Part shown: positions 1-49,270 of the stretch, one piece after another | How positions within the stretch are numbered: the stretch's first letter is position 1 | How the letters are laid out: each line of letters begins with the position of its first letter | Source: a virus | Reading direction: 5' to 3' (one strand) | Length of the DNA stretch: 49,270 nt | IMG/VR virus record: IMGVR_UViG_3300036785_000905 | Location: 1-49,270 of that record | Translations under genes and position numbers: made by a program | The notes under the pieces: generated by a model | Databases searched by the model: none | The model's input: only the letters and a program-made list of their open reading frames with translations | What the model was told of the DNA's origin: nothing

Positions 1-7
1 ATATTGA

Positions 8-38
8 GGGGGGGGGTCGGTACGGCCGAAGCCCCCCA
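8..38 (+). terminator. GC-rich hairpin followed by A/T tract at window edge
   Basis: A G-run plus TCGG pairs with CCGAAG plus a C-run around a TACGG loop. It is followed on the plus strand by an A7 and then very long T-rich tract (about 46-90). The tract doubles as the Lys-rich end of the adjacent minus-strand gene. It could end a plus-strand transcript arriving from the left, or be a bidirectional barrier. The T tract does not directly abut the stem, so this is a weak call. Confidence 0.3.
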
Positions 39-79
39 CTCCCCAAAAAAATTTTTATTTTTTTTTATTTTTTATTTTT

Positions 80-313
80 TTATTTTTTCTTTTCAACTTT
101 TATATACATTCCATTAATATTTTCAAAAACTATTTCATCAATCGCATTTTCAATTGCCAAAGCTTGATCAGTTTCTGATAAATCATTTGACTGAACAACT
201 AACCTAGCAAGGTAGTCTGGTGTGTAGTACCCGTGGTCGAAGTCCCAGGCATACCACTCGTCCCACTGTGTGAAAGGATCATAAGGATTGTCTTTAGTTG
301 AGAGCATAGACAT
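80..313 (-). CDS. Conserved hypothetical phage protein (77 aa)
   Basis: Small acidic protein with an aromatic N-terminal segment (NPYDPFTQWDEWYAWD, residues 9-24) and a Lys-rich C-terminus. It resembles a small family I have seen in phages of Gram-positive bacteria, with no known function. Its ATG overlaps the TAA stop of the upstream RNA polymerase gene by one base (TAATG), so the two are translationally coupled. No catalytic motif or membrane segment is visible. Confidence 0.75.
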   Translation of the reverse strand: MSMLSTKDNPYDPFTQWDEWYAWDFDHGYYTPDYLARLVVQSNDLSETDQALAIENAIDEIVFENINGMYIKVEKKK

Positions 314-2994
314 TAGTCTTCTCCCTTCAACGAAGTGTTAAGAGTTGTCACACTAACTCCAAGTCTTCTTGCTATCTCTGCTCTAGTGTAACCAAGTGCT
401 AAGAGTTGTCTTGCTTGAGAAGACTTAGATGAATCCATCAATCGCTTCTCGTATGGTGTGGCATACTTCCTAAGCTTCTCTAGATCTGTGTTAGTTAAGA
501 TCTCTTCTAGCTTGTGATTACTAATGGCTCCTGCCTGTATGGCATCCCATTCCTTTGGAGTTACGTCAATCCTTTTCTCTTTCTTGTCTGCCCCTACTCG
601 AGTACGGGCGGTATTAATAGCCTGCTGTTTAATCTTCTTAAGGGATGCATCATCAAGTTGTGGATTAGATTGTCTCTTAGCTTGTATCTCTGCATCAGCA
701 AAGAGTTGAGCTTGGCGTTCAAGGGGCCGGTGTTCTACGGCGAGGGCCAGTTTAGAATTGAGGGAGGCTACTTCAGAAGCATAGGCGGTCTTTGCAGAGC
801 GGGAGTATTTCAAAGAGGGGGTCTTCATAAACTCGAGGCGGGCTTCATTTGCCATAGTCTTTACTGTGTTAGAGTAATCCGCATAGATCTTTTCTATGGG
901 CTGGCCTGAAGATAGTGTGTGTGCGTCTTGTGTTTCATACCCCTGCCTGCTTCCAATCGTAACAGACTTACCACTCTTATATGTCCTACCTGTAGGGACG
1001 GTCATCTTCCTACCAGTAATAGGATCAATAGGCCCGCCTTCTTTGTACGACCTATCCTTTCTTTCAAGAACCCTTACTCTTGCGTTGGAGCGAGACAACA
1101 ATGTTGATGCACCAGAAGTTGGCTTCCCTCTCTCTCCACCTTTCCCTTGATACTCCTCCTTTAATTGTCGTATACCATTCTGTAGCTCTGAGCGCTTGAA
1201 GTCTAGGTTGTGGTTAGCCGAATCGATTACTACCATTGAATGTCTGATGGCTCTAGCCAACTCTTCAGGTGATGCACCACGAACAGTCATGTCAGTAATA
1301 AGATTAGAAATCTTACCCATCTCTTGCTGCTTACGTTCTTCTTTAACTGGCGGCATTCCTGGATAGGCTTTGTACTCGACACGGGGATTAAATCCTTGCA
1401 GTCCAGCCAATGCCTTAGTAGCTTTAATCTTCCCTTGATTGTTCGGGATTACAATCACAGTGTCGCCATCAAAGTCTGCACCAGACAAACGCTCTGCTGT
1501 AGAGTGATGAATACCAACAGCATCAACAGCATCACCCAACAACTTCTGAGCTTCTCTGTTTCTGTTGTTGACAGTAAGCTCAGGAATTTCAAATGTTCCA
1601 CCATGAGGATACCTAACTAATACAACGTGTGTTCCGTTATCATAGTTAGGTGCATAGACCTCGTTCGGCTTCATTGAACTAATAGGAAGAATGGCGTGCC
1701 ATCTCTGTTCTTGTGATAGAGCAGCGGCCTTCAAATTAACTGATGCTCTATCCGCACCATCAGCAAAACTTGCTAACAACTTTCTTTTTACAACCGGATT
1801 AGTAAGAGATTTAATCTCGTCTAATTCTCTTCTTCGTTGAGTAGTTGTAACTGCAAGCTGCTTTCTTGCGAGGCTGGGATCTTGTTTCGCTAAGAACTGG
1901 GGAGACAAAGAACGAGACCATTTAGTCCAGTTTCCTTCTTCATTAACAATGTTCATAGCAGAAATGTTACGCTCGTTTGGTTGACCTTTGTTTTCAAGAA
2001 CTTGACGAGTCAACGAACCGAAAGGAAGATCAGGATCATCCTTAATTTTCTTAAGAACATCTAACTTATTCCCAGTATCTGATTTGCTAGTGTGAAACAA
2101 AAGATCTACACCTTCAGGCATGTTGTCGTTATACATAGCCATGCCTTTAAGATAATGATCTTCTCCAATCTTAATGCGCACCTGTGCATACCTTGATGCG
2201 CCAAGAGTTAAATCAGGCGAATTAGGCCTAACATAGATAACTCCATCTTGTTTAGATCCGCCATCTTCAGCATACTTAATACCGAGTCTCTTTGGGTTTA
2301 CTGTAATGGGTGGATGTGGCTTTGTAAAAGTGTACCCGCCATCTGGTGTTTCTGTATTAAGTAATTGAATTTGGTGTTTGTTCTTATTAACCTCGCCCCA
2401 CGTTGTTCCAGGAGGACACAAAACTTTGTACGTGGTTTTATGTGGAGACGTAGCTTGATCAATCTTAATCAAATGTACCTTATACAACTCATTCTTTAAT
2501 ACAGTTACAGCAGCATTCAATCTTGTTTCAGCAAGGTTAATTGAGGTTGCTACACCATCGCCAATGTCAACAAACTTCTTTTTAGCTACCTGTTCTTTAA
2601 GCATATTTACTGTGTTAGTTAATGCATCATGTTTTTCTTTTTCTCCAGGCTTAAGCAGATTACGCACAGTTGATTCTGATACGCCCATTCTCTGCGAAAT
2701 AGCTTGATCAGAATTTCCTCTGTCCTTATACCTTTGAGCTTCAGAAATCTGCTCTTGTTTAAATTCATTTCTTGCGGCGGTGTAACTCGCACGCAGTTCT
2801 GCAATGGTAAGTCCTACACCCTGAGCGATTTCTTTCTCACTCATACCCTCCTGTTTAAATCCATTTACATAATCTAAAAAATGTTTACTGTTTTTGAATT
2901 CCAAGTATTCGTCTCCACCACTACCCCATGGATATCTACCAGACCTTCTCAGAATTCCATAGTGAATTAAATAAGTTTCTTCATCAACAAGCAC
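313..2994 (-). CDS. Single-chain DNA-dependent RNA polymerase, YonO/QDE-1-like
   Basis: Predicted to synthesise RNA from phage DNA as a single polypeptide. The decisive motif is SGADFDGDTV at residues 504-513. D507, D509 and D511 match the metal-binding DxDGD loop shared by the two-barrel RNA polymerases (cellular beta-prime, fungal QDE-1, Bacillus SPbeta YonO, crAss-like phage polymerases). A conserved-looking RYPHGGTFEIPEL stretch lies at 461-473, upstream of the catalytic barrel. Unusually, three helix-turn-helix-like segments flank the core: about 51-70, 92-115 and 868-890 (TRAEIARRLGVSVTTL). They could serve in promoter recognition. The first 26 residues carry HYGILRRSGRYPWGSG, which resembles a segment found on two proteins of the head gene cluster. 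It is the fourth gene (after a five-codon mini-ORF) downstream of a TACATG/TTAAAT promoter element. Length (893 aa) is close to YonO. The class is well supported; promoter specificity and virion location are inferred. Confidence 0.85.
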   Translation of the reverse strand: MLVDEETYLIHYGILRRSGRYPWGSGGDEYLEFKNSKHFLDYVNGFKQEGMSEKEIAQGVGLTIAELRASYTAARNEFKQEQISEAQRYKDRGNSDQAISQRMGVSESTVRNLLKPGEKEKHDALTNTVNMLKEQVAKKKFVDIGDGVATSINLAETRLNAAVTVLKNELYKVHLIKIDQATSPHKTTYKVLCPPGTTWGEVNKNKHQIQLLNTETPDGGYTFTKPHPPITVNPKRLGIKYAEDGGSKQDGVIYVRPNSPDLTLGASRYAQVRIKIGEDHYLKGMAMYNDNMPEGVDLLFHTSKSDTGNKLDVLKKIKDDPDLPFGSLTRQVLENKGQPNERNISAMNIVNEEGNWTKWSRSLSPQFLAKQDPSLARKQLAVTTTQRRRELDEIKSLTNPVVKRKLLASFADGADRASVNLKAAALSQEQRWHAILPISSMKPNEVYAPNYDNGTHVVLVRYPHGGTFEIPELTVNNRNREAQKLLGDAVDAVGIHHSTAERLSGADFDGDTVIVIPNNQGKIKATKALAGLQGFNPRVEYKAYPGMPPVKEERKQQEMGKISNLITDMTVRGASPEELARAIRHSMVVIDSANHNLDFKRSELQNGIRQLKEEYQGKGGERGKPTSGASTLLSRSNARVRVLERKDRSYKEGGPIDPITGRKMTVPTGRTYKSGKSVTIGSRQGYETQDAHTLSSGQPIEKIYADYSNTVKTMANEARLEFMKTPSLKYSRSAKTAYASEVASLNSKLALAVEHRPLERQAQLFADAEIQAKRQSNPQLDDASLKKIKQQAINTARTRVGADKKEKRIDVTPKEWDAIQAGAISNHKLEEILTNTDLEKLRKYATPYEKRLMDSSKSSQARQLLALGYTRAEIARRLGVSVTTLNTSLKGED

Positions 2995-3031
2995 TATGGT
3001 TCCTCCTTTGGTAAGTAGACGAGATCTAAAA

Positions 3032-3583
3032 TTATCTTTGCTTTAAACTTTCAATATGCTTATCAAATTCCACAATGGTATCCATTATATAATAAATTTG
3101 TTCTGGGGTGGGTTCATAAATTCTAATCTCATCTCTTTGATAAATACGAAGTTCAATCTCAATTTCTAATGGATCAACAGCATACTCTAAACAAAATAAA
3201 GCTGCATAAATCTCAAGCTGCTTTTCTGATGCTACGATGATACCTGTTTTAAGATCATGAATACGAAGTTTATTTCTATTAAATGAAATAGTATCGGCTG
3301 TACCGAAGCAATTCTCTGAATAGAATAATAGCTGCTCACAAGACATTTTATACCCAATTGCATCATTCACATATGTGGATAATGCTTGATTCGACTTAGA
3401 AAGTTTTACCCCAAGTCTAATCGCATCCATTGCTAATGCATGAAGATCACTCCCTCTTTGTGCCGCTCTCGCTGCGAAGTAACGAGCTTCAAGTTTTTGT
3501 TGATCATAGTTAATCCAATGATAATTGCTCGGGCTAAGAAACGCGTGCTTGCCTATTAATCCCGAATGCTCGTTGAAGATCAT
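3032..3583 (-). CDS. RecB/Cas4-like PD-(D/E)XK nuclease
   Basis: Single-domain nuclease of the RecB/Cas4 type, likely a DNA exonuclease in replication or recombination. Visible motifs in order: H48 in RGSDLHAL, GTAD with D97, the DLK core D110-L-K112 followed by TG, and the QxxxY helix Q122-Y126 (QLEIY). The expected spacing is preserved and no substitution is evident. The four-cysteine iron-sulphur cluster of Cas4 is absent. The start overlaps the end of the upstream VRR-NUC gene by 50 bases, and GAGGAG lies about 10 bases before the ATG. It sits in an operon with a second nuclease and the RNA polymerase. Confidence 0.8.
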   Translation of the reverse strand: MIFNEHSGLIGKHAFLSPSNYHWINYDQQKLEARYFAARAAQRGSDLHALAMDAIRLGVKLSKSNQALSTYVNDAIGYKMSCEQLLFYSENCFGTADTISFNRNKLRIHDLKTGIIVASEKQLEIYAALFCLEYAVDPLEIEIELRIYQRDEIRIYEPTPEQIYYIMDTIVEFDKHIESLKQR

Positions 3584-3854
3584 CTATTACTTGCTCCTCA
3601 TTAGATGGATTAATAAACGCACAAAATGACATCTCATCAAAAAATGAAATGTAGTATTCTTGATTTGGCTGAACTTGAGATCCAGGTGCAGCTTTGACTT
3701 CGAGCATAGCCCAAAAAGGTCCAAACAAAAGTAAAAGATCTGGAATACCTTGCTGTACAGCTGGATCATTCTTAATAATGAAAGAACCAGGAAATATTCT
3801 TAACAATTTTTTAATCAGATGTTTTTGATATACAGCCTCGCTTCGTTGTGTCAC
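3534..3854 (-). CDS. VRR-NUC domain nuclease
   Basis: Compact PD-(D/E)XK nuclease of the VRR-NUC family (106 aa, about the usual phage size). The core is GIPD (D39) followed by the MLEVK strand (E52, K54) and a Gln/Asn-rich helix QPNQEYY. Such proteins typically accompany an SF2 helicase in phage replication modules, and an SF2 helicase lies about 1 kb upstream here. The start is GTG, preceded closely by GGAGGG. This is the first full-length gene after the promoter element at 3912-3940, so it leads the nuclease-nuclease-polymerase operon. Confidence 0.8.
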   Translation of the reverse strand: MTQRSEAVYQKHLIKKLLRIFPGSFIIKNDPAVQQGIPDLLLLFGPFWAMLEVKAAPGSQVQPNQEYYISFFDEMSFCAFINPSNEEQVIDDLQRAFGINRQARVS

Positions 3855-3869
3855 AATCCCTCCAAAAAA

Positions 3870-3887
3870 TTAAAAGGATGTAAACAT
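3870..3887 (-). other. Five-codon leader mini-ORF with strong SD
   Basis: ATG plus four sense codons and a TAA (peptide MFTSF) immediately after GAGGAGGTCAATC. The ribosome-binding site is stronger than that of the following VRR-NUC gene. The upstream CTCC can pair with GGAG of this SD, giving a small hairpin just after the promoter. It could be a regulatory upstream ORF or chance. Confidence 0.3.
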
Positions 3888-3911
3888 GATTGACCTCCTC
3901 AAAAAGGAGCC

Positions 3912-3940
3912 TCTCTCTCATTTAATAGCATGTTTTTTAA
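3912..3940 (-). promoter_or_regulatory. TACATG-N3-TTAAAT-GAGA element, copy a
   Basis: On the minus strand it reads AACATG, CTA, TTAAAT, GAGA. It stands between the NUMOD4 gene and the nuclease/RNA polymerase operon, about 60 bases before the VRR-NUC start. This is the copy that would drive the phage's own RNA polymerase. Confidence 0.65.
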
Positions 3941-3953
3941 CAAAGCATATACT

Positions 3954-4457
3954 CTATGAGAATACTTCGAACTTCATCCCAAATGGAAAGATCCTTGCGC
4001 CGGTATAAGTCGACCTCCAAATGTCATCAAATAAAAGTCCTTCTGTCATACCAGCCTCAATTACTGAATCATACACAACACCTGTATCTACATTTCTAAT
4101 TTTAAGATTTCCATAATGCATTGGTTTTAAAACCTTCAATTGGCGCACATATTTCTGTGCAAACCACGGAGGACGCCACATAAGGTTCTCTGCGGCCACA
4201 TTATCCAAATTACCATCATACATAACCACTTGGGTGCAGAGGGGCGTAGGACGCTCTACAAAGGCCTCTGCGACCATTTGAGCGACGCCTCTGGTGTACC
4301 GCTCGCCATCATAGTCACAAATAAGCGAAATTTTCACATGTCCGGCGGTTGTATGGCTTACTTGCATCGTTAAATCACGATCTCGACGATAAATCTGCCC
4401 ATCTGAGCTAATTTCATAGTTAGTAAACCCTGGAATCTCTTTCCACATTAGTTTCAT
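3954..4457 (-). CDS. NUMOD4/HNH-like protein with degenerate HNH core
   Basis: The N-terminus (WKEIPGFTNYEISSDGQIYR, from residue 5) is a clear NUMOD4 motif, found in homing-type HNH endonucleases. The following region (AQMVAEAF, then VVMYDGNLDNVAAENLMW) aligns with the HNH core that normally reads NHIDGNKxNNxxENLxW. The catalytic His/Asn pair is replaced by MY, so nuclease activity is doubtful. It may be a DNA-binding remnant or a domesticated homing endonuclease. GGAAGGA lies six bases before the ATG. Length 167 aa is usual for the family. Confidence 0.7.
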   Translation of the reverse strand: MKLMWKEIPGFTNYEISSDGQIYRRDRDLTMQVSHTTAGHVKISLICDYDGERYTRGVAQMVAEAFVERPTPLCTQVVMYDGNLDNVAAENLMWRPPWFAQKYVRQLKVLKPMHYGNLKIRNVDTGVVYDSVIEAGMTEGLLFDDIWRSTYTGARIFPFGMKFEVFS

Positions 4458-4530
4458 TCAGTATCCTTCCCAAAAAGGACGTTTTTTGAAGGGTGGGGGT
4501 GTTTTTTCAACTAATTTTTCCAGAAATCAA

Positions 4531-4790
4531 TTTTTTGTCATTTTTTGTCATATTTGCACCCAAAGACTCTAAGAATTTTTTATAGGGGTTATACTCTCCT
4601 TGTGTCACATTTTGTTTTTTACCCCACCATATTAGAGAGTATAGAGGTATAAAATACATTCAGACTTCTTGACCATGGGTATTTTCGTCAGATTTGACAA
4701 ACGCGTCCCCAGCCTTTTAGCCAAATATCATAGTTGACCAGGGTTTTCACTGTTTTTCGCCGTTTGTCACATTTTGTCGTTTTTGTCATA
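4531..4790. repeat. Two clusters of TTTGTCA repeats, 10-bp phased
   Basis: The 378-base gap 4458-4835 has no ORF. It holds a perfect tandem of the 10-mer TTTTTTGTCA (4531-4540, 4541-4550). A second cluster at 4751-4790 has four related units at 10-base spacing (cores TTTTTCG, TTTGTCA, TTTGTCG, TTTGTCA). Further single units lie near 4603 and, inverted, near 4694. The helical phasing suggests binding sites for one protein on one DNA face: an origin-like iteron array or an operator for the flanking promoter. Confidence 0.55.
4579..4608 (-). promoter_or_regulatory. Host-type promoter upstream of NUMOD4 gene
   Basis: On the minus strand, GTGACA (5/6 match to TTGACA) and TATAAA (5/6 to TATAAT) are separated by 18 bases. 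It lies between the two repeat clusters, with a leader of about 115 bases before the NUMOD4 gene. The -35 box coincides with one repeat unit, so a repeat-binding protein could regulate it. Confidence 0.4.
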
Positions 4791-4835
4791 TCTGAAAGCT
4801 CCTCCAATTTTCAGGACGAAAAAACTACCTCAAAG

Positions 4836-6020
4836 TTAACTGTTTACTCTCTTTTTAACCTCATTTCGCATGAATTCTCGCTCATTAAAATTCCGTTTTT
4901 CACTCAAAGCTAACTTGATTTCTCGATCAATCTTAGAATCTGACAAAAAAATGTAGTAGTAAAGTGACGAAAATGGGGTATCCATGCGGTCAATTCGGCC
5001 CTGAGCTTGTTCAAAATTCTTATACGAATACGTCAAAGAAAAGAGCACCATTGCGTCCGTTTCAGTACAATTCCACGCTTCTGCGCCCGCAATGTACTGT
5101 ACCAGATACAACCAACGGTCTCCCAAAGGAACGGGGTCTTTTTTATGCCCATTCCACTCAAAAATCGGTATTTCAGAGCCCAAACTTCGTAACAAAGCCA
5201 ACTCATAATCGAAATTGTAAAAAACCACAAGTTTGGGATGAAATCCCATAAGAAATCGCATCTCATCCAAGCGAGAAGGATCACTGTTCACCACCTTCCG
5301 CATAAGCCGAAACATTTCCGCCGCATCCTTGATCGGCTTGTGATCATACGGATTCCATCGACGTTTGTAGACGTCTCGAAACATTGGAATGTCATAAGAT
5401 ACCGGTACATAATTCAAATACCTCGTTGTATGCTTCAAGTACGGCATCTCCACCAAAATGTCATTACGAAGTAGTTCAAGCTTTCTTTCATTTAAATATG
5501 CTCGCACCTTCGGGAACTTTGTGTATGGTTCGTACAAGACATGCTCGAACTTGAAACGAGTGATGTTCTTATAGAACCCGTTCGCAATGAAAACGGGGAC
5601 ATAATCCAACCAAGTATCACCTGGCGTCGCCGTCAGCATAACCCAAGAATTTTCTTTAGCGATCTTGATGAATGACTTGACCCAGGAACCGGTTCCCACT
5701 AACCTTTGTTCATCGAAAATAAAGAAGGCATTCTTAACTTGAGTGTATCGGCCGATATTATTCCAAGAATCAACCATCAAAACCCCGGTATAATCGCCTA
5801 GACGCTCTGTGCCGATGCAAAAAGCCGCCGCTTCTTTCTGCCAATCCAAACTATCACGTTTCTTAGCGGTGGTAATAACGTATATGTCTTTAGGACGCTC
5901 TTCCTTCATATAATAGGCCAAGACAGTAGCAGATTTACCACTTCCTACCCCACCATAAAGAATTTTACCACTGCCTAACTGATCAGCGGCCTTTTGCTGA
6001 TGTTCCATTAAATCTGGCAT
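4836..6020 (-). CDS. SF2 (DEAD/SNF2-like) DNA helicase
   Basis: ATP-dependent helicase or translocase for phage replication. Walker A GGVGSGKS is at 23-30, Walker B-like FIFDEQR at 101-106 (DEQR in place of DEAD), motif III TATPGD at 130-135 and motif VI QAQGRIDRMD at 338-347. The 394-residue length fits the short phage helicases that contain only the two RecA-like domains. It precedes the repeat-rich region and the nuclease operon, matching the common phage trio of helicase, VRR-NUC and RecB-like nuclease. Confidence 0.85.
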   Translation of the reverse strand: MPDLMEHQQKAADQLGSGKILYGGVGSGKSATVLAYYMKEERPKDIYVITTAKKRDSLDWQKEAAAFCIGTERLGDYTGVLMVDSWNNIGRYTQVKNAFFIFDEQRLVGTGSWVKSFIKIAKENSWVMLTATPGDTWLDYVPVFIANGFYKNITRFKFEHVLYEPYTKFPKVRAYLNERKLELLRNDILVEMPYLKHTTRYLNYVPVSYDIPMFRDVYKRRWNPYDHKPIKDAAEMFRLMRKVVNSDPSRLDEMRFLMGFHPKLVVFYNFDYELALLRSLGSEIPIFEWNGHKKDPVPLGDRWLYLVQYIAGAEAWNCTETDAMVLFSLTYSYKNFEQAQGRIDRMDTPFSSLYYYIFLSDSKIDREIKLALSEKRNFNEREFMRNEVKKRVNS

Positions 6021-6048
6021 GAGCGCACCTCCTTTATTAAAATTTTAT

Positions 6049-6237
6049 TTATTCCTCATCAAAACGCTGGGCGATGTCTTGAAATTTCTCTTCAACCACA
6101 TCTTTTTCTAAAAGGTCATAAATTTCCCAGGTTATACACTCAAGCTCAGAAAGTCTTCTATAAATAAAGTATTGATGACATATAACACCTACAGCAGCTG
6201 CACCAACTATCCCCAAACCAATGTTTACACCAGTCAC
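6049..6237 (-). CDS. Small membrane protein (62 aa)
   Basis: The GTG at 6237 overlaps the TGA of the upstream gene as GTGA, a typical coupled start, and is preferred over the TTG 51 bases upstream. One N-terminal transmembrane helix (GLGIVGAAAVGVICHQYF) is followed by a charged helical tail rich in Glu and Asp. Function unknown. Confidence 0.6.
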   Translation of the reverse strand: MTGVNIGLGIVGAAAVGVICHQYFIYRRLSELECITWEIYDLLEKDVVEEKFQDIAQRFDEE

Positions 6238-6404
6238 AAAATAACTACTCCAAGAATCAGACCAATTCCTGCGGAAACTTCGCCCCAACCAAGATATACT
6301 TCATTAGTAGTAGCATTATTGGTCAAGGCAAGAACACCCAACACAATAGCTCCTACTCCAGCTAAAACAATTAAGATTGCTCGTAACGTGATTGTCCTGA
6401 CCAT
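6234..6404 (-). CDS. Small two-helix membrane protein (56 aa)
   Basis: The ATG is preceded by a perfect AGGAGG six bases upstream. The product has two hydrophobic segments (about 7-27 and 44-56) separated by a short polar turn. It overlaps the upstream gene by 34 bases and the downstream gene by four. It could be holin-like, but there is no lysis gene next to it. Function unknown. Confidence 0.65.
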   Translation of the reverse strand: MVRTITLRAILIVLAGVGAIVLGVLALTNNATTNEVYLGWGEVSAGIGLILGVVIL

Positions 6405-6583
6405 GATTTTCCTCCTGTTTCTTTAGGCCTTGTGCCTGGTTGTTCTAAATCTGAGCATGTACATACATTAGTTTGTAATGATCCTCTAATTACATGATGG
6501 TGGTGTGGTCTGAGAGTCGGATTTTCACATTTAACTACGTCACATTCATCCGGCCATCTACTATCTTTTCCAACATGGCTCAC
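6371..6583 (-). CDS. Cys/His-rich hypothetical protein (70 aa)
   Basis: GTG start with AAGGAG six bases upstream; the TTG one codon earlier lies too close to the SD. It contains Cys/His clusters (ECDVVKC, LRPHHHHV, NVCTC) that could bind a metal. No family recognised. The end overlaps the following membrane protein gene. Confidence 0.5.
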   Translation of the reverse strand: MSHVGKDSRWPDECDVVKCENPTLRPHHHHVIRGSLQTNVCTCSDLEQPGTRPKETGGKSWSGQSRYEQS

Positions 6584-6629
6584 CAAAGGCTCCTTTTGAA
6601 ATAATGGGGGTATATGTCAACAAAAAAAA

Positions 6630-6869
6630 TTAAAGCATGTTTTGTTTTCGTCGATGGAACAATCTGTATCGCCATCCACTAGTCTCGAAGTCCATATATT
6701 CTTTCATAAGACGTACATAAGAGTTTATCCGTCCATTAGATTTAATTAATTCACTCACTTCTTCTTCGGTTAGAAAAGATCTACTTTGAAGTCTTTGAAA
6801 AATATAATCTGAACGTAAGGTTTCATCTTCTAATTTGCTCAGATACCAATAAATATATTTGGCTTTCAA
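6630..6869 (-). CDS. Hypothetical protein (79 aa)
   Basis: Basic, Tyr-rich, probably helical protein beginning at TTG, after GGAAGAGAGGGG. No recognisable domain. It is the first gene downstream of the structured RNA at 6910-7059, so that RNA may be its leader. Confidence 0.55.
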   Translation of the reverse strand: MKAKYIYWYLSKLEDETLRSDYIFQRLQSRSFLTEEEVSELIKSNGRINSYVRLMKEYMDFETSGWRYRLFHRRKQNML

Positions 6870-6909
6870 TTCCCCTCTCTTCCTAACCGATTAGACCTAT
6901 AAACACACA

Positions 6910-7059
6910 GATGGACAATGATGAGTTAGCCTTGCAGCGCCTAGCAGCCTCTGAGGCACGTGTGAGTCCCCACGACTAACACTGGCACCCTCTCTGGGGC
7001 AACGGCTCAACGTGTACACGATTTAACGAGTTTTGCCGGTGTCCTCATCATTATCCATC
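6910..7059 (-). ncRNA. Candidate structured RNA with three-way junction
   Basis: The 150-base ORF-free segment is closed by a 16-base inverted repeat (6910-6925 with 7044-7059, one mismatch). Directly inside are two further helices: GTTAG with CTAAC (about 6924-6980), and a nine-pair helix ACACTGGCA with TGCCGGTGT (about 6979-7043). The inner arms contain smaller hairpins, including GCCT/AGGC and the palindrome CGTGTACACG. Both orientations fold; the minus strand is assumed because all genes lie there. It starts eight bases after a stop codon and ends 40 bases before the next start. It could be a free small RNA or a cis-acting leader. No known RNA family is recognised. Confidence 0.55.
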
Positions 7060-7066
7060 TCTGCCT

Positions 7067-7243
7067 TCATTTGTCTATAATCCGTAACAAAAGCATTGCT
7101 TCTTCAAAATCCCTATGCTCCTTATTATTAAAACCCAAATTCCTTCGCAGCCAAAAAGTATCCCCAATTCTTCCTGCGGGGACATCCATGGTCTGCAAAA
7201 TTTCACGCAAACGACGTAATGCTCTTACTTGTTCACTATTCAC
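7067..7243 (-). CDS. Small hypothetical protein (58 aa)
   Basis: GTG start overlapping the upstream TGA as GTGA, which strongly supports it. Charged, probably all-helical product rich in Arg and Leu (begins VNSEQVRALRRLREIL), with no membrane segment. Function unknown. Confidence 0.6.
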   Translation of the reverse strand: MNSEQVRALRRLREILQTMDVPAGRIGDTFWLRRNLGFNNKEHRDFEEAMLLLRIIDK

Positions 7244-7437
7244 TTTCTACTCCAATCTACATCAAGATACAATGGAATCGTCGGCCCTTTTACCATAGGA
7301 TGGGCAATTCTCCACTCTTGTGCTTCCTCAACTGTGGCAAATGGACCGAAATATAGCGGTACCTGCTCTATACGATGATGTATGATCATGAAACCCGCTG
7401 CTACAGCGTCGCTATGCTTCACAACAACATGCTTCAT
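7240..7437 (-). CDS. Small hypothetical protein (65 aa)
   Basis: The ATG at 7437 is chosen because GAAAGG lies eight bases upstream; the ORF opens three codons earlier at GTG. It contains YFGPFATVEEAQEW, a phrase common in short alpha/beta phage proteins. No function assigned. Confidence 0.55.
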   Translation of the reverse strand: MKHVVVKHSDAVAAGFMIIHHRIEQVPLYFGPFATVEEAQEWRIAHPMVKGPTIPLYLDVDWSRK

Positions 7438-7446
7438 CAAGAGCAC

Positions 7447-7753
7447 CTTTCAATAAGAATCCGGTTTGGGCTAGCTAGACCCTTAGGCACACGGGGAACC
7501 GGTACTCCCGTGCCAGTGATGCTTATCCCTACGCCAATGGCCCACCACTGGGTATTAAACCATTAACATTCGAAACGGTTTGCACGAGAGCTATCTAATA
7601 GAGGTGCAATCTCCATAGAAGGCATATTCAATCACATGGGTGCACCGGAGAAAGGGTAACCAGTGTTTAAATATGTTTTTCGCTCACCGTTTAACGGGTA
7701 CGTCCCGACCAAAGTCGAGACCGCTCTGAGCCTAAACCCCTATTTAATGTCGC
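7447..7753 (-). other. 307-base ORF-free, hairpin-dense intergenic region
   Basis: No convincing ORF on either strand. Many inverted repeats follow one another: GGCAC...GTGCC and CCAGTG...CACTGG (about 7487-7551), AAACC...GGTTT and TTGCAC...GTGCAA (about 7558-7610), CCGTTTAACGG (about 7697-7707), and CTGAGC...GCTCAG (about 7726-7758) beside the next gene's stop. The density suggests a structured RNA or long leader for the 7240-7437 gene. No known class recognised. Confidence 0.4.
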
Positions 7754-7969
7754 TCAGACGACAAGGCCTTCAACTTTGAAAAATATAGGCTCATAAATCC
7801 AATTGTCTCCCTGTCTAACCAAACGGATTCTTTCTTTAGTTATGGCATCGGTCCATGAGATTTTCCAAATAGTCAAGTCGGTTTCCGCCGCTTCCATTGC
7901 CATTTTTATTGATGGATAGAAGTTAAGACCACCGTCTTCACTACGACTTTGGATAAATGCTGTACTCAT
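7754..7969 (-). CDS. Hypothetical protein (71 aa)
   Basis: Starts in an ATGA overlap with the upstream gene. Alternating hydrophobic strands (DLTIWKISWTDA, IYEPIFFKVEG) suggest a small beta-rich fold. No domain recognised. Confidence 0.6.
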   Translation of the reverse strand: MSTAFIQSRSEDGGLNFYPSIKMAMEAAETDLTIWKISWTDAITKERIRLVRQGDNWIYEPIFFKVEGLVV

Positions 7970-8358
7970 TCAGCAATCCCCTCACATGATCGTCGAAATG
8001 TTTTTAGTTCCGGATCAAACCGATACCAGCATATAAAGGCCTCAGTGGCCCCTAAAATGGCGTCTGTGGGCTTATCATCAACAGACGTTGGTCTATGACA
8101 GTGGGTACAAGTTCCGCCATCCATAGTCGCTTCCATTAATCGAAGCAAAGCACTCCAAGGAGTCATACCACCAGCCGCATCCCAATGCTCAGGCACTAAA
8201 CCTTCTTGATAAGGCCAATGGGCTGCCGCCATCCAAATGGTCGGTTCTTCCTCCTCACAATACCGAATTTGAAATTCATCAGACCCAGTTCGACCAAGCA
8301 TTTCAATAGCAGCTTTAAATTTATCTTCAATTATTTGTGCTTCTGGGTCTTTTGACAC
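7966..8358 (-). CDS. Conserved phage protein with CxxCH motif (130 aa)
   Basis: Contains TCTHCHRPTSVDD near residue 85, a likely zinc-binding hairpin, followed by CWYRFDPELKTFRRSC. I recognise this combination from hypothetical proteins of actinobacterial phages; the function is unknown. GTG start in a TAGTG overlap with the upstream stop. Confidence 0.65.
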   Translation of the reverse strand: MSKDPEAQIIEDKFKAAIEMLGRTGSDEFQIRYCEEEEPTIWMAAAHWPYQEGLVPEHWDAAGGMTPWSALLRLMEATMDGGTCTHCHRPTSVDDKPTDAILGATEAFICWYRFDPELKTFRRSCEGIAE

Positions 8359-8735
8359 TAATATTCCCCCCGCATGAGTTGGCTGATACGATTACGGATA
8401 GGCTCTGAGTGCTCAGGATTCGATCCTAAGGCCCATACAAGCTCTTCTGCCACCCTCACGCAAAGCTCTGCTACCAAACGATCAGTTAGACGCATAGCAT
8501 GCTCAGAATCGAAAACTCCTCGAGGAGTATCCGTCCAACACATGCTAGCTTCTCCAATCCATTCCCCAGCCATTTCACGAAGTGATCGAAAAGTACTATC
8601 ATACTCAACTGTCATGGCATCACCCGACAATTCCGCTGCCATGGGTTCAGTTTCATCTACTACGTGTCTTCTTGGTGTAGTATTAGTAGTACGAACTCGG
8701 CTTGGAAACTCACCTCTATTTTCAGGAGCAATCAT
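8358..8735 (-). CDS. Hypothetical protein (125 aa)
   Basis: The ATG at 8735 (MIAPENRGEF) is preferred: AGGA lies eight bases upstream and the upstream RHH gene stops two bases before it. The longer reading opens ten codons earlier at TTG without a clear SD. Mostly helical with a Trp-rich middle. No family recognised. Confidence 0.55.
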   Translation of the reverse strand: MIAPENRGEFPSRVRTTNTTPRRHVVDETEPMAAELSGDAMTVEYDSTFRSLREMAGEWIGEASMCWTDTPRGVFDSEHAMRLTDRLVAELCVRVAEELVWALGSNPEHSEPIRNRISQLMRGEY

Positions 8736-8736
8736 T

Positions 8737-8910
8737 TTAAATATCCTCGTTTTCCCATTCCTCAAGGTATTTGGATAAAATTTTTTCCATCAGTAAAGCT
8801 CTACTAATATCACGGCGATCTGCTTCTGCATCAATTCTGTCCCACAAAACAACGGGGAGTCTTACCGCAGTATTTTTTCGCTCAATCTGTCTTCGTGGTC
8901 TTCCCACCAT
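8737..8910 (-). CDS. Ribbon-helix-helix-like DNA-binding protein (57 aa)
   Basis: Basic N-terminus (MVGRPRRQIERKN) followed by a strand TAVRLPVVLW and two helices (DRIDAEADRRD, SRALLMEKILSKYLEEW), the layout of Arc/CopG-type dimeric repressors. AGGTGA lies upstream of the ATG. The start overlaps the preceding gene by 29 bases. This is the clearest small DNA-binding regulator candidate in the window; its operator is unknown. Confidence 0.6.
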   Translation of the reverse strand: MVGRPRRQIERKNTAVRLPVVLWDRIDAEADRRDISRALLMEKILSKYLEEWENEDI

Positions 8911-9127
8911 TTATCACCTTACTTTTATTTGCTAAGTTCTTCTCTCTCCACTCATGTGCTTTACGTTCATTTTCTTGTCGTAACCTCTTTTTATTTTCCA
9001 ATTGCTTTTCCAATTTTCGAAGCGGGGGAAGTAAAAAGACATTTGCTGCAGCATTTACAAAAATATAACCGACATACAAAATTGTGGCATCTTTTAATGT
9101 CAGTTCTCTTATTGGTTTATTGAACAT
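8882..9127 (-). CDS. Membrane-anchored coiled-coil protein (81 aa)
   Basis: One transmembrane helix (ILYVGYIFVNAAANVFLL, about 16-33) followed by a long Lys/Glu/Arg coiled coil (KLEKQLENKKRLRQENERK). The start overlaps the end of the upstream gene. It could be a spanin-like or membrane-scaffold protein, but nothing specific supports this. Confidence 0.6.
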   Translation of the reverse strand: MFNKPIRELTLKDATILYVGYIFVNAAANVFLLPPLRKLEKQLENKKRLRQENERKAHEWREKNLANKSKVINGGKTTKTD

Positions 9128-9566
9128 TATCTTTTCTCTTTGCTTTCTTATTAGAAAATTTCATGATACCTATTGAATCATTATCCGGTGTGAGATATGG
9201 ATCTCGTAAAATTTTATAGAGTTTTTTCGAAACACTTCCTCGTGCGAGTGGATGCGGATCAAATACTATACATACTCTTTTTCTAGTTACGAGATCGTCT
9301 TCAATTCTTGGAACTAAATTTGAAATAAGATCACATGCATGAATTGCTTCGACTTTTGGTATTATCACATATGCTCGCCGATAATACAGTTCTCCTCGTT
9401 CATAATTCATACCAATCGGACCTCCTTGGCAAGAATAAAATGTCTGAATATTATTCTTCCAAAGGAGTTTACAAATTGGCAATACGTGAGTATCAATGTT
9501 GACTTTATACTTTGAATCTATTTTGGTTGGATGTGAAATATACCAAACCTCAGATTTTCTAGGCAT
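9117..9566 (-). CDS. Conserved hypothetical phage protein (149 aa)
   Basis: Contains a WKNNIQTFYSCQGG segment (about 36-49), as in a phage family in which an aromatic and Cys-Gln-Gly-Gly motif is conserved, of unknown function. The remainder alternates strands and helices. The C-terminus is strongly basic. No catalytic assignment is justified. Confidence 0.6.
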   Translation of the reverse strand: MPRKSEVWYISHPTKIDSKYKVNIDTHVLPICKLLWKNNIQTFYSCQGGPIGMNYERGELYYRRAYVIIPKVEAIHACDLISNLVPRIEDDLVTRKRVCIVFDPHPLARGSVSKKLYKILRDPYLTPDNDSIGIMKFSNKKAKRKDNVQ

Positions 9567-9585
9567 TCATGCTCCTTTTATCACT

Positions 9586-9732
9586 TTATTTTGTTGATAA
9601 CTGTGTACCGCAATGCCAGCAATGATACGTTAAATGTCCTCCTTGACTAAGTACTCCAAGAAGAAACCCGATGAACAAACAAGTTATTCCTGAAATATAA
9701 ATTAATTTATGTCTAATTAAATGTTGTTTCAT
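9586..9732 (-). CDS. Tiny membrane protein with CxxC tail (48 aa)
   Basis: ATG preceded by GAAGGA. One transmembrane helix (LIYISGITCLFIGFLLGVL) and then a short tail with HCWHCG, a possible metal site. Confidence 0.55.
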   Translation of the reverse strand: MKQHLIRHKLIYISGITCLFIGFLLGVLSQGGHLTYHCWHCGTQLSTK

Positions 9733-9758
9733 CTATCCTTCTCTACTATGTCTAAGCT

Positions 9759-9938
9759 CTATTTAACGTCGCTTAGTTGATGCTCCGTTTCCTTACGATT
9801 TGCAGATAAATCCTTGTGACACCACTTACATACGACAAACGGTCTACAGTAATCGCAATAACAATCTAGCGCCACTTCGAATTCTTTTTTTGTCATCGTG
9901 CGTTTACAGCAATCACAAATAAATTCCGATTCAAACAT
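9759..9938 (-). CDS. Small zinc-ribbon-like protein (59 aa)
   Basis: Cysteine pairs CDCC (8-11), CYCDYC (26-31) and CKWCH (37-41) are spaced as in a compact treble-clef or ribbon zinc fold. ATG start downstream of a host-like promoter at 9960-9988. The C-terminal codons (LSDVK, stop) form the hairpin CTAAGC...GCTTAG that recurs near 7740. Binding partner unknown. Confidence 0.6.
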   Translation of the reverse strand: MFESEFICDCCKRTMTKKEFEVALDCYCDYCRPFVVCKWCHKDLSANRKETEHQLSDVK

Positions 9939-9959
9939 ACCTACTCGATCCCTTTCTAT

Positions 9960-9988
9960 ATTATAGACATATATGGGCTCCCTGACAT
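9960..9988 (-). promoter_or_regulatory. Host-type promoter upstream of zinc-ribbon gene
   Basis: A perfect TATAAT -10 box is preceded 17 bases upstream by ATGTCA (4/6 to TTGACA). The leader to the 9938 start is about 20 bases. Confidence 0.45.
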
Positions 9989-10023
9989 CGTGACAAGTCA
10001 GCCGGTCAGAGCCTGTCCAGGGA
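9979..10023 (-). other. Imperfect hairpin between genes
   Basis: TCCCTGACA (9979-9987) pairs with TGTCCAGGGA (10014-10023) with one bulged base; inner TGAC and GTCA can also pair. No U-run follows, so it is not a typical terminator. It overlaps the -35 box at 9983-9988. Confidence 0.4.
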
Positions 10024-10049
10024 CTCTGCCTTTATCTCCCACAAATGAT

Positions 10050-10232
10050 CTATGAAGTTCTAATGTCTAATTCAGAATATAGCATTGTCAGCCGCCTCAC
10101 CTTGATTTGTTCCTTGGCATGGTTGCTTTTTGTATCCCAACTTTCCCACCCAATTATCAATTCAAGCAAATCACGATCTTTTAATGCTTTTTGCCCCAAA
10201 TGATAATCTCCAGGCCAAGCAGGCAGACTCAT
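10050..10232 (-). CDS. Hypothetical protein (60 aa)
   Basis: AAAGGA lies eight bases before the ATG. Soluble, Trp-rich N-terminus (MSLPAWPGDYHLG) and a basic helical C-terminus. No family recognised. Confidence 0.55.
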   Translation of the reverse strand: MSLPAWPGDYHLGQKALKDRDLLELIIGWESWDTKSNHAKEQIKVRRLTMLYSELDIRTS

Positions 10233-10243
10233 AATGCCATCCT

Positions 10244-10345
10244 TTAGCTTTTATCCGACTTCTTTTTTTGCAAAACGATAAAACTAAGTGTTGCAACTGA
10301 AGTTAGAGCAGCAATGCAAATTAGAATCTTCTTTTGTTTAGACAT
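10244..10345 (-). CDS. Single-pass membrane peptide (33 aa)
   Basis: GAAAGG lies six bases before the ATG. One transmembrane helix (ILICIAALTSVATLSFIVL) between short Lys-rich ends. First gene of the transcript from promoter copy b. Confidence 0.55.
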   Translation of the reverse strand: MSKQKKILICIAALTSVATLSFIVLQKKKSDKS

Positions 10346-10374
10346 TTTAAACCTTTCGCAAATTAAAAAAATAT

Positions 10375-10391
10375 GAGAGCTATTTGCTCTC
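10375..10391 (-). other. Leader hairpin with T-tract, copy b
   Basis: GAGAGC-AAATA-GCTCTC on the minus strand, followed by ATATTTTTTT. It lies about 15 bases downstream of the promoter element and before the SD of the 33-aa gene. It may be an attenuator or a 5' stabilising structure. Confidence 0.5.
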
Positions 10392-10403
10392 AATATCATC
10401 TCT

Positions 10404-10433
10404 CTTCTCATTTAAGCACATGTATTTTTTGTG
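10404..10433 (-). promoter_or_regulatory. TACATG-N3-TTAAAT-GAGA element, copy b
   Basis: Reads TACATG, TGC, TTAAAT, GAGA, with CACAAAAAA upstream. It lies in the intergenic gap about 60 bases before the 33-aa membrane peptide gene. Confidence 0.7.
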
Positions 10434-10485
10434 GACTTATACCTTATTGTCTTCTTTCTGTTAGATGCAATAAACCAAGTAAACT

Positions 10486-10731
10486 TTATTCATTTTGATC
10501 AAAGACGTTACGCCGTATAGGCTCTTCTTCAGACTTATCTTCGGTAGAAATATCTTTTGGGATAATTACCAAATCCTCAACCAGAACATCTTCATATTGG
10601 GGTTCACCATCTAAATCGCCCCATTTTACTGATGCAACTAAAGACAAATATACTTCATTAACAATCCCGATTGGAGTTGTAGTTCCTTTTTTAACAACAA
10701 AACTGTCTACTGCAATTTCATCATTGGGCAT
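10486..10731 (-). CDS. Hypothetical beta-rich protein (81 aa)
   Basis: The start is placed at ATG 10731 (MPNDEIAVDSF), overlapping the upstream stop region; the ORF opens 16 codons earlier inside the upstream gene. The strand pattern TPIGIVNEVYLSLVASVKWGD resembles small KOW/SH3-like barrels. Acidic tail. Function unknown. Confidence 0.55.
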   Translation of the reverse strand: MPNDEIAVDSFVVKKGTTTPIGIVNEVYLSLVASVKWGDLDGEPQYEDVLVEDLVIIPKDISTEDKSEEEPIRRNVFDQNE

Positions 10732-11140
10732 CAGCAATCTCAGTTTCATCAATTTCATCATTAGTAAACAATGGAACATTTATGTCTTCAGTAGCATTAT
10801 CTTCGGCGGTAGCTCCTGGTGGGCTGTCAATTGGAGTATTATTGATTCCAAAATATGCCAACCAAGGCTTGATGTCAATTGTATTCCTTACAAATTGATT
10901 ATTGAAAATTCTCTTTGAGTAACAACGAATGTTGTCATCACTACCCATCTTTGTCACCCAAAAACCAGGTTGAATTCGAAACAAATTAGAGATAACTTGC
11001 TGATTCACTTGAATGTAAGGAGAGCCATTCTTTTCATAATGCAGCGTCCCGATCATCTCAGCAATTTCAGCAATGTTTTCTTTAGTAACTTGTACCGCCT
11101 CCACAGTAAAAGGCTTGCGGACATACGTGGTGAACTCCAT
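10721..11140 (-). CDS. Conserved phage protein, RKPFTVEAVQVT family (139 aa)
   Basis: The N-terminus YVRKPFTVEAVQVTKENIAE and the middle PGFWVTKMG...YSKRIFNNQF match a hypothetical family widespread in phages of Gram-positive hosts. That family looks like a small beta-sandwich protein; its role is unknown. The C-terminus is an acidic, disordered-looking extension. AAGGAG precedes the ATG. First gene of the transcript from promoter copy c. Confidence 0.65.
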   Translation of the reverse strand: MEFTTYVRKPFTVEAVQVTKENIAEIAEMIGTLHYEKNGSPYIQVNQQVISNLFRIQPGFWVTKMGSDDNIRCYSKRIFNNQFVRNTIDIKPWLAYFGINNTPIDSPPGATAEDNATEDINVPLFTNDEIDETEIADAQ

Positions 11141-11208
11141 TATTTCTCCTTGTGTAAATTCTCATTAATTCGTCACAAAGCGTATTTCCTTCACCTTAAA
11201 ATATAAAC

Positions 11209-11223
11209 GAGAGGTTTTCTCTC
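11209..11223 (-). other. Leader hairpin, copy c
   Basis: GAGAG-AAAAC-CTCTC at the transcript start, then GTTTATATTTT. Same design as the leaders at 10375, 22147 and 22596. Confidence 0.45.
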
Positions 11224-11245
11224 ATTTAATACCATGTATTTGATA
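11219..11245 (-). promoter_or_regulatory. TACATG-N3-TTAAAT-GAGA element, copy c
   Basis: Reads TACATG, GTA, TTAAAT, GAGA. It stands between the Rpf-like gene and the 139-aa gene, about 80 bases before the latter's start. Confidence 0.7.
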
Positions 11246-11252
11246 TGACCGT

Positions 11253-11837
11253 TTACCCTACTGGAGTACAACCGTCTCCTCGCCAAGGAGACCAGCCACT
11301 TTCAGCTTGCGCTTTAATGGCAATATCCCATTGTTCAGCCACTGTCGCATCTTCTGGTAATGTAGAATATACTGTTCCACCATAAGCCTTCCATGAACTC
11401 GGAAGAAATTGAAATAAACCCCCGGCACCACTCCGAGAATTAACTACTGTTGGATTTCCCTGAGATTCATGTGAAATGATACAATTCCAAATATAACTAT
11501 TTGATTCTATTGGTGCTGCTTGTATAGGCGGTGGTTGAGTTGTTGTAGTTGTAACTATGGGAATTGTTGTCGTTGTTGTAGTTGGTGGAACTGTTGTGGT
11601 TGTTGTACTAGTGGTTGTCGTCGTAGCAAGTCGATTTTCGATGTTTAGACTTTTTGTTGCTGCCGAAAAGCCAGTGCGCTGCTTCAAGGCTGATTGTTTC
11701 AGCGGGGGGTGTTTTTGAAGCTTTATCACCTTGGAAACATCTTCTGATCCACCTAAAGATGACCATTGTACTCCTATGATTAGCATACCTGTAAATATAA
11801 CCACCACAGGTAGTCTTTTTGCAATGCGGAGATACAC
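11253..11837 (-). CDS. Rpf-like secreted transglycosylase
   Basis: Peptidoglycan lytic enzyme with an N-terminal signal anchor (about 9-24), a Thr/Pro linker (about 72-100) and a C-terminal lysozyme/Rpf-like domain (115-194). E124 in the HESQGNP motif fits the catalytic glutamate, and C119/C190 could form the usual disulphide. GGLFQFLPSSWKAYGG is the family signature. Resuscitation-promoting-factor domains are typical of actinobacteria, and such TTT-VPP linkers are common in their secreted proteins. It may act in lysis or in cell-wall modification. GTG start with AGGAG upstream. It is far from the amidase endolysin at 38.5 kb. Confidence 0.8.
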   Translation of the reverse strand: MYLRIAKRLPVVVIFTGMLIIGVQWSSLGGSEDVSKVIKLQKHPPLKQSALKQRTGFSAATKSLNIENRLATTTTTSTTTTTVPPTTTTTTIPIVTTTTTQPPPIQAAPIESNSYIWNCIISHESQGNPTVVNSRSGAGGLFQFLPSSWKAYGGTVYSTLPEDATVAEQWDIAIKAQAESGWSPWRGDGCTPVG

Positions 11838-11845
11838 TCCACACT

Positions 11846-12031
11846 CCTTTCTTGGGGAATCAGAAGATTCCTTACGTTATTTGTGTGAGCGGCTCCAGCG
11901 TTATGCATTCAAACCTGCAAATCATTCCCGGGAAGGGGATAATGATTCTCGCTTCTTGCATCAGGCGTGCTTACTGGGCAAAGCCGATGTTACTAGCGGG
12001 AAATATAATCTCCTTACTGTTCGCCAGTTAA
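11846..12031 (-). promoter_or_regulatory. Structured 5' leader of the Rpf-like gene
   Basis: This 186-base gap lacks a convincing ORF. On the minus strand it holds a hairpin with arms AATCATT and AATGATT (extended by GCAA/TTGC, about 11920-11960) and a tight GGAATC-TTCT-GATTCC stem-loop (about 11857-11872) just before the ribosome-binding site. The second could regulate translation. I could not match it to the c-di-AMP riboswitch often found before actinobacterial rpf genes. Confidence 0.4.
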
Positions 12032-12418
12032 TTAAGAATCAATTGTTCTGTAATTTAGTACCTCCTGACCATCTTGACTCAATTGTAGTATCATTTGTCT
12101 ACAGTGAATAGCAAATTCTTCACAATTTTCTAAACCTTTTTGGGCATGTTCAAAATCCATTCGAACAGCTATTTCATTTAGCAACTCATGGGTTGTTGCC
12201 ATACCAAGATTTGGAAGAGGTTCTTCTTTATCTTCTTCTTCCGCATCAAGCAACCATTCAGCCACAAATATAACGTGATCAATGTATTGTTCAACTGGAG
12301 TTATAGTTCCCGTATTTCCAAATATGTTTGATGATCCAGATTTCTTTTCAATTGTAAATTTTTCAATAATTGGCGTAACTAAATTAACTGCTTGAATCCA
12401 TGCTTCTAGTTTAATCAC
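12032..12418 (-). CDS. Hypothetical acidic protein (128 aa)
   Basis: GTG 12418 is preferred because GAAGGG lies about eight bases upstream and it overlaps the upstream stop; the ORF opens ten codons earlier. Mostly helical with an acidic run (DAEEEDKEEP). No domain recognised. Confidence 0.55.
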   Translation of the reverse strand: MIKLEAWIQAVNLVTPIIEKFTIEKKSGSSNIFGNTGTITPVEQYIDHVIFVAEWLLDAEEEDKEEPLPNLGMATTHELLNEIAVRMDFEHAQKGLENCEEFAIHCRQMILQLSQDGQEVLNYRTIDS

Positions 12419-12737
12419 TATCAGACCCTTCATTATTTTCGTCTTCAAATATAGCTTTAAGAAAAACCTCGTCCGGAAGCTCTTTTCCTTCTGGAAACAT
12501 TCGGCTGATAACTTGATTTTTACATTCTATCCGACCGGAGTCGAAATAGAATCCTTCCGAGCGTCCAAAGTAATGCACTTCAAAACCATCATCTCGCATG
12601 GATACAGAAAGTATTGCACCTCCATTAGTAATAAATTCTACACCGATATAGGCTTCCCTTATCTTTACTTCCATTACTTCTGTATCTAAAAGACAAGAAT
12701 ATGGACCATCTGGTTCCGCCAGAGTAATTTTGGCCAT
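12411..12737 (-). CDS. Hypothetical protein (108 aa)
   Basis: Beta-rich N-terminal two thirds (VKIREAYIGVEFITNGGAILSV) and a strongly acidic C-terminus. Its start abuts the SSB-like gene, which ends one base upstream. Position suggests a replication accessory role, but there is no direct evidence. Confidence 0.6.
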   Translation of the reverse strand: MAKITLAEPDGPYSCLLDTEVMEVKIREAYIGVEFITNGGAILSVSMRDDGFEVHYFGRSEGFYFDSGRIECKNQVISRMFPEGKELPDEVFLKAIFEDENNEGSDSD

Positions 12738-13202
12738 TTAAGTATTCGATTCATTGATAGCATACTTCCGCTCCAATTCATCTTCTTCAATAGTGATAAA
12801 CATAGACTGCAAATATGCTTTGGTTCCGCTTTTTCCATTGACTGTCCAGTCGTATGCTCGAGCAATCAAATCACAGGTACGAATATCCGCCCAATCCAAA
12901 ACACTGATTGATTCTTCGCTTAGATTTGTACGAGCTGTTGAAGTAATCATTACTACTCGAGGTGGACGATTGGAGAAGTTGACTGCTATTTGAATATACG
13001 GAGTGTCTGGTTCTCCCTCCTCTCGAGAAGCCAAATACTTGACATTCCAGCCATCCTTAAGCATCAACTGAGCTGCTTCGTCATCCAAAATTACTGAGAA
13101 GTTGCGATCTCCTTCTCTATTGTATTGACCTTCCTTTCCACTGAAATTACGAAAGACCAAGCGAGCATCTTCAACCATAAATGTCTTAACATCGTCAGCC
13201 AT
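12738..13202 (-). CDS. Phage single-stranded DNA-binding-like protein
   Basis: Resembles the actinophage family annotated as ssDNA-binding proteins: KTFMVEDARLVFRNFSGKEG near the start, REGDRNFSVILDD, then KVKYLASREE-like and SNRPPRVVMITS strands and an acidic end (TIEEDELERKY). A beta-barrel fold with an acidic tail fits an SSB. It is directly downstream of the replicative helicase-primase-polymerase, with AAGGAG before its ATG. Assignment rests on family memory, not on a catalytic motif. Confidence 0.6.
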   Translation of the reverse strand: MADDVKTFMVEDARLVFRNFSGKEGQYNREGDRNFSVILDDEAAQLMLKDGWNVKYLASREEGEPDTPYIQIAVNFSNRPPRVVMITSTARTNLSEESISVLDWADIRTCDLIARAYDWTVNGKSGTKAYLQSMFITIEEDELERKYAINESNT

Positions 13203-13214
13203 TTTAGATTCTCC

Positions 13215-13295
13215 TTAAAAATATAGAATGACAATAATAATTACAACCAAGAAAGCAGTTACACTATAAATTATCTCCCATTTGTTGGGTCCCAT
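13215..13295 (-). CDS. Possible 26-aa membrane peptide
   Basis: Starts two codons after the polymerase stop. Almost wholly one transmembrane helix (VTAFLVVIIIVILYF). The SD is weak, so this may be chance. Confidence 0.35.
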   Translation of the reverse strand: MGPNKWEIIYSVTAFLVVIIIVILYF

Positions 13296-13299
13296 AACA

Positions 13300-16200
13300 T
13301 CACTTATTCATGTCTTCAAATATGGTACAACCATCTCCGAATTGACGTATTGCTTCGATTGCTTTAACTTTAAGATCTTCAAAATATGACATATCGATGT
13401 TTAATTCGTTACGCTCAAGTCTATTTTCTGCCATTTCTCTCGTAATCCAAAAATGGTTTTTCGTGCCAGTTACTGCATACTTTTTATCGTCTTTAACCCG
13501 CCACAAAATCCCACCATCCATAACCGGAACAAAGCTTCCTGTTCGTCCGACGTGAACCATGTTGCTGACTTCTTCAGTTCCTGAGAAATCCAAATACATG
13601 CGTCCCTGGACGACATTCCTCGCCTCACAATAATCTTTGAACTCTAGTTCTTCATGAGTAAACAAAGTTTTGTAGACATATGGATGTTGAAATTGTGCTC
13701 CTATCGGAGTCCACTTATCTCCGCTTCGAGCAATATAAACAGCATCATTAACAAGGCATAACCAATCATAAGTGATTTCGTGCTCAAAGTCGTACCCGTA
13801 TTTCTTTCCAAACTCAATGACAAATTGGATAATTTCGGGAGTTGCTTCTGGAATTTTAATTGAATCAGTTTTGATATGAGCTACAATAAAACCTTGTTCT
13901 TGTACTGCATGCTTCAGATCGATCATAAATAGAGCACCCCGTTTTGCCACGATGTTATCTTTATTACGATTATCTCTGAACGCATTTGGGAATCTGGCAC
14001 TAGTCAATCCATAGACAATATTAATGACAATTTTCAGTGCATAAGACAAATCTTCTGTTTCTTCATCGTCATCTAAATATGGCGCAAGCTTTCCATCAAG
14101 AAGCGTTCTTGCTTTGTCGTAGTCCTTACGTTTGATAGCCATACGAGCTTCTTTGAGTTGACTGTATTTCTCTGTGTATGGCCCAAACAAATTTAAGATC
14201 TCAATGCTTGTTGGATGCATACTGGCTACATCTAACAAAGCTACATTCTCATAAATACCTGGCTCAGCATAAACATAACCACCCTCGCCGGTTACTTCTC
14301 CTCGATAAGTTGAGGCTTTTCCCTCAAATTTATACCCTGGAAATTTTTCCGCCAAATTAGTATAGACAAATACCCCCTGGGGTTTTTTTTCACTTCCAAA
14401 TATGATTTTGGCTGTGTGTTGTTGAGTTGTACTATTCACAGACAATCCAGAGAGACTAGCCAGAATTTGTCTCGCTACGAAATCCTGTTTCCTAGCCTGG
14501 AATACTTTCTCAGTTGCCATGACATCGTTGGCACAATACTCCACAACCTTCGGCCAAAACTCCTCTGCTAGTGGCTCATCCCAAGGATATTCTAGTTCAA
14601 TATGGGGTATATTTAGGTCAATCATGAACTGTTTTAGACCCTGTTTCTTCGAACTGAAGTCATATATGTCCGAATATGACAAATTATAGGCTTCTCCGAA
14701 CAAAACGTCATTATTATTACCCGAATTGATAATTCTCAGGCTAAGATGTGACAATTCTGCCAAAGAATAGCCAATATAACGAGCATACAGAATATGATTG
14801 TCATACCGACGATTATTGAAACCAATCAAATTCATTGCCAGCAAAGGCTCGATATCTTTGGATTCTGGATTGATCATTCGAACAACCGTTTCGGATTCTT
14901 CGACTTTCCAACAAACTACAAACAAATTTGGATAAACTTCAACGTCGAAAAATATCCTAGGAGATTCTTCATCAGTAATTTCTGGCATTTCATTCTGACT
15001 AACAAATTTCATAGTTTGAACAAGCTTAATACAGTAGTCAGATTGATTTGTACTCTTGGCCGCAAAAGTCAAAATATCAGAACGCATATCATTAAGATTG
15101 TAACTGATCCCATCCTCGTATGCTTCTTCTAATATCTTGTAAATGAAGTCAATTGATGGTTTAGTTCCCGGATGAATTTCTTTTCGCAAATTTCGTGCGA
15201 TAAGATCTCTAAGCCCTTTTTCACTTTGAATACTTTTACTTAAGAGCACCGGCCTCTCCTTTTTGGGAAGTCCACCATTAAGCGGCGTGATGTTCACATT
15301 ATTACTCAAAGTGAGCTTTCTTCGAAGGGCACTGTCACCAAGAAGAGTTTTAATTTCAATACCAACATCATATACTGAAGCTAATTCTCTAACATTTCCC
15401 TTATAAATATAATGTAGATGAACACCAGATCCACTTTGACTAACCTCAGCATATGTCGCAGGCCACTTCGATGCCTCTTCAATATTAAGATTGAGGTCTT
15501 TTTCACCATCTTCATTAACAAGATCAAAATCGATAACAATATGTGTTTCTGGTACTTTTACATAATGAAGTTTAGATGTATCAATATCTGAAAGTACAGT
15601 GGTAACATTAGTCCATTTATTTTTAGGAAGCCCAATTTCATTTGCATACTGAGCAGGCATACCAAAGCAAGATTCATCAAATATAGATGGACCATCTACA
15701 AAAGTAATTCTATAAATACCTTCTGGCTTAATTGGTAACTCAGTTAATGGACCAGTATCAGTTAAATGCTTAAACCCAGAATAATAATTTCTTAAGTTTT
15801 CACCATCAAGCCTAATCCGCTCATCGAAGCTATAAAAATAATTTTTAAGCTCTTCCCGAAACTTATACTGAGGAAGTATTTTATCAATTCCTGTTTCAGC
15901 ACAATATTCTTTGTATAGATTCCAGGCTTTCTTTAGAGTGATTCCATCTTCTTTCTTAAATATGTCAAAACAGGACTCAACAAAATTATAAAAGACGTCT
16001 GTTTGTAGCATCATCTCAGTAGGTCGATAATTACTGTAATAATTCCGACCCATTGTCCGATACTTAGTCAAACAATGTTGTGCTATGTTGCCAAGTTCGA
16101 ACATGATTTGATCCATTAAAATATGATAAGTCTCATGAGGTAATGTTCGTTGAGTTGGAACAACATCGATTAAACGCCTAATTATTCCCGATTTTGCATC

Positions 16201-17046
16201 TGTAATCTTTACCGGAACATTTGTTCCCATAAATAAGAATGCATTAGACTTTGATTCAAACGGTGCCTTATACTTTTCATTGACTGTCATCATCTCGTGA
16301 GCTACAATTGAGTTTAATTTTGTATTATCATAGATCCGAGACAAGTCGCCGTCATGTTGAATCGCTACCAATGGATTATTCTTGAATGATGCTGTGGCAA
16401 AAGTATTATTATTACTCGAAAGTTCTCGAGCATCAAATACTGTAGTATAACCATGAAACAATTCATCGATTATGTGAAGAATTGTTGACTTTCCACTGGC
16501 TGGGGGGCCATAAAAGACAATAAATTTCTGAATAAGTTTGGACTCACCAGCAATTATAGACCCTATGGCCCATTCAATTTTCTTACGTTCTTCTTCATTA
16601 TAAAGTGTTCCTACCAGGGTATCCCAAGCAGGGAATGGCCCTTCTTCTAAAGAATATCCTAGACGTTTAGTTGCATAATCAGACTTCTTTACCTTTGTGT
16701 TAGCAAACACGATCTTTTCGTCTAAAATATGATAATTATTACCACTATTCCTTATATAGTGTTGAAATCCATCCCATAGTTTTGTACTGTTTGATTCTAA
16801 TCTTGCTACCGAATATATGAACCCTGTCTTTTCTTCCTGTTCTTTAGCATATCGCTCTAAATCGCCATCTACCAATCTTTGAACGTCATATATGTCTGTA
16901 GACCATAATTCTATTTCTTCGTCCCAAATGGCATAAAATGACCCACCCCGAGTCATTAGATCATTAGATCTACCTATAATCCAATCGGGACGAATTTGAA
17001 GAGTGCCATCTTTCTTTTCTGTTGTGACAATTTTGTAAAAGTCCAT
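13300..17046 (-). CDS. SF3 helicase - AEP primase - family B DNA polymerase fusion
   Basis: Three replication activities in one uninterrupted 1248-residue frame. N-terminal SF3/D5-like helicase: Walker A GPPASGKST at 180-188, later FLFMGTNVP at 271-279. Middle archaeo-eukaryotic primase-like domain: IDFD (D506, D508), SGSGVHLHY (538-546) and a GIEIK strand near 562 as the third motif. C-terminal family B polymerase: Exo I FDVE (D701, E703), Exo II FNNRRYDN (743-750), Exo III YCANDVMATE (Y837, D841), motif A LDVASMHP (D939), motif B KIVINIVYG (K1005-G1013) and motif C KTDS (D1061). The first Asp of the canonical DTDS is Lys here. All catalytic residues needed for proofreading and synthesis appear intact. 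Helicase before primase is an unusual order. AAAGGGG precedes the ATG; the SSB-like gene follows. Confidence 0.85.
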   Translation of the reverse strand: MDFYKIVTTEKKDGTLQIRPDWIIGRSNDLMTRGGSFYAIWDEEIELWSTDIYDVQRLVDGDLERYAKEQEEKTGFIYSVARLESNSTKLWDGFQHYIRNSGNNYHILDEKIVFANTKVKKSDYATKRLGYSLEEGPFPAWDTLVGTLYNEEERKKIEWAIGSIIAGESKLIQKFIVFYGPPASGKSTILHIIDELFHGYTTVFDARELSSNNNTFATASFKNNPLVAIQHDGDLSRIYDNTKLNSIVAHEMMTVNEKYKAPFESKSNAFLFMGTNVPVKITDAKSGIIRRLIDVVPTQRTLPHETYHILMDQIMFELGNIAQHCLTKYRTMGRNYYSNYRPTEMMLQTDVFYNFVESCFDIFKKEDGITLKKAWNLYKEYCAETGIDKILPQYKFREELKNYFYSFDERIRLDGENLRNYYSGFKHLTDTGPLTELPIKPEGIYRITFVDGPSIFDESCFGMPAQYANEIGLPKNKWTNVTTVLSDIDTSKLHYVKVPETHIVIDFDLVNEDGEKDLNLNIEEASKWPATYAEVSQSGSGVHLHYIYKGNVRELASVYDVGIEIKTLLGDSALRRKLTLSNNVNITPLNGGLPKKERPVLLSKSIQSEKGLRDLIARNLRKEIHPGTKPSIDFIYKILEEAYEDGISYNLNDMRSDILTFAAKSTNQSDYCIKLVQTMKFVSQNEMPEITDEESPRIFFDVEVYPNLFVVCWKVEESETVVRMINPESKDIEPLLAMNLIGFNNRRYDNHILYARYIGYSLAELSHLSLRIINSGNNNDVLFGEAYNLSYSDIYDFSSKKQGLKQFMIDLNIPHIELEYPWDEPLAEEFWPKVVEYCANDVMATEKVFQARKQDFVARQILASLSGLSVNSTTQQHTAKIIFGSEKKPQGVFVYTNLAEKFPGYKFEGKASTYRGEVTGEGGYVYAEPGIYENVALLDVASMHPTSIEILNLFGPYTEKYSQLKEARMAIKRKDYDKARTLLDGKLAPYLDDDEETEDLSYALKIVINIVYGLTSARFPNAFRDNRNKDNIVAKRGALFMIDLKHAVQEQGFIVAHIKTDSIKIPEATPEIIQFVIEFGKKYGYDFEHEITYDWLCLVNDAVYIARSGDKWTPIGAQFQHPYVYKTLFTHEELEFKDYCEARNVVQGRMYLDFSGTEEVSNMVHVGRTGSFVPVMDGGILWRVKDDKKYAVTGTKNHFWITREMAENRLERNELNIDMSYFEDLKVKAIEAIRQFGDGCTIFEDMNK

Positions 17047-17057
17047 GGCACCCCTTT

Positions 17058-17579
17058 CTAGTATAGCGCACGCTCCGTTGCATATTCAGCATATTGATAC
17101 CAAAGCTCTATCTTTCTTTGATCGTTTTGAGGATTTACTAATGGAAAAATTCCGCCACGGCCATCTGGTTCATACTGCCTCCAAATAAAAATATCCAAAA
17201 TTTCCTCAATTTTACGCTTATTTCTATTTGCTGAATGAATATATTCGTTTAAACCAAGGTTTTCGATGAATTCCCAAAACCAAGAATATACTGATGCTCC
17301 AGTTTGAAAATTAAGCCTCTGAGCGAGAGAAATAAATATTTCAAGCACTGAACATTGCTCGGTTTCCCAATTAGGATCTGGCTCTAACCCACTTGCAATG
17401 AAAAAGTCATCTCTAAGGTCCTTTGTATCCAATACTCGATGTCTATCACCTGAAACAACCCAAACAAACTCTGTTTTATGCAAAATTACTAAAAAGTTAT
17501 AACGAGTTTTTAATTCACTACCATCTAGTACCTTTGCGCAGAGCCAGTTGAAATATAGATTATCAATAGGCTCTCCCAT
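17058..17579 (-). CDS. Conserved phage protein of unknown function (173 aa)
   Basis: Matches a family very common in actinobacterial phages: YFNWLCAKV at the start, TEFVWVVSGD, SVLEIFISLAQR, SVYSWFWEFIENLGL, then a GRGGIFPL box and QRKIELWYQYAEY near the end. The Trp-rich conserved boxes suggest a binding pocket, but no function is known. It immediately precedes the replication fusion, with an 11-base gap. Confidence 0.7.
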   Translation of the reverse strand: MGEPIDNLYFNWLCAKVLDGSELKTRYNFLVILHKTEFVWVVSGDRHRVLDTKDLRDDFFIASGLEPDPNWETEQCSVLEIFISLAQRLNFQTGASVYSWFWEFIENLGLNEYIHSANRNKRKIEEILDIFIWRQYEPDGRGGIFPLVNPQNDQRKIELWYQYAEYATERALY

Positions 17580-17581
17580 GA

Positions 17582-18424
17582 TTAATCCTCAGACCTAAAA
17601 CGTCTAACATGATCCTCTGAATGCTTTAGATGCTTTTCTTCATTAGGATCAGTTGATTTTTCATGTTCGAGCCCAAGAACTTCAATCGAATAGAATCCTC
17701 GATCACGTAAAATTTCATATTCGGCTTCTCTCGTATCGTTTCTTACATGAAAGACATTTGGATCATCACAACCATGTCCAAATTTCAGAGGTCCAACAAC
17801 TACTTCATAGTTATAGACAGGTGAATCATCTTCGTCAGTCATAACGTTGTCACCTTCATAATAGGTCAACGTTACCTGAATATAGCCCTTTTCTTCCGCA
17901 TAAAACTCGTCTCTGTGCAGAATATATGGAGCATCTTCTGTTCTTTTTGCCACTTCTTCATCATAATCCCATGGGTCCACAGAAGGACCCGCAAATACAT
18001 GATGTACAACATTTTCGTCTTTATGTGGTCGAGGAGGTATAGGTTCATCCACTCTAACAACTGCTCCCGTGGTATCTTCATTTGGTACTGGCCGAATTGA
18101 CACTGTTATATCCTCGTCTGGAGTAACCAAACCCTTAATTTCCTCATCGAACTCTGCTCTACTTCCAGCCAGTGTTCCAGGAGGTGATCCAACCGGCGGC
18201 ATCATGTCCGGCGTAATACCATGTGCCTTTCTAAGTGCTTCAATATCAAATTCTTGATTTTCTTTAACCATCCGATTGTATTCACCCGCCGGAATACGCT
18301 TTCTTAGATTAAGTTTTCCTTTTTTATCACGAATTTGATATCCTGCAACGACACCCACTGTAAATCCAACAAATATAAAAACTAGTGGAGCCCATTTTGA
18401 TGTTGTAACGTTCTTAATTTCCAT
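17582..18424 (-). CDS. Membrane-anchored conserved phage protein (280 aa)
   Basis: One N-terminal transmembrane helix (LVFIFVGFTVGVVAGYQI, about 14-31), a disordered Pro/Asp-rich middle and a C-terminal conserved block YIQVTLTYYEGDNVM...YNYEVVVGPLKFGHG...DPNVFHVRN. I recognise this block from hypothetical proteins of phages with the same neighbours. It probably works with the DUF6353-type membrane proteins next to it. Confidence 0.65.
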   Translation of the reverse strand: MEIKNVTTSKWAPLVFIFVGFTVGVVAGYQIRDKKGKLNLRKRIPAGEYNRMVKENQEFDIEALRKAHGITPDMMPPVGSPPGTLAGSRAEFDEEIKGLVTPDEDITVSIRPVPNEDTTGAVVRVDEPIPPRPHKDENVVHHVFAGPSVDPWDYDEEVAKRTEDAPYILHRDEFYAEEKGYIQVTLTYYEGDNVMTDEDDSPVYNYEVVVGPLKFGHGCDDPNVFHVRNDTREAEYEILRDRGFYSIEVLGLEHEKSTDPNEEKHLKHSEDHVRRFRSED

Positions 18425-18427
18425 TAT

Positions 18428-19306
18428 TTATTCTCCAATCAATTCAAAAACGACTCCATCAACGTTGAAGTCTAGAAGAATGCTGCGCTCAAGGCCGTTA
18501 ACAAACCGGTTACTTGAGAGTTCAAATATACCAAAATCAATGTAACCATCACCATCACCATTCAAAACCCAACCAACAACGGCTCCAGCTGATGATCGTT
18601 CCATGCCAAGAGCATCATAAACGTCATTCAAAAGCACATGCCCTCTAGCTTTTAGCATGTCATTGGCGTATCTTTCTTGATGCTGAAGAAACATTCTATT
18701 TATTTCAGGATCTTTCTGCCAATTTACACATGTCTCATCAAAGAATCGAGCATATATGGAATAACTGTTCCCGGAATACTTCGCTGTGGTCTTTTTTCCA
18801 GCCACTTCAATTTCCTTGGTGTGAATATCGTGGAAAAGTTCAAACTCTCTCTCTTCTCCAACTTCTTTTCTGACTACCTCTCGATATTCATTATATGCTT
18901 TTGTCACGGCAGCAAGAGTAATACTAAGTGCCGCGTTTCGACGAGTCAACTGAACATGCGACCCAGCAAGTGAGGCAATAGATACTCCACCGACAGCAGT
19001 TGCTGGTCCATACAATTGAATAAGCTTTATTACGCTTTTCCCATAAACGTAAGCCAAATCTTTAATATACTCTTGGTGATTATACTTGTCTTTATCAATC
19101 CGAGAATGCATATCCTTGACGGTTTCAAAATCATTCTTGATCTCATCAAGAACCTTCTCCAATTTCAATGTAGCTCGACAAGCGAGCACCGTACTTGTGA
19201 TGGTCCCAATAACCCCAAGAGAAAAGAAAATATGCGGGGAATTAGCTTTAGTTTGCAAAACAGATCGACTGAGACTACGAGTTATGATTCCGGTATCAAG
19301 TTTCAT
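18428..19306 (-). CDS. DUF6353-like membrane protein (292 aa), paralogue 1
   Basis: Two hydrophobic segments (about 28-43 SLGVIGTITSTVLACR and 98-125), a helical connector and a C-terminal conserved region LLNDVYDALGMERSSAGAVVGWV with a FGIFELS strand. This is the pattern of the phage family DUF6353 as I recall it. Function unknown. A shorter paralogue is at 20736-21497. Confidence 0.65.
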   Translation of the reverse strand: MKLDTGIITRSLSRSVLQTKANSPHIFFSLGVIGTITSTVLACRATLKLEKVLDEIKNDFETVKDMHSRIDKDKYNHQEYIKDLAYVYGKSVIKLIQLYGPATAVGGVSIASLAGSHVQLTRRNAALSITLAAVTKAYNEYREVVRKEVGEEREFELFHDIHTKEIEVAGKKTTAKYSGNSYSIYARFFDETCVNWQKDPEINRMFLQHQERYANDMLKARGHVLLNDVYDALGMERSSAGAVVGWVLNGDGDGYIDFGIFELSSNRFVNGLERSILLDFNVDGVVFELIGE

Positions 19307-19315
19307 ATGTTATCC

Positions 19316-19969
19316 TTATTTAATAGGTTCCGCTGCAGGAAGACTCAACAAAAATCCTTCTCGAATTTGTTGAATTGGCACATCTCCTAAATATATCCAT
19401 CCCCAATTATTATCTACAAACGTTGTTTCCAATCCAGCCAGAGATTTCAAATCTGCTACAGAAGCAACCTCATATGAATCAATAATGTCATTCATGCGCT
19501 CGAGAATATGCAGAGCTTCTTCTCTAGTCGCAATAATTAATTCCTCCCCCGGTGGTTTCTGAGCATGAAGAACTCTGTTTGATGCTGGCACCCTTCCTCG
19601 AGGCGGATTTGTTTCTCTGTCTCGATAATTAGCATATTCAGTACGACGAACTGGAGTACTGTACGTTACTCGTGATGAAGCGCCAATATCTCGTCGACGG
19701 ATAGCAGATTCTCCATACATCAAACGCTCAATACCTTTACTTGCTACATCCGTAATGGTATTTTTGGCAGCTGGAACAAGAACCTCATAAATTATGTAAT
19801 TAGTCACACTTCTAAAATCTGCCTCCACAAATATGTCTCGGAACTTGGCTCCAACACCTTTTCTTTTAACCACAACTTCATTAACAACAACTTTTTCAAC
19901 TTCTTTTTTTGGTGGCGCTTCTTTTTCTTCTTTACTTTTTCTGGAATTACCTTGATAATCCATTACCAT
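19316..19969 (-). CDS. Conserved phage protein with basic N-terminus (217 aa)
   Basis: Lys/Glu-rich disordered start, a VLVPAAKNTITDVASKGIERLMYG helix pattern, an Arg-rich middle and a C-terminal domain with FVDNNWGWIYLGDVPIQ and a final FLLSLPAAEP. This family occurs in phages of Gram-positive bacteria next to the DUF6353-like and chaperone-like genes. Function unknown. Confidence 0.6.
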   Translation of the reverse strand: MVMDYQGNSRKSKEEKEAPPKKEVEKVVVNEVVVKRKGVGAKFRDIFVEADFRSVTNYIIYEVLVPAAKNTITDVASKGIERLMYGESAIRRRDIGASSRVTYSTPVRRTEYANYRDRETNPPRGRVPASNRVLHAQKPPGEELIIATREEALHILERMNDIIDSYEVASVADLKSLAGLETTFVDNNWGWIYLGDVPIQQIREGFLLSLPAAEPIK

Positions 19970-19978
19970 AATTAGTCC

Positions 19979-20434
19979 TTATGTATTGAGGGATTGAGAA
20001 GGCGACTCACTTGTTGCTGCTTGAATAGAGCCTGCTGAAGTAATTGATGCCGCCGCAGCCTCAATATCTCCACGAAACTCTCGAGGAAGAACTCCATTCA
20101 AGAATATAACTGCTGCTTGATCATTTGTAGCCAATTCCATGAACAATTCGGCATAAGCAGCTGTCTGAGAGAATTCTTCTCGAAGTTTATCGCTTTTGAT
20201 GAATCGCTTTCCATCATCAGATTTGATACCATATGCCATCAAGACGATTTCCTTGAATTTGGCAATGATTTCCTTATTATTTCTTGATTCGACAATAGAT
20301 TGCAGCATTTGACCGAATCCTTGTGTATATCCAACCTCTAGCTCAATCAATTCTGGCTTAGAAAGATTGAAATAAAAAATCTCGGTAACTTCTTCACCAT
20401 TGAAATCTTCGTACTTGATCTCTCGCTTAAGCAT
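19979..20434 (-). CDS. Conserved phage protein, KREIKYEDF family (151 aa)
   Basis: The ATG at 20434 is chosen because AAAAGGA lies just upstream and a terminator stem sits at 20457-20501; the longer ORF would read through that terminator. Boxes EIKYEDFNGEEVTEIFYFNLSK, GKRFIKSDKLREEFSQTAAY and FMELATNDQAA match a widespread family in siphoviruses. Some members resemble tail-assembly or regulatory chaperones, but the role is not settled. Confidence 0.65.
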   Translation of the reverse strand: MLKREIKYEDFNGEEVTEIFYFNLSKPELIELEVGYTQGFGQMLQSIVESRNNKEIIAKFKEIVLMAYGIKSDDGKRFIKSDKLREEFSQTAAYAELFMELATNDQAAVIFLNGVLPREFRGDIEAAAASITSAGSIQAATSESPSQSLNT

Positions 20435-20456
20435 CTTTTTTCCTTTTCGATTGAGG

Positions 20457-20501
20457 TTGAAAAAAAAGTCAGGCCGCTTATTTCTAAACGATCTGACTTT
20501 T
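20457..20501 (-). terminator. Rho-independent terminator
   Basis: AAAAGTCAG pairs perfectly with CTGACTTTT across a loop of about 20 bases and runs into a T tract of eight. It follows the 55-aa gene and precedes the next SD, so it would limit readthrough from promoter copy d into the replication operon. Confidence 0.8.
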
Positions 20502-20507
20502 AGAAAG

Positions 20508-20675
20508 TTATTCCGAAGGAACACTCTCAATGGCTGCAAATTGCTCACTGAAAACGTTGTCATACACCTTTGCCACGGCGACTTGCGTGAAATAGCTGGC
20601 TAATCCACCAGCTATACTGCACACAACAACCTTGGTTACCGGGTTTACAACGACTTTTCCAACAATTGCCAACAT
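20508..20675 (-). CDS. Small membrane-associated protein (55 aa)
   Basis: AAGGAG lies eight bases before the ATG. Val/Ala-rich product (LAIVGKVVVNPVTKVVVCSI) with a weakly hydrophobic helix. It sits alone between promoter copy d and a strong terminator, a complete one-gene transcription unit. Confidence 0.65.
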   Translation of the reverse strand: MLAIVGKVVVNPVTKVVVCSIAGGLASYFTQVAVAKVYDNVFSEQFAAIESVPSE

Positions 20676-20702
20676 TTTAATTTCTCCTTAAAATATAACT
20701 TC

Positions 20703-20731
20703 TCTCATCTAACAACGTGTATTTTTTGTGA
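20703..20731 (-). promoter_or_regulatory. TACATG-N3-TTAAAT-GAGA element, copy d
   Basis: Reads TACACG, TTG, TTAGAT, GAGA, with CACAAAAAA upstream; about 28 bases before the 55-aa gene. TTATATTTT follows directly but without a hairpin. Confidence 0.65.
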
Positions 20732-20735
20732 GAGA

Positions 20736-21497
20736 CTACATTAATGCTAATGGTTTGACGTAATTGTAATCGAAGGCCAAACATGGCTCTCCGTCCTTGG
20801 ATATAACTGTAGAAAATTCCAAAGAAAGGAGCCTATCAGAACTCCAGCCAAGATTAGATGATACAGATGTATTAGATAAACCAATTAGATCGTAAAACTC
20901 TTCGAGTGCCACATAACATTCATGCACAATTCTTGCGTTGATTTCATTTTCAGCCTTACGAAGACGATCCATATTGCTTCTGAAATATCGTCCCGTGTAC
21001 AATTCACAACACAAGACATGTTCACCATCAATTATGATGACTTCTTTCGATGTGCTTGGATTCTCTAATACTTTATCTTGTGCAATCTGATCAACTATTT
21101 TCTGAGATTTTCCTTTGCCAAGTTCTTCAACCACACGTTCTTTGTACTCAGAAAAAGCCTTTTCGGTCAGAGAATATGCAACAACTGCAGCTGCAGTTCT
21201 ATTTCCACTGGCTTTATTAGATCCGATGATACACGCAATGGTAACTGCACCGCTAATTCCTGCTGGAATATAATTCTTCCAAACTAGAGCGAAACGTTCT
21301 TTAAATTGTCCTTCCTCTTCTGAAATATAACCATTGTTTTCCTCCATCTCAGTAATTTCTCGTTGAGATTTAAAGGATGCTCTGGCAGTCAAATATGTCG
21401 TGACAATAACTCCGGCTACACCAAATGCAGTTAGAATTTCCGGAGAATTGCTTTTAACCGTTTTACTTAGATTATTGAAGAAATCTGATAAAGCCAC
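20736..21497 (-). CDS. DUF6353-like membrane protein (253 aa), paralogue 2
   Basis: Same architecture as the 18428-19306 product: hydrophobic segment at about 21-38 (LTAFGVAGVIVTTYLTAR), a second at about 77-95 (IPAGISGAVTIACIIGS), a helical linker and a C-terminal EFYDLIGLSNTSVSSNLGW region. The shared order indicates duplication and divergence. Function unknown; membrane location inferred. Confidence 0.65.
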   Translation of the reverse strand: MALSDFFNNLSKTVKSNSPEILTAFGVAGVIVTTYLTARASFKSQREITEMEENNGYISEEEGQFKERFALVWKNYIPAGISGAVTIACIIGSNKASGNRTAAAVVAYSLTEKAFSEYKERVVEELGKGKSQKIVDQIAQDKVLENPSTSKEVIIIDGEHVLCCELYTGRYFRSNMDRLRKAENEINARIVHECYVALEEFYDLIGLSNTSVSSNLGWSSDRLLSLEFSTVISKDGEPCLAFDYNYVKPLALM

Positions 21498-21517
21498 CTA
21501 GTATCAGTTCCTCTCTG

Positions 21518-21766
21518 TTATGCTGGTACCTTAATAAGTTGCATACCGGGATTTGCTTTGTTTATCAAAATTCCATTAACTACGTCAGCAATCGAATCAA
21601 CAGAAGCTTCCAAATTACCAACTGTTCGATTCAATGTATTAATTTGTGCGCTATGGCCACGAACTTTAAACAAAAGCCCAATCATTATACCAAGAGCGAT
21701 TGGTGGACCAAGTCGAATTACAACTTGCTTCTTCTCTTCAAATTTATTAGTACTATTATTTTCCAT
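21518..21766 (-). CDS. Membrane protein with coiled-coil tail (82 aa)
   Basis: AAAGGG before the ATG. One transmembrane helix (LGPPIALGIMIGLLF) followed by a heptad-like helix (INTLNRTVGNLEASVDSIAD). No family recognised. Confidence 0.6.
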   Translation of the reverse strand: MENNSTNKFEEKKQVVIRLGPPIALGIMIGLLFKVRGHSAQINTLNRTVGNLEASVDSIADVVNGILINKANPGMQLIKVPA

Positions 21767-21783
21767 GATTCCCTTTCAATTGA

Positions 21784-21945
21784 TTAACTATTTTTGATTT
21801 CTCTGATGATGATCCAGATGAGCCACAAACCTGCTGTGAAAAACGTCATAAAACAATCAAGGATGAAATTCCAAAATCCATACCTCCTTTGCTTTACAAC
21901 CATGTATTCCGGAGTTTGTCCGTAGTAAATCCTGGTTTTACTCAT
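21784..21945 (-). CDS. Small membrane protein (53 aa)
   Basis: The ATG overlaps the stop of the upstream gene (ATGAGTAA), with AGGA seven bases upstream. One long C-terminal hydrophobic segment (FILDCFMTFFTAGLWLIWII). Basic loop before the helix. Confidence 0.6.
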   Translation of the reverse strand: MSKTRIYYGQTPEYMVVKQRRYGFWNFILDCFMTFFTAGLWLIWIIIREIKNS

Positions 21946-22099
21946 AAACTATTCCTACGCCATCAGACTTCATGTAAACAGGCATCACTCGTCCACGAGT
22001 GAGAAGCATTGCCGCTACAAAAACTCCGAGGGTAAGTCCAACTCCGACTCCATTATAGAAATCTTGGTTTTCACTTATACTTTGTCTGATTGGTTTCAT
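21938..22099 (-). CDS. Small membrane protein (53 aa)
   Basis: ATG 22099 is preferred over the upstream TTG at 22123; GAGGAG lies 12 bases upstream. One transmembrane helix (GVGVGLTLGVFVAAMLL). It follows the long structured leader driven by promoter copy e. Confidence 0.55.
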   Translation of the reverse strand: MKPIRQSISENQDFYNGVGVGLTLGVFVAAMLLTRGRVMPVYMKSDGVGIVYE

Positions 22100-22146
22100 T
22101 TTATTTCTTTTCTCCTCTTCCAAAAGCTACATCATAAAAATATAAT

Positions 22147-22254
22147 GAGAAGTCTAGGGTTCATAGCCCATCTAAAACTATGATTTAGCGGTAATGCTCC
22201 CGCACCAGACGGGTAGGTCTTTCACCTACACATTAGTGTCTCGTCTTACTTCTC
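22147..22254 (-). ncRNA. Structured leader RNA with tRNA-like hairpin set
   Basis: ORF-free segment downstream of promoter copy e. A terminal helix GAGAAG/CTTCTC encloses four hairpins: AGACG...GTAGGT/ACCTAC...CGTCT, GCGG/CCGC, CTAAA with a seven-base loop and TTTAG, and GGG with a seven-base loop and CCC. It is followed by ATTATATTTTT. The last three hairpins plus GTCTGG/CCTAGAC outline a cloverleaf, but position 33 is C, the T-stem has only three pairs and no CCA is present. It is probably a cis-acting leader or a tRNA mimic. Confidence 0.45.
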
Positions 22255-22279
22255 ATTTAACACCATGTATTTTTTGCGA
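22251..22279 (-). promoter_or_regulatory. TACATG-N3-TTAAAT-GAGA element, copy e
   Basis: Reads CGCAAAAAA, TACATG, GTG, TTAAAT, GAGA: the copy closest to the consensus. Leader of about 150 bases before the 53-aa membrane protein. Confidence 0.75.
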
Positions 22280-22333
22280 TTTCACAATGACGTAAAAAAT
22301 TGAGAAGCAGTGTTAGTCGACCCCCATTGGGCA

Positions 22334-22558
22334 TCACTTTCCCGCTCGTGAAACGACAACCTTACGGAATGTATCGAGAAGCACATAGGCACAAACACCA
22401 AGAATGGCATTCCTACCCGCTCGATTGAAAACCTTCTCGATAAGAACGACTTTGTCTTCGAAATTCTGAATATTCGATCGGCCCCCATTACCTCCGGGTC
22501 CATACTGACCTCGATCCTTGCGGTTGAGCCGAACTGAAATTTCACGATCTTCTAACAC
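22334..22558 (-). CDS. Small protein with C-terminal membrane segment (74 aa)
   Basis: GTG start with GAAAGG seven bases upstream. Basic, Gly-rich first half (LNRKDRGQYGPGGNGG) and a hydrophobic C-terminal helix (NAILGVCAYVLLDTF). The overlapping 87-aa frame at 22282-22545 has no SD and is rejected. Confidence 0.55.
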   Translation of the reverse strand: MLEDREISVRLNRKDRGQYGPGGNGGRSNIQNFEDKVVLIEKVFNRAGRNAILGVCAYVLLDTFRKVVVSRAGK

Positions 22559-22595
22559 TTTAGTCCTTTCAATGGATTAAATAAAAAAATATAAC

Positions 22596-22633
22596 GAGAA
22601 GTCTGTACATATAGTACACATTGTAACCTTCTC
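22596..22633 (-). other. Leader hairpin with T-tract, copy f
   Basis: GAGAAG/CTTCTC closes a 38-base stem-loop containing TGTAC-TATAT-GTACA. It is followed by GTTATATTTTTTT. Same terminal helix as leader e with an entirely different interior, which argues for selection on the helix. Confidence 0.55.
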
Positions 22634-22657
22634 ATCTAACACCATGTATTTCTTGCG
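22629..22657 (-). promoter_or_regulatory. TACATG-N3-TTAAAT-GAGA element, copy f
   Basis: Reads CGCAAGAAA, TACATG, GTG, TTAGAT, GAGA. About 72 bases before the 74-aa gene. The T-run of the preceding terminator abuts its upstream edge. Confidence 0.75.
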
Positions 22658-22701
22658 AAAAAAAACTAAGACCGTGCAATATTAGTTGCAAGATCTTAGT
22701 T
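22657..22701 (-). terminator. Rho-independent terminator
   Basis: ACTAAGATC pairs with GTCTTAGT (one bulge) and is followed by an eight-base T run. It ends the one-gene unit 22708-22893. Confidence 0.75.
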
Positions 22702-22707
22702 TCAGTA

Positions 22708-22893
22708 CTACTTTCCGGTGAAATTACCGTACTCCTCCATCAGGCCTTTCGACTCAATGAATGCGTTTGCGTCCTGAAGCGCTGAGCGACTGATGGTCGT
22801 GCAGATAGCTGCCGTACCAATAATCGCAATAGCGACTCGGTGCTTCGAAACGAAATTCACTGGTGCCTTAGCGACCTTCTTGAATTTGTCCAT
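22708..22893 (-). CDS. Small membrane protein (61 aa)
   Basis: AAGGAG before the ATG. Basic start (MDKFKKVAKAPVNFVSKHR), one transmembrane helix (VAIAIIGTAAICTTI), polar end. Isolated between promoter copy g and a terminator. Confidence 0.65.
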   Translation of the reverse strand: MDKFKKVAKAPVNFVSKHRVAIAIIGTAAICTTISRSALQDANAFIESKGLMEEYGNFTGK

Positions 22894-22917
22894 GATTTCT
22901 CCTTAAATAGGTAGTTT

Positions 22918-22943
22918 CCATTTAAGGACATGTAATTTTTGCG
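22918..22943 (-). promoter_or_regulatory. TACATG-N3-TTAAAT-GAGA element, copy g
   Basis: Reads CGCAAAAAT, TACATG, TCC, TTAAAT, GGAA; the GAGA block is degenerate here. About 26 bases before the 61-aa gene. Confidence 0.65.
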
Positions 22944-22945
22944 AG

Positions 22946-22980
22946 GAAAAAACCTAAGCCCTTGTAGGGGGCTTAGGCCT
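22946..22980 (-). terminator. Rho-independent terminator
   Basis: CCTAAGCCC pairs perfectly with GGGCTTAGG around a seven-base loop, then TTTTTT. It directly follows the stop of the 58-aa gene and abuts promoter copy g. Confidence 0.85.
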
Positions 22981-22987
22981 TTGATTG

Positions 22988-23164
22988 CTAGTCATTTACG
23001 TTTACAAATGCCTTCGTCTCTGGGTCGAAGAAGCGAACGTTGTACGTCTCGTCATCAATCAACACGACATATCCCTCCGATGTACGGAGAAAGATGTCAG
23101 GGTTGATCTTGATCGCGAGGGCGTACAGATTTGTCCGTGCCTTCAACTTCAAGTTCTGAAACAT
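22988..23164 (-). CDS. Small soluble protein (58 aa)
   Basis: ATG 23164 (MFQNLKLKARTNLY) is chosen because AAAGGAG precedes it; upstream codons would run through the promoter. Beta-rich pattern (EGYVVLIDDETYNVRFFDPET). Function unknown. One-gene transcription unit. Confidence 0.65.
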   Translation of the reverse strand: MFQNLKLKARTNLYALAIKINPDIFLRTSEGYVVLIDDETYNVRFFDPETKAFVNVND

Positions 23165-23183
23165 TAGTTTCTCCTTTACTAGT

Positions 23184-23213
23184 TCTCTCATTATAATGCA
23201 TGTAAATCTTGCG
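23184..23213 (-). promoter_or_regulatory. TACATG-N3-TATAAT-GAGA element, copy h
   Basis: Reads CGCAAGATT, TACATG, CAT, TATAAT, GAGA; here the second box is a perfect TATAAT. About 22 bases before the 58-aa gene. Confidence 0.7.
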
Positions 23214-23243
23214 GAAAAATTAAGGCCATGTTTCGACCTTAAT
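23212..23243 (-). terminator. Rho-independent terminator
   Basis: ATTAAGGTC pairs with GGCCTTAAT (one G-T) and runs into TTTTT. It ends the 23251-23490 unit and abuts promoter copy h. Confidence 0.75.
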
Positions 23244-23250
23244 CTTTGAT

Positions 23251-23490
23251 TCACCCTTCTCTGGTAACAATGTCCCAAAATTTTGCATTGGCGACACTTT
23301 TCTCGAGGGCAGCGTCAATGGCCGTCAACTTCTCGAAGTATGTCTTCCACGCAGAAATCATAACTGCTCTTTCTTCAGCCAACTCGGCTTCGAATTTTGC
23401 ATTCGATTTCTGAATGATCTTCACACTTACAAAGGTGACGGCCGCAACGGCTCCTCCAACAAGAATCGCTTTTGCTGCAATTCCAAACAT
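23251..23490 (-). CDS. Membrane protein with helical tail (79 aa)
   Basis: AAGGAG before the ATG. N-terminal transmembrane helix (AILVGGAVAAVTFVSVKII) and a long amphipathic helix rich in Ala, Glu and Lys. One-gene transcription unit. Confidence 0.65.
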   Translation of the reverse strand: MFGIAAKAILVGGAVAAVTFVSVKIIQKSNAKFEAELAEERAVMISAWKTYFEKLTAIDAALEKSVANAKFWDIVTREG

Positions 23491-23508
23491 TAGTTCTCCT
23501 TAGATAGT

Positions 23509-23541
23509 TTCTCTCATTATAATCCATGTAAAATATACAGA
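23509..23541 (-). promoter_or_regulatory. TACATG-N3-TATAAT-GAGA element, copy i
   Basis: Reads TACATG, GAT, TATAAT, GAGA. The upstream CGCAA block is replaced by TGTATAT. About 22 bases before the 79-aa gene. Confidence 0.65.
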
Positions 23542-23577
23542 AATGGCTCAGAACGTAAAATAAGCCCCTCTGAGCCG
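23539..23577 (-). terminator. Probable terminator stem
   Basis: GGCTCAGA pairs with TCTGAGCC, then ATTTCT. Weaker T run than its neighbours. There is no ORF immediately upstream, so it would end a non-coding transcript. Confidence 0.5.
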
Positions 23578-23772
23578 ATTTAGGCCGTTTTTACAAATCT
23601 AGGGTAGATTATACCATTATTTTTATTTTAGAGGCTTAGAACGAATCCTAGAAGGGGTTTTTTACAAAAAGTTCTAAGAAAATTCCCCCGGGGTATTTTT
23701 TCCCAGAAAAAAATAATAATCCATGTAAAAATTGTGAAGACCATGTAAATCTTCTTCAAACTTACATGGTCC
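23578..23772 (-). other. Non-coding segment with promoter-like element j and hairpins
   Basis: About 195 bases without an ORF. On the minus strand it begins with a perfect 10-base inverted repeat GACCATGTAA/TTACATGGTC (23739-23771). A degenerate element follows, TACATG, GAT, TATTAT, T-run (about 23712-23735), and then CTTAGAAC...GTTCTAAG and AATCTA/TAGATT stems. With the terminator at 23539 it could form a small non-coding transcript. Confidence 0.4.
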
Positions 23773-23805
23773 CCACAATCATCGACTACAAATGGTAATC
23801 CCTTT

Positions 23806-24090
23806 CTATCTCGGTCTGATTATTTGACTCAAGCCTTTCGAGGTGATCACATGTTTCTGCTCATATGCAATAATCAGAATTATTCCCAACAAATTTCCGC
23901 CAATGAGGGCCAATGTATCGAGGTTGATTTGACTCCGATTCTTCGTCTTTATGTCGTTCAACTTCTCCAAATGACCTATCATTATTGGATATCGTTCATC
24001 CATTACTCCAATTGTCTCCATTTGATCCAGAACTGATGCGATTTCTCTCTCAATCGACTCGTTTCCTTGATCTCTCGATAAATATCCCAT
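23806..24090 (-). CDS. Conserved phage membrane protein (94 aa)
   Basis: Recognisable widespread family: ERYPIMIGHLEKLNDIKT, then LDTLALIGGNLLGIILIIAYEQKHVITSKGL, with one transmembrane helix and a conserved ending. Found across phages and elements of Gram-positive bacteria; function unknown. GAAAGGA before the ATG. Driven by promoter copy k. Confidence 0.7.
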   Translation of the reverse strand: MGYLSRDQGNESIEREIASVLDQMETIGVMDERYPIMIGHLEKLNDIKTKNRSQINLDTLALIGGNLLGIILIIAYEQKHVITSKGLSQIIRPR

Positions 24091-24106
24091 GATTTCCTTT
24101 CTGTAG

Positions 24107-24135
24107 TTCTCATATAAGGCCGTGTATAACTTGTT
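24107..24135 (-). promoter_or_regulatory. TACATG-N3-TTATAT-GAGA element, copy k
   Basis: Reads TACACG, GCC, TTATAT, GAGA. About 20 bases before the 94-aa gene, with its upstream edge on the stop codon of the preceding gene. It marks the boundary between the structural operon and the small-gene cassettes. Confidence 0.6.
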
Positions 24136-24428
24136 TAGGCCTTTGTATCAGAAACTACTCGGAACGTGACTATAGTTTTTTGTTCTAGTTCTTCTGGAGT
24201 AGCATCAAGCTGTAAACTGAACCGTTTATCGCCTTTTTCGGACATAGATACTACGATAAGACCTTCATATTTTATTGAATCTCTAAATATACCGAAATTA
24301 AGGAATGTTATGATGATTATAAAGATACCAAGCGCTTCTACAGCATAGGTAAAGCTAAATATAAACACGGATAAGAGAAAATATACTGATGCAATCAAAG
24401 AAAAAGCTAAATTAGTTATTATCTTCAT
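24135..24428 (-). CDS. Small membrane protein (97 aa)
   Basis: AAGGAG before the ATG. Two hydrophobic helices in the first half (SLIASVYFLLSVFIFSF and ALGIFIIIITFLNFGIF), then a soluble beta-rich tail (KRFSLQLDATPEELEQKTIVTFRVV). Last gene of the long structural operon. Confidence 0.6.
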   Translation of the reverse strand: MKIITNLAFSLIASVYFLLSVFIFSFTYAVEALGIFIIIITFLNFGIFRDSIKYEGLIVVSMSEKGDKRFSLQLDATPEELEQKTIVTFRVVSDTKA

Positions 24429-24442
24429 AAAACTCCTTATTT

Positions 24443-25585
24443 TTATGAATTTTGATATTCTGTTGGTACATCGATAGTAAATGTTGGATATCCACTATCT
24501 CCATTAATATCTTCAATCTCAACGTATTCGCTCACCCGCATCACTCGAGCCTCATCATAATCACCCTCAACCGTAACAAGATCACCAAGACCGAAATCTT
24601 TCCTATATATGGCTTTAGTAGCATCTTTTCTTGTTTCAGCCTTAGATAGAGCCAAATTGTTCTGATTAGCCAGTGCTTCTTTGCCTAACTGTGTCATAGC
24701 AGTGACACAAGCATCATAAAATCCACCAACTGGAGCCGCTGTGAAATCTTTGTCTACCGCTTGCCCATCTACAAATATAGTTCTTCGAAATTCTTGCTTT
24801 TCTGTAGCAGAAGAAGGTACAAATACTTGAACCCATTTCCCTGATACAAATGCTGCGTTCTTAAACGTCTTATTACTCCATAAATAATCAGCATTAACTA
24901 TTTCACCAGTATTATAAGAGAAAACAACGCTGGTAGATTTATCAACCCCGGCAAATATAAGTAATACATGATGAGCATTCATTGCTCCTAAAGGAGACCA
25001 TGAACCAGGTCGCACTATTCTAACACCGAGATTATCTATTTTCAGAAGCTCCAACAAAGAAGAATAAACGGTTCCAATTTTAACTATTCGATCAAGTTGT
25101 ATAGAAGTCATACTACCAACAGAAATGGAAGTACTCATTTGTGGCAGAGCATCGTCTGGACGAACTACAAAATTGGGATTAATATGATCATCAACCAACT
25201 TTTTTGCCTGTGTCCAGGTATAATTAGCTGGAAGAGCATAATCTGTAATAGTTCCTGAGAAAGGAAGCGCTTTATTACTTCCAACAATTCTATTTTCTAA
25301 AAAAGTTTCCAAACTACGTCCAGTTATTTTTACTTCAGGAACTTTATCTCCAGATTCAGTTATTTCATGATTCTCTACTTCCATAATTATATCGCTGTTT
25401 ATATGTGAAATATAAGTACCAATTGGTAATTGATCTCTGACATCAGAGTCAACTCTAGCTGTTAAAGTAAATTCACTAGCATCTCGATACTTCTCGATCC
25501 ACATTTTAGTTAAAATATGATTGACAATTTGTCCTTGTTCCATTTGTGCATGAACATATGGGTTGGTAAATTTAAATAAATCCAT
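24443..25585 (-). CDS. Tail protein, ReqiPepy6 Gp37-like
   Basis: Baseplate-type tail protein. The opening WIEKYRDASEFTLTARVDSDVRDQ and the block IGTYISHINS...VENHEI...EVKITGRSLETFLENRIVG match the Siphovirus ReqiPepy6 Gp37-like family that follows Dit in many actinophages and Gram-positive siphophages. Length (380 aa) is typical. It directly follows the Dit-like gene with no spacer, so it probably forms part of the tail tip, joining Dit to the fibres. Confidence 0.75.
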   Translation of the reverse strand: MDLFKFTNPYVHAQMEQGQIVNHILTKMWIEKYRDASEFTLTARVDSDVRDQLPIGTYISHINSDIIMEVENHEITESGDKVPEVKITGRSLETFLENRIVGSNKALPFSGTITDYALPANYTWTQAKKLVDDHINPNFVVRPDDALPQMSTSISVGSMTSIQLDRIVKIGTVYSSLLELLKIDNLGVRIVRPGSWSPLGAMNAHHVLLIFAGVDKSTSVVFSYNTGEIVNADYLWSNKTFKNAAFVSGKWVQVFVPSSATEKQEFRRTIFVDGQAVDKDFTAAPVGGFYDACVTAMTQLGKEALANQNNLALSKAETRKDATKAIYRKDFGLGDLVTVEGDYDEARVMRVSEYVEIEDINGDSGYPTFTIDVPTEYQNS

Positions 25586-26464
25586 TTACACCCCCCAATA
25601 TGTTGGACGATATGATACGGCTGTCCAAGAAACTGCATCGTAATCATTAAATGTGAAGTGATTTTCCCCTGGAAATATAATTGGCCACGTAGAACCTGGC
25701 TCGACCAAATCAGCCAATGGTTGACGCGTTGTTCCACGAATCAAATATAATTGTTTTTCATCTTCATTTGAGTAAAACAAAGAATCATAACGTGTAAAAC
25801 CAGTTTGAAGAACTTCGTCTGCCTCCCTAGAAACTTCTCCGGGTAGCGTTGGCTTAGGTGCAATGGTAAAGTTCCAAATATCGTTCGGATCACGAATAGT
25901 AAGAGAATCAAGATCAGTATTAAAATATAATGTAAATGTAAATCCATGTGGTGCAGTCGATAAATCATCTATTATAAACGTATTTCTTGGATCCAAATAT
26001 GCCACATCAACTTTGACCGGCTCGGGAGCAGTCAACATAGTTGTATCACAAAGTACAGTAAGTTGTACCTCTTGTAATCTTGTAAATCGTTCTGATTCAA
26101 ACTTTGCAATATACCCCGAAATAACTGCAACTATTGAATGTGCATCTCTAAATTGAATTTGAACTTTACCTTTTCTAGAAGAAGCAATCATTTTATAAAC
26201 AGCATCTCTAATATCAGAAACAGACTGACCAAGAGAATAATTTGGATTTAAACCCATTTTTAATACAATTATTCGAGAGCCTTGCCTCAAATTATACGAA
26301 GGTGAGCCTCCGGGAGAGCCAATAAATTGTGGAATTATATCATCAGCGTCTAAACCTTTGATGTCTTTCACATTATATGGTTCAATTGAATCTGGATCCC
26401 GGAAACTCAAAACCAACGTATTACTAGAACCATCAGGATGAATTTCAACACTAGTCAAGTTCAT
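25586..26464 (-). CDS. Distal tail (Dit)-like protein
   Basis: Located between tape measure and Gp37-like genes, the standard position of Dit. The N-terminal half (DIKGLDADDIIPQF, SRIIVLKMGLNPNY, KGKVQIQFRD...GYIAKFESERFTRLQEVQLTVLC) matches the sandwich domain that rings the tail tip. The C-terminal half resembles the second Dit-like sandwich domain (FTFTLYFNTD, PGENHFTFND). The ATG overlaps the tape-measure stop as ATGA. Confidence 0.75.
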   Translation of the reverse strand: MNLTSVEIHPDGSSNTLVLSFRDPDSIEPYNVKDIKGLDADDIIPQFIGSPGGSPSYNLRQGSRIIVLKMGLNPNYSLGQSVSDIRDAVYKMIASSRKGKVQIQFRDAHSIVAVISGYIAKFESERFTRLQEVQLTVLCDTTMLTAPEPVKVDVAYLDPRNTFIIDDLSTAPHGFTFTLYFNTDLDSLTIRDPNDIWNFTIAPKPTLPGEVSREADEVLQTGFTRYDSLFYSNEDEKQLYLIRGTTRQPLADLVEPGSTWPIIFPGENHFTFNDYDAVSWTAVSYRPTYWGV

Positions 26465-29400
26465 ACTATGTTCAATTCCTCCTTTGCCAAAGCAATCTGG
26501 CTCTTAGTATTTCTGTAAATATCATTTGTTGAGAGTGCTTCTGGAGCATTAATAGTTTGCTCAAATATAACTTGTGATGGCGGTTGTGGCTGATTTGCTG
26601 CTGATCCAGCTGCATTTGCTGCAAGTGAAGATGAAATAAGTCCTGCTTGGGTAAATGACGCCGATGGAGTTATCTTAGCTGTACCCAATGCATCGGCAAT
26701 GCCCGTTGATTGTTGCTGAATCTTGGTCAGATCAAGTACTGGAGTAATAGTTGGACTAAATGCATCCATATTAGCAAAAGAATCTGGAATTTGACCGAGA
26801 CTATTACTAAATGCTGTTGTAATATTATCAGCTAATCTAGATGCACTAGCTTCAGCTGCTTTATTATTATCCATCCCAAGAGCCATACTGTCACCAATAT
26901 TTTGACCCATATCTATAAATAGTTTGGATGGTGAACCAATATGCAAGAAACTTTTAGCTCCCTCCCAAGCACTTGAAGCTAGATTCTTAGCACTTTCAGC
27001 AACCTCTTGAACTTTACTAGCCAAGCCACCGGTCAAACCATCTGCAATAGCAAAAGCCAAATCTTTACCAGCACCTCTAAGTTCTGCACTATGTGTATTA
27101 ATTGCCGTAGACAAACCCTCGACAAACTGAACAATGGCAGTCATAGCAGCATTAGCAATTTCCAATGCATGTGTAGTAAGACCTTCAATAAACTTAATAA
27201 TTGTTTGAGCACCAGCAGCGACAACTGTCTCAGCATTTTGACCAATACCAGTAATAAGATGAACTATAAATTGCGTACCAGCAGTTATAATTCTGCCCAT
27301 ATTGTTATCCAATGTTTGGATAAATAACACAATAATATCAGTAGCTTTATTAGCAACAGCCACAATATTATTAGCAATACCAGTCATCAACTGCATCAAT
27401 ATTTGGAAACCAGCATTTAGAATTTCTAGAATATGACTTCCAAGTGCCGTAATGAAACTAGTAATAATTTGTGTAACTGTATCAGCTACAAGTAGAATAT
27501 TATTCGAAATACCAAGAAGGAAATTAGTAAGTACTTGGAAACCAGCATCAATAATCAAACTTTCATTAGCAGCAATTGCTTGAATCAGTGTCGTAATGAT
27601 AAGTACAACGGCAGTAATAATAGATGTAATGTCTTGCGTAAGACCAAGCAAGAAATTAATTATCATATTAACGCCAGCAGCAATAATCTCACCATAATGA
27701 GTGCCGATTGATGTAATAAAAGTTGTAATTAGAGTTGCTACTGCTGCGACAATTGGATCAATATTCTGAGTCAATCCATTAACGAAGTTAACAATAATTT
27801 CACCTGCTTTATTTATAATTTCAGGCATATTGTTATTAATGCCATCCATGAGTGCAAGTAGAATATTATAACCCATCTGAACAAGACTGGGTAAGTTATC
27901 ATTAATAACCTTAATCAACATTTGAAGAAGAGCAGTAACTGCTTTAGCAAGCTGTGGTGCCAACTTTGTAATAGTTTCTAGTACTTGTGAAATAAGCGCA
28001 GTAAGAACTTTCAACAATTCTGGTGCAGCACGAAGAATTTCCTCCGCAAAGTTGACAATAAGTAAGGCCCCAGTCGCCGCTACCATTGGAATGGCTGTTT
28101 GAAGGGTACGAATTGCTGCCATAATACCCTTCATACCTGCATCAGCTGCAACAGCCATAATACTAAAAGCTGTAGCTACTAAGAATGCTCCGGCACCAAA
28201 CAAAGCAAAAGCAAGACCAACAACACCCAAAGCAACACCCAAGGCAAGCAATGCAGGAATAACTGGCTCCAAAACCAAAGCAGCAAGTCCAAGTACAATC
28301 AAAACTGCTGCAATAGCACCAAGTCCTGTTGCTATTTGTGCTATACTTAGTTTACCAACTGTTGCTAGAACCTTTCCTAAAATTTCAATAGCTTTAGCGG
28401 CAATAATTAATGCAGCTGCTCCAACAATTGACGATTGCATTACTTGCATAGATACCGCTAGGATAAGTAGCATCGCCGCAAAAGCGCCCAAACCCTTAGC
28501 AAGTGTCTTAAGATCTGCTTTACCCAGCGCCAAAACAGAAATAGCCATAGCACTAATGGCAGCAGCAAGAATAAGCATCCCGGCAGCAGTAAGTGGTAAA
28601 GTTGCGGGCATAACATACATTGCTGCAGCAACTATAACTAAAATTCCAGCAATACCAAGTAATCCTTTACCAAGTACCCCCCAGGATATATTACCAAATG
28701 CTTTAACTGCATCGGCCATAAGTCTTAGACCAATTGCCATGACAGCAAACCCAAGTGCACCAATAACACTAGATGCTGGAATTAACATCATAGCGGCTAC
28801 AATAAGAGCCATACCAACACCAACGCCAACCAGACCCTTTGCCATGTCTCCCCAAGACATTCCTGCAAAAGACTTTACTGCTATACTCAAAACGAGCAAA
28901 GCACCAGACAGAATAAGCACGCCTGCAGCTGAAAATATAAGCATTGGGTTCTTTGGCATCAACTGTGCCGCTGCGATAAGTATTAGCAACCCACCAGCAA
29001 CACCAGTTAAACCTTTACCAAGCTCAGCCCAACTAAGACCGCCAAGAATCTTAATAGCAATAGCTAAAATATCCACAGCCAAAGCCAAAGTAATAAGTGA
29101 AGCCGACAAAGCGAGCATCTTAAAAGATCCGCCTGTACCAACAAACTTTGACAACGCCGCCAACGTTCCAACCAACTCACTAAGACCGACTGAAATAGCT
29201 ACTAGTGCTTTGGTCAACGAAACAGAATCAATCAAAGACAAAGCAACAACAGAAATAGTCAAAACAGCAATTGCTCCAGCAATTTCCATGAGCATTTGTA
29301 CTTTAACTTGCTGTTGCATCTGCTTAATTGAAGAAGTTAACGTATCGAACGTTTTACCAATCTTTGAAAACAACCCACCAGTAAGATCAATTTTAAGACC

Positions 29401-31176
29401 TTTGTCGAAGAACTTCTTAAGAAGCAAAGTAATGCCGCCAAGAAGGCCAACATTAACTACGTCAACAACCCCTTGGAAATCTCCAGCTGACATAGACGAT
29501 GCAATCTTACTACCAAGTTCTTTGAACCATTGAGTAATGGCATCGCCAACTTTTTGGAGGACACTAAATACTCCAGACATACGTTGAGTAAAAGCAGACC
29601 AACCAGAAGATAAATTATTTACTCCCTGCGACAAGGAATCAAATCTTGATGAAACCTTATCAGGAAAAGCTGCACTAAAGAAATTGGCAATGGCTTTTCC
29701 AAGATTCATTATGAAATTAATTGGCTTAACAATTACTTCGCCAAGCTTCACAAAGAAATCATGAAGGGCTCCACTGTCCACAAGCATAGCATGAAGTTTA
29801 GTAAGGAAGTCGCCTATACCTGCACCAAATGAAAGTATACCTTTACTAGCTGGGAATAGCGCTTTTACCACATCCATAAGGACGAGAGCAAGTCCCTTAA
29901 GAACCTCCCAAGCAATAGACAAAATTGAGAATAATCCAGCAAAAATACTTTTAACCTTATTTGCTGTTTCTCCTCCCATTTTGAGCTTTTCTGAGAAGCC
30001 GAGTACTGCCTCAGAAATCTTCATGATAACAGATGCTGAACCTGCTGGGAAGATCTCACGAAATGCAGCAGAAACTTGACTAAAGACTTGTCTAACTCCA
30101 GTGAACGCATTCTCAAATGCTTTGGCAAAGTTTGGTATTGCCATCTTGAAGTTAGTAAAGTCAATACCTTGAATCGTCTTAATTAAATTACCGGTTGCAA
30201 TTCCTTTAACTTTAATAAAAGATTCAATCAAAGGTTGAAGAGCAGAATTAACATTATCAATAGCCGGAGTAAGAGCGTTGAATAGATCTCTTTGTTGCTG
30301 CTCATGTGGACCAATAAATGAAGCACCTAACCTAGCCATCGCTGCATGCATGTTCTCGAGAGCACCAGCATATGTTTTACTAGCTTCTGTAGAGTGTGCA
30401 CCGAAGGCCTGATCCATTGCCCTAGAGAATGACATAAAGTCAATTTGACCAGCTCGAGCCATTTGATGAACTTGCGCTTCGGTCAAACCCATTTGTTTCG
30501 CATAGGCAGCAGCTGCATTCATACCTCTAGTAGCAAACTGCATGAAATCTTGATTAGTTACCTTACCAGTACCAGCTGATCCAGTGAAGATCATGGCCAT
30601 TTCGCCAAACGATCTTCCAGTCAATGCCGCAGTACCTGAGATCGCTCTCAGAGCGGCTTTCATATCATCGCCGCCCTTTACACCAGATGCACCAAACTGT
30701 GCCGCAGCTTTTGCTGCTTCATCCAGTCCATAAGCTGTTCCTTTAACAGCATAAAGAGCATCATCCATTGCTTGTTGAACATTCATACCAAGTCCCTCGA
30801 ATTGGAACTTAGCTTGTTCAATGTTTCTTGCTCTGGATGTACCACCAGTAATAATCGGATCTAAGATATCTTTCTTAGCCCAATTCTTCACCATTCCAAT
30901 AGCAGAATTAGTAATATTTTGAATGGCAGTAAAAGCGATTGCACCTAAAGCAGTAAATCGACTAGCAACGTGATCCACACCAGAAGCTACACTAGAAAGA
31001 TCGATACTTTTTGCTGCTGCACTTATATCAGAAAAACCTTTACCACCACCGGCACCTAATGAACCTAGTTTTTCGTTAAGTTTATCGATGGACGCAATCG
31101 TACTGGCAACCTTAGTTTCAAATCCAGCATTATCAAATCTAATTGATACTACTCGTTCCTCAACGCCAGGACTCAT
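26461..31176 (-). CDS. Tape measure protein
   Basis: At 1571 residues it is by far the longest tail protein, and it should set tail length. The start is at ATG 31176, which overlaps the upstream stop as ATGA; a TTG six codons earlier is ignored. N-terminal region (RVVSIRFDNAGFETKVASTI) and a TMP core (QFGASGVKGGDDMKAALRAISG) are typical. Many hydrophobic helices lie between about residues 640 and 1050. Between about 1050 and 1370 there is an approximately 39-residue repeat with an AG-x-x-(I/L)-x-NFLxGL-x-NI signature. Such repeats give the extended helical structure inside the tail tube. Confidence 0.9.
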   Translation of the reverse strand: MSPGVEERVVSIRFDNAGFETKVASTIASIDKLNEKLGSLGAGGGKGFSDISAAAKSIDLSSVASGVDHVASRFTALGAIAFTAIQNITNSAIGMVKNWAKKDILDPIITGGTSRARNIEQAKFQFEGLGMNVQQAMDDALYAVKGTAYGLDEAAKAAAQFGASGVKGGDDMKAALRAISGTAALTGRSFGEMAMIFTGSAGTGKVTNQDFMQFATRGMNAAAAYAKQMGLTEAQVHQMARAGQIDFMSFSRAMDQAFGAHSTEASKTYAGALENMHAAMARLGASFIGPHEQQQRDLFNALTPAIDNVNSALQPLIESFIKVKGIATGNLIKTIQGIDFTNFKMAIPNFAKAFENAFTGVRQVFSQVSAAFREIFPAGSASVIMKISEAVLGFSEKLKMGGETANKVKSIFAGLFSILSIAWEVLKGLALVLMDVVKALFPASKGILSFGAGIGDFLTKLHAMLVDSGALHDFFVKLGEVIVKPINFIMNLGKAIANFFSAAFPDKVSSRFDSLSQGVNNLSSGWSAFTQRMSGVFSVLQKVGDAITQWFKELGSKIASSMSAGDFQGVVDVVNVGLLGGITLLLKKFFDKGLKIDLTGGLFSKIGKTFDTLTSSIKQMQQQVKVQMLMEIAGAIAVLTISVVALSLIDSVSLTKALVAISVGLSELVGTLAALSKFVGTGGSFKMLALSASLITLALAVDILAIAIKILGGLSWAELGKGLTGVAGGLLILIAAAQLMPKNPMLIFSAAGVLILSGALLVLSIAVKSFAGMSWGDMAKGLVGVGVGMALIVAAMMLIPASSVIGALGFAVMAIGLRLMADAVKAFGNISWGVLGKGLLGIAGILVIVAAAMYVMPATLPLTAAGMLILAAAISAMAISVLALGKADLKTLAKGLGAFAAMLLILAVSMQVMQSSIVGAAALIIAAKAIEILGKVLATVGKLSIAQIATGLGAIAAVLIVLGLAALVLEPVIPALLALGVALGVVGLAFALFGAGAFLVATAFSIMAVAADAGMKGIMAAIRTLQTAIPMVAATGALLIVNFAEEILRAAPELLKVLTALISQVLETITKLAPQLAKAVTALLQMLIKVINDNLPSLVQMGYNILLALMDGINNNMPEIINKAGEIIVNFVNGLTQNIDPIVAAVATLITTFITSIGTHYGEIIAAGVNMIINFLLGLTQDITSIITAVVLIITTLIQAIAANESLIIDAGFQVLTNFLLGISNNILLVADTVTQIITSFITALGSHILEILNAGFQILMQLMTGIANNIVAVANKATDIIVLFIQTLDNNMGRIITAGTQFIVHLITGIGQNAETVVAAGAQTIIKFIEGLTTHALEIANAAMTAIVQFVEGLSTAINTHSAELRGAGKDLAFAIADGLTGGLASKVQEVAESAKNLASSAWEGAKSFLHIGSPSKLFIDMGQNIGDSMALGMDNNKAAEASASRLADNITTAFSNSLGQIPDSFANMDAFSPTITPVLDLTKIQQQSTGIADALGTAKITPSASFTQAGLISSSLAANAAGSAANQPQPPSQVIFEQTINAPEALSTNDIYRNTKSQIALAKEELNIV

Positions 31177-31559
31177 GCTCTCACCTTCTTCCAAATATCT
31201 TGGGCAATCGAATCAAAAATCGGTTGAATTGCCGGATTTATAAAATCACGTCCTTGAACGTATGTACCTCCTCTCGTACCATGCCCATACTGAAGACCAA
31301 TAACTACACTAAATCCACCTTCAATATCATCGTTATACCACTCAAGTGTTGGACCGTTTCTATCATCAATAAGTCTATAACCCCACGAAGAAGCAGCTAA
31401 ACCGGTATCCATTGGGGTAGCTCTAGCTAAAGCATCTACACCAAGACGACCATAATGATCTAAATCTGCATAAAAATCAGTAATTTTTAAACCATTTAGC
31501 CATCTTTCTGTTTTCGAATATATTCCATCAGCAGTTAAACTAAATGGAGACTCAGCCAT
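31173..31559 (-). CDS. HK97 gp10-like tail/neck component
   Basis: TPMDTGLAASSWGY and a conserved C-terminal VIGLQYGHGTRGGTYVQGRDFINPAIQPIFD match the HK97 gp10-like family of head-tail joining or tail-completion proteins. Here it lies beside the tape measure rather than with head-closure genes, an order seen in some actinophages. 128 aa is usual. Confidence 0.7.
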   Translation of the reverse strand: MAESPFSLTADGIYSKTERWLNGLKITDFYADLDHYGRLGVDALARATPMDTGLAASSWGYRLIDDRNGPTLEWYNDDIEGGFSVVIGLQYGHGTRGGTYVQGRDFINPAIQPIFDSIAQDIWKKVRA

Positions 31560-32281
31560 TAGAATCTAATAATAAAATTAATTACAACATATGGAGGGAC
31601 ATTTTTTCCAACACCAGATTCACCAGCACGAGATTGATCTGTTGATAATCCATGAGTATGATTTCCTGAATCTGTTTCATCAACGGCAATAACACCACCT
31701 GTACCGGAAACCGCAACCAACGCTTGGTTAGTACCAATATAAGTAGCATAATATTTAATACCAGATCCATACGCATTTGGAACGTGATGATGATTACCCG
31801 CTGCAGCTGTAGTATGCGTATGTGGATGAGCATGATCCACTACAACAAGATCTTTAGATCCACCAATTTTACCTATAGCATCAAATGCTGGATCAGCAGA
31901 TAAACCAACCGGCATTTTTTGCTGAAGATTCGGTACATTAAAGTGAGTTCCATCTACCGAACCAAATGCAATACCAATTACATCAAAAAGCGCCTGATAA
32001 TTAGTCCTCACATAACTTTGTCCATCGCAAAGAAGCCAACCACCTGGAGCAGCTGCTCCTCCAAACATAGTAATAGACCCAATTGGACTAGCAAGTTCTA
32101 CTGAACCAGCATCTCCAGATGGGCCAGGAACTCCTTGTGGACCACGAACATTACCCGCATTAATTGGAGTACCATTACGAGTAACAAGAATTAGATCATC
32201 ACCACTAATAGTACCATCAACAACAGTGGTATCTTCAATTACCTTCATCTTTTCTGCGGTATAACCTGTTACAGTTGCCAT
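31559..32281 (-). CDS. Tail collar-domain fibre protein
   Basis: A short N-terminal region with one collagen-like stretch ([14 protein letters not shown]) is followed by a phage tail-collar domain: GSITMFGGAAAPGGWLLCDG, FNVPNLQQKMPVG and the His-rich HAHPHTH/GNHHH loops. Collar-domain proteins are often receptor-binding or fibre-attachment subunits. Its place between two tail genes is unusual. GGAG precedes the ATG. Confidence 0.75.
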   Translation of the reverse strand: MATVTGYTAEKMKVIEDTTVVDGTISGDDLILVTRNGTPINAGNVRGPQGVPGPSGDAGSVELASPIGSITMFGGAAAPGGWLLCDGQSYVRTNYQALFDVIGIAFGSVDGTHFNVPNLQQKMPVGLSADPAFDAIGKIGGSKDLVVVDHAHPHTHTTAAAGNHHHVPNAYGSGIKYYATYIGTNQALVAVSGTGGVIAVDETDSGNHTHGLSTDQSRAGESGVGKNVPPYVVINFIIRF

Positions 32282-32289
32282 ATGTTCTC

Positions 32290-33264
32290 CTATTCAGTAA
32301 AAACTGTATTTGAAATCTCATATTCTTCTGGAGTATTATATACGGCATTTGCTTCTTTAATCTCAAACGATCCATTTGGAAATATAGTTATAAGTCCTTG
32401 CTCAGATGTTGAAGCAGTCCAAGCTCCATCACCATCATCAGTAATAAAAATTTCTGGAATATCTTCTATATCCATAGTATCGGATATAACAAACGTAACA
32501 TCATCCAAAAATCTTGCTGAACAGTTTATAATCTCAAACCATTGAGTTATTTCTTCAATATGAATAGACTCAGGTCGTCTTGAAATAGCAGTCCATGTTC
32601 CATCCATATTATCAATAATCTTAATTCTATACCATTCCGTAACATGAGAAATTAATTCATCCATAGGAATCAAAGAAGCATGAGAATGTGTATCTCCATA
32701 CAACATTGCTTCTATTTCTTCTAAAAGCCATGGATCCACTTTGGTTGAATCAATTGTAATATGTGCCGTTGGACGAAGACCTGGAACATTCTCTGGAATA
32801 GCTGAAATAACCCACTCAAACTCAGTAAACGATAAACTATCGCCGATCGTGCTCCATGTTTTATCACTAGGAATAGCGAGAACATTGTAGATAAGATGAA
32901 TCTTATATCCAGATGAACTTTTTTGATCATTTCCAATCTGAGTTCTGTAACAAAGCCCAAATCTTTTTGTTTTTTGTTGGTTAGCAAATATACCATGCTT
33001 AAGAGTTTCTGCGCCTTCTAATTCAATAAATTCATCTGGATAAGTTAACGCTTTTAATGATGCAGAAAATTCTCCTAAAGAAACCAACTCACTAATTTTC
33101 ATTCCATCATAATAAACCATTTCTATTGAAGCATCAATGTGCTCAACAACAGAACTAAGACCATTCCAAGGAACAGCTGATCCATCAGGCAAATACAAAA
33201 CGCCCCTATCAAGACCAGTCTCGAATTTTTTGTCCCCAATTTTATCCCAGATTAGAACAGGCAT
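32290..33264 (-). CDS. Second major-tail-like protein (324 aa)
   Basis: The N-terminal 220 residues match the major tail protein at 33842-34726 box for box: FETGLDRGVLYLPDG, ALTYPDEFIELEGAE, FGLCYRTQIGND, YKIHLIYN and DSTKVDPWLLEEIEAMLYG. The C-terminus is different (two WT-AxS-like beta segments). The ATG at 33264 has AAAGGAG upstream; the ORF opens 16 codons earlier. It may build a decoration or terminal ring on the tail tube. Confidence 0.7.
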   Translation of the reverse strand: MPVLIWDKIGDKKFETGLDRGVLYLPDGSAVPWNGLSSVVEHIDASIEMVYYDGMKISELVSLGEFSASLKALTYPDEFIELEGAETLKHGIFANQQKTKRFGLCYRTQIGNDQKSSSGYKIHLIYNVLAIPSDKTWSTIGDSLSFTEFEWVISAIPENVPGLRPTAHITIDSTKVDPWLLEEIEAMLYGDTHSHASLIPMDELISHVTEWYRIKIIDNMDGTWTAISRRPESIHIEEITQWFEIINCSARFLDDVTFVISDTMDIEDIPEIFITDDGDGAWTASTSEQGLITIFPNGSFEIKEANAVYNTPEEYEISNTVFTE

Positions 33265-33274
33265 GAGGCTCCTT

Positions 33275-33817
33275 TCAACCAGATGTGCCCAATCTTGCCC
33301 TTCTTTCTGCATTCAATTGACGATTCCTTTCAACAATCTCATTTCTTGACATTTTCTTTTGTGGTGAATTCTTTATGTTACAAATTCGAATCAAAGAAAA
33401 TAATCTATTTAAATGCCAAGTTTGACATTCAAACGGAATGTTAAAAGCAACCATCCAATAATAAATTAACTCAGAAGTAATAATTTCTCCTGGTCCACGG
33501 CGTTCTGGCATCATACCAAAAGTTGTAGCTGATTGAGCCGAATCAATATAAGCTTGAATTTTGACTACATCTTGCTGTGTACACTTATAAATAATATCTG
33601 GGTCAATATCAGGAGTTAATATCATTACTTTGAGATAACTAAAAATTTCTTCAACAGTTTTTGTTTCAGAAGACAAAAATGGTTTCTGGTAAATTGACTC
33701 CCATTTTGACAGTGAAAGTAAAGAATGCTCGAATTCGATTACTACATCTCCAATTGTAGAAAAAGTATTATCTTCTTCATTAAAAATTTCGTCACCTTCA
33801 ATAATAATTTTGAGCAT
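33275..33817 (-). CDS. Tail assembly chaperone-like protein
   Basis: Conserved family found between major tail and tape measure genes: VVIEFEHSLLSLSKWESIYQKPFL at 25-48, TVEEIFSYLKVMILTPD, SELIYYWMVAFNIPFECQTWHLNRLFSLI and an Arg-rich C-terminus. It should bind the tape measure during tail assembly. No obvious slippery frameshift product was identified, though these genes often use one. Confidence 0.7.
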   Translation of the reverse strand: MLKIIIEGDEIFNEEDNTFSTIGDVVIEFEHSLLSLSKWESIYQKPFLSSETKTVEEIFSYLKVMILTPDIDPDIIYKCTQQDVVKIQAYIDSAQSATTFGMMPERRGPGEIITSELIYYWMVAFNIPFECQTWHLNRLFSLIRICNIKNSPQKKMSRNEIVERNRQLNAERRARLGTSG

Positions 33818-33841
33818 TCTCTACTCTCCTGCCTAACTGAA

Positions 33842-34726
33842 CTAAGGAGCTACTCCAGCGACCCAAGCTGCGCCATCCCAGTGTGCTTCACCTGGAGGAC
33901 CAGAAACACCTGTCTGGACGAATTCTCCTGTAGCCCAAGGAGTGTTTGGAGAAGCAACAACACTTGATGCCTGAAGTGCTGGAACATCAGTAGGAGGCGT
34001 TGCTCCAGCAGGAGTCCAAATACCCGGAGTACCTGCATTAGCACCTGTTGCCGCTGGTGGATTTGCTCCTGGATCAAAAATCGCCATAATCTCATTCGGC
34101 AAAGGCAGTCTTGCTTCACCATTTGATCCGCCACCATACAGAATGTCTTCGAGATTAACAATTAGCTCTGGATCGGTTAGCCTTGTTGAATCAACTGTAA
34201 CCAAAGACGTTGGCTTCATACCACTAACAGCGACTGCTGTTGTCGTAACGCTCCAACTAAATGCAATCGCTGCTGGAGAATCATTAATAGTTGCATACGC
34301 TCTCTCTGATGGACTTGCTGTACAACCGTACAACATATGCAATTTGTATCCATAGTTATCGCCTTGCAGATCATTACCAACTCTTGTCCGATAACTCAAA
34401 CCAAATGCTGTACGAGCCTGTTGAGCAACCATAACACCAGGTGAAGGCGTAGCAAGTCCATCGAATTGAGCGAACTCATCTGGATAAGTAAATGCTTCAA
34501 CAGTTACTGCCAATTCCTCGGCAGAGAACATATTTAGATATTTGATGTTGTCAGCATACTGAGCAGTTGGCTCAGCTCCAGAAGGAGACTCAGTTACAGT
34601 CGTTAAACCATTCCAAGCTACTCCTCCACCATAAACACCTGTATCATCAGGAACGTAGAGAACACCGTGATCAACTCCTGTCTCGTAGAAGCGTTCTCCA
34701 GTCTCATCCCATGTAAGTTTGGCCAT
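33842..34726 (-). CDS. Major tail tube protein
   Basis: Boxes FYETGVDHGVLYVPDD, VEAFTYPDEFAQFDG, FGLSYRTRVGND and DSTRLTDPELIVNLEDILYGG are those of the major tail proteins of actinophages and Gram-positive siphophages. A C-terminal extension rich in Pro/Gly/Ala/Thr (about 220-294) ends with PGEAHWDGAAWVAG, a carbohydrate-binding-like tail decoration phrase. GGAGATG lies before the ATG. Order (terminator, major tail, chaperone) is canonical. Confidence 0.85.
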   Translation of the reverse strand: MAKLTWDETGERFYETGVDHGVLYVPDDTGVYGGGVAWNGLTTVTESPSGAEPTAQYADNIKYLNMFSAEELAVTVEAFTYPDEFAQFDGLATPSPGVMVAQQARTAFGLSYRTRVGNDLQGDNYGYKLHMLYGCTASPSERAYATINDSPAAIAFSWSVTTTAVAVSGMKPTSLVTVDSTRLTDPELIVNLEDILYGGGSNGEARLPLPNEIMAIFDPGANPPAATGANAGTPGIWTPAGATPPTDVPALQASSVVASPNTPWATGEFVQTGVSGPPGEAHWDGAAWVAGVAP

Positions 34727-34739
34727 TTTTCATCTCCTT

Positions 34740-35045
34740 CTAAAAGAAAAGATTATAGACGTCATGATTGAGATTGTCTAATGCAAAAAACCGTTCAAAA
34801 GAGCACGTAGGAAGATTTCCTACTTTACTTGGAATATCACTATCTGGATCAACATCAATAACTGTTAATTGATAACGTTTTTTATGCTTATACGGTATAT
34901 TATCAGCAAAATTAACATTTTCACTAGATCGATTATATACAATGCACGGATATTGCATTACTAAAGTAGATGGTGGTTGAAAATATACATTAGATGATCC
35001 AAGCAACTCTATTAACAGTTTTTGCAAATCAAGCCTTTGGGCCAT
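34740..35045 (-). CDS. Tail terminator-like protein
   Basis: Conserved family with LDLQKLLIELLGSSNVYFQPP, MQYPCIVYNRSS, IPYKHKKRYQLTVIDVDPDS and a final FALDNLNHDVYNLFF. It lies directly before the major tail gene, as tail terminators do. The ATG at 35045 (MAQRLDLQ) is chosen because AGGGAG lies about nine bases upstream. Confidence 0.7.
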   Translation of the reverse strand: MAQRLDLQKLLIELLGSSNVYFQPPSTLVMQYPCIVYNRSSENVNFADNIPYKHKKRYQLTVIDVDPDSDIPSKVGNLPTCSFERFFALDNLNHDVYNLFF

Positions 35046-35358
35046 TATACACACTCCCTAGGCTCAAAATAAGCCGGGGGCTCCGAACCTCTACTGTATT
35101 AACAGTCCAGAGCACCCCCGCCCATTCTATGTACTTAATGTTCATGAAGTTTTTATTGGCCAGTTCATCCGCTACAATACTAATTGAATTACCAACACCA
35201 ACATCTCTATTAATCTTTTCTGTATTTTCGAAATGTTTGGAATTACGAATAACATCGCCTTGATAAGTGTATTCAGCAATTTTATCTACCCAAACACCTG
35301 AATTTGGGGGTTCTTCTATAGATTCACCATACCCAACATTACCATAGAACCTGGCCAT
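35029..35358 (-). CDS. Head closure / head-tail joining protein
   Basis: ARFYGNVGYGESIE at the start, GDVIRNSKHFENTEKINRDV, SISIVADELANKNF and a final SPRLILSLGSVYNGP match a head-closure family common in these phages. Its position between capsid and tail terminator supports this. Starts 10 bases after the capsid stop. Confidence 0.7.
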   Translation of the reverse strand: MARFYGNVGYGESIEEPPNSGVWVDKIAEYTYQGDVIRNSKHFENTEKINRDVGVGNSISIVADELANKNFMNIKYIEWAGVLWTVNTVEVRSPRLILSLGSVYNGPKA

Positions 35359-35367
35359 GGAAACTCC

Positions 35368-37194
35368 TTAAGGAACAATACCCTCTTTAATAATAATAGC
35401 CGACTTCATCTTTGTAAGGGCACCACTTACACGGGTCTCAATCAGGTACTTTTGCTTGTTATAGTCGATATCGAAGTCATCAAACATACTAACCTGTCCA
35501 CCGGCAGTTGCGCCAACAATGTAATCACTTGGGTTTACAAGAATAGCCAGAATCTTATCTGGATTCGCTGGACCAGGCTCCATTGCTTCGACTGGAACAA
35601 TAGAACTTACCCGAAGCACAGATGCAACTTCCTCCAACGTTGCATAAATACGACGACCAATCGTATCCTTAAGCAACAAGAACGAAGTAATAACTGTCTC
35701 CGACGTAAACATAGTCGGCATACCTGTTCCCTTATAACTTCCACGACTAGCAATAATCATGTCAATAAAAGCATTAGCATCATCAGGAGGAACGCCTACT
35801 GATGTAGCAAAAATATCTCCCTCTTTCGCAATTGGCCGAATGTTTTGCTCATTGATCTTATCTGGAGAAGCAATGTCTCGGCCATCGCCAAGGAGAATGG
35901 CACGTGCCAATTCCTCATCAAGCATGAGCCGCATCTCTTGCTTAAGCCAAGCAACAACGTCGAAATCGGTGATATCGATGACATCATCTCGATCGAGTGC
36001 CTGCTTCTTGTAGATGGTGGTTGGTGTAGTTACCCGCTTAGAGACAGTAAAGAATTCCTCAGCCTTCTGAGCACCAGTAACATAACCCTTGGCCCTAGCT
36101 TCATCCATAGTAAGGTCAGCACCAACAGTCTTGATCCGACTGAATGGGCTCTTAGATACCGCACCAAGAAGAGAAGAAACCCATTCAACTCCACGAGTCA
36201 AAAACGCAGGAGGATTTGTAACCAAAGATTCTGCTGGGAAGAGTTGGTCAACATCTGTAATGCCATGTGAAAGAGCATACTCCTCAACGGCATCCTTAAG
36301 TGATCCACCTCTAGCAGCAGATGAAATAATCCCCTTCATGTCATCATGGGAAAGAACAGGAGTTTTGTTTTCACTTCCTGTGTCAGATCCCTCGAAAACG
36401 TTATGCTTCATTTCAGTACCTTCCTGACCGTTAGTTGAATTGTCCTCGGAGCTATCGGAACTATTACTGTGCTGCGCTGAAGTGTCGGTAGCACCAGCAC
36501 CGCTATTATCTGTGCTACCAGCATTATCAAGATTACCTGCTTCGGCTTCAGATAGTGCTTCTCCAACCATGAAATGAAGCAGTTTCTTCTGGTCATCTGA
36601 CATTGAATCATAAATCTCTTGGATACTTGCATCGGTCATATCAGTTGAATCAGTTTGACCAGTGTCTGTTGACGAAGCGTCTCCAGACGAAGTATCAGTA
36701 GTGCCAGTTGTATCAACAACACCAGTACCACTAGCATGCTCAAAAGAAAGACCTGTGTAGATGATTGCTTCATCCTCTAGAATAGTGTCTTCCATATCGC
36801 TGTGCCTAATGGTAACATTTTCAATTACGGCACCAGGATTGGCGCCAGAAAGAACGAGACTAACTTCACGAATAGCTCCATGAAGAACACGCCCTGAACG
36901 CTCAATAAGATCGTTAGCCCAAATAGACATCATAGTAATGTCTTTGTGACTGATCAATCCATGAGTATGCTTTGCTCTCTGAGAATCATTAAAGAATCCA
37001 TAACAATAAACACCATCGTCACGATTTTCAAGTAGAGCGTGACCCAAAACGTTTTCTGGATCATTATGTCCATGCTGCCAAACAAGAGGAACCGTTTTGG
37101 TATCCTGATGCTTAAATGCATCGGGCATAATAGTTCTTCCATCGGAACATTTGAGTCCAGCCTTAGTGGCATAGCCACTGAAATCTGCTTCCAT
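35368..37194 (-). CDS. Prohead protease - major capsid protein fusion
   Basis: A 608-residue polypeptide with an S78-type maturation protease (about 1-135), an acidic Ser/Thr/Asp-rich linker acting as scaffold (about 155-262) and an HK97-fold capsid domain (about 262-608). The protease shows WQHGHNDPENVLG (H41/H43) and IREVSLVLSGANPGA (S112). The capsid part includes EWVSSLLGAVSKSPFSRIKTV, a typical start of the mature shell region. ATG 37194 has GAAAGGAAG upstream. An internal SD and ATG at residue 262 may give capsid protein alone. Confidence 0.9.
   Translation of the reverse strand: MEADFSGYATKAGLKCSDGRTIMPDAFKHQDTKTVPLVWQHGHNDPENVLGHALLENRDDGVYCYGFFNDSQRAKHTHGLISHKDITMMSIWANDLIERSGRVLHGAIREVSLVLSGANPGAVIENVTIRHSDMEDTILEDEAIIYTGLSFEHASGTGVVDTTGTTDTSSGDASSTDTGQTDSTDMTDASIQEIYDSMSDDQKKLLHFMVGEALSEAEAGNLDNAGSTDNSGAGATDTSAQHSNSSDSSEDNSTNGQEGTEMKHNVFEGSDTGSENKTPVLSHDDMKGIISSAARGGSLKDAVEEYALSHGITDVDQLFPAESLVTNPPAFLTRGVEWVSSLLGAVSKSPFSRIKTVGADLTMDEARAKGYVTGAQKAEEFFTVSKRVTTPTTIYKKQALDRDDVIDITDFDVVAWLKQEMRLMLDEELARAILLGDGRDIASPDKINEQNIRPIAKEGDIFATSVGVPPDDANAFIDMIIASRGSYKGTGMPTMFTSETVITSFLLLKDTIGRRIYATLEEVASVLRVSSIVPVEAMEPGPANPDKILAILVNPSDYIVGATAGGQVSMFDDFDIDYNKQKYLIETRVSGALTKMKSAIIIKEGIVP
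36409..36425 (-). promoter_or_regulatory. Internal ribosome-binding site and capsid start
   Basis: GGAAGG sits seven bases before an in-frame ATG (MKHNVFEG, residue 262 of the fusion), at the linker-capsid boundary. Use of it would make a 347-residue capsid protein, the usual HK97-type size. Confidence 0.5.
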
Positions 37195-37213
37195 TTTGAC
37201 TTCCTTTCTAGAG

Positions 37214-38506
37214 CTAGCCACCAGGTACCGGATGGGAATTATTAGTCGAATTGGTGCTAGTACCATTTACTGAATTAGGCTGTGCGTTCACTGTCGAATT
37301 AGGAGGTGGACTAGGCGCTGGAAGATTACTATTCCTAAGTTCATCGGCTTTAGGATCTTTAGATGGAGCATAGCCAATAACACCTCTAACCTCATTGGAA
37401 CTTAGAATCTCATTACGAGTAAACTTGTCAGCCAGTTCTGCCAATTGAGCAACTGGAACAAGCTTGAATGGGTCCTTAAAGTATTGAATCTTTTCTTGCT
37501 TCTTCAATCCTATTGGACCAATAAAAGATCTTTGCATGGCTTCGACAATGGCATCAATAATTGGTTCAATTGCTCTATTATAATAATTAACCATAGTAGC
37601 TTCATTTGCCGTGCCATTCATAACTTCTTCAGTAAGACCAAGTTGAGAATACAACAAATTTATAAGATACTCAATCTGACTAAGTAACTTATTTTCAGCT
37701 GGCCTATTTAACTGAGTAATTCTTTCTGTTCCATCAGTATATGCAATGCCATACTGACTTTCTTTCAACTGTAGTTCAATATCAGATCGACGCTGCTCTG
37801 CCTGAGCTCTTCTTGCTTCAGATTTAATAACATATGGAAGCTGAATGATAATATCAAGTTTTCCAGATGTAACCTGATCATCAGATAAGTCAAGAAGATT
37901 TAATTTTCTAATAAGTCTTTGTAGTGTAGAGTTTTGCTGATTCATTACTGAATACAAAGGATTTTCAACAATAGAAACAAAACGCTTTTCTAAAGTAACT
38001 TCTTGGCGTTTTCCTGTTACTTCATTATACAGATTAATTTTAACATGTTTTGGATACCATGCTGTGATTTCTCCAACACGAAGTGTATAAATATCAATAA
38101 CTTCGCTTGATTTTGGATCCATAGCTGTATCTACTGGAACAACAGCTGCAACTCCTTTATCAAACAAAGTCATAGCTATATCTTGTCTAAAAGCACGAGG
38201 TCCTTGATCAAGATTTGGTTCTAAAGTCAAACATTCATTAAGACTACTATCAATATCTTCTTGATATCGACCAGAAGAATCTGTTTTAATATGCCGATAT
38301 CCAACAGCAGAAACATCAATACTTAGCCTAGTATAAATAGATGCAATAATAGATTTTTCAGTAGTATATCGTAGTGTTGGACGAGAAGGAGAGGAATCAC
38401 TATAAGTTGTACCACCATAAAATGACATTGTATCAGAATATGATGGCGGTTTAGGACTAGTAAAAGCATTCCACATTCGCTTTACTCTATCCGTAAGAAC
38501 AGGCAA
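37214..38506 (-). CDS. Portal protein
   Basis: HK97-type portal forming the dodecameric DNA entry ring. Conserved segments: EKSIIASIYTRLSIDVSAVGYRHI, VTGKRQEVTLEKRFVSIVENPLYSVMN, QLGLTEEVMNGTANEATMVNYYNRAIEPI and RNEILSSNEVRGVIGYAPSKDPKADEL. The C-terminus is a disordered Asn/Ser/Pro tail. Start is TTG with AGGAGG nine bases upstream. It precedes the protease-capsid fusion as expected. Confidence 0.85.
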   Translation of the reverse strand: MPVLTDRVKRMWNAFTSPKPPSYSDTMSFYGGTTYSDSSPSRPTLRYTTEKSIIASIYTRLSIDVSAVGYRHIKTDSSGRYQEDIDSSLNECLTLEPNLDQGPRAFRQDIAMTLFDKGVAAVVPVDTAMDPKSSEVIDIYTLRVGEITAWYPKHVKINLYNEVTGKRQEVTLEKRFVSIVENPLYSVMNQQNSTLQRLIRKLNLLDLSDDQVTSGKLDIIIQLPYVIKSEARRAQAEQRRSDIELQLKESQYGIAYTDGTERITQLNRPAENKLLSQIEYLINLLYSQLGLTEEVMNGTANEATMVNYYNRAIEPIIDAIVEAMQRSFIGPIGLKKQEKIQYFKDPFKLVPVAQLAELADKFTRNEILSSNEVRGVIGYAPSKDPKADELRNSNLPAPSPPPNSTVNAQPNSVNGTSTNSTNNSHPVPGG

Positions 38507-38553
38507 AGTCGATCACCTCCTTCCTTAAATCGTCATCCAAATATAAACCGGTT

Positions 38554-39342
38554 TCACGTTACAGGAACATTCCAAGTAGCAGCCCATGTCTCAGGCCCAA
38601 CAATCCCATCAGCCCCAAGACCTTTTTCTCTTTGAAACTGTGTACAAATATGTGCAGATTGTGACCCATACATATCATCTACATCAATAGACCATCCACG
38701 ATTTGCCATTTGTTGTTGCCATGTAGCCGTTCCATGACCTGCTGTAAAATCTCTTAGTAAAGTACCGGGGAAAGGAGGTGCTGGGCCACCAGGAGCTGGC
38801 TGTGATCCACCCCCTCCGCCACCGGGAGAAGCTGGCGCACCCGATACAACAAGGTCCCAAGGAAAATTTGGTCCCGGATCCCAGTGATCATTTCCAGCAA
38901 ATCCAAGATCAGTATGACCAACCACACCAGCTTGTCCAGCTGCTGCTTCACTTTCACTAATCTTTCGGATTGGAATATTAAAGCGTCCCGCCTCTTCTTG
39001 AATCCATTGCTTACAATTATCAAGCATTGTTGGATGTTGTTCCCATTGCACTCTATTCCATTCAGCCATTGCGCAAAGCTCTGCTTGAATGCTATAAGGA
39101 TTAGCATTGCCCGCTGTCCATGCTTTATCACCAGCAGTAACGTATTCGCCAACTTCTCCTGGAGTATCATCAACTCCAACATGTGATGAAACTTCTGCTG
39201 CTGGATTAGCAAAGTAATTTCCCAAAGACCGATATGTATCGGTTCCTCCACCCTGAGTAGTATGTACAACAATTAATCGTACACCGCTACCACCACGACT
39301 AGAATGATTCGGACTAGGAATCCAGACACGATTAAGAGCCAT
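38554..39342 (-). CDS. Endolysin: amidase_2 plus peptidoglycan-binding domain
   Basis: N-acetylmuramoyl-L-alanine amidase that cleaves host cell wall. The N-terminal amidase domain has LIVVHTTQG (H29), VVGHTDLG (H145) and HWDPGPNFPW (D157), the zinc-amidase pattern. A Gly/Pro-rich linker (about 174-195) leads to a C-terminal peptidoglycan-binding repeat (DDMYGSQSAHICTQFQREKGL...DGIVGPETWAATW). No signal peptide, so it needs a holin. It lies between portal and terminase, an uncommon place for lysis genes. The second in-frame ATG, at 39342, is better spaced from the SD. Confidence 0.85.
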   Translation of the reverse strand: MALNRVWIPSPNHSSRGGSGVRLIVVHTTQGGGTDTYRSLGNYFANPAAEVSSHVGVDDTPGEVGEYVTAGDKAWTAGNANPYSIQAELCAMAEWNRVQWEQHPTMLDNCKQWIQEEAGRFNIPIRKISESEAAAGQAGVVGHTDLGFAGNDHWDPGPNFPWDLVVSGAPASPGGGGGGSQPAPGGPAPPFPGTLLRDFTAGHGTATWQQQMANRGWSIDVDDMYGSQSAHICTQFQREKGLGADGIVGPETWAATWNVPVT

Positions 39343-39538
39343 CTTCATCCCTACCTTCAGCTACTATACGGTCATTGACTCGATCACGAAACCATTCAAC
39401 AGCGGGGCCACTCCATTCAACTACGCAATCACGTAGCTCTTTCAATTCTTTTACGCTCAACCGATCCATACGTTCTTGAGTTGGAAGAACTCCATGTTCA
39501 ACAGAATGCTCAACTTCGACTGCTTCTGCTTCAGTCAT
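39332..39538 (-). CDS. Hypothetical protein (68 aa)
   Basis: Acidic N-terminus and a helical, Arg/Asp-rich C-terminal half (LKELRDCVVEWSGPAVEWFRDRV). Overlaps both neighbours by a few bases. Function unknown. Confidence 0.6.
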   Translation of the reverse strand: MTEAEAVEVEHSVEHGVLPTQERMDRLSVKELKELRDCVVEWSGPAVEWFRDRVNDRIVAEGRDEDGS

Positions 39539-39993
39539 TTTATTCCCTTCTTTATTGTACTCTTAAGAATCTTATATCCGATATTAGCTAGAATTGCGCC
39601 CGCTACAGAAGCACCCACAGCAGCTTTAGTATTTGTAGCTGACTTTGACGTCGGAAATAGATCTTGTTGTCTCCATGATGCTACACGAGTTAGAATATTT
39701 CTAACAGAAGCTTCTCCTTTAGCAATATTCTCAGAAGCTGTTCGTTGTCGAGTACCTTTTCTAGCAGCTCCACCTTTAATTCCACGACCCTTAACTAAAT
39801 CAATAGGACCAAGATTCCATGCAGCTCTGGCATATTGTGATGGGCGAGCCTTTCCTTTACCCACTTCGACATAATTTTGTGTACGGCGCTTATTACGTAT
39901 TCCCCATTTTTGCCCTCTAATCCCATGATGCTCCATAAAATTAGAAGCATCATTAAAATAATGATCTAAATATACCTCCTCCGAAACAATCAC
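39535..39993 (-). CDS. Head-cluster protein with HHGIRGQKWG motif (152 aa)
   Basis: The N-terminus EEVYLDHY...FMEHHGIRGQKWGIRN carries a motif common in structural and maturation proteins of these phages. The middle is basic, and a hydrophobic helix (AAVGASVAGAILANIGYKIL) lies near the C-terminus. Start overlaps the terminase stop as ATGA. Role unknown, probably capsid-associated. A paralogous motif is at 41771-42460, and a related one begins the RNA polymerase. Confidence 0.65.
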   Translation of the reverse strand: MIVSEEVYLDHYFNDASNFMEHHGIRGQKWGIRNKRRTQNYVEVGKGKARPSQYARAAWNLGPIDLVKGRGIKGGAARKGTRQRTASENIAKGEASVRNILTRVASWRQQDLFPTSKSATNTKAAVGASVAGAILANIGYKILKSTIKKGIK

Positions 39994-41723
39994 TCAAAAG
40001 CCTCCTTATTTGCTTTATATGCAACATATGCATCTAAAAGAGCAGCTACGTTATCAATCTTTTCTTCAGCACGCTTTTTCAAAAGCTTTCGATTACCATT
40101 TGTATCTTCCAAAGTAATGGCATTTCCCATAGCAAATGACATCAATTCTTGGTCAAATATAAGTTTTCTTTCTTCCGATAGAATTTTTATTTCACCAAGA
40201 GGAACTGATTCTGTTCGTGCACCTTGAATTACTTTTTCTATTCCAAATGGACCATTTTCAGCTTCCCATCGAGTAACAAACTCTTTCGCATTATATGGGT
40301 CAAAACCAAGACAACGAACATCATATTCTGAGGTAATAATGAAGTTATCTAAATCATCATAAACTTCCATCATATCAAGAACAACGCCAGGCATAATATG
40401 AAGACTACCCTCTGCTATAAATTCATCATACTTAGCTCGCATAGCACCAGGAAGCTTCATTAAAGTCAATTCAGTAATATAACTTCGAGTCTTTATACCA
40501 AATCCAGTATTTTTTAACGGAAATAAAAATGTAAATGCACAAAAGTCATCGCCTTGAGAAAGGTCTGCTCCAAGAGCACATGGAATTGCCCAAAAATCTG
40601 TGGTTCTATGTGGAAGAGTTTCTTCATAAGTGAAGAAATATGTGTAACCTTCCATTGGAATACCAAACCGCTTTGCTAAAATATCATTTCTAGCAGCTGG
40701 TGCTTTTTCTGCTCTTTCTACATCTAAATGATAAACATCATATGTTACTGTCTTACCTAAATTTGGATTAGCTTTGAGCCATGTCTCTGGTTGAGCTACT
40801 TCTTCAATATCATCAAGTTTATAGTGCCATACAGAAATATGAGGTGCTTCGAATTCTCCTTTTAGAATGTTTGCCAATTCCATCTTAATTGTATCACCAG
40901 AACCATTTCTAATAGTTCCTTCAGAACTAATAGCTACAATCAAAAAATCATCCATCTTAGAGGCGCCTTGCTCAATGGCACCGACGACATCTTCTCGAAT
41001 GTCTCCAGATAACCATTCGTCAACTGTAGAAATTTTTGGTCTTAAACCTTGAAGTTTATTAATTGTCATTGGTCGAATTTCTATTATAGATCCAGTTAAA
41101 AAATTTTCAATACCTCTTTTTGTTGCAGCTAACTTCTGCCTAAATGCTGTAGGTCCAGTAGTATTTCTAACACTACCTTCAGTAAGAAACTTAAACAGAG
41201 GACCTTTGGATCTAATGATAGCTGTTCGAATTGGAGACAATACTTCTTCTGCTTGCTTCATGGTTGGTGCTGTAGAAATTTGGTGAGTAGTAGAAATATC
41301 TACATTAAGAAAGTATGCTTGAATACAAGCACCATACATAGACTTAGCTGCACCTCGAGCTACGATCAAATACTGTTTTGTAGTCAACCGTTTTTTAATT
41401 AACTTAGTTATGTATCCCTTTTTTTCAGGATCATAAACACTTCGTTCTACAAAATAATACCAACCAAAAATTTGTTCTGCCCAAACTTTAAAAGTATCTA
41501 AAAGAAACAGATCGGTTCCATCAGTTAAAGTTAATTCCCATTCACAATACTTGATAAAACCTTCTACCGCATCTGGATCATAATAAATATTAGGATCTCT
41601 GATAAGAGCATCAATACGATTCATTTCCATAGAAACTTCACGATTTACTGGAATTTCTCCACGAAGAACCTGCTCTCGAAACAAACCATAATAGAGAGGT
41701 GTATCAACATTCGAAAGTGTCAA
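39990..41723 (-). CDS. Terminase large subunit
   Basis: ATP-driven packaging motor and headful or cos nuclease. The ATPase domain has a deviant Walker A VARGAAKSM (121-129) and Walker B STVDEW (D235, E236). The nuclease domain shows GADLSQGDD (D387), a CLGFDPYNAKEF block and a C-terminal EEKIDNVAALLDAYVAYK. The 577-residue length is standard. It lies between the two GQKWG proteins and upstream of endolysin and portal. Confidence 0.9.
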   Translation of the reverse strand: MTLSNVDTPLYYGLFREQVLRGEIPVNREVSMEMNRIDALIRDPNIYYDPDAVEGFIKYCEWELTLTDGTDLFLLDTFKVWAEQIFGWYYFVERSVYDPEKKGYITKLIKKRLTTKQYLIVARGAAKSMYGACIQAYFLNVDISTTHQISTAPTMKQAEEVLSPIRTAIIRSKGPLFKFLTEGSVRNTTGPTAFRQKLAATKRGIENFLTGSIIEIRPMTINKLQGLRPKISTVDEWLSGDIREDVVGAIEQGASKMDDFLIVAISSEGTIRNGSGDTIKMELANILKGEFEAPHISVWHYKLDDIEEVAQPETWLKANPNLGKTVTYDVYHLDVERAEKAPAARNDILAKRFGIPMEGYTYFFTYEETLPHRTTDFWAIPCALGADLSQGDDFCAFTFLFPLKNTGFGIKTRSYITELTLMKLPGAMRAKYDEFIAEGSLHIMPGVVLDMMEVYDDLDNFIITSEYDVRCLGFDPYNAKEFVTRWEAENGPFGIEKVIQGARTESVPLGEIKILSEERKLIFDQELMSFAMGNAITLEDTNGNRKLLKKRAEEKIDNVAALLDAYVAYKANKEAFE

Positions 41724-41770
41724 ATTACACCTCCTTTATAATTTACTTCCATTTTGACAGAAATTTTCAA

Positions 41771-42460
41771 TTAAAAGAGTTTAAGTTGTTTTACTCCATG
41801 CTTCTTGAAGAGATTAGTAGCAAGCTTTCCAAGAGGACCATGAAACACTGCAGCGAGCGTAGTTGCCGTCCCTAATGCAGCCATGATCTGCTTTACTCTT
41901 TTTGCCCCGATATCTGTTTTAGTCGGATTTAATTGCCTATGTTTTTGCTCAAGGGTAAGACGCTCATTAAGTGTCGTCAACTCTTTATTTGACAAAGCCG
42001 AACGAGGTTTCTTTTGTAATCTTCTTGCCGTTCTGTGCTCATGTGAAGAAGGAACCAGTCCTGGCTTCCGTCTAGACTTATTAATGATTCCCCACTTCTG
42101 ACCTTTAACACCATGATGCTCAAGAAATTCAGATACATCCATTCCTTGTTTAAGAGATGGAGGTGGTTTTGCCCCTACCTGAGAATAAAAAGAAACAAGT
42201 TTCTTAGAAGCTGCGTTCTTTTGAGCTGAAGTTGCGTTTACTCCTCCTCTTGCTCCAGCTAATGCTGCTGCTGCCGCAAAAACTCCATTCTTATTAAGCG
42301 TTCCATTTGGAGTTTTAACTGGAAGTTTACATTGATCCTTCGAAGTCGGCGCTCCTGTATGATCATGAATCAAACAAGCATTATGCCATTGTTCTACTGT
42401 ATAATCTGCTTTTGTATAATCGCTCCAGGGCTTTTGACTAACCGACATTGTAGTCGCCAT
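41771..42460 (-). CDS. Head-cluster protein with HHGVKGQKWG motif (229 aa)
   Basis: The N-terminal domain (PWSDYTKADYTVEQWHNACL, CKLPVKTPNGTLNKNGVFAAAAALAGARGGV) is the phage structural domain usually fused to protease or capsid proteins. A motif FLEHHGVKGQKWGI follows at about 112-125, then basic helices and a C-terminal hydrophobic helix (IMAALGTATTLAAVF). It could be an internal head protein or protease cofactor. Start just downstream of the connector gene. Confidence 0.7.
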   Translation of the reverse strand: MATTMSVSQKPWSDYTKADYTVEQWHNACLIHDHTGAPTSKDQCKLPVKTPNGTLNKNGVFAAAAALAGARGGVNATSAQKNAASKKLVSFYSQVGAKPPPSLKQGMDVSEFLEHHGVKGQKWGIINKSRRKPGLVPSSHEHRTARRLQKKPRSALSNKELTTLNERLTLEQKHRQLNPTKTDIGAKRVKQIMAALGTATTLAAVFHGPLGKLATNLFKKHGVKQLKLF

Positions 42461-42463
42461 ACT

Positions 42464-42826
42464 TTATGCTACCTCCTCTCCCATCGTAATAGCAACTTCT
42501 CTATTATAACTCAAACGATATTCGTATTCTTTAAGCTGTTCATTGGTAGCTTGAATAAGGAAAGAAGTGGTCGGTGGATCAAATAGCATCCTAACTCTAA
42601 GAAATACGTACGTACGAAGAAGACTAATCTGATTCTGTGGGGCATCTAGATCATCCCAAGTAGTTGAATCATCTTCAATTATGACTCCTCCTTCTGGGCC
42701 GATACCTAGTTGTTCCGTGATTGAAAGGGCTGCATTGATATGAGTAATAATGTCCTCATCGAATGCAGTATAGCTTTCACCAATTCCTAGTATTTTTTTC
42801 GTGCTCGTAAGAATACTATCTATCAT
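42464..42826 (-). CDS. Head-tail connector (gp6-like)
   Basis: Conserved helical connector: DSILTSTKKILGIGESYTAFDEDIITHINAALSITEQLG at the start and SLLRTYVFLRVRMLFDPPTTSFLIQAT. It forms the ring below the portal. ATGA overlap with the upstream gene. 120 aa is usual. Confidence 0.8.
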   Translation of the reverse strand: MIDSILTSTKKILGIGESYTAFDEDIITHINAALSITEQLGIGPEGGVIIEDDSTTWDDLDAPQNQISLLRTYVFLRVRMLFDPPTTSFLIQATNEQLKEYEYRLSYNREVAITMGEEVA

Positions 42827-43248
42827 TTCTCACCTCCTTGCCAAAGGGTCGTGTCATTCGGGGATCTTTCTGTAACAACTTTAGGATATGCACTTTTTGC
42901 TCCAAAATGTATAGCATTATGTGTATTAGTTGTAGTTAAAATTAGAAATTCTGGGTCTAGAATCCAAGGTTCTTTGTTTAAAATATCATCAACATTCATC
43001 GGGTTCATATGATGAATGAGTAATGAAACATGAATTTCATAACCCACTATACCTAAATCACACCCATTATCTCTAACAATAACATAGTTTTTAACCTCTT
43101 TCCATTCTCTAGACATATAAAAACGTTGATTAATATATCGATCGAAACCAAATGTAGATCGCCCTAGTGTGCCAAATAATCTTAAATATTCAAAACGCTC
43201 ATCAAAAGTATGAAAATATATAAGTTCCGAATATGATTTATTTTTCAT
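42823..43248 (-). CDS. HNH-like phage protein near connector (141 aa)
   Basis: Matches a phage family with SYSELIYFHTFDERFEYLRLFG, FGFDRYINQRFYMSREWK, RDNGCDLGIVGYEI and LIHHMNPM...TTTNTHNAIHF. The paired His and NTHNA elements resemble an HNH fold, and HNH proteins next to terminase often assist packaging. Catalysis is not certain from the motif alone. Confidence 0.6.
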   Translation of the reverse strand: MKNKSYSELIYFHTFDERFEYLRLFGTLGRSTFGFDRYINQRFYMSREWKEVKNYVIVRDNGCDLGIVGYEIHVSLLIHHMNPMNVDDILNKEPWILDPEFLILTTTNTHNAIHFGAKSAYPKVVTERSPNDTTLWQGGEK

Positions 43249-43256
43249 ACTTTAAT

Positions 43257-43607
43257 TTAAGTTAAAGGCACTGTTTCAATTGGCGTTCCATCGTCATTAA
43301 AAAATAGCCCTGCAATCCCAGGCCAAGACGCTTGAACCGCCGCTAAAAGTTCTGCATCGATAATAAGTGAAGAATCAATCTCACCTTTCTCATCTAATTT
43401 ATCTGAAAAGCCAGGTGTAGCTGGTAACTGCACTTGAAACGCCTGTAATACTGCTGGCTCACTACGCAATACTGCATTAGCAAGTGCTGCATTAGCTAAA
43501 TTTGCATCGTTTCTAAATTGTATATCCGCTTGTTGAATTTCACATGCTTTTGATCGTGAAACAAATTCATCATCATAAGTTAATTTCCATTGCGTTTCAT
43601 AACTCAT
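43257..43607 (-). CDS. MSYETQ-family small protein, paralogue 1 (116 aa)
   Basis: ATG 43607 (MSYETQWKL) with AAAGGA upstream. Shares MSYETQ, an internal Cys-Ile-Gln-Gln-like helix, DAELLAAVQASWPGIAGLFFNDDGTPIE with the protein at 45715-46053. Directly follows the small collagen fibre, as its paralogue follows the giant one, suggesting a fibre-associated role. Confidence 0.65.
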   Translation of the reverse strand: MSYETQWKLTYDDEFVSRSKACEIQQADIQFRNDANLANAALANAVLRSEPAVLQAFQVQLPATPGFSDKLDEKGEIDSSLIIDAELLAAVQASWPGIAGLFFNDDGTPIETVPLT

Positions 43608-43625
43608 AAATATTCCTTTCAATTT

Positions 43626-44522
43626 TTACGGAATATTATAATTAGGTCCAAGATCCTCTACCATAAGAAATGATTTATTAGGAGGAAAGGTATTTTGTCC
43701 TGGGGCATTACCAACCGTAATAATTTGCCAATAATGCGCTGCTCCATCACCTTGTTCTAGTATAACTCTTGTACCTTGTTCCCAGTAATTTACGTTTGCA
43801 CTATAATTATACTTAATTTGTATTATTCGACTACCATTACGAGCTATATCACAACCAATCCATCCAGCAGAACTACCACTATTATAAAATTCAACACTGG
43901 CGGTAATTCGATATCGATGCGTTGGATCAGTAACAATATCACTAAACCCACCGGTTCCAGAACCAATAACTGCTGCACCGGTAATTCCATTAACCTGGCT
44001 TGCAGGGCCAATTTGTGCTCTTAAAATTTTCGGATATGCGTCTGGAGCATCAGCTCCAGGAGGTCCTTGTGGTCCAGCAGGTCCAGGATTTCCTTGTGGG
44101 CCTGTACTTCCTGTTGCTCCGGTAGATCCTGGTGGTCCTTGAGGACCTGGGACTGTTGAATCAGCTCCAGGAGGACCGGCTGGACCAGTATTACCTGGAG
44201 GACCTGAAGGACCTTGGACCGTTGAATCAGCACCTGTAGGTCCTTGTGGCCCTGGTGGACCTATATCTCCTTGAGGGCCTTGAGGACCTGGGACTGTTGA
44301 ATCGGCACCGGGAGGTCCTTGTGGTCCTGATGGACCGATCGGACCTTGCGCTCCCATTGAACCCGGATCGCCCTTAAGTCCTTTATCACCAGGAAGTCCA
44401 ATCTGAGCAATTGTTTCAACCGTCGATTCAAGTGTATCTCGAAGAATGACAGAAACTTCTCCCGAAGCTCTAGGTATTTCAGTTTCCTCAATATTATTTA
44501 GAATGACGGTAACTTCATTCAT
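43626..44522 (-). CDS. Collagen-like fibre protein (298 aa)
   Basis: An N-terminal beta-rich section with two repeats of [16 protein letters not shown] type, a Gly-X-Y stretch (about 48-160) with three GADSTV(P/Q)GP modules, and a C-terminal globular domain (about 165-298) rich in beta strands ([23 protein letters not shown]). The collagen part should trimerise; the tip may bind the host. Shares modules with the giant fibre upstream. The start overlaps the preceding stop as ATGA. Confidence 0.8.
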
Positions 44523-44887
44523 TTTGTTACATCCATATCACAATAAACCGTTCCTTGTAAAACGGTTATTGGGTTTCCACCTTCTGAATCAGTACACTGA
44601 ATATCCCACTGACTTGTTTTTCCCCATGTACCTTCAGATAAAGTTCTAGAAACTTCTCCAGGAATTTTTACAATCAAACTACCATAAGGAGAATTATGAG
44701 TATCAATCTCTAAATCAATAAATTCAATGGAACTTCTAGATTTTCTAATTTGCGCGGTCCAAGTTTTATCGTTGACAGGTACCGAAGATCCAGCAACATC
44801 TTTAAAGTTAATCTGAAAATCACCAACATCACCTGCATACAAATAAATATCGAGAACCGCAGGAGTTGAATTAACTCTGCTAGGCAC
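44519..44887 (-). CDS. Baseplate/fibre-adaptor-like protein (122 aa)
   Basis: Beta-rich protein of a family seen next to phage tail fibres: [45 protein letters not shown] and [11 protein letters not shown]. It resembles the N-terminal domain of BppU-type baseplate proteins. GTG start with GGAGGG upstream. Confidence 0.6.
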
Positions 44888-44910
44888 AGAAACCCTCCTT
44901 TCTAATACAA

Positions 44911-45261
44911 TTAGTCAATAAAATCATCGTCGAAAAGTTCTAGTCTACCTGAATATTGACGCATTGCATCTAGAGCGGTCTCATAAAGTTCTTCAATACG
45001 GCGCCCGGAAGCAATTTGTTCAGCCTTTGCACTTAAAAGAAGGTTCTCTCTTTGCAAGCGCTCTTGTTCTAGTTTCTCTCTTGATGAACCTAATTTAAGA
45101 AAATGTGTTATGACCTGCGCCGAAGCGGTTCCTTCTCGCATTTGTCTTTCAGCTAGATCGGCCGCTAGGGAGATGAGCTGATTTTCTCTTCCTTCTGGTG
45201 TCGTCGCAGGTCTATGCGGTCTTGTTGGACTGTGTGTTCTATGACTTCTCTTGACAGCCAT
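44911..45261 (-). CDS. Terminase small subunit candidate
   Basis: Basic N-terminus (KRSHRTHSPTRPHRP), then TPEGRENQLISLAADLAERQMREGTASAQVITHFLKLGSSREKLEQERL, a helix-turn-helix and coiled-coil arrangement typical of a family I know from this position in phages. Family members have been read as small terminases or DNA-binding regulators. It is 3 kb upstream of the large subunit. Confidence 0.6.
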   Translation of the reverse strand: MAVKRSHRTHSPTRPHRPATTPEGRENQLISLAADLAERQMREGTASAQVITHFLKLGSSREKLEQERLQRENLLLSAKAEQIASGRRIEELYETALDAMRQYSGRLELFDDDFID

Positions 45262-45277
45262 CTCCCTCCTTTCAAAA

Positions 45278-45466
45278 TTATTCTTTTTGTTCGTGTCCGT
45301 TAGTTGGTAAAGTATTTATGATTATAGCTAGACCACCAAGAAGGCCAATGACGGCTAGAAGATCAGAAGAAGTATTTTGATTAAGCACGAACACAATAAT
45401 TGTTAAAGCAAGTATCAAACAACTCAACAAAATTAAAATTACTTCCTGCTTCAGTCGCCAAGGCAT
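45278..45466 (-). CDS. Two-helix membrane protein, holin-like (62 aa)
   Basis: Two transmembrane helices (ILILLSCLILALTIIVFVL and LLAVIGLLGGLAIIINTL) joined by a short loop and a charged C-terminal tail, the class II holin layout. The endolysin is 6 kb downstream in the same operon. Confidence 0.55.
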   Translation of the reverse strand: MPWRLKQEVILILLSCLILALTIIVFVLNQNTSSDLLAVIGLLGGLAIIINTLPTNGHEQKE

Positions 45467-45471
45467 TTTAA

Positions 45472-45699
45472 CTAAGAAGAAGGCTGATCGGGTTGTGGAA
45501 CTTCTTCAGAATCTTCGGGCTCAACCAATTCATCACTACTTTCTCTACGATCTCTATGCTCCTGAACTTCAGCTTCTCTTTCTTCTACTCTTTCTTCATT
45601 CCTTTGTTCTTCTGCTTCAGCAGCATCCTTAGCCACTTGAGCAGATTCGTCTGAACCCGGCAAAGGTCCTTCTACTCCATGGTTTTCCTCTTCACCCAT
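45472..45699 (-). CDS. Highly acidic hypothetical protein (75 aa)
   Basis: Almost entirely charged (Glu, Asp, Arg), with a long predicted helix (AEAEEQRNEERVEEREAEV). No hydrophobic core; it is likely disordered or a coiled coil. It may be a scaffold-like or DNA-mimic protein, but that is unproven. Confidence 0.6.
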   Translation of the reverse strand: MGEEENHGVEGPLPGSDESAQVAKDAAEAEEQRNEERVEEREAEVQEHRDRRESSDELVEPEDSEEVPQPDQPSS

Positions 45700-45714
45700 T
45701 TTGTTTCTCCTTTC

Positions 45715-46053
45715 CTATTCGAGTGGTGTACCATCTTCAGCGAAGTACAAACTAGTAACTGTCGGCCAATTACTCTGTGTCAGTGCCAACAAGTCCGCAT
45801 CTAATACCTTTGATTGATCGATTCCATTGGAGACTTCTACTTTATCGGCGATACCCGGTCCACCAGCAGCCAAACGACAAAACGTACTCGTCGGACCAGG
45901 TTCATCACGTAAAATCGCATCACATAAAGCCAACGAATCTGGACCTTGATCCGGAAGAGTTCGGAAATACTGTGCTTGTTGAATGCACACAGAACGATTA
46001 CGCTTTTGAAAATCGATATCTGCTTCTAGTTCTGCCTGAGTTTCATAGCTCAT
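45715..46053 (-). CDS. MSYETQ-family small protein, paralogue 2 (112 aa)
   Basis: Shares the MSYETQ start, a helix with CIQQAQYF, and the end DADLLALTQSNWPTVTSLYFAEDGTPLE with the 43257-43607 product. Directly downstream of the giant fibre gene. Confidence 0.65.
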   Translation of the reverse strand: MSYETQAELEADIDFQKRNRSVCIQQAQYFRTLPDQGPDSLALCDAILRDEPGPTSTFCRLAAGGPGIADKVEVSNGIDQSKVLDADLLALTQSNWPTVTSLYFAEDGTPLE

Positions 46054-46071
46054 TATTCACCATCTCTCTCG

Positions 46072-49000
46072 TTACGGAGCATTACCCAAGTAGTCTATTG
46101 TCAATCGACACTGATTTGGTTGTCCTGCCAACAACGCTGAAGCTTGATGAGTCAACCCAAAACTTACACCTGTTCCGATCTTGGTCATTAGTTCGCTTGA
46201 ACAGGTGAACCCTCCACCACCGCCCATTGACATAGCGTTGTATGTTGAAAGATTATCCCCGGCTCCGGGAGTAACGTTGATGTAGGTAATAATAAAGTTC
46301 CCGGCTACAGCGTTACCACAAGTCTTTCCATAAACTCGATAGAACCCATTCACCAACGTTTTGAACACGCCTCCTTGCAGCATGCCATATAAATCATTAA
46401 CAGTGTGATCAAAGGGTAAAATGGCTTTGGTAGTTGGAACGTTGAATGCTGCTACACGAGTAGCGTCAGCATGTAAAACATCCGTCGCTCGTTTATATAC
46501 GCCATTGTAAACACCACCCTTTGCTACCCAAAGATCACCAGTAACAGGATCAACCCAAGTAGTAAATGGAGCACCAGAAGCAAGCGGTGGCGGAAGTGCA
46601 AATATTGCTCCTGACGGCCCTTGCGGTCCTTGAGGGCCAGTTGCACCGGTTGGACCAGTTGGACCGGGAACTCCTTGCGGGCCTTGCAGACCCTGAATTC
46701 CTTGAGGCCCGGCTGGACCTGGGACTGTTGAGTCAGCTCCTGGATTACCTTGATCACCTTTCGGACCTTGCGCACCAGCGGGACCAGTTGCGCCAGGAAC
46801 TCCTTGATTTCCTTGTGGTCCTTGTGGTCCTTGTGGTCCTTGTGGTCCGGGAACGGTAGAATCAGCACCCGGTGATCCGGTTGCGCCTGTTGCACCGGTA
46901 TTACCAGTATCGCCTTTTGGCCCCTGAGCACCTGCTGGGCCTTGTGGTCCAGTTGCACCAATATCGCCTTGTGGACCCTGAGGACCTGGAACAGTTGAGT
47001 CCGCTCCAGGAGGTCCTGATGGACCTGGAACAGTTGAGTCCGCTCCAGGAGGTCCTTGTGGACCCGGAACAGTTGAGTCCGCTCCAGAAGGTCCAATAGG
47101 TCCAGGATCTCCTTGTAATCCTTGGAGTCCTTGTGGACCCTGAGGCCCCACATCTCCAGGAGGTCCTTGAGGACCTGGAACAGTTGAATCAGCACCAGCC
47201 GGACCAGTAGGTCCAGTAAGTCCAAGATCTCCTTGTGGACCCTGAGGGCCTATGTCTCCAGGAGGTCCTTGTGGACCTACATCTCCTGATGGACCTGGGA
47301 CTGTTGAATCAGCTCCAGGAGGACCTTGCGGTCCAGTATCACCAGCTGGACCTGGTACTGTAGAATCAGCTCCTGCCGGTCCAGTCGGTCCAGGATCTCC
47401 TTGAGGTCCTTGAGGACCTGGCACTGTTGAATCAGCACCTGAAGGTCCGGCAGGTCCTGTATCTCCTTGAGGGCCAATAGGTCCTTCTGGTCCAGTAGGG
47501 CCGGGATCTCCTTGTGGCCCTGGGACAGTGGAATCAGCCCCAGATGGTCCAGCAGGTCCTGGTACTGTTGAATCAGCACCTGGAGGTCCGATAGGTCCAG
47601 CATCTCCTTGAGGTCCTTGCGGACCTGGGACTGTTGAGTCAGCTCCAGCCGGTCCAGTAAGTCCAGGATCTCCTTGTAATCCTTGGGGTCCGGTAGGCCC
47701 AGATGGTCCTTGGGGTCCAGGAACAGTTGAATCAGCGCCTGGAGGTCCTTGTGGACCTTCTGCTCCAGGAGGACCTGGGACTGTTGAATTGGCACCAGCC
47801 GGTCCAGTAGGTCCAGAATCTCCTTGTGGTCCTTGAGGGCCAATTGATCCAGTAGCTCCGATATCACCTTTCTCTCCTTGTGGGCCTTGTGGGCCAATAT
47901 CTCCTGGTGGTCCTTGAGACCCTGGTGGGCCTGGAACTGTTGAATCAGCACCAGTCGAACCAGTAGGTCCTGGATCTCCTTGTATTCCTTGGGGGCCTTG
48001 TGGTCCCGGAACAGTTGAATCGGCACCAGGTAATCCTGGATCTCCTTGAGGTCCTTGTGGACCGGGAACTGTTGAATCAGCTCCGGGAGGTCCTGATGGT
48101 CCTGAATCTCCTTGTACTCCTTGAGGTCCTTGCGGCCCTTCAGGCCCAGGCACAGTTGAGTCTGCTCCTGGTGGTCCAGTAGGTCCTGGATCTCCTTGAG
48201 GCCCTGGTGGTCCAGGTACAGTCGAGTCGGCACCCGAAGGTCCAGGATCTCCTGGTGGGCCCATCTCCCCTGGAGGACCTGATACAGTTGAATCAGCTCC
48301 TGGAGGTCCTTGTGACCCTGGATCTCCTTGAGGTCCTTGAGGACCAGCTGTACCTGGTGGGCCCGGCACAGTTGAATCAGCGCCTGGAGGACCTGGTGGA
48401 CCTATCGAGCCCGGCGGTCCTTGTGTACCTGTTGGACCTTGAGGACCAATAGACCCGGTGTCACCTTTAGATCCAGTAGATCCTTTAGGACCAGGATCAC
48501 CGGTTGAACCTTTTGGCCCCTGCACACCTTGCTGACCCTCAATTCCTTGTGGGCCGGTCGGTCCTGGATTTCCTTGTGATCCAGTTGCGCCTGGCGGGCC
48601 GGGCACAGTTGAGTCTGCTCCAGTATTACCTTTATCGCCTTTAGCTCCCGCTGGTCCAGTAGCTCCCCGTGGACCCGGCACAGTTGAGTCGGCGCCGGTT
48701 TGACCAGTTAAACCTTGCGATCCAGGAGGCCCTTGCGGCCCCGGCACAGTTGAATCAGCGCCTGAAGGTCCCTTAGAACCTGGAGGACCTTGTATACCTT
48801 GAACCCCTGGAGGACCTTGAGGGCCGGGCACAGTTGAGTCTGCTCCTGGCGAACCTGTATTTCCTTTAACTCCAGTATCACCTTTTGGTCCTTGTGGTCC
48901 AGGAACAGTTGAATCAGCGCCTGGTGGACCTGGAACTCCTTGCGGCCCTTCTGGACCCGTAGGTCCTGGAATAGTTGATGCCGCTCCTGGTGGACCCTGA

Positions 49001-49270
49001 GCTCCTTGAGTTCCTGGCGGCCCCACTGGACCCGGAACTGTTGAATCAGCTCCCGAAGGACCGGGATCTCCCTGATCACCTTTCGGACCACCAAGCATAG
49101 CTACTTCAATTAGCTTCGGTTCATCCAGAAGAGTAACATCAACAGCAGACAAGGGCTTTGTGACGACAACATCGATCGCTGCAGTAGGCTTAGATATAAC
49201 TACATCAACCACCGACTTTTCTAGAACGACATCAACAACAGAAACCGGTTTCGAGAAAATGACATCAATG
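46072..49270 (-). CDS. Giant collagen-like tail fibre (partial, 5' end outside window)
   Basis: The frame stays open to the right edge, so the internal GTG at 49212 is not the start. The visible N-terminal part repeats an approximately 13-residue unit, (V/I)DVV-x-x-KP ([14 protein letters not shown], then [15 protein letters not shown]). A continuous Gly-X-Y region follows, with about 28 GADSTVPGP-type modules. A C-terminal globular beta domain (last ~185 residues, with [22 protein letters not shown]) could be a C1q- or lectin-like head. It should form a long trimeric fibre used in host attachment. Confidence 0.85.
46620..49070 (-). repeat. Collagen-coding tandem repeat array
   Basis: Roughly 2.4 kb of triplet-periodic DNA encoding Gly-X-Y, with recurring near-identical blocks of about 27-60 bases around GGACCTGG...ACTGTTGAATCAGC. 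Synonymous third-base variation between copies indicates old duplications with drift. The same modules occur at 44046-44320. Confidence 0.8.

Follow-up and report, generated by a model that had tools for sequence, protein, structure and literature searches.

A conserved one-way element before phage early genes is a candidate promoter for a phage-encoded YonO-like RNA polymerase

A 49,270-nucleotide stretch of viral DNA (IMG/VR record IMGVR_UViG_3300036785_000905; the window) carries ten copies of a short element, raising the question of whether these are promoters and, if so, which RNA polymerase reads them. Our search of the window recovered all ten on the minus strand, which is the gene strand, with their TACATG, TACACG or AACATG boxes starting at 3934, 10424, 11238, 20721, 22269, 22648, 22934, 23204, 23530 and 24126, while the plus strand contained no match to the strict element pattern. 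The sequence-only reading had described ten intergenic minus-strand sites composed of TACATG, three bases, a hexamer and GAGA, and this held; the site that it placed near 23198 actually starts at 23204, and GGAA replaces GAGA solely at 22934. Its CGCAA about nine bases upstream was refined to a (T)CGCA box separated from TACATG by exactly five bases; six of the ten sites carry this box intact or with a single mismatch. The full element, about 33 bp long (TCGCA-N5-TACANG-N3-TATAAT-GAGACCCC, the hexamer taking the form TTAAAT in the window), is one piece with fixed spacing: a TCGCA box, an A/T-rich 5-mer, a TACANG box, a 3-bp spacer, a TATAAT-like hexamer and GAGACCCC. No dyad symmetry was found in its core.

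Only 13% of window positions 1-25585 is intergenic, yet the elements fall between genes; none lies inside a gene by our gene calls, and one extends 2 nt into a start codon. Every one of the ten has a ribosome-binding site and a start codon behind it, at 21-155 nt, so the claimed location before start codons held, as did the claimed lack of the element in the structural operon, where no credible copy was found. The elements stand before early genes, the replication block and the polymerase-encoding operon, the "early" status of the downstream genes being inferred from their place and type.

Numbered from the highest coordinate, and all on the minus strand, element 1 (24108..24136; AAACA-agtta-TACACG-gcc-TTATAT-GAGA) lies 21 nt upstream of ORF 23806-24090, element 2 (23512..23540; CTGTA-tattt-TACATG-gat-TATAAT-GAGA) upstream of ORF 23251-23490, element 3 (23186..23214; CCGCA-agatt-TACATG-cat-TATAAT-GAGA) upstream of ORF 22988-23164, and element 4 (22916..22944; TCGCA-aaaat-TACATG-tcc-TTAAAT-GGAA) upstream of ORF 22708-22893. 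Element 5 (22630..22658; TCGCA-agaaa-TACATG-gtg-TTAGAT-GAGA) precedes ORF 22334-22558, and element 6 (22251..22279; TCGCA-aaaaa-TACATG-gtg-TTAAAT-GAGA) sits 155 nt upstream of ORF 21938-22099. ORF 20508-20675 is preceded by element 7 (20703..20731; TCACA-aaaaa-TACACG-ttg-TTAGAT-GAGA), ORF 10721-11140 by element 8 (11220..11248; TCATA-tcaaa-TACATG-gta-TTAAAT-GAGA), and the short ORFs 10244-10345 and 10050-10232 by element 9 (10406..10434; CCACA-aaaaa-TACATG-tgc-TTAAAT-GAGA). Element 10 (3916..3944; TTTGT-taaaa-AACATG-cta-TTAAAT-GAGA), 65 nt upstream of the VRR-Nuc/exonuclease/polymerase operon, is the weakest copy, but each of the eight annotated relatives examined has a copy in this position. 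Hairpins were seen in the leader of element 5 (GAGAAG...CTTCTC) and, resembling a terminator, between the two short ORFs behind element 9. Hairpins beginning at the conserved G, tried as a general start-site marker, showed a weak excess only.

Scans with matrices from other phages placed the elements above chance. With a matrix built from eight other phages, the window being left out, nine of the ten elements were the nine highest-ranking sense-strand matches (15.2-29.2 bits), the best antisense score was 5.9, and the top single score in 50 dinucleotide shuffles was 16.3. The tenth, site 3934, scored 7.1, below a few weak chance matches, of which three fall within the repetitive tail-fibre gene. 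With a three-phage matrix, seven matches on the sense strand and none on the antisense strand exceeded 10 bits.

The element is shared by hundreds of relatives whose bacterial hosts differ widely. It recurs at 4-15 copies per genome, in a single orientation and ahead of the same early-gene block, in phages of Streptomyces, Gordonia, Rhodococcus, Arthrobacter, Microbacterium and Curtobacterium, and Lactococcus phages 1706 and P092, Faecalibacterium phage oengus and an IMG/VR relative have diverged forms whose spacing is identical; the same spacing is kept across hosts from different phyla. Across phages the element itself is conserved, as is GAGACCCC behind its hexamer, whereas the flanks are not. 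In ReqiPepy6, tRNA-Ala starts 8 nt behind one hexamer, and P092 contains two near-identical 117-nt units. The motif is restricted to one phage lineage, though many other phages use the same hosts, and the window fits the 1706-like/Rimavirus-Bingvirus-Scapunavirus lineage in its core genes and their order on one strand (core tested: capsid-protease fusion, primase-polymerase, helicase, VRR-Nuc, exonuclease, polymerase and phrog_4303). An IMG/VR scan with the strict window-type pattern returned no matches, TTAAAT being a local variant. No motif match was found in 84,980 bacterial and archaeal genomes, an absence that weighs little because the SPbeta 30-mer serving as positive control was likewise unmatched.

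In each of the nine phages examined, a copy stands upstream of the polymerase operon, the polymerase is encoded in 23 of 24 motif-picked IMG/VR contigs of at least 42 kb (the exception ends before the polymerase region), and the per-genus tallies of motif and polymerase in 50,697 phage records were nearly equal. As proof for the polymerase, such co-occurrence was rejected: the motif is accompanied just as tightly by DNA polymerase, capsid and phrog_4303 as by the RNA polymerase, and because the whole core gene set accompanies it, co-occurrence alone cannot single out the polymerase.

No TTGACA-like box lies 17 bases upstream of the window elements, as had been claimed, and it was because of this missing -35 box that the sequence-only reading had proposed that a phage-specific polymerase or activator uses these sites as promoters. 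At actinophage sites, a TTGACA-like -35 at 16-18 bp was present in 1 of 54 versus 9 of 54 at control spacing, and TG was not found at the extended -10 position; a sigma-70 scan of window positions 6000-25500 reached chance level only. The hexamer always has T at position 6 and reads TATAAT at 383 of 538 actinophage sites. The A at position 2, needed by sigma factors, is found at almost every site in other relatives but in only 2/10 hexamers of the window, 2/6 of Rosa and 0/11 of oengus, where the hexamer takes the form CTTTAT; it is hence absent from 8/10 in the window and 11/11 in oengus. Comparative evidence supports the proposal of a phage-specific reader, the preference for a polymerase over an activator being inferred; the polymerase encoded in the window and the conservation of the element across bacterial phyla had not been part of that reading.

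The proposed reader is encoded at 313..2994 (minus strand; phrog_4291) and is a putative two-barrel (YonO-like) single-chain RNA polymerase with a DFDGD motif and HTH matches near both ends. Its operon begins with a VRR-Nuc-position endonuclease (3534..3854, minus strand; phrog_93; the basis includes synteny) and includes an exonuclease (3032..3583, minus strand; phrog_3953). A 77-aa phrog_4303 protein (80..313, minus strand) lies directly behind the polymerase in every relative tested and is a candidate polymerase partner. Each informative relative that was tested encodes a homologue of about 900 aa, under the annotation 'HTH protein' or 'RdRp', and the naming in about 250 named phages is mostly HTH protein, hypothetical protein or 'RNA-dependent RNA polymerase'. 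The metal-binding DxDxD motif is present (SGADFDGDTV at residue 506), with aspartates invariant in 79 homologues. An AlphaFold2 model from 79 sequences (pLDDT 77.8; pTM 0.62), redone after a poor model from 10 sequences (pLDDT 57), matches QDE-1 (E=1.1e-8, probability 1.00), P74-26 gp62, P23-45 gp64 and RDR2, with low global TM-scores (0.2-0.4). By motif and fold match, the protein is predicted to be a two-barrel single-chain RNA polymerase, and its DNA-dependent RNA synthesis is inferred. It matches YonO's PHROG family phrog_8308 (E=2.7e-5); comparing profiles directly gave no significant match to YonO, and a PDB sequence search with the polymerase profile gave HTH-like or repeat matches only. 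The homologue orf75 of Lactococcus phage 1706 is deposited as a 'structural protein', and ReqiPepy6 refers to orf75. No polymerase motif was found in the tape measure, and 20 further window proteins included neither a sigma factor nor any other regulator that could be recognised.

We regard it as very likely that the ten elements are promoters, since they are conserved, point one way before early genes, have a tRNA 8 nt behind one copy and lack a -35 box, and since relatives encode a phage polymerase; there are no transcription data for any of these phages. Their reading by the phage's own polymerase is probable but inferred, again without transcription data, and whether this enzyme is carried in the virion could as well go either way, resting as it does on one database annotation. 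Taken as a whole, the explanation that the elements are promoters of the phage's two-barrel YonO-like polymerase, perhaps delivered by the virion, is the one we favor as likely. The polymerase would bind the TCGCA and TACANG boxes, perhaps via one of its two HTH domains, and melt the T/A-rich hexamer, and the transcript would start no more than 8 nt behind the hexamer, probably on the conserved G or up to 3 nt away from it. Traveling in the virion and entering with the DNA, the polymerase would permit immediate early transcription that needs no host sigma factor, and by transcribing the operon that encodes it would create a positive loop. Against this explanation, most actinophage hexamers are TATAAT and might possibly be usable by host polymerase too, and the genes that YonO reads in SPbeta are late ones (PMC5467207), in contrast to the early genes behind these elements. 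The equally tight co-occurrence of other core genes with the motif and the lack of a significant profile match to YonO also count against it.

In an alternative that we consider unlikely, the TATAAT-like hexamer is recognised by the host's RNA polymerase and main sigma factor, a phage-encoded activator (possibly virion-borne) binds TCGCA/TACANG in place of a -35 box, and the YonO-like enzyme serves other (late) genes. In its favor are the usual TATAAT of actinophages (383/538 sites), the frequent reading of early phage genes by host polymerase, the late genes read by YonO in SPbeta (PMC5467207) and the co-occurrence of the core genes, which leaves an unrecognised activator possible. Against it stand the missing A at hexamer position 2 in most window and all oengus sites, the unchanged spacing across hosts of different phyla, the conserved GAGACCCC behind the hexamer, the lack of any recognised activator and the annotation of a polymerase homologue as a virion protein.

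Pure host sigma-A promoters, extended or -35-less and without any phage factor, are very unlikely: the TATAAT hexamer of many relatives would fit, but a -35 occurs in only 1/54 sites, TG is absent at the extended -10 position, and the motif is limited to one phage lineage despite many host-sharing phages. Equally improbable is that the elements are not promoters but operators, replication or packaging signals, or mobile or duplicated repeats. The small, clustered early genes and the two 117-nt units in P092 would suit such a reading, whereas the strict strand, the position before start codons, the tRNA gene 8 nt behind one copy, the core without dyad symmetry and the conservation of the element but not its flanks speak against it.

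The element was not described in the literature searched, although an earlier mention is not excluded, Garneau 2008 and Summer 2011 being outside that search. The promoter recognised by YonO-like polymerases, and their need for helper factors, were left open when YonO was characterised (PMC5467207). Under the favored promoter-polymerase reading, about 250 named phages gain a candidate promoter that is both defined and portable; the element makes the DNA signal recognised by this kind of polymerase testable, predicts early transcription independent of host sigma, bears on how initiation works in cellular RNA polymerase's simplest relatives and could supply a new polymerase-promoter pair that is orthogonal. 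A bolder reading, against which we lean slightly, is that hundreds of phages of Gram-positive hosts carry a stand-alone YonO-like polymerase in the virion and use a host-independent, one-piece promoter of T7-like geometry, in which the boxes would lie at about -25 and -15, the melting hexamer at -6 to -1 and the start at the conserved G. If true, the phrog_4291 branch of two-barrel RNA polymerases would gain its first defined promoter family, one whose TACA core and spacing have been kept in phages of both Actinomycetota and Bacillota.

Among known systems, the motifs of Microbacterium cluster EC/EI phages (PMC7302621) are likewise multiple, asymmetric and one-way, in small gaps 21-30 bp before start codons, but have another sequence (TAGaCTATaGGTgTaAgC), and EC/EI phages encode a sigma factor. 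Coliphage N4 (PMC4496689) resembles our proposal in injecting a polymerase with its DNA and reading early genes from dedicated promoters; the N4 virion polymerase is T7-like in fold and uses hairpin promoters, both of which differ from the window system. YonO of Bacillus phage SPbeta (PMC5467207) appears to share the single-chain two-barrel class by DxDGD and the PHROG cross-match, shared function being inferred, but is much diverged and reads a single late operon, whereas the window has many elements before early genes. Its promoter sequence was left undefined, and its published start site is 2225998 of B. subtilis 168 (PMC5467207). The TTACATACCCT stretch in the SPbeta yonN-yonK gap appears to resemble the P092 element, a resemblance that is unverified. 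The virion gp96 and non-virion gp64 polymerases of Thermus phage P23-45 (PMC10770324) are also two-barrel, with repeated conserved motifs before (pre-)early genes and a fold match to gp64; there the tape measure and the virion enzyme are fused, whereas the polymerase here is a stand-alone gene, and the P23-45 promoter motif was not recovered from the P23-45 stretch examined. Finally, gp66 of crAss-like phage phi14:2 is a much larger protein from a phage of Bacteroidota hosts; as a stand-alone virion two-barrel polymerase for early genes (cited in PMC10770324), it is the working model here.

The ten bipartite promoter-like sites reported by the sequence-only reading were all present on the minus strand, which carries essentially all genes of this uncultured virus record (49,270 bases), and a strict pattern search gave no match on the opposite strand. 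The matrix scan which that reading had set as a check was run with a matrix made from eight other phages, the window being excluded to avoid circularity. Nine of the ten sites, at 15.2-29.2 bits, took ranks 1-9 on the whole sense strand, and the remaining one, at 3934, scored 7.1 bits; the top antisense score in the window was 5.9, and the best over 50 dinucleotide shuffles was 16.3. By our own gene calls every element lay between genes (one shares 2 nt with a start codon), even though intergenic DNA makes up only 13% of window 1-25585, and a ribosome-binding site and start codon followed 21-155 nt downstream of all ten. No credible copy was found in the structural operon. The claims on strand, intergenic location, placement before start codons and absence from the structural operon therefore held, and the result that would have refuted them, equal matches inside genes or on the other strand, was not obtained.

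The complete form of the element emerged from relatives: it reads TCGCA-N5-TACANG-N3-TATAAT-GAGACCCC in Gordonia phage Petito and in the Streptomyces phages RosaAsantewaa (Rosa) and Rainydai. A matrix from these three phages gave seven sense matches in the window and 6 in Rosa, 11 in Petito, 10 in Rainydai, 7 in Curtobacterium Pippin15, 15 in Rhodococcus ReqiPepy6 and 6 in Arthrobacter Mudcat, with no antisense match in any; the further relatives Streptomyces Rima and Microbacterium DizzyRudy showed 12 and 9, again with none antisense. More distant relatives did not score with the actinophage matrix, and an unbiased search for repeats in the early regions of their genomes returned the same architecture and spacing: CGCATGTTT-TACATA-TAC-TATAGT-AGAA in Lactococcus 1706 (at least nine copies), TACATA-CCC-TATAAT-GA in Lactococcus P092 (8) and CGCGAAAAA-TACAGC-CTC-CTTTAT-GGA in Faecalibacterium oengus (11-12). 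An IMG/VR relative carries three copies of CGCGGCAAA-ATCATA-GGC-TATAAT-AGAA. The spacing was constant across phages with hosts in Actinomycetota, Bacilli and Clostridia. In 538 collected sites, information content was restricted to the element, with flanks near 0; the search pattern had partly dictated the TACA, hexamer and GAGA columns but left the TCGCA and CCCC columns free.

Their position, direction and meltable hexamer make it very likely that these elements are promoters, an inference from sequence alone without transcription data. At hexamer position 2, where a -10 read by sigma has its key A, this base was present in only 2/10 window, 2/6 Rosa and 0/11 oengus sites, though several other relatives have it at almost every site. 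A TTGACA-like -35 at 16-18 bp accompanied 1/54 actinophage sites versus 9/54 at control spacing, in agreement with the claimed lack of a -35 box; no extended -10 was seen in these sites, and sigma-70-like matches in window 6000-25500 were at chance level. With the spacing also kept across hosts, the element is very unlikely to be a standard host promoter.

The preferred reader is a phage polymerase. The product of 313-2994 (-) (893 aa; phrog_4291, 'RNA-dependent RNA polymerase'; HTH matches near both ends) is very probably a two-barrel single-chain RNA polymerase, as predicted by modeling, with RNA synthesis inferred. Its motif SGADFDGDTV contains three aspartates invariant in 79 homologues, it matches the PHROG family of YonO, the single-chain polymerase of SPbeta (E=2.7e-5), and the homologue in 1706 has a weak Pfam RdRP match just below the cut-off. 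The structure model (79 sequences, pLDDT 77.8) matched QDE-1 (E=1e-8), P74-26 gp62 and P23-45 gp64 in the PDB. The original deposit of Lactococcus 1706 names the homologue, orf75, a 'structural protein', and the ReqiPepy6 record cites orf75 as such; if this label reflects virion proteomics, the enzyme would enter with the DNA and early genes would be readable immediately. The window ORFs, the tape measure included, yielded no further polymerase motif, and 20 further window proteins included no recognisable sigma factor or other regulator. Where the sequence-only reading had left a phage-specific polymerase or activator plausible, the polymerase is inferred to be the likelier reader. In a six-frame search, four IMG/VR relatives (G001, G002, G005, G009) each showed one TAG in the aligned part of the polymerase frame, which could lie at the gene's end.

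An exact 23-base pattern matched at least 120 stretches in IMG/VR. Among motif-picked contigs of at least 42 kb, 23/24 encode phrog_4291; in the 24th the DNA polymerase lies 0.3 kb from the contig end, so that the contig stops before the polymerase region. Each contig carried 4-14 copies, on the polymerase strand save single weak matches. Across 50,697 named phage records, the motif was tallied in 55 Gordonia, 54 Streptomyces, 92 Arthrobacter, 12 'Siphovirus contig89', 4 Rhodococcus and 4 Microbacterium records, and the polymerase in 55, 54, 95, 12, 4 and 4, compared by count rather than accession by accession and with the diverged Lactococcus and Curtobacterium forms only partly recovered. 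Because DNA polymerase, capsid-protease and 77-aa phrog_4303 tallies were nearly equal to that of the polymerase, the motif is a hallmark of the lineage as a whole, and what speaks for the polymerase as reader is its function, fold and virion annotation together with the non-sigma architecture, not co-occurrence.

In the proposed mechanism, the polymerase, inferred to be in the virion, would bind TCGCA and TACANG, melt the T/A-rich hexamer and begin transcription at the conserved GAGA or immediately past it, each small early gene having a unit to itself, in many cases right after a terminator-like hairpin. In the window, and likewise in each of the eight annotated relatives examined, a weaker element stands 50-82 nt upstream of the VRR-Nuc/exonuclease/polymerase operon and would give positive feedback. 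More speculatively, read-through from it after end joining may continue into the structural genes, a step that would agree with the late role of YonO in SPbeta. The phrog_4303 protein (80-313 (-), 77 aa, role unknown) sits directly behind the polymerase in all six relatives scanned, and its tally of 250 phage records equals that of the polymerase; it is a possible partner, maybe in initiation. An HNH endonuclease gene with a NUMOD4 motif (3954-4457 (-)) lies just upstream of the operon element, at the same place as in relatives. Elsewhere, the window encodes two functionally uncharacterised DUF6353 (phrog_2152) proteins (18428-19306 (-) and 20736-21497 (-)); oengus has three.

The strongest anatomical support for a promoter comes from ReqiPepy6, where one hexamer ends at 14400 of the record (L030) and a tRNA-Ala gene begins at 14409, so transcription must start within 8 nt of the hexamer. 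By our own reading, the leader that begins at the third base past the hexamer could base-pair with the 3' trailer at this gene and at two P092 copies before tRNA-like sequences, which suggests a start at the conserved G or within 3 nt of it. Since hairpins at that G were only weakly in excess in a general scan, this finer placement remains inference. The P092 copies belong to two 98%-identical units of element, tRNA-like sequence and terminator (L031, the P092 record, 20085-20180 and 20473-20568), in which a GAGAAGAA leader can pair with a TTCTTC trailer and ARAGORN called no tRNA. In the window, three elements are immediately followed by hairpins with U-rich tails (22630-22590, 11228-11204 and 10392-10374 (-)), which lie between the element and its gene and resemble terminators or 5' stabilising leaders.

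No published description of the element was found in the literature searched, which did not include two older papers of greatest relevance. Other actinophages are reported to carry repeated intergenic motifs whose role is unknown (PMC7302621), but these differ in sequence from the window element. The YonO promoter was explicitly left open by its characterisation study (PMC5467207). The SPbeta yonN-yonK gap, which should hold the YonO late promoter, contains TTACATACCCTCGTAAAATAAG (L037, the SPbeta stretch, 20152-20123 (-); SPbeta 60152-60123), resembling the P092 element TTTTACATACCCTATAATGAG, without a placed published start site. We consider it likely, by inference, that the element represents a family of promoters for a branch of phage polymerases that had none defined before. 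The nearest working model is P23-45, in which a two-barrel virion enzyme reads pre-early genes from repeated AT-rich promoters (PMC10770324).
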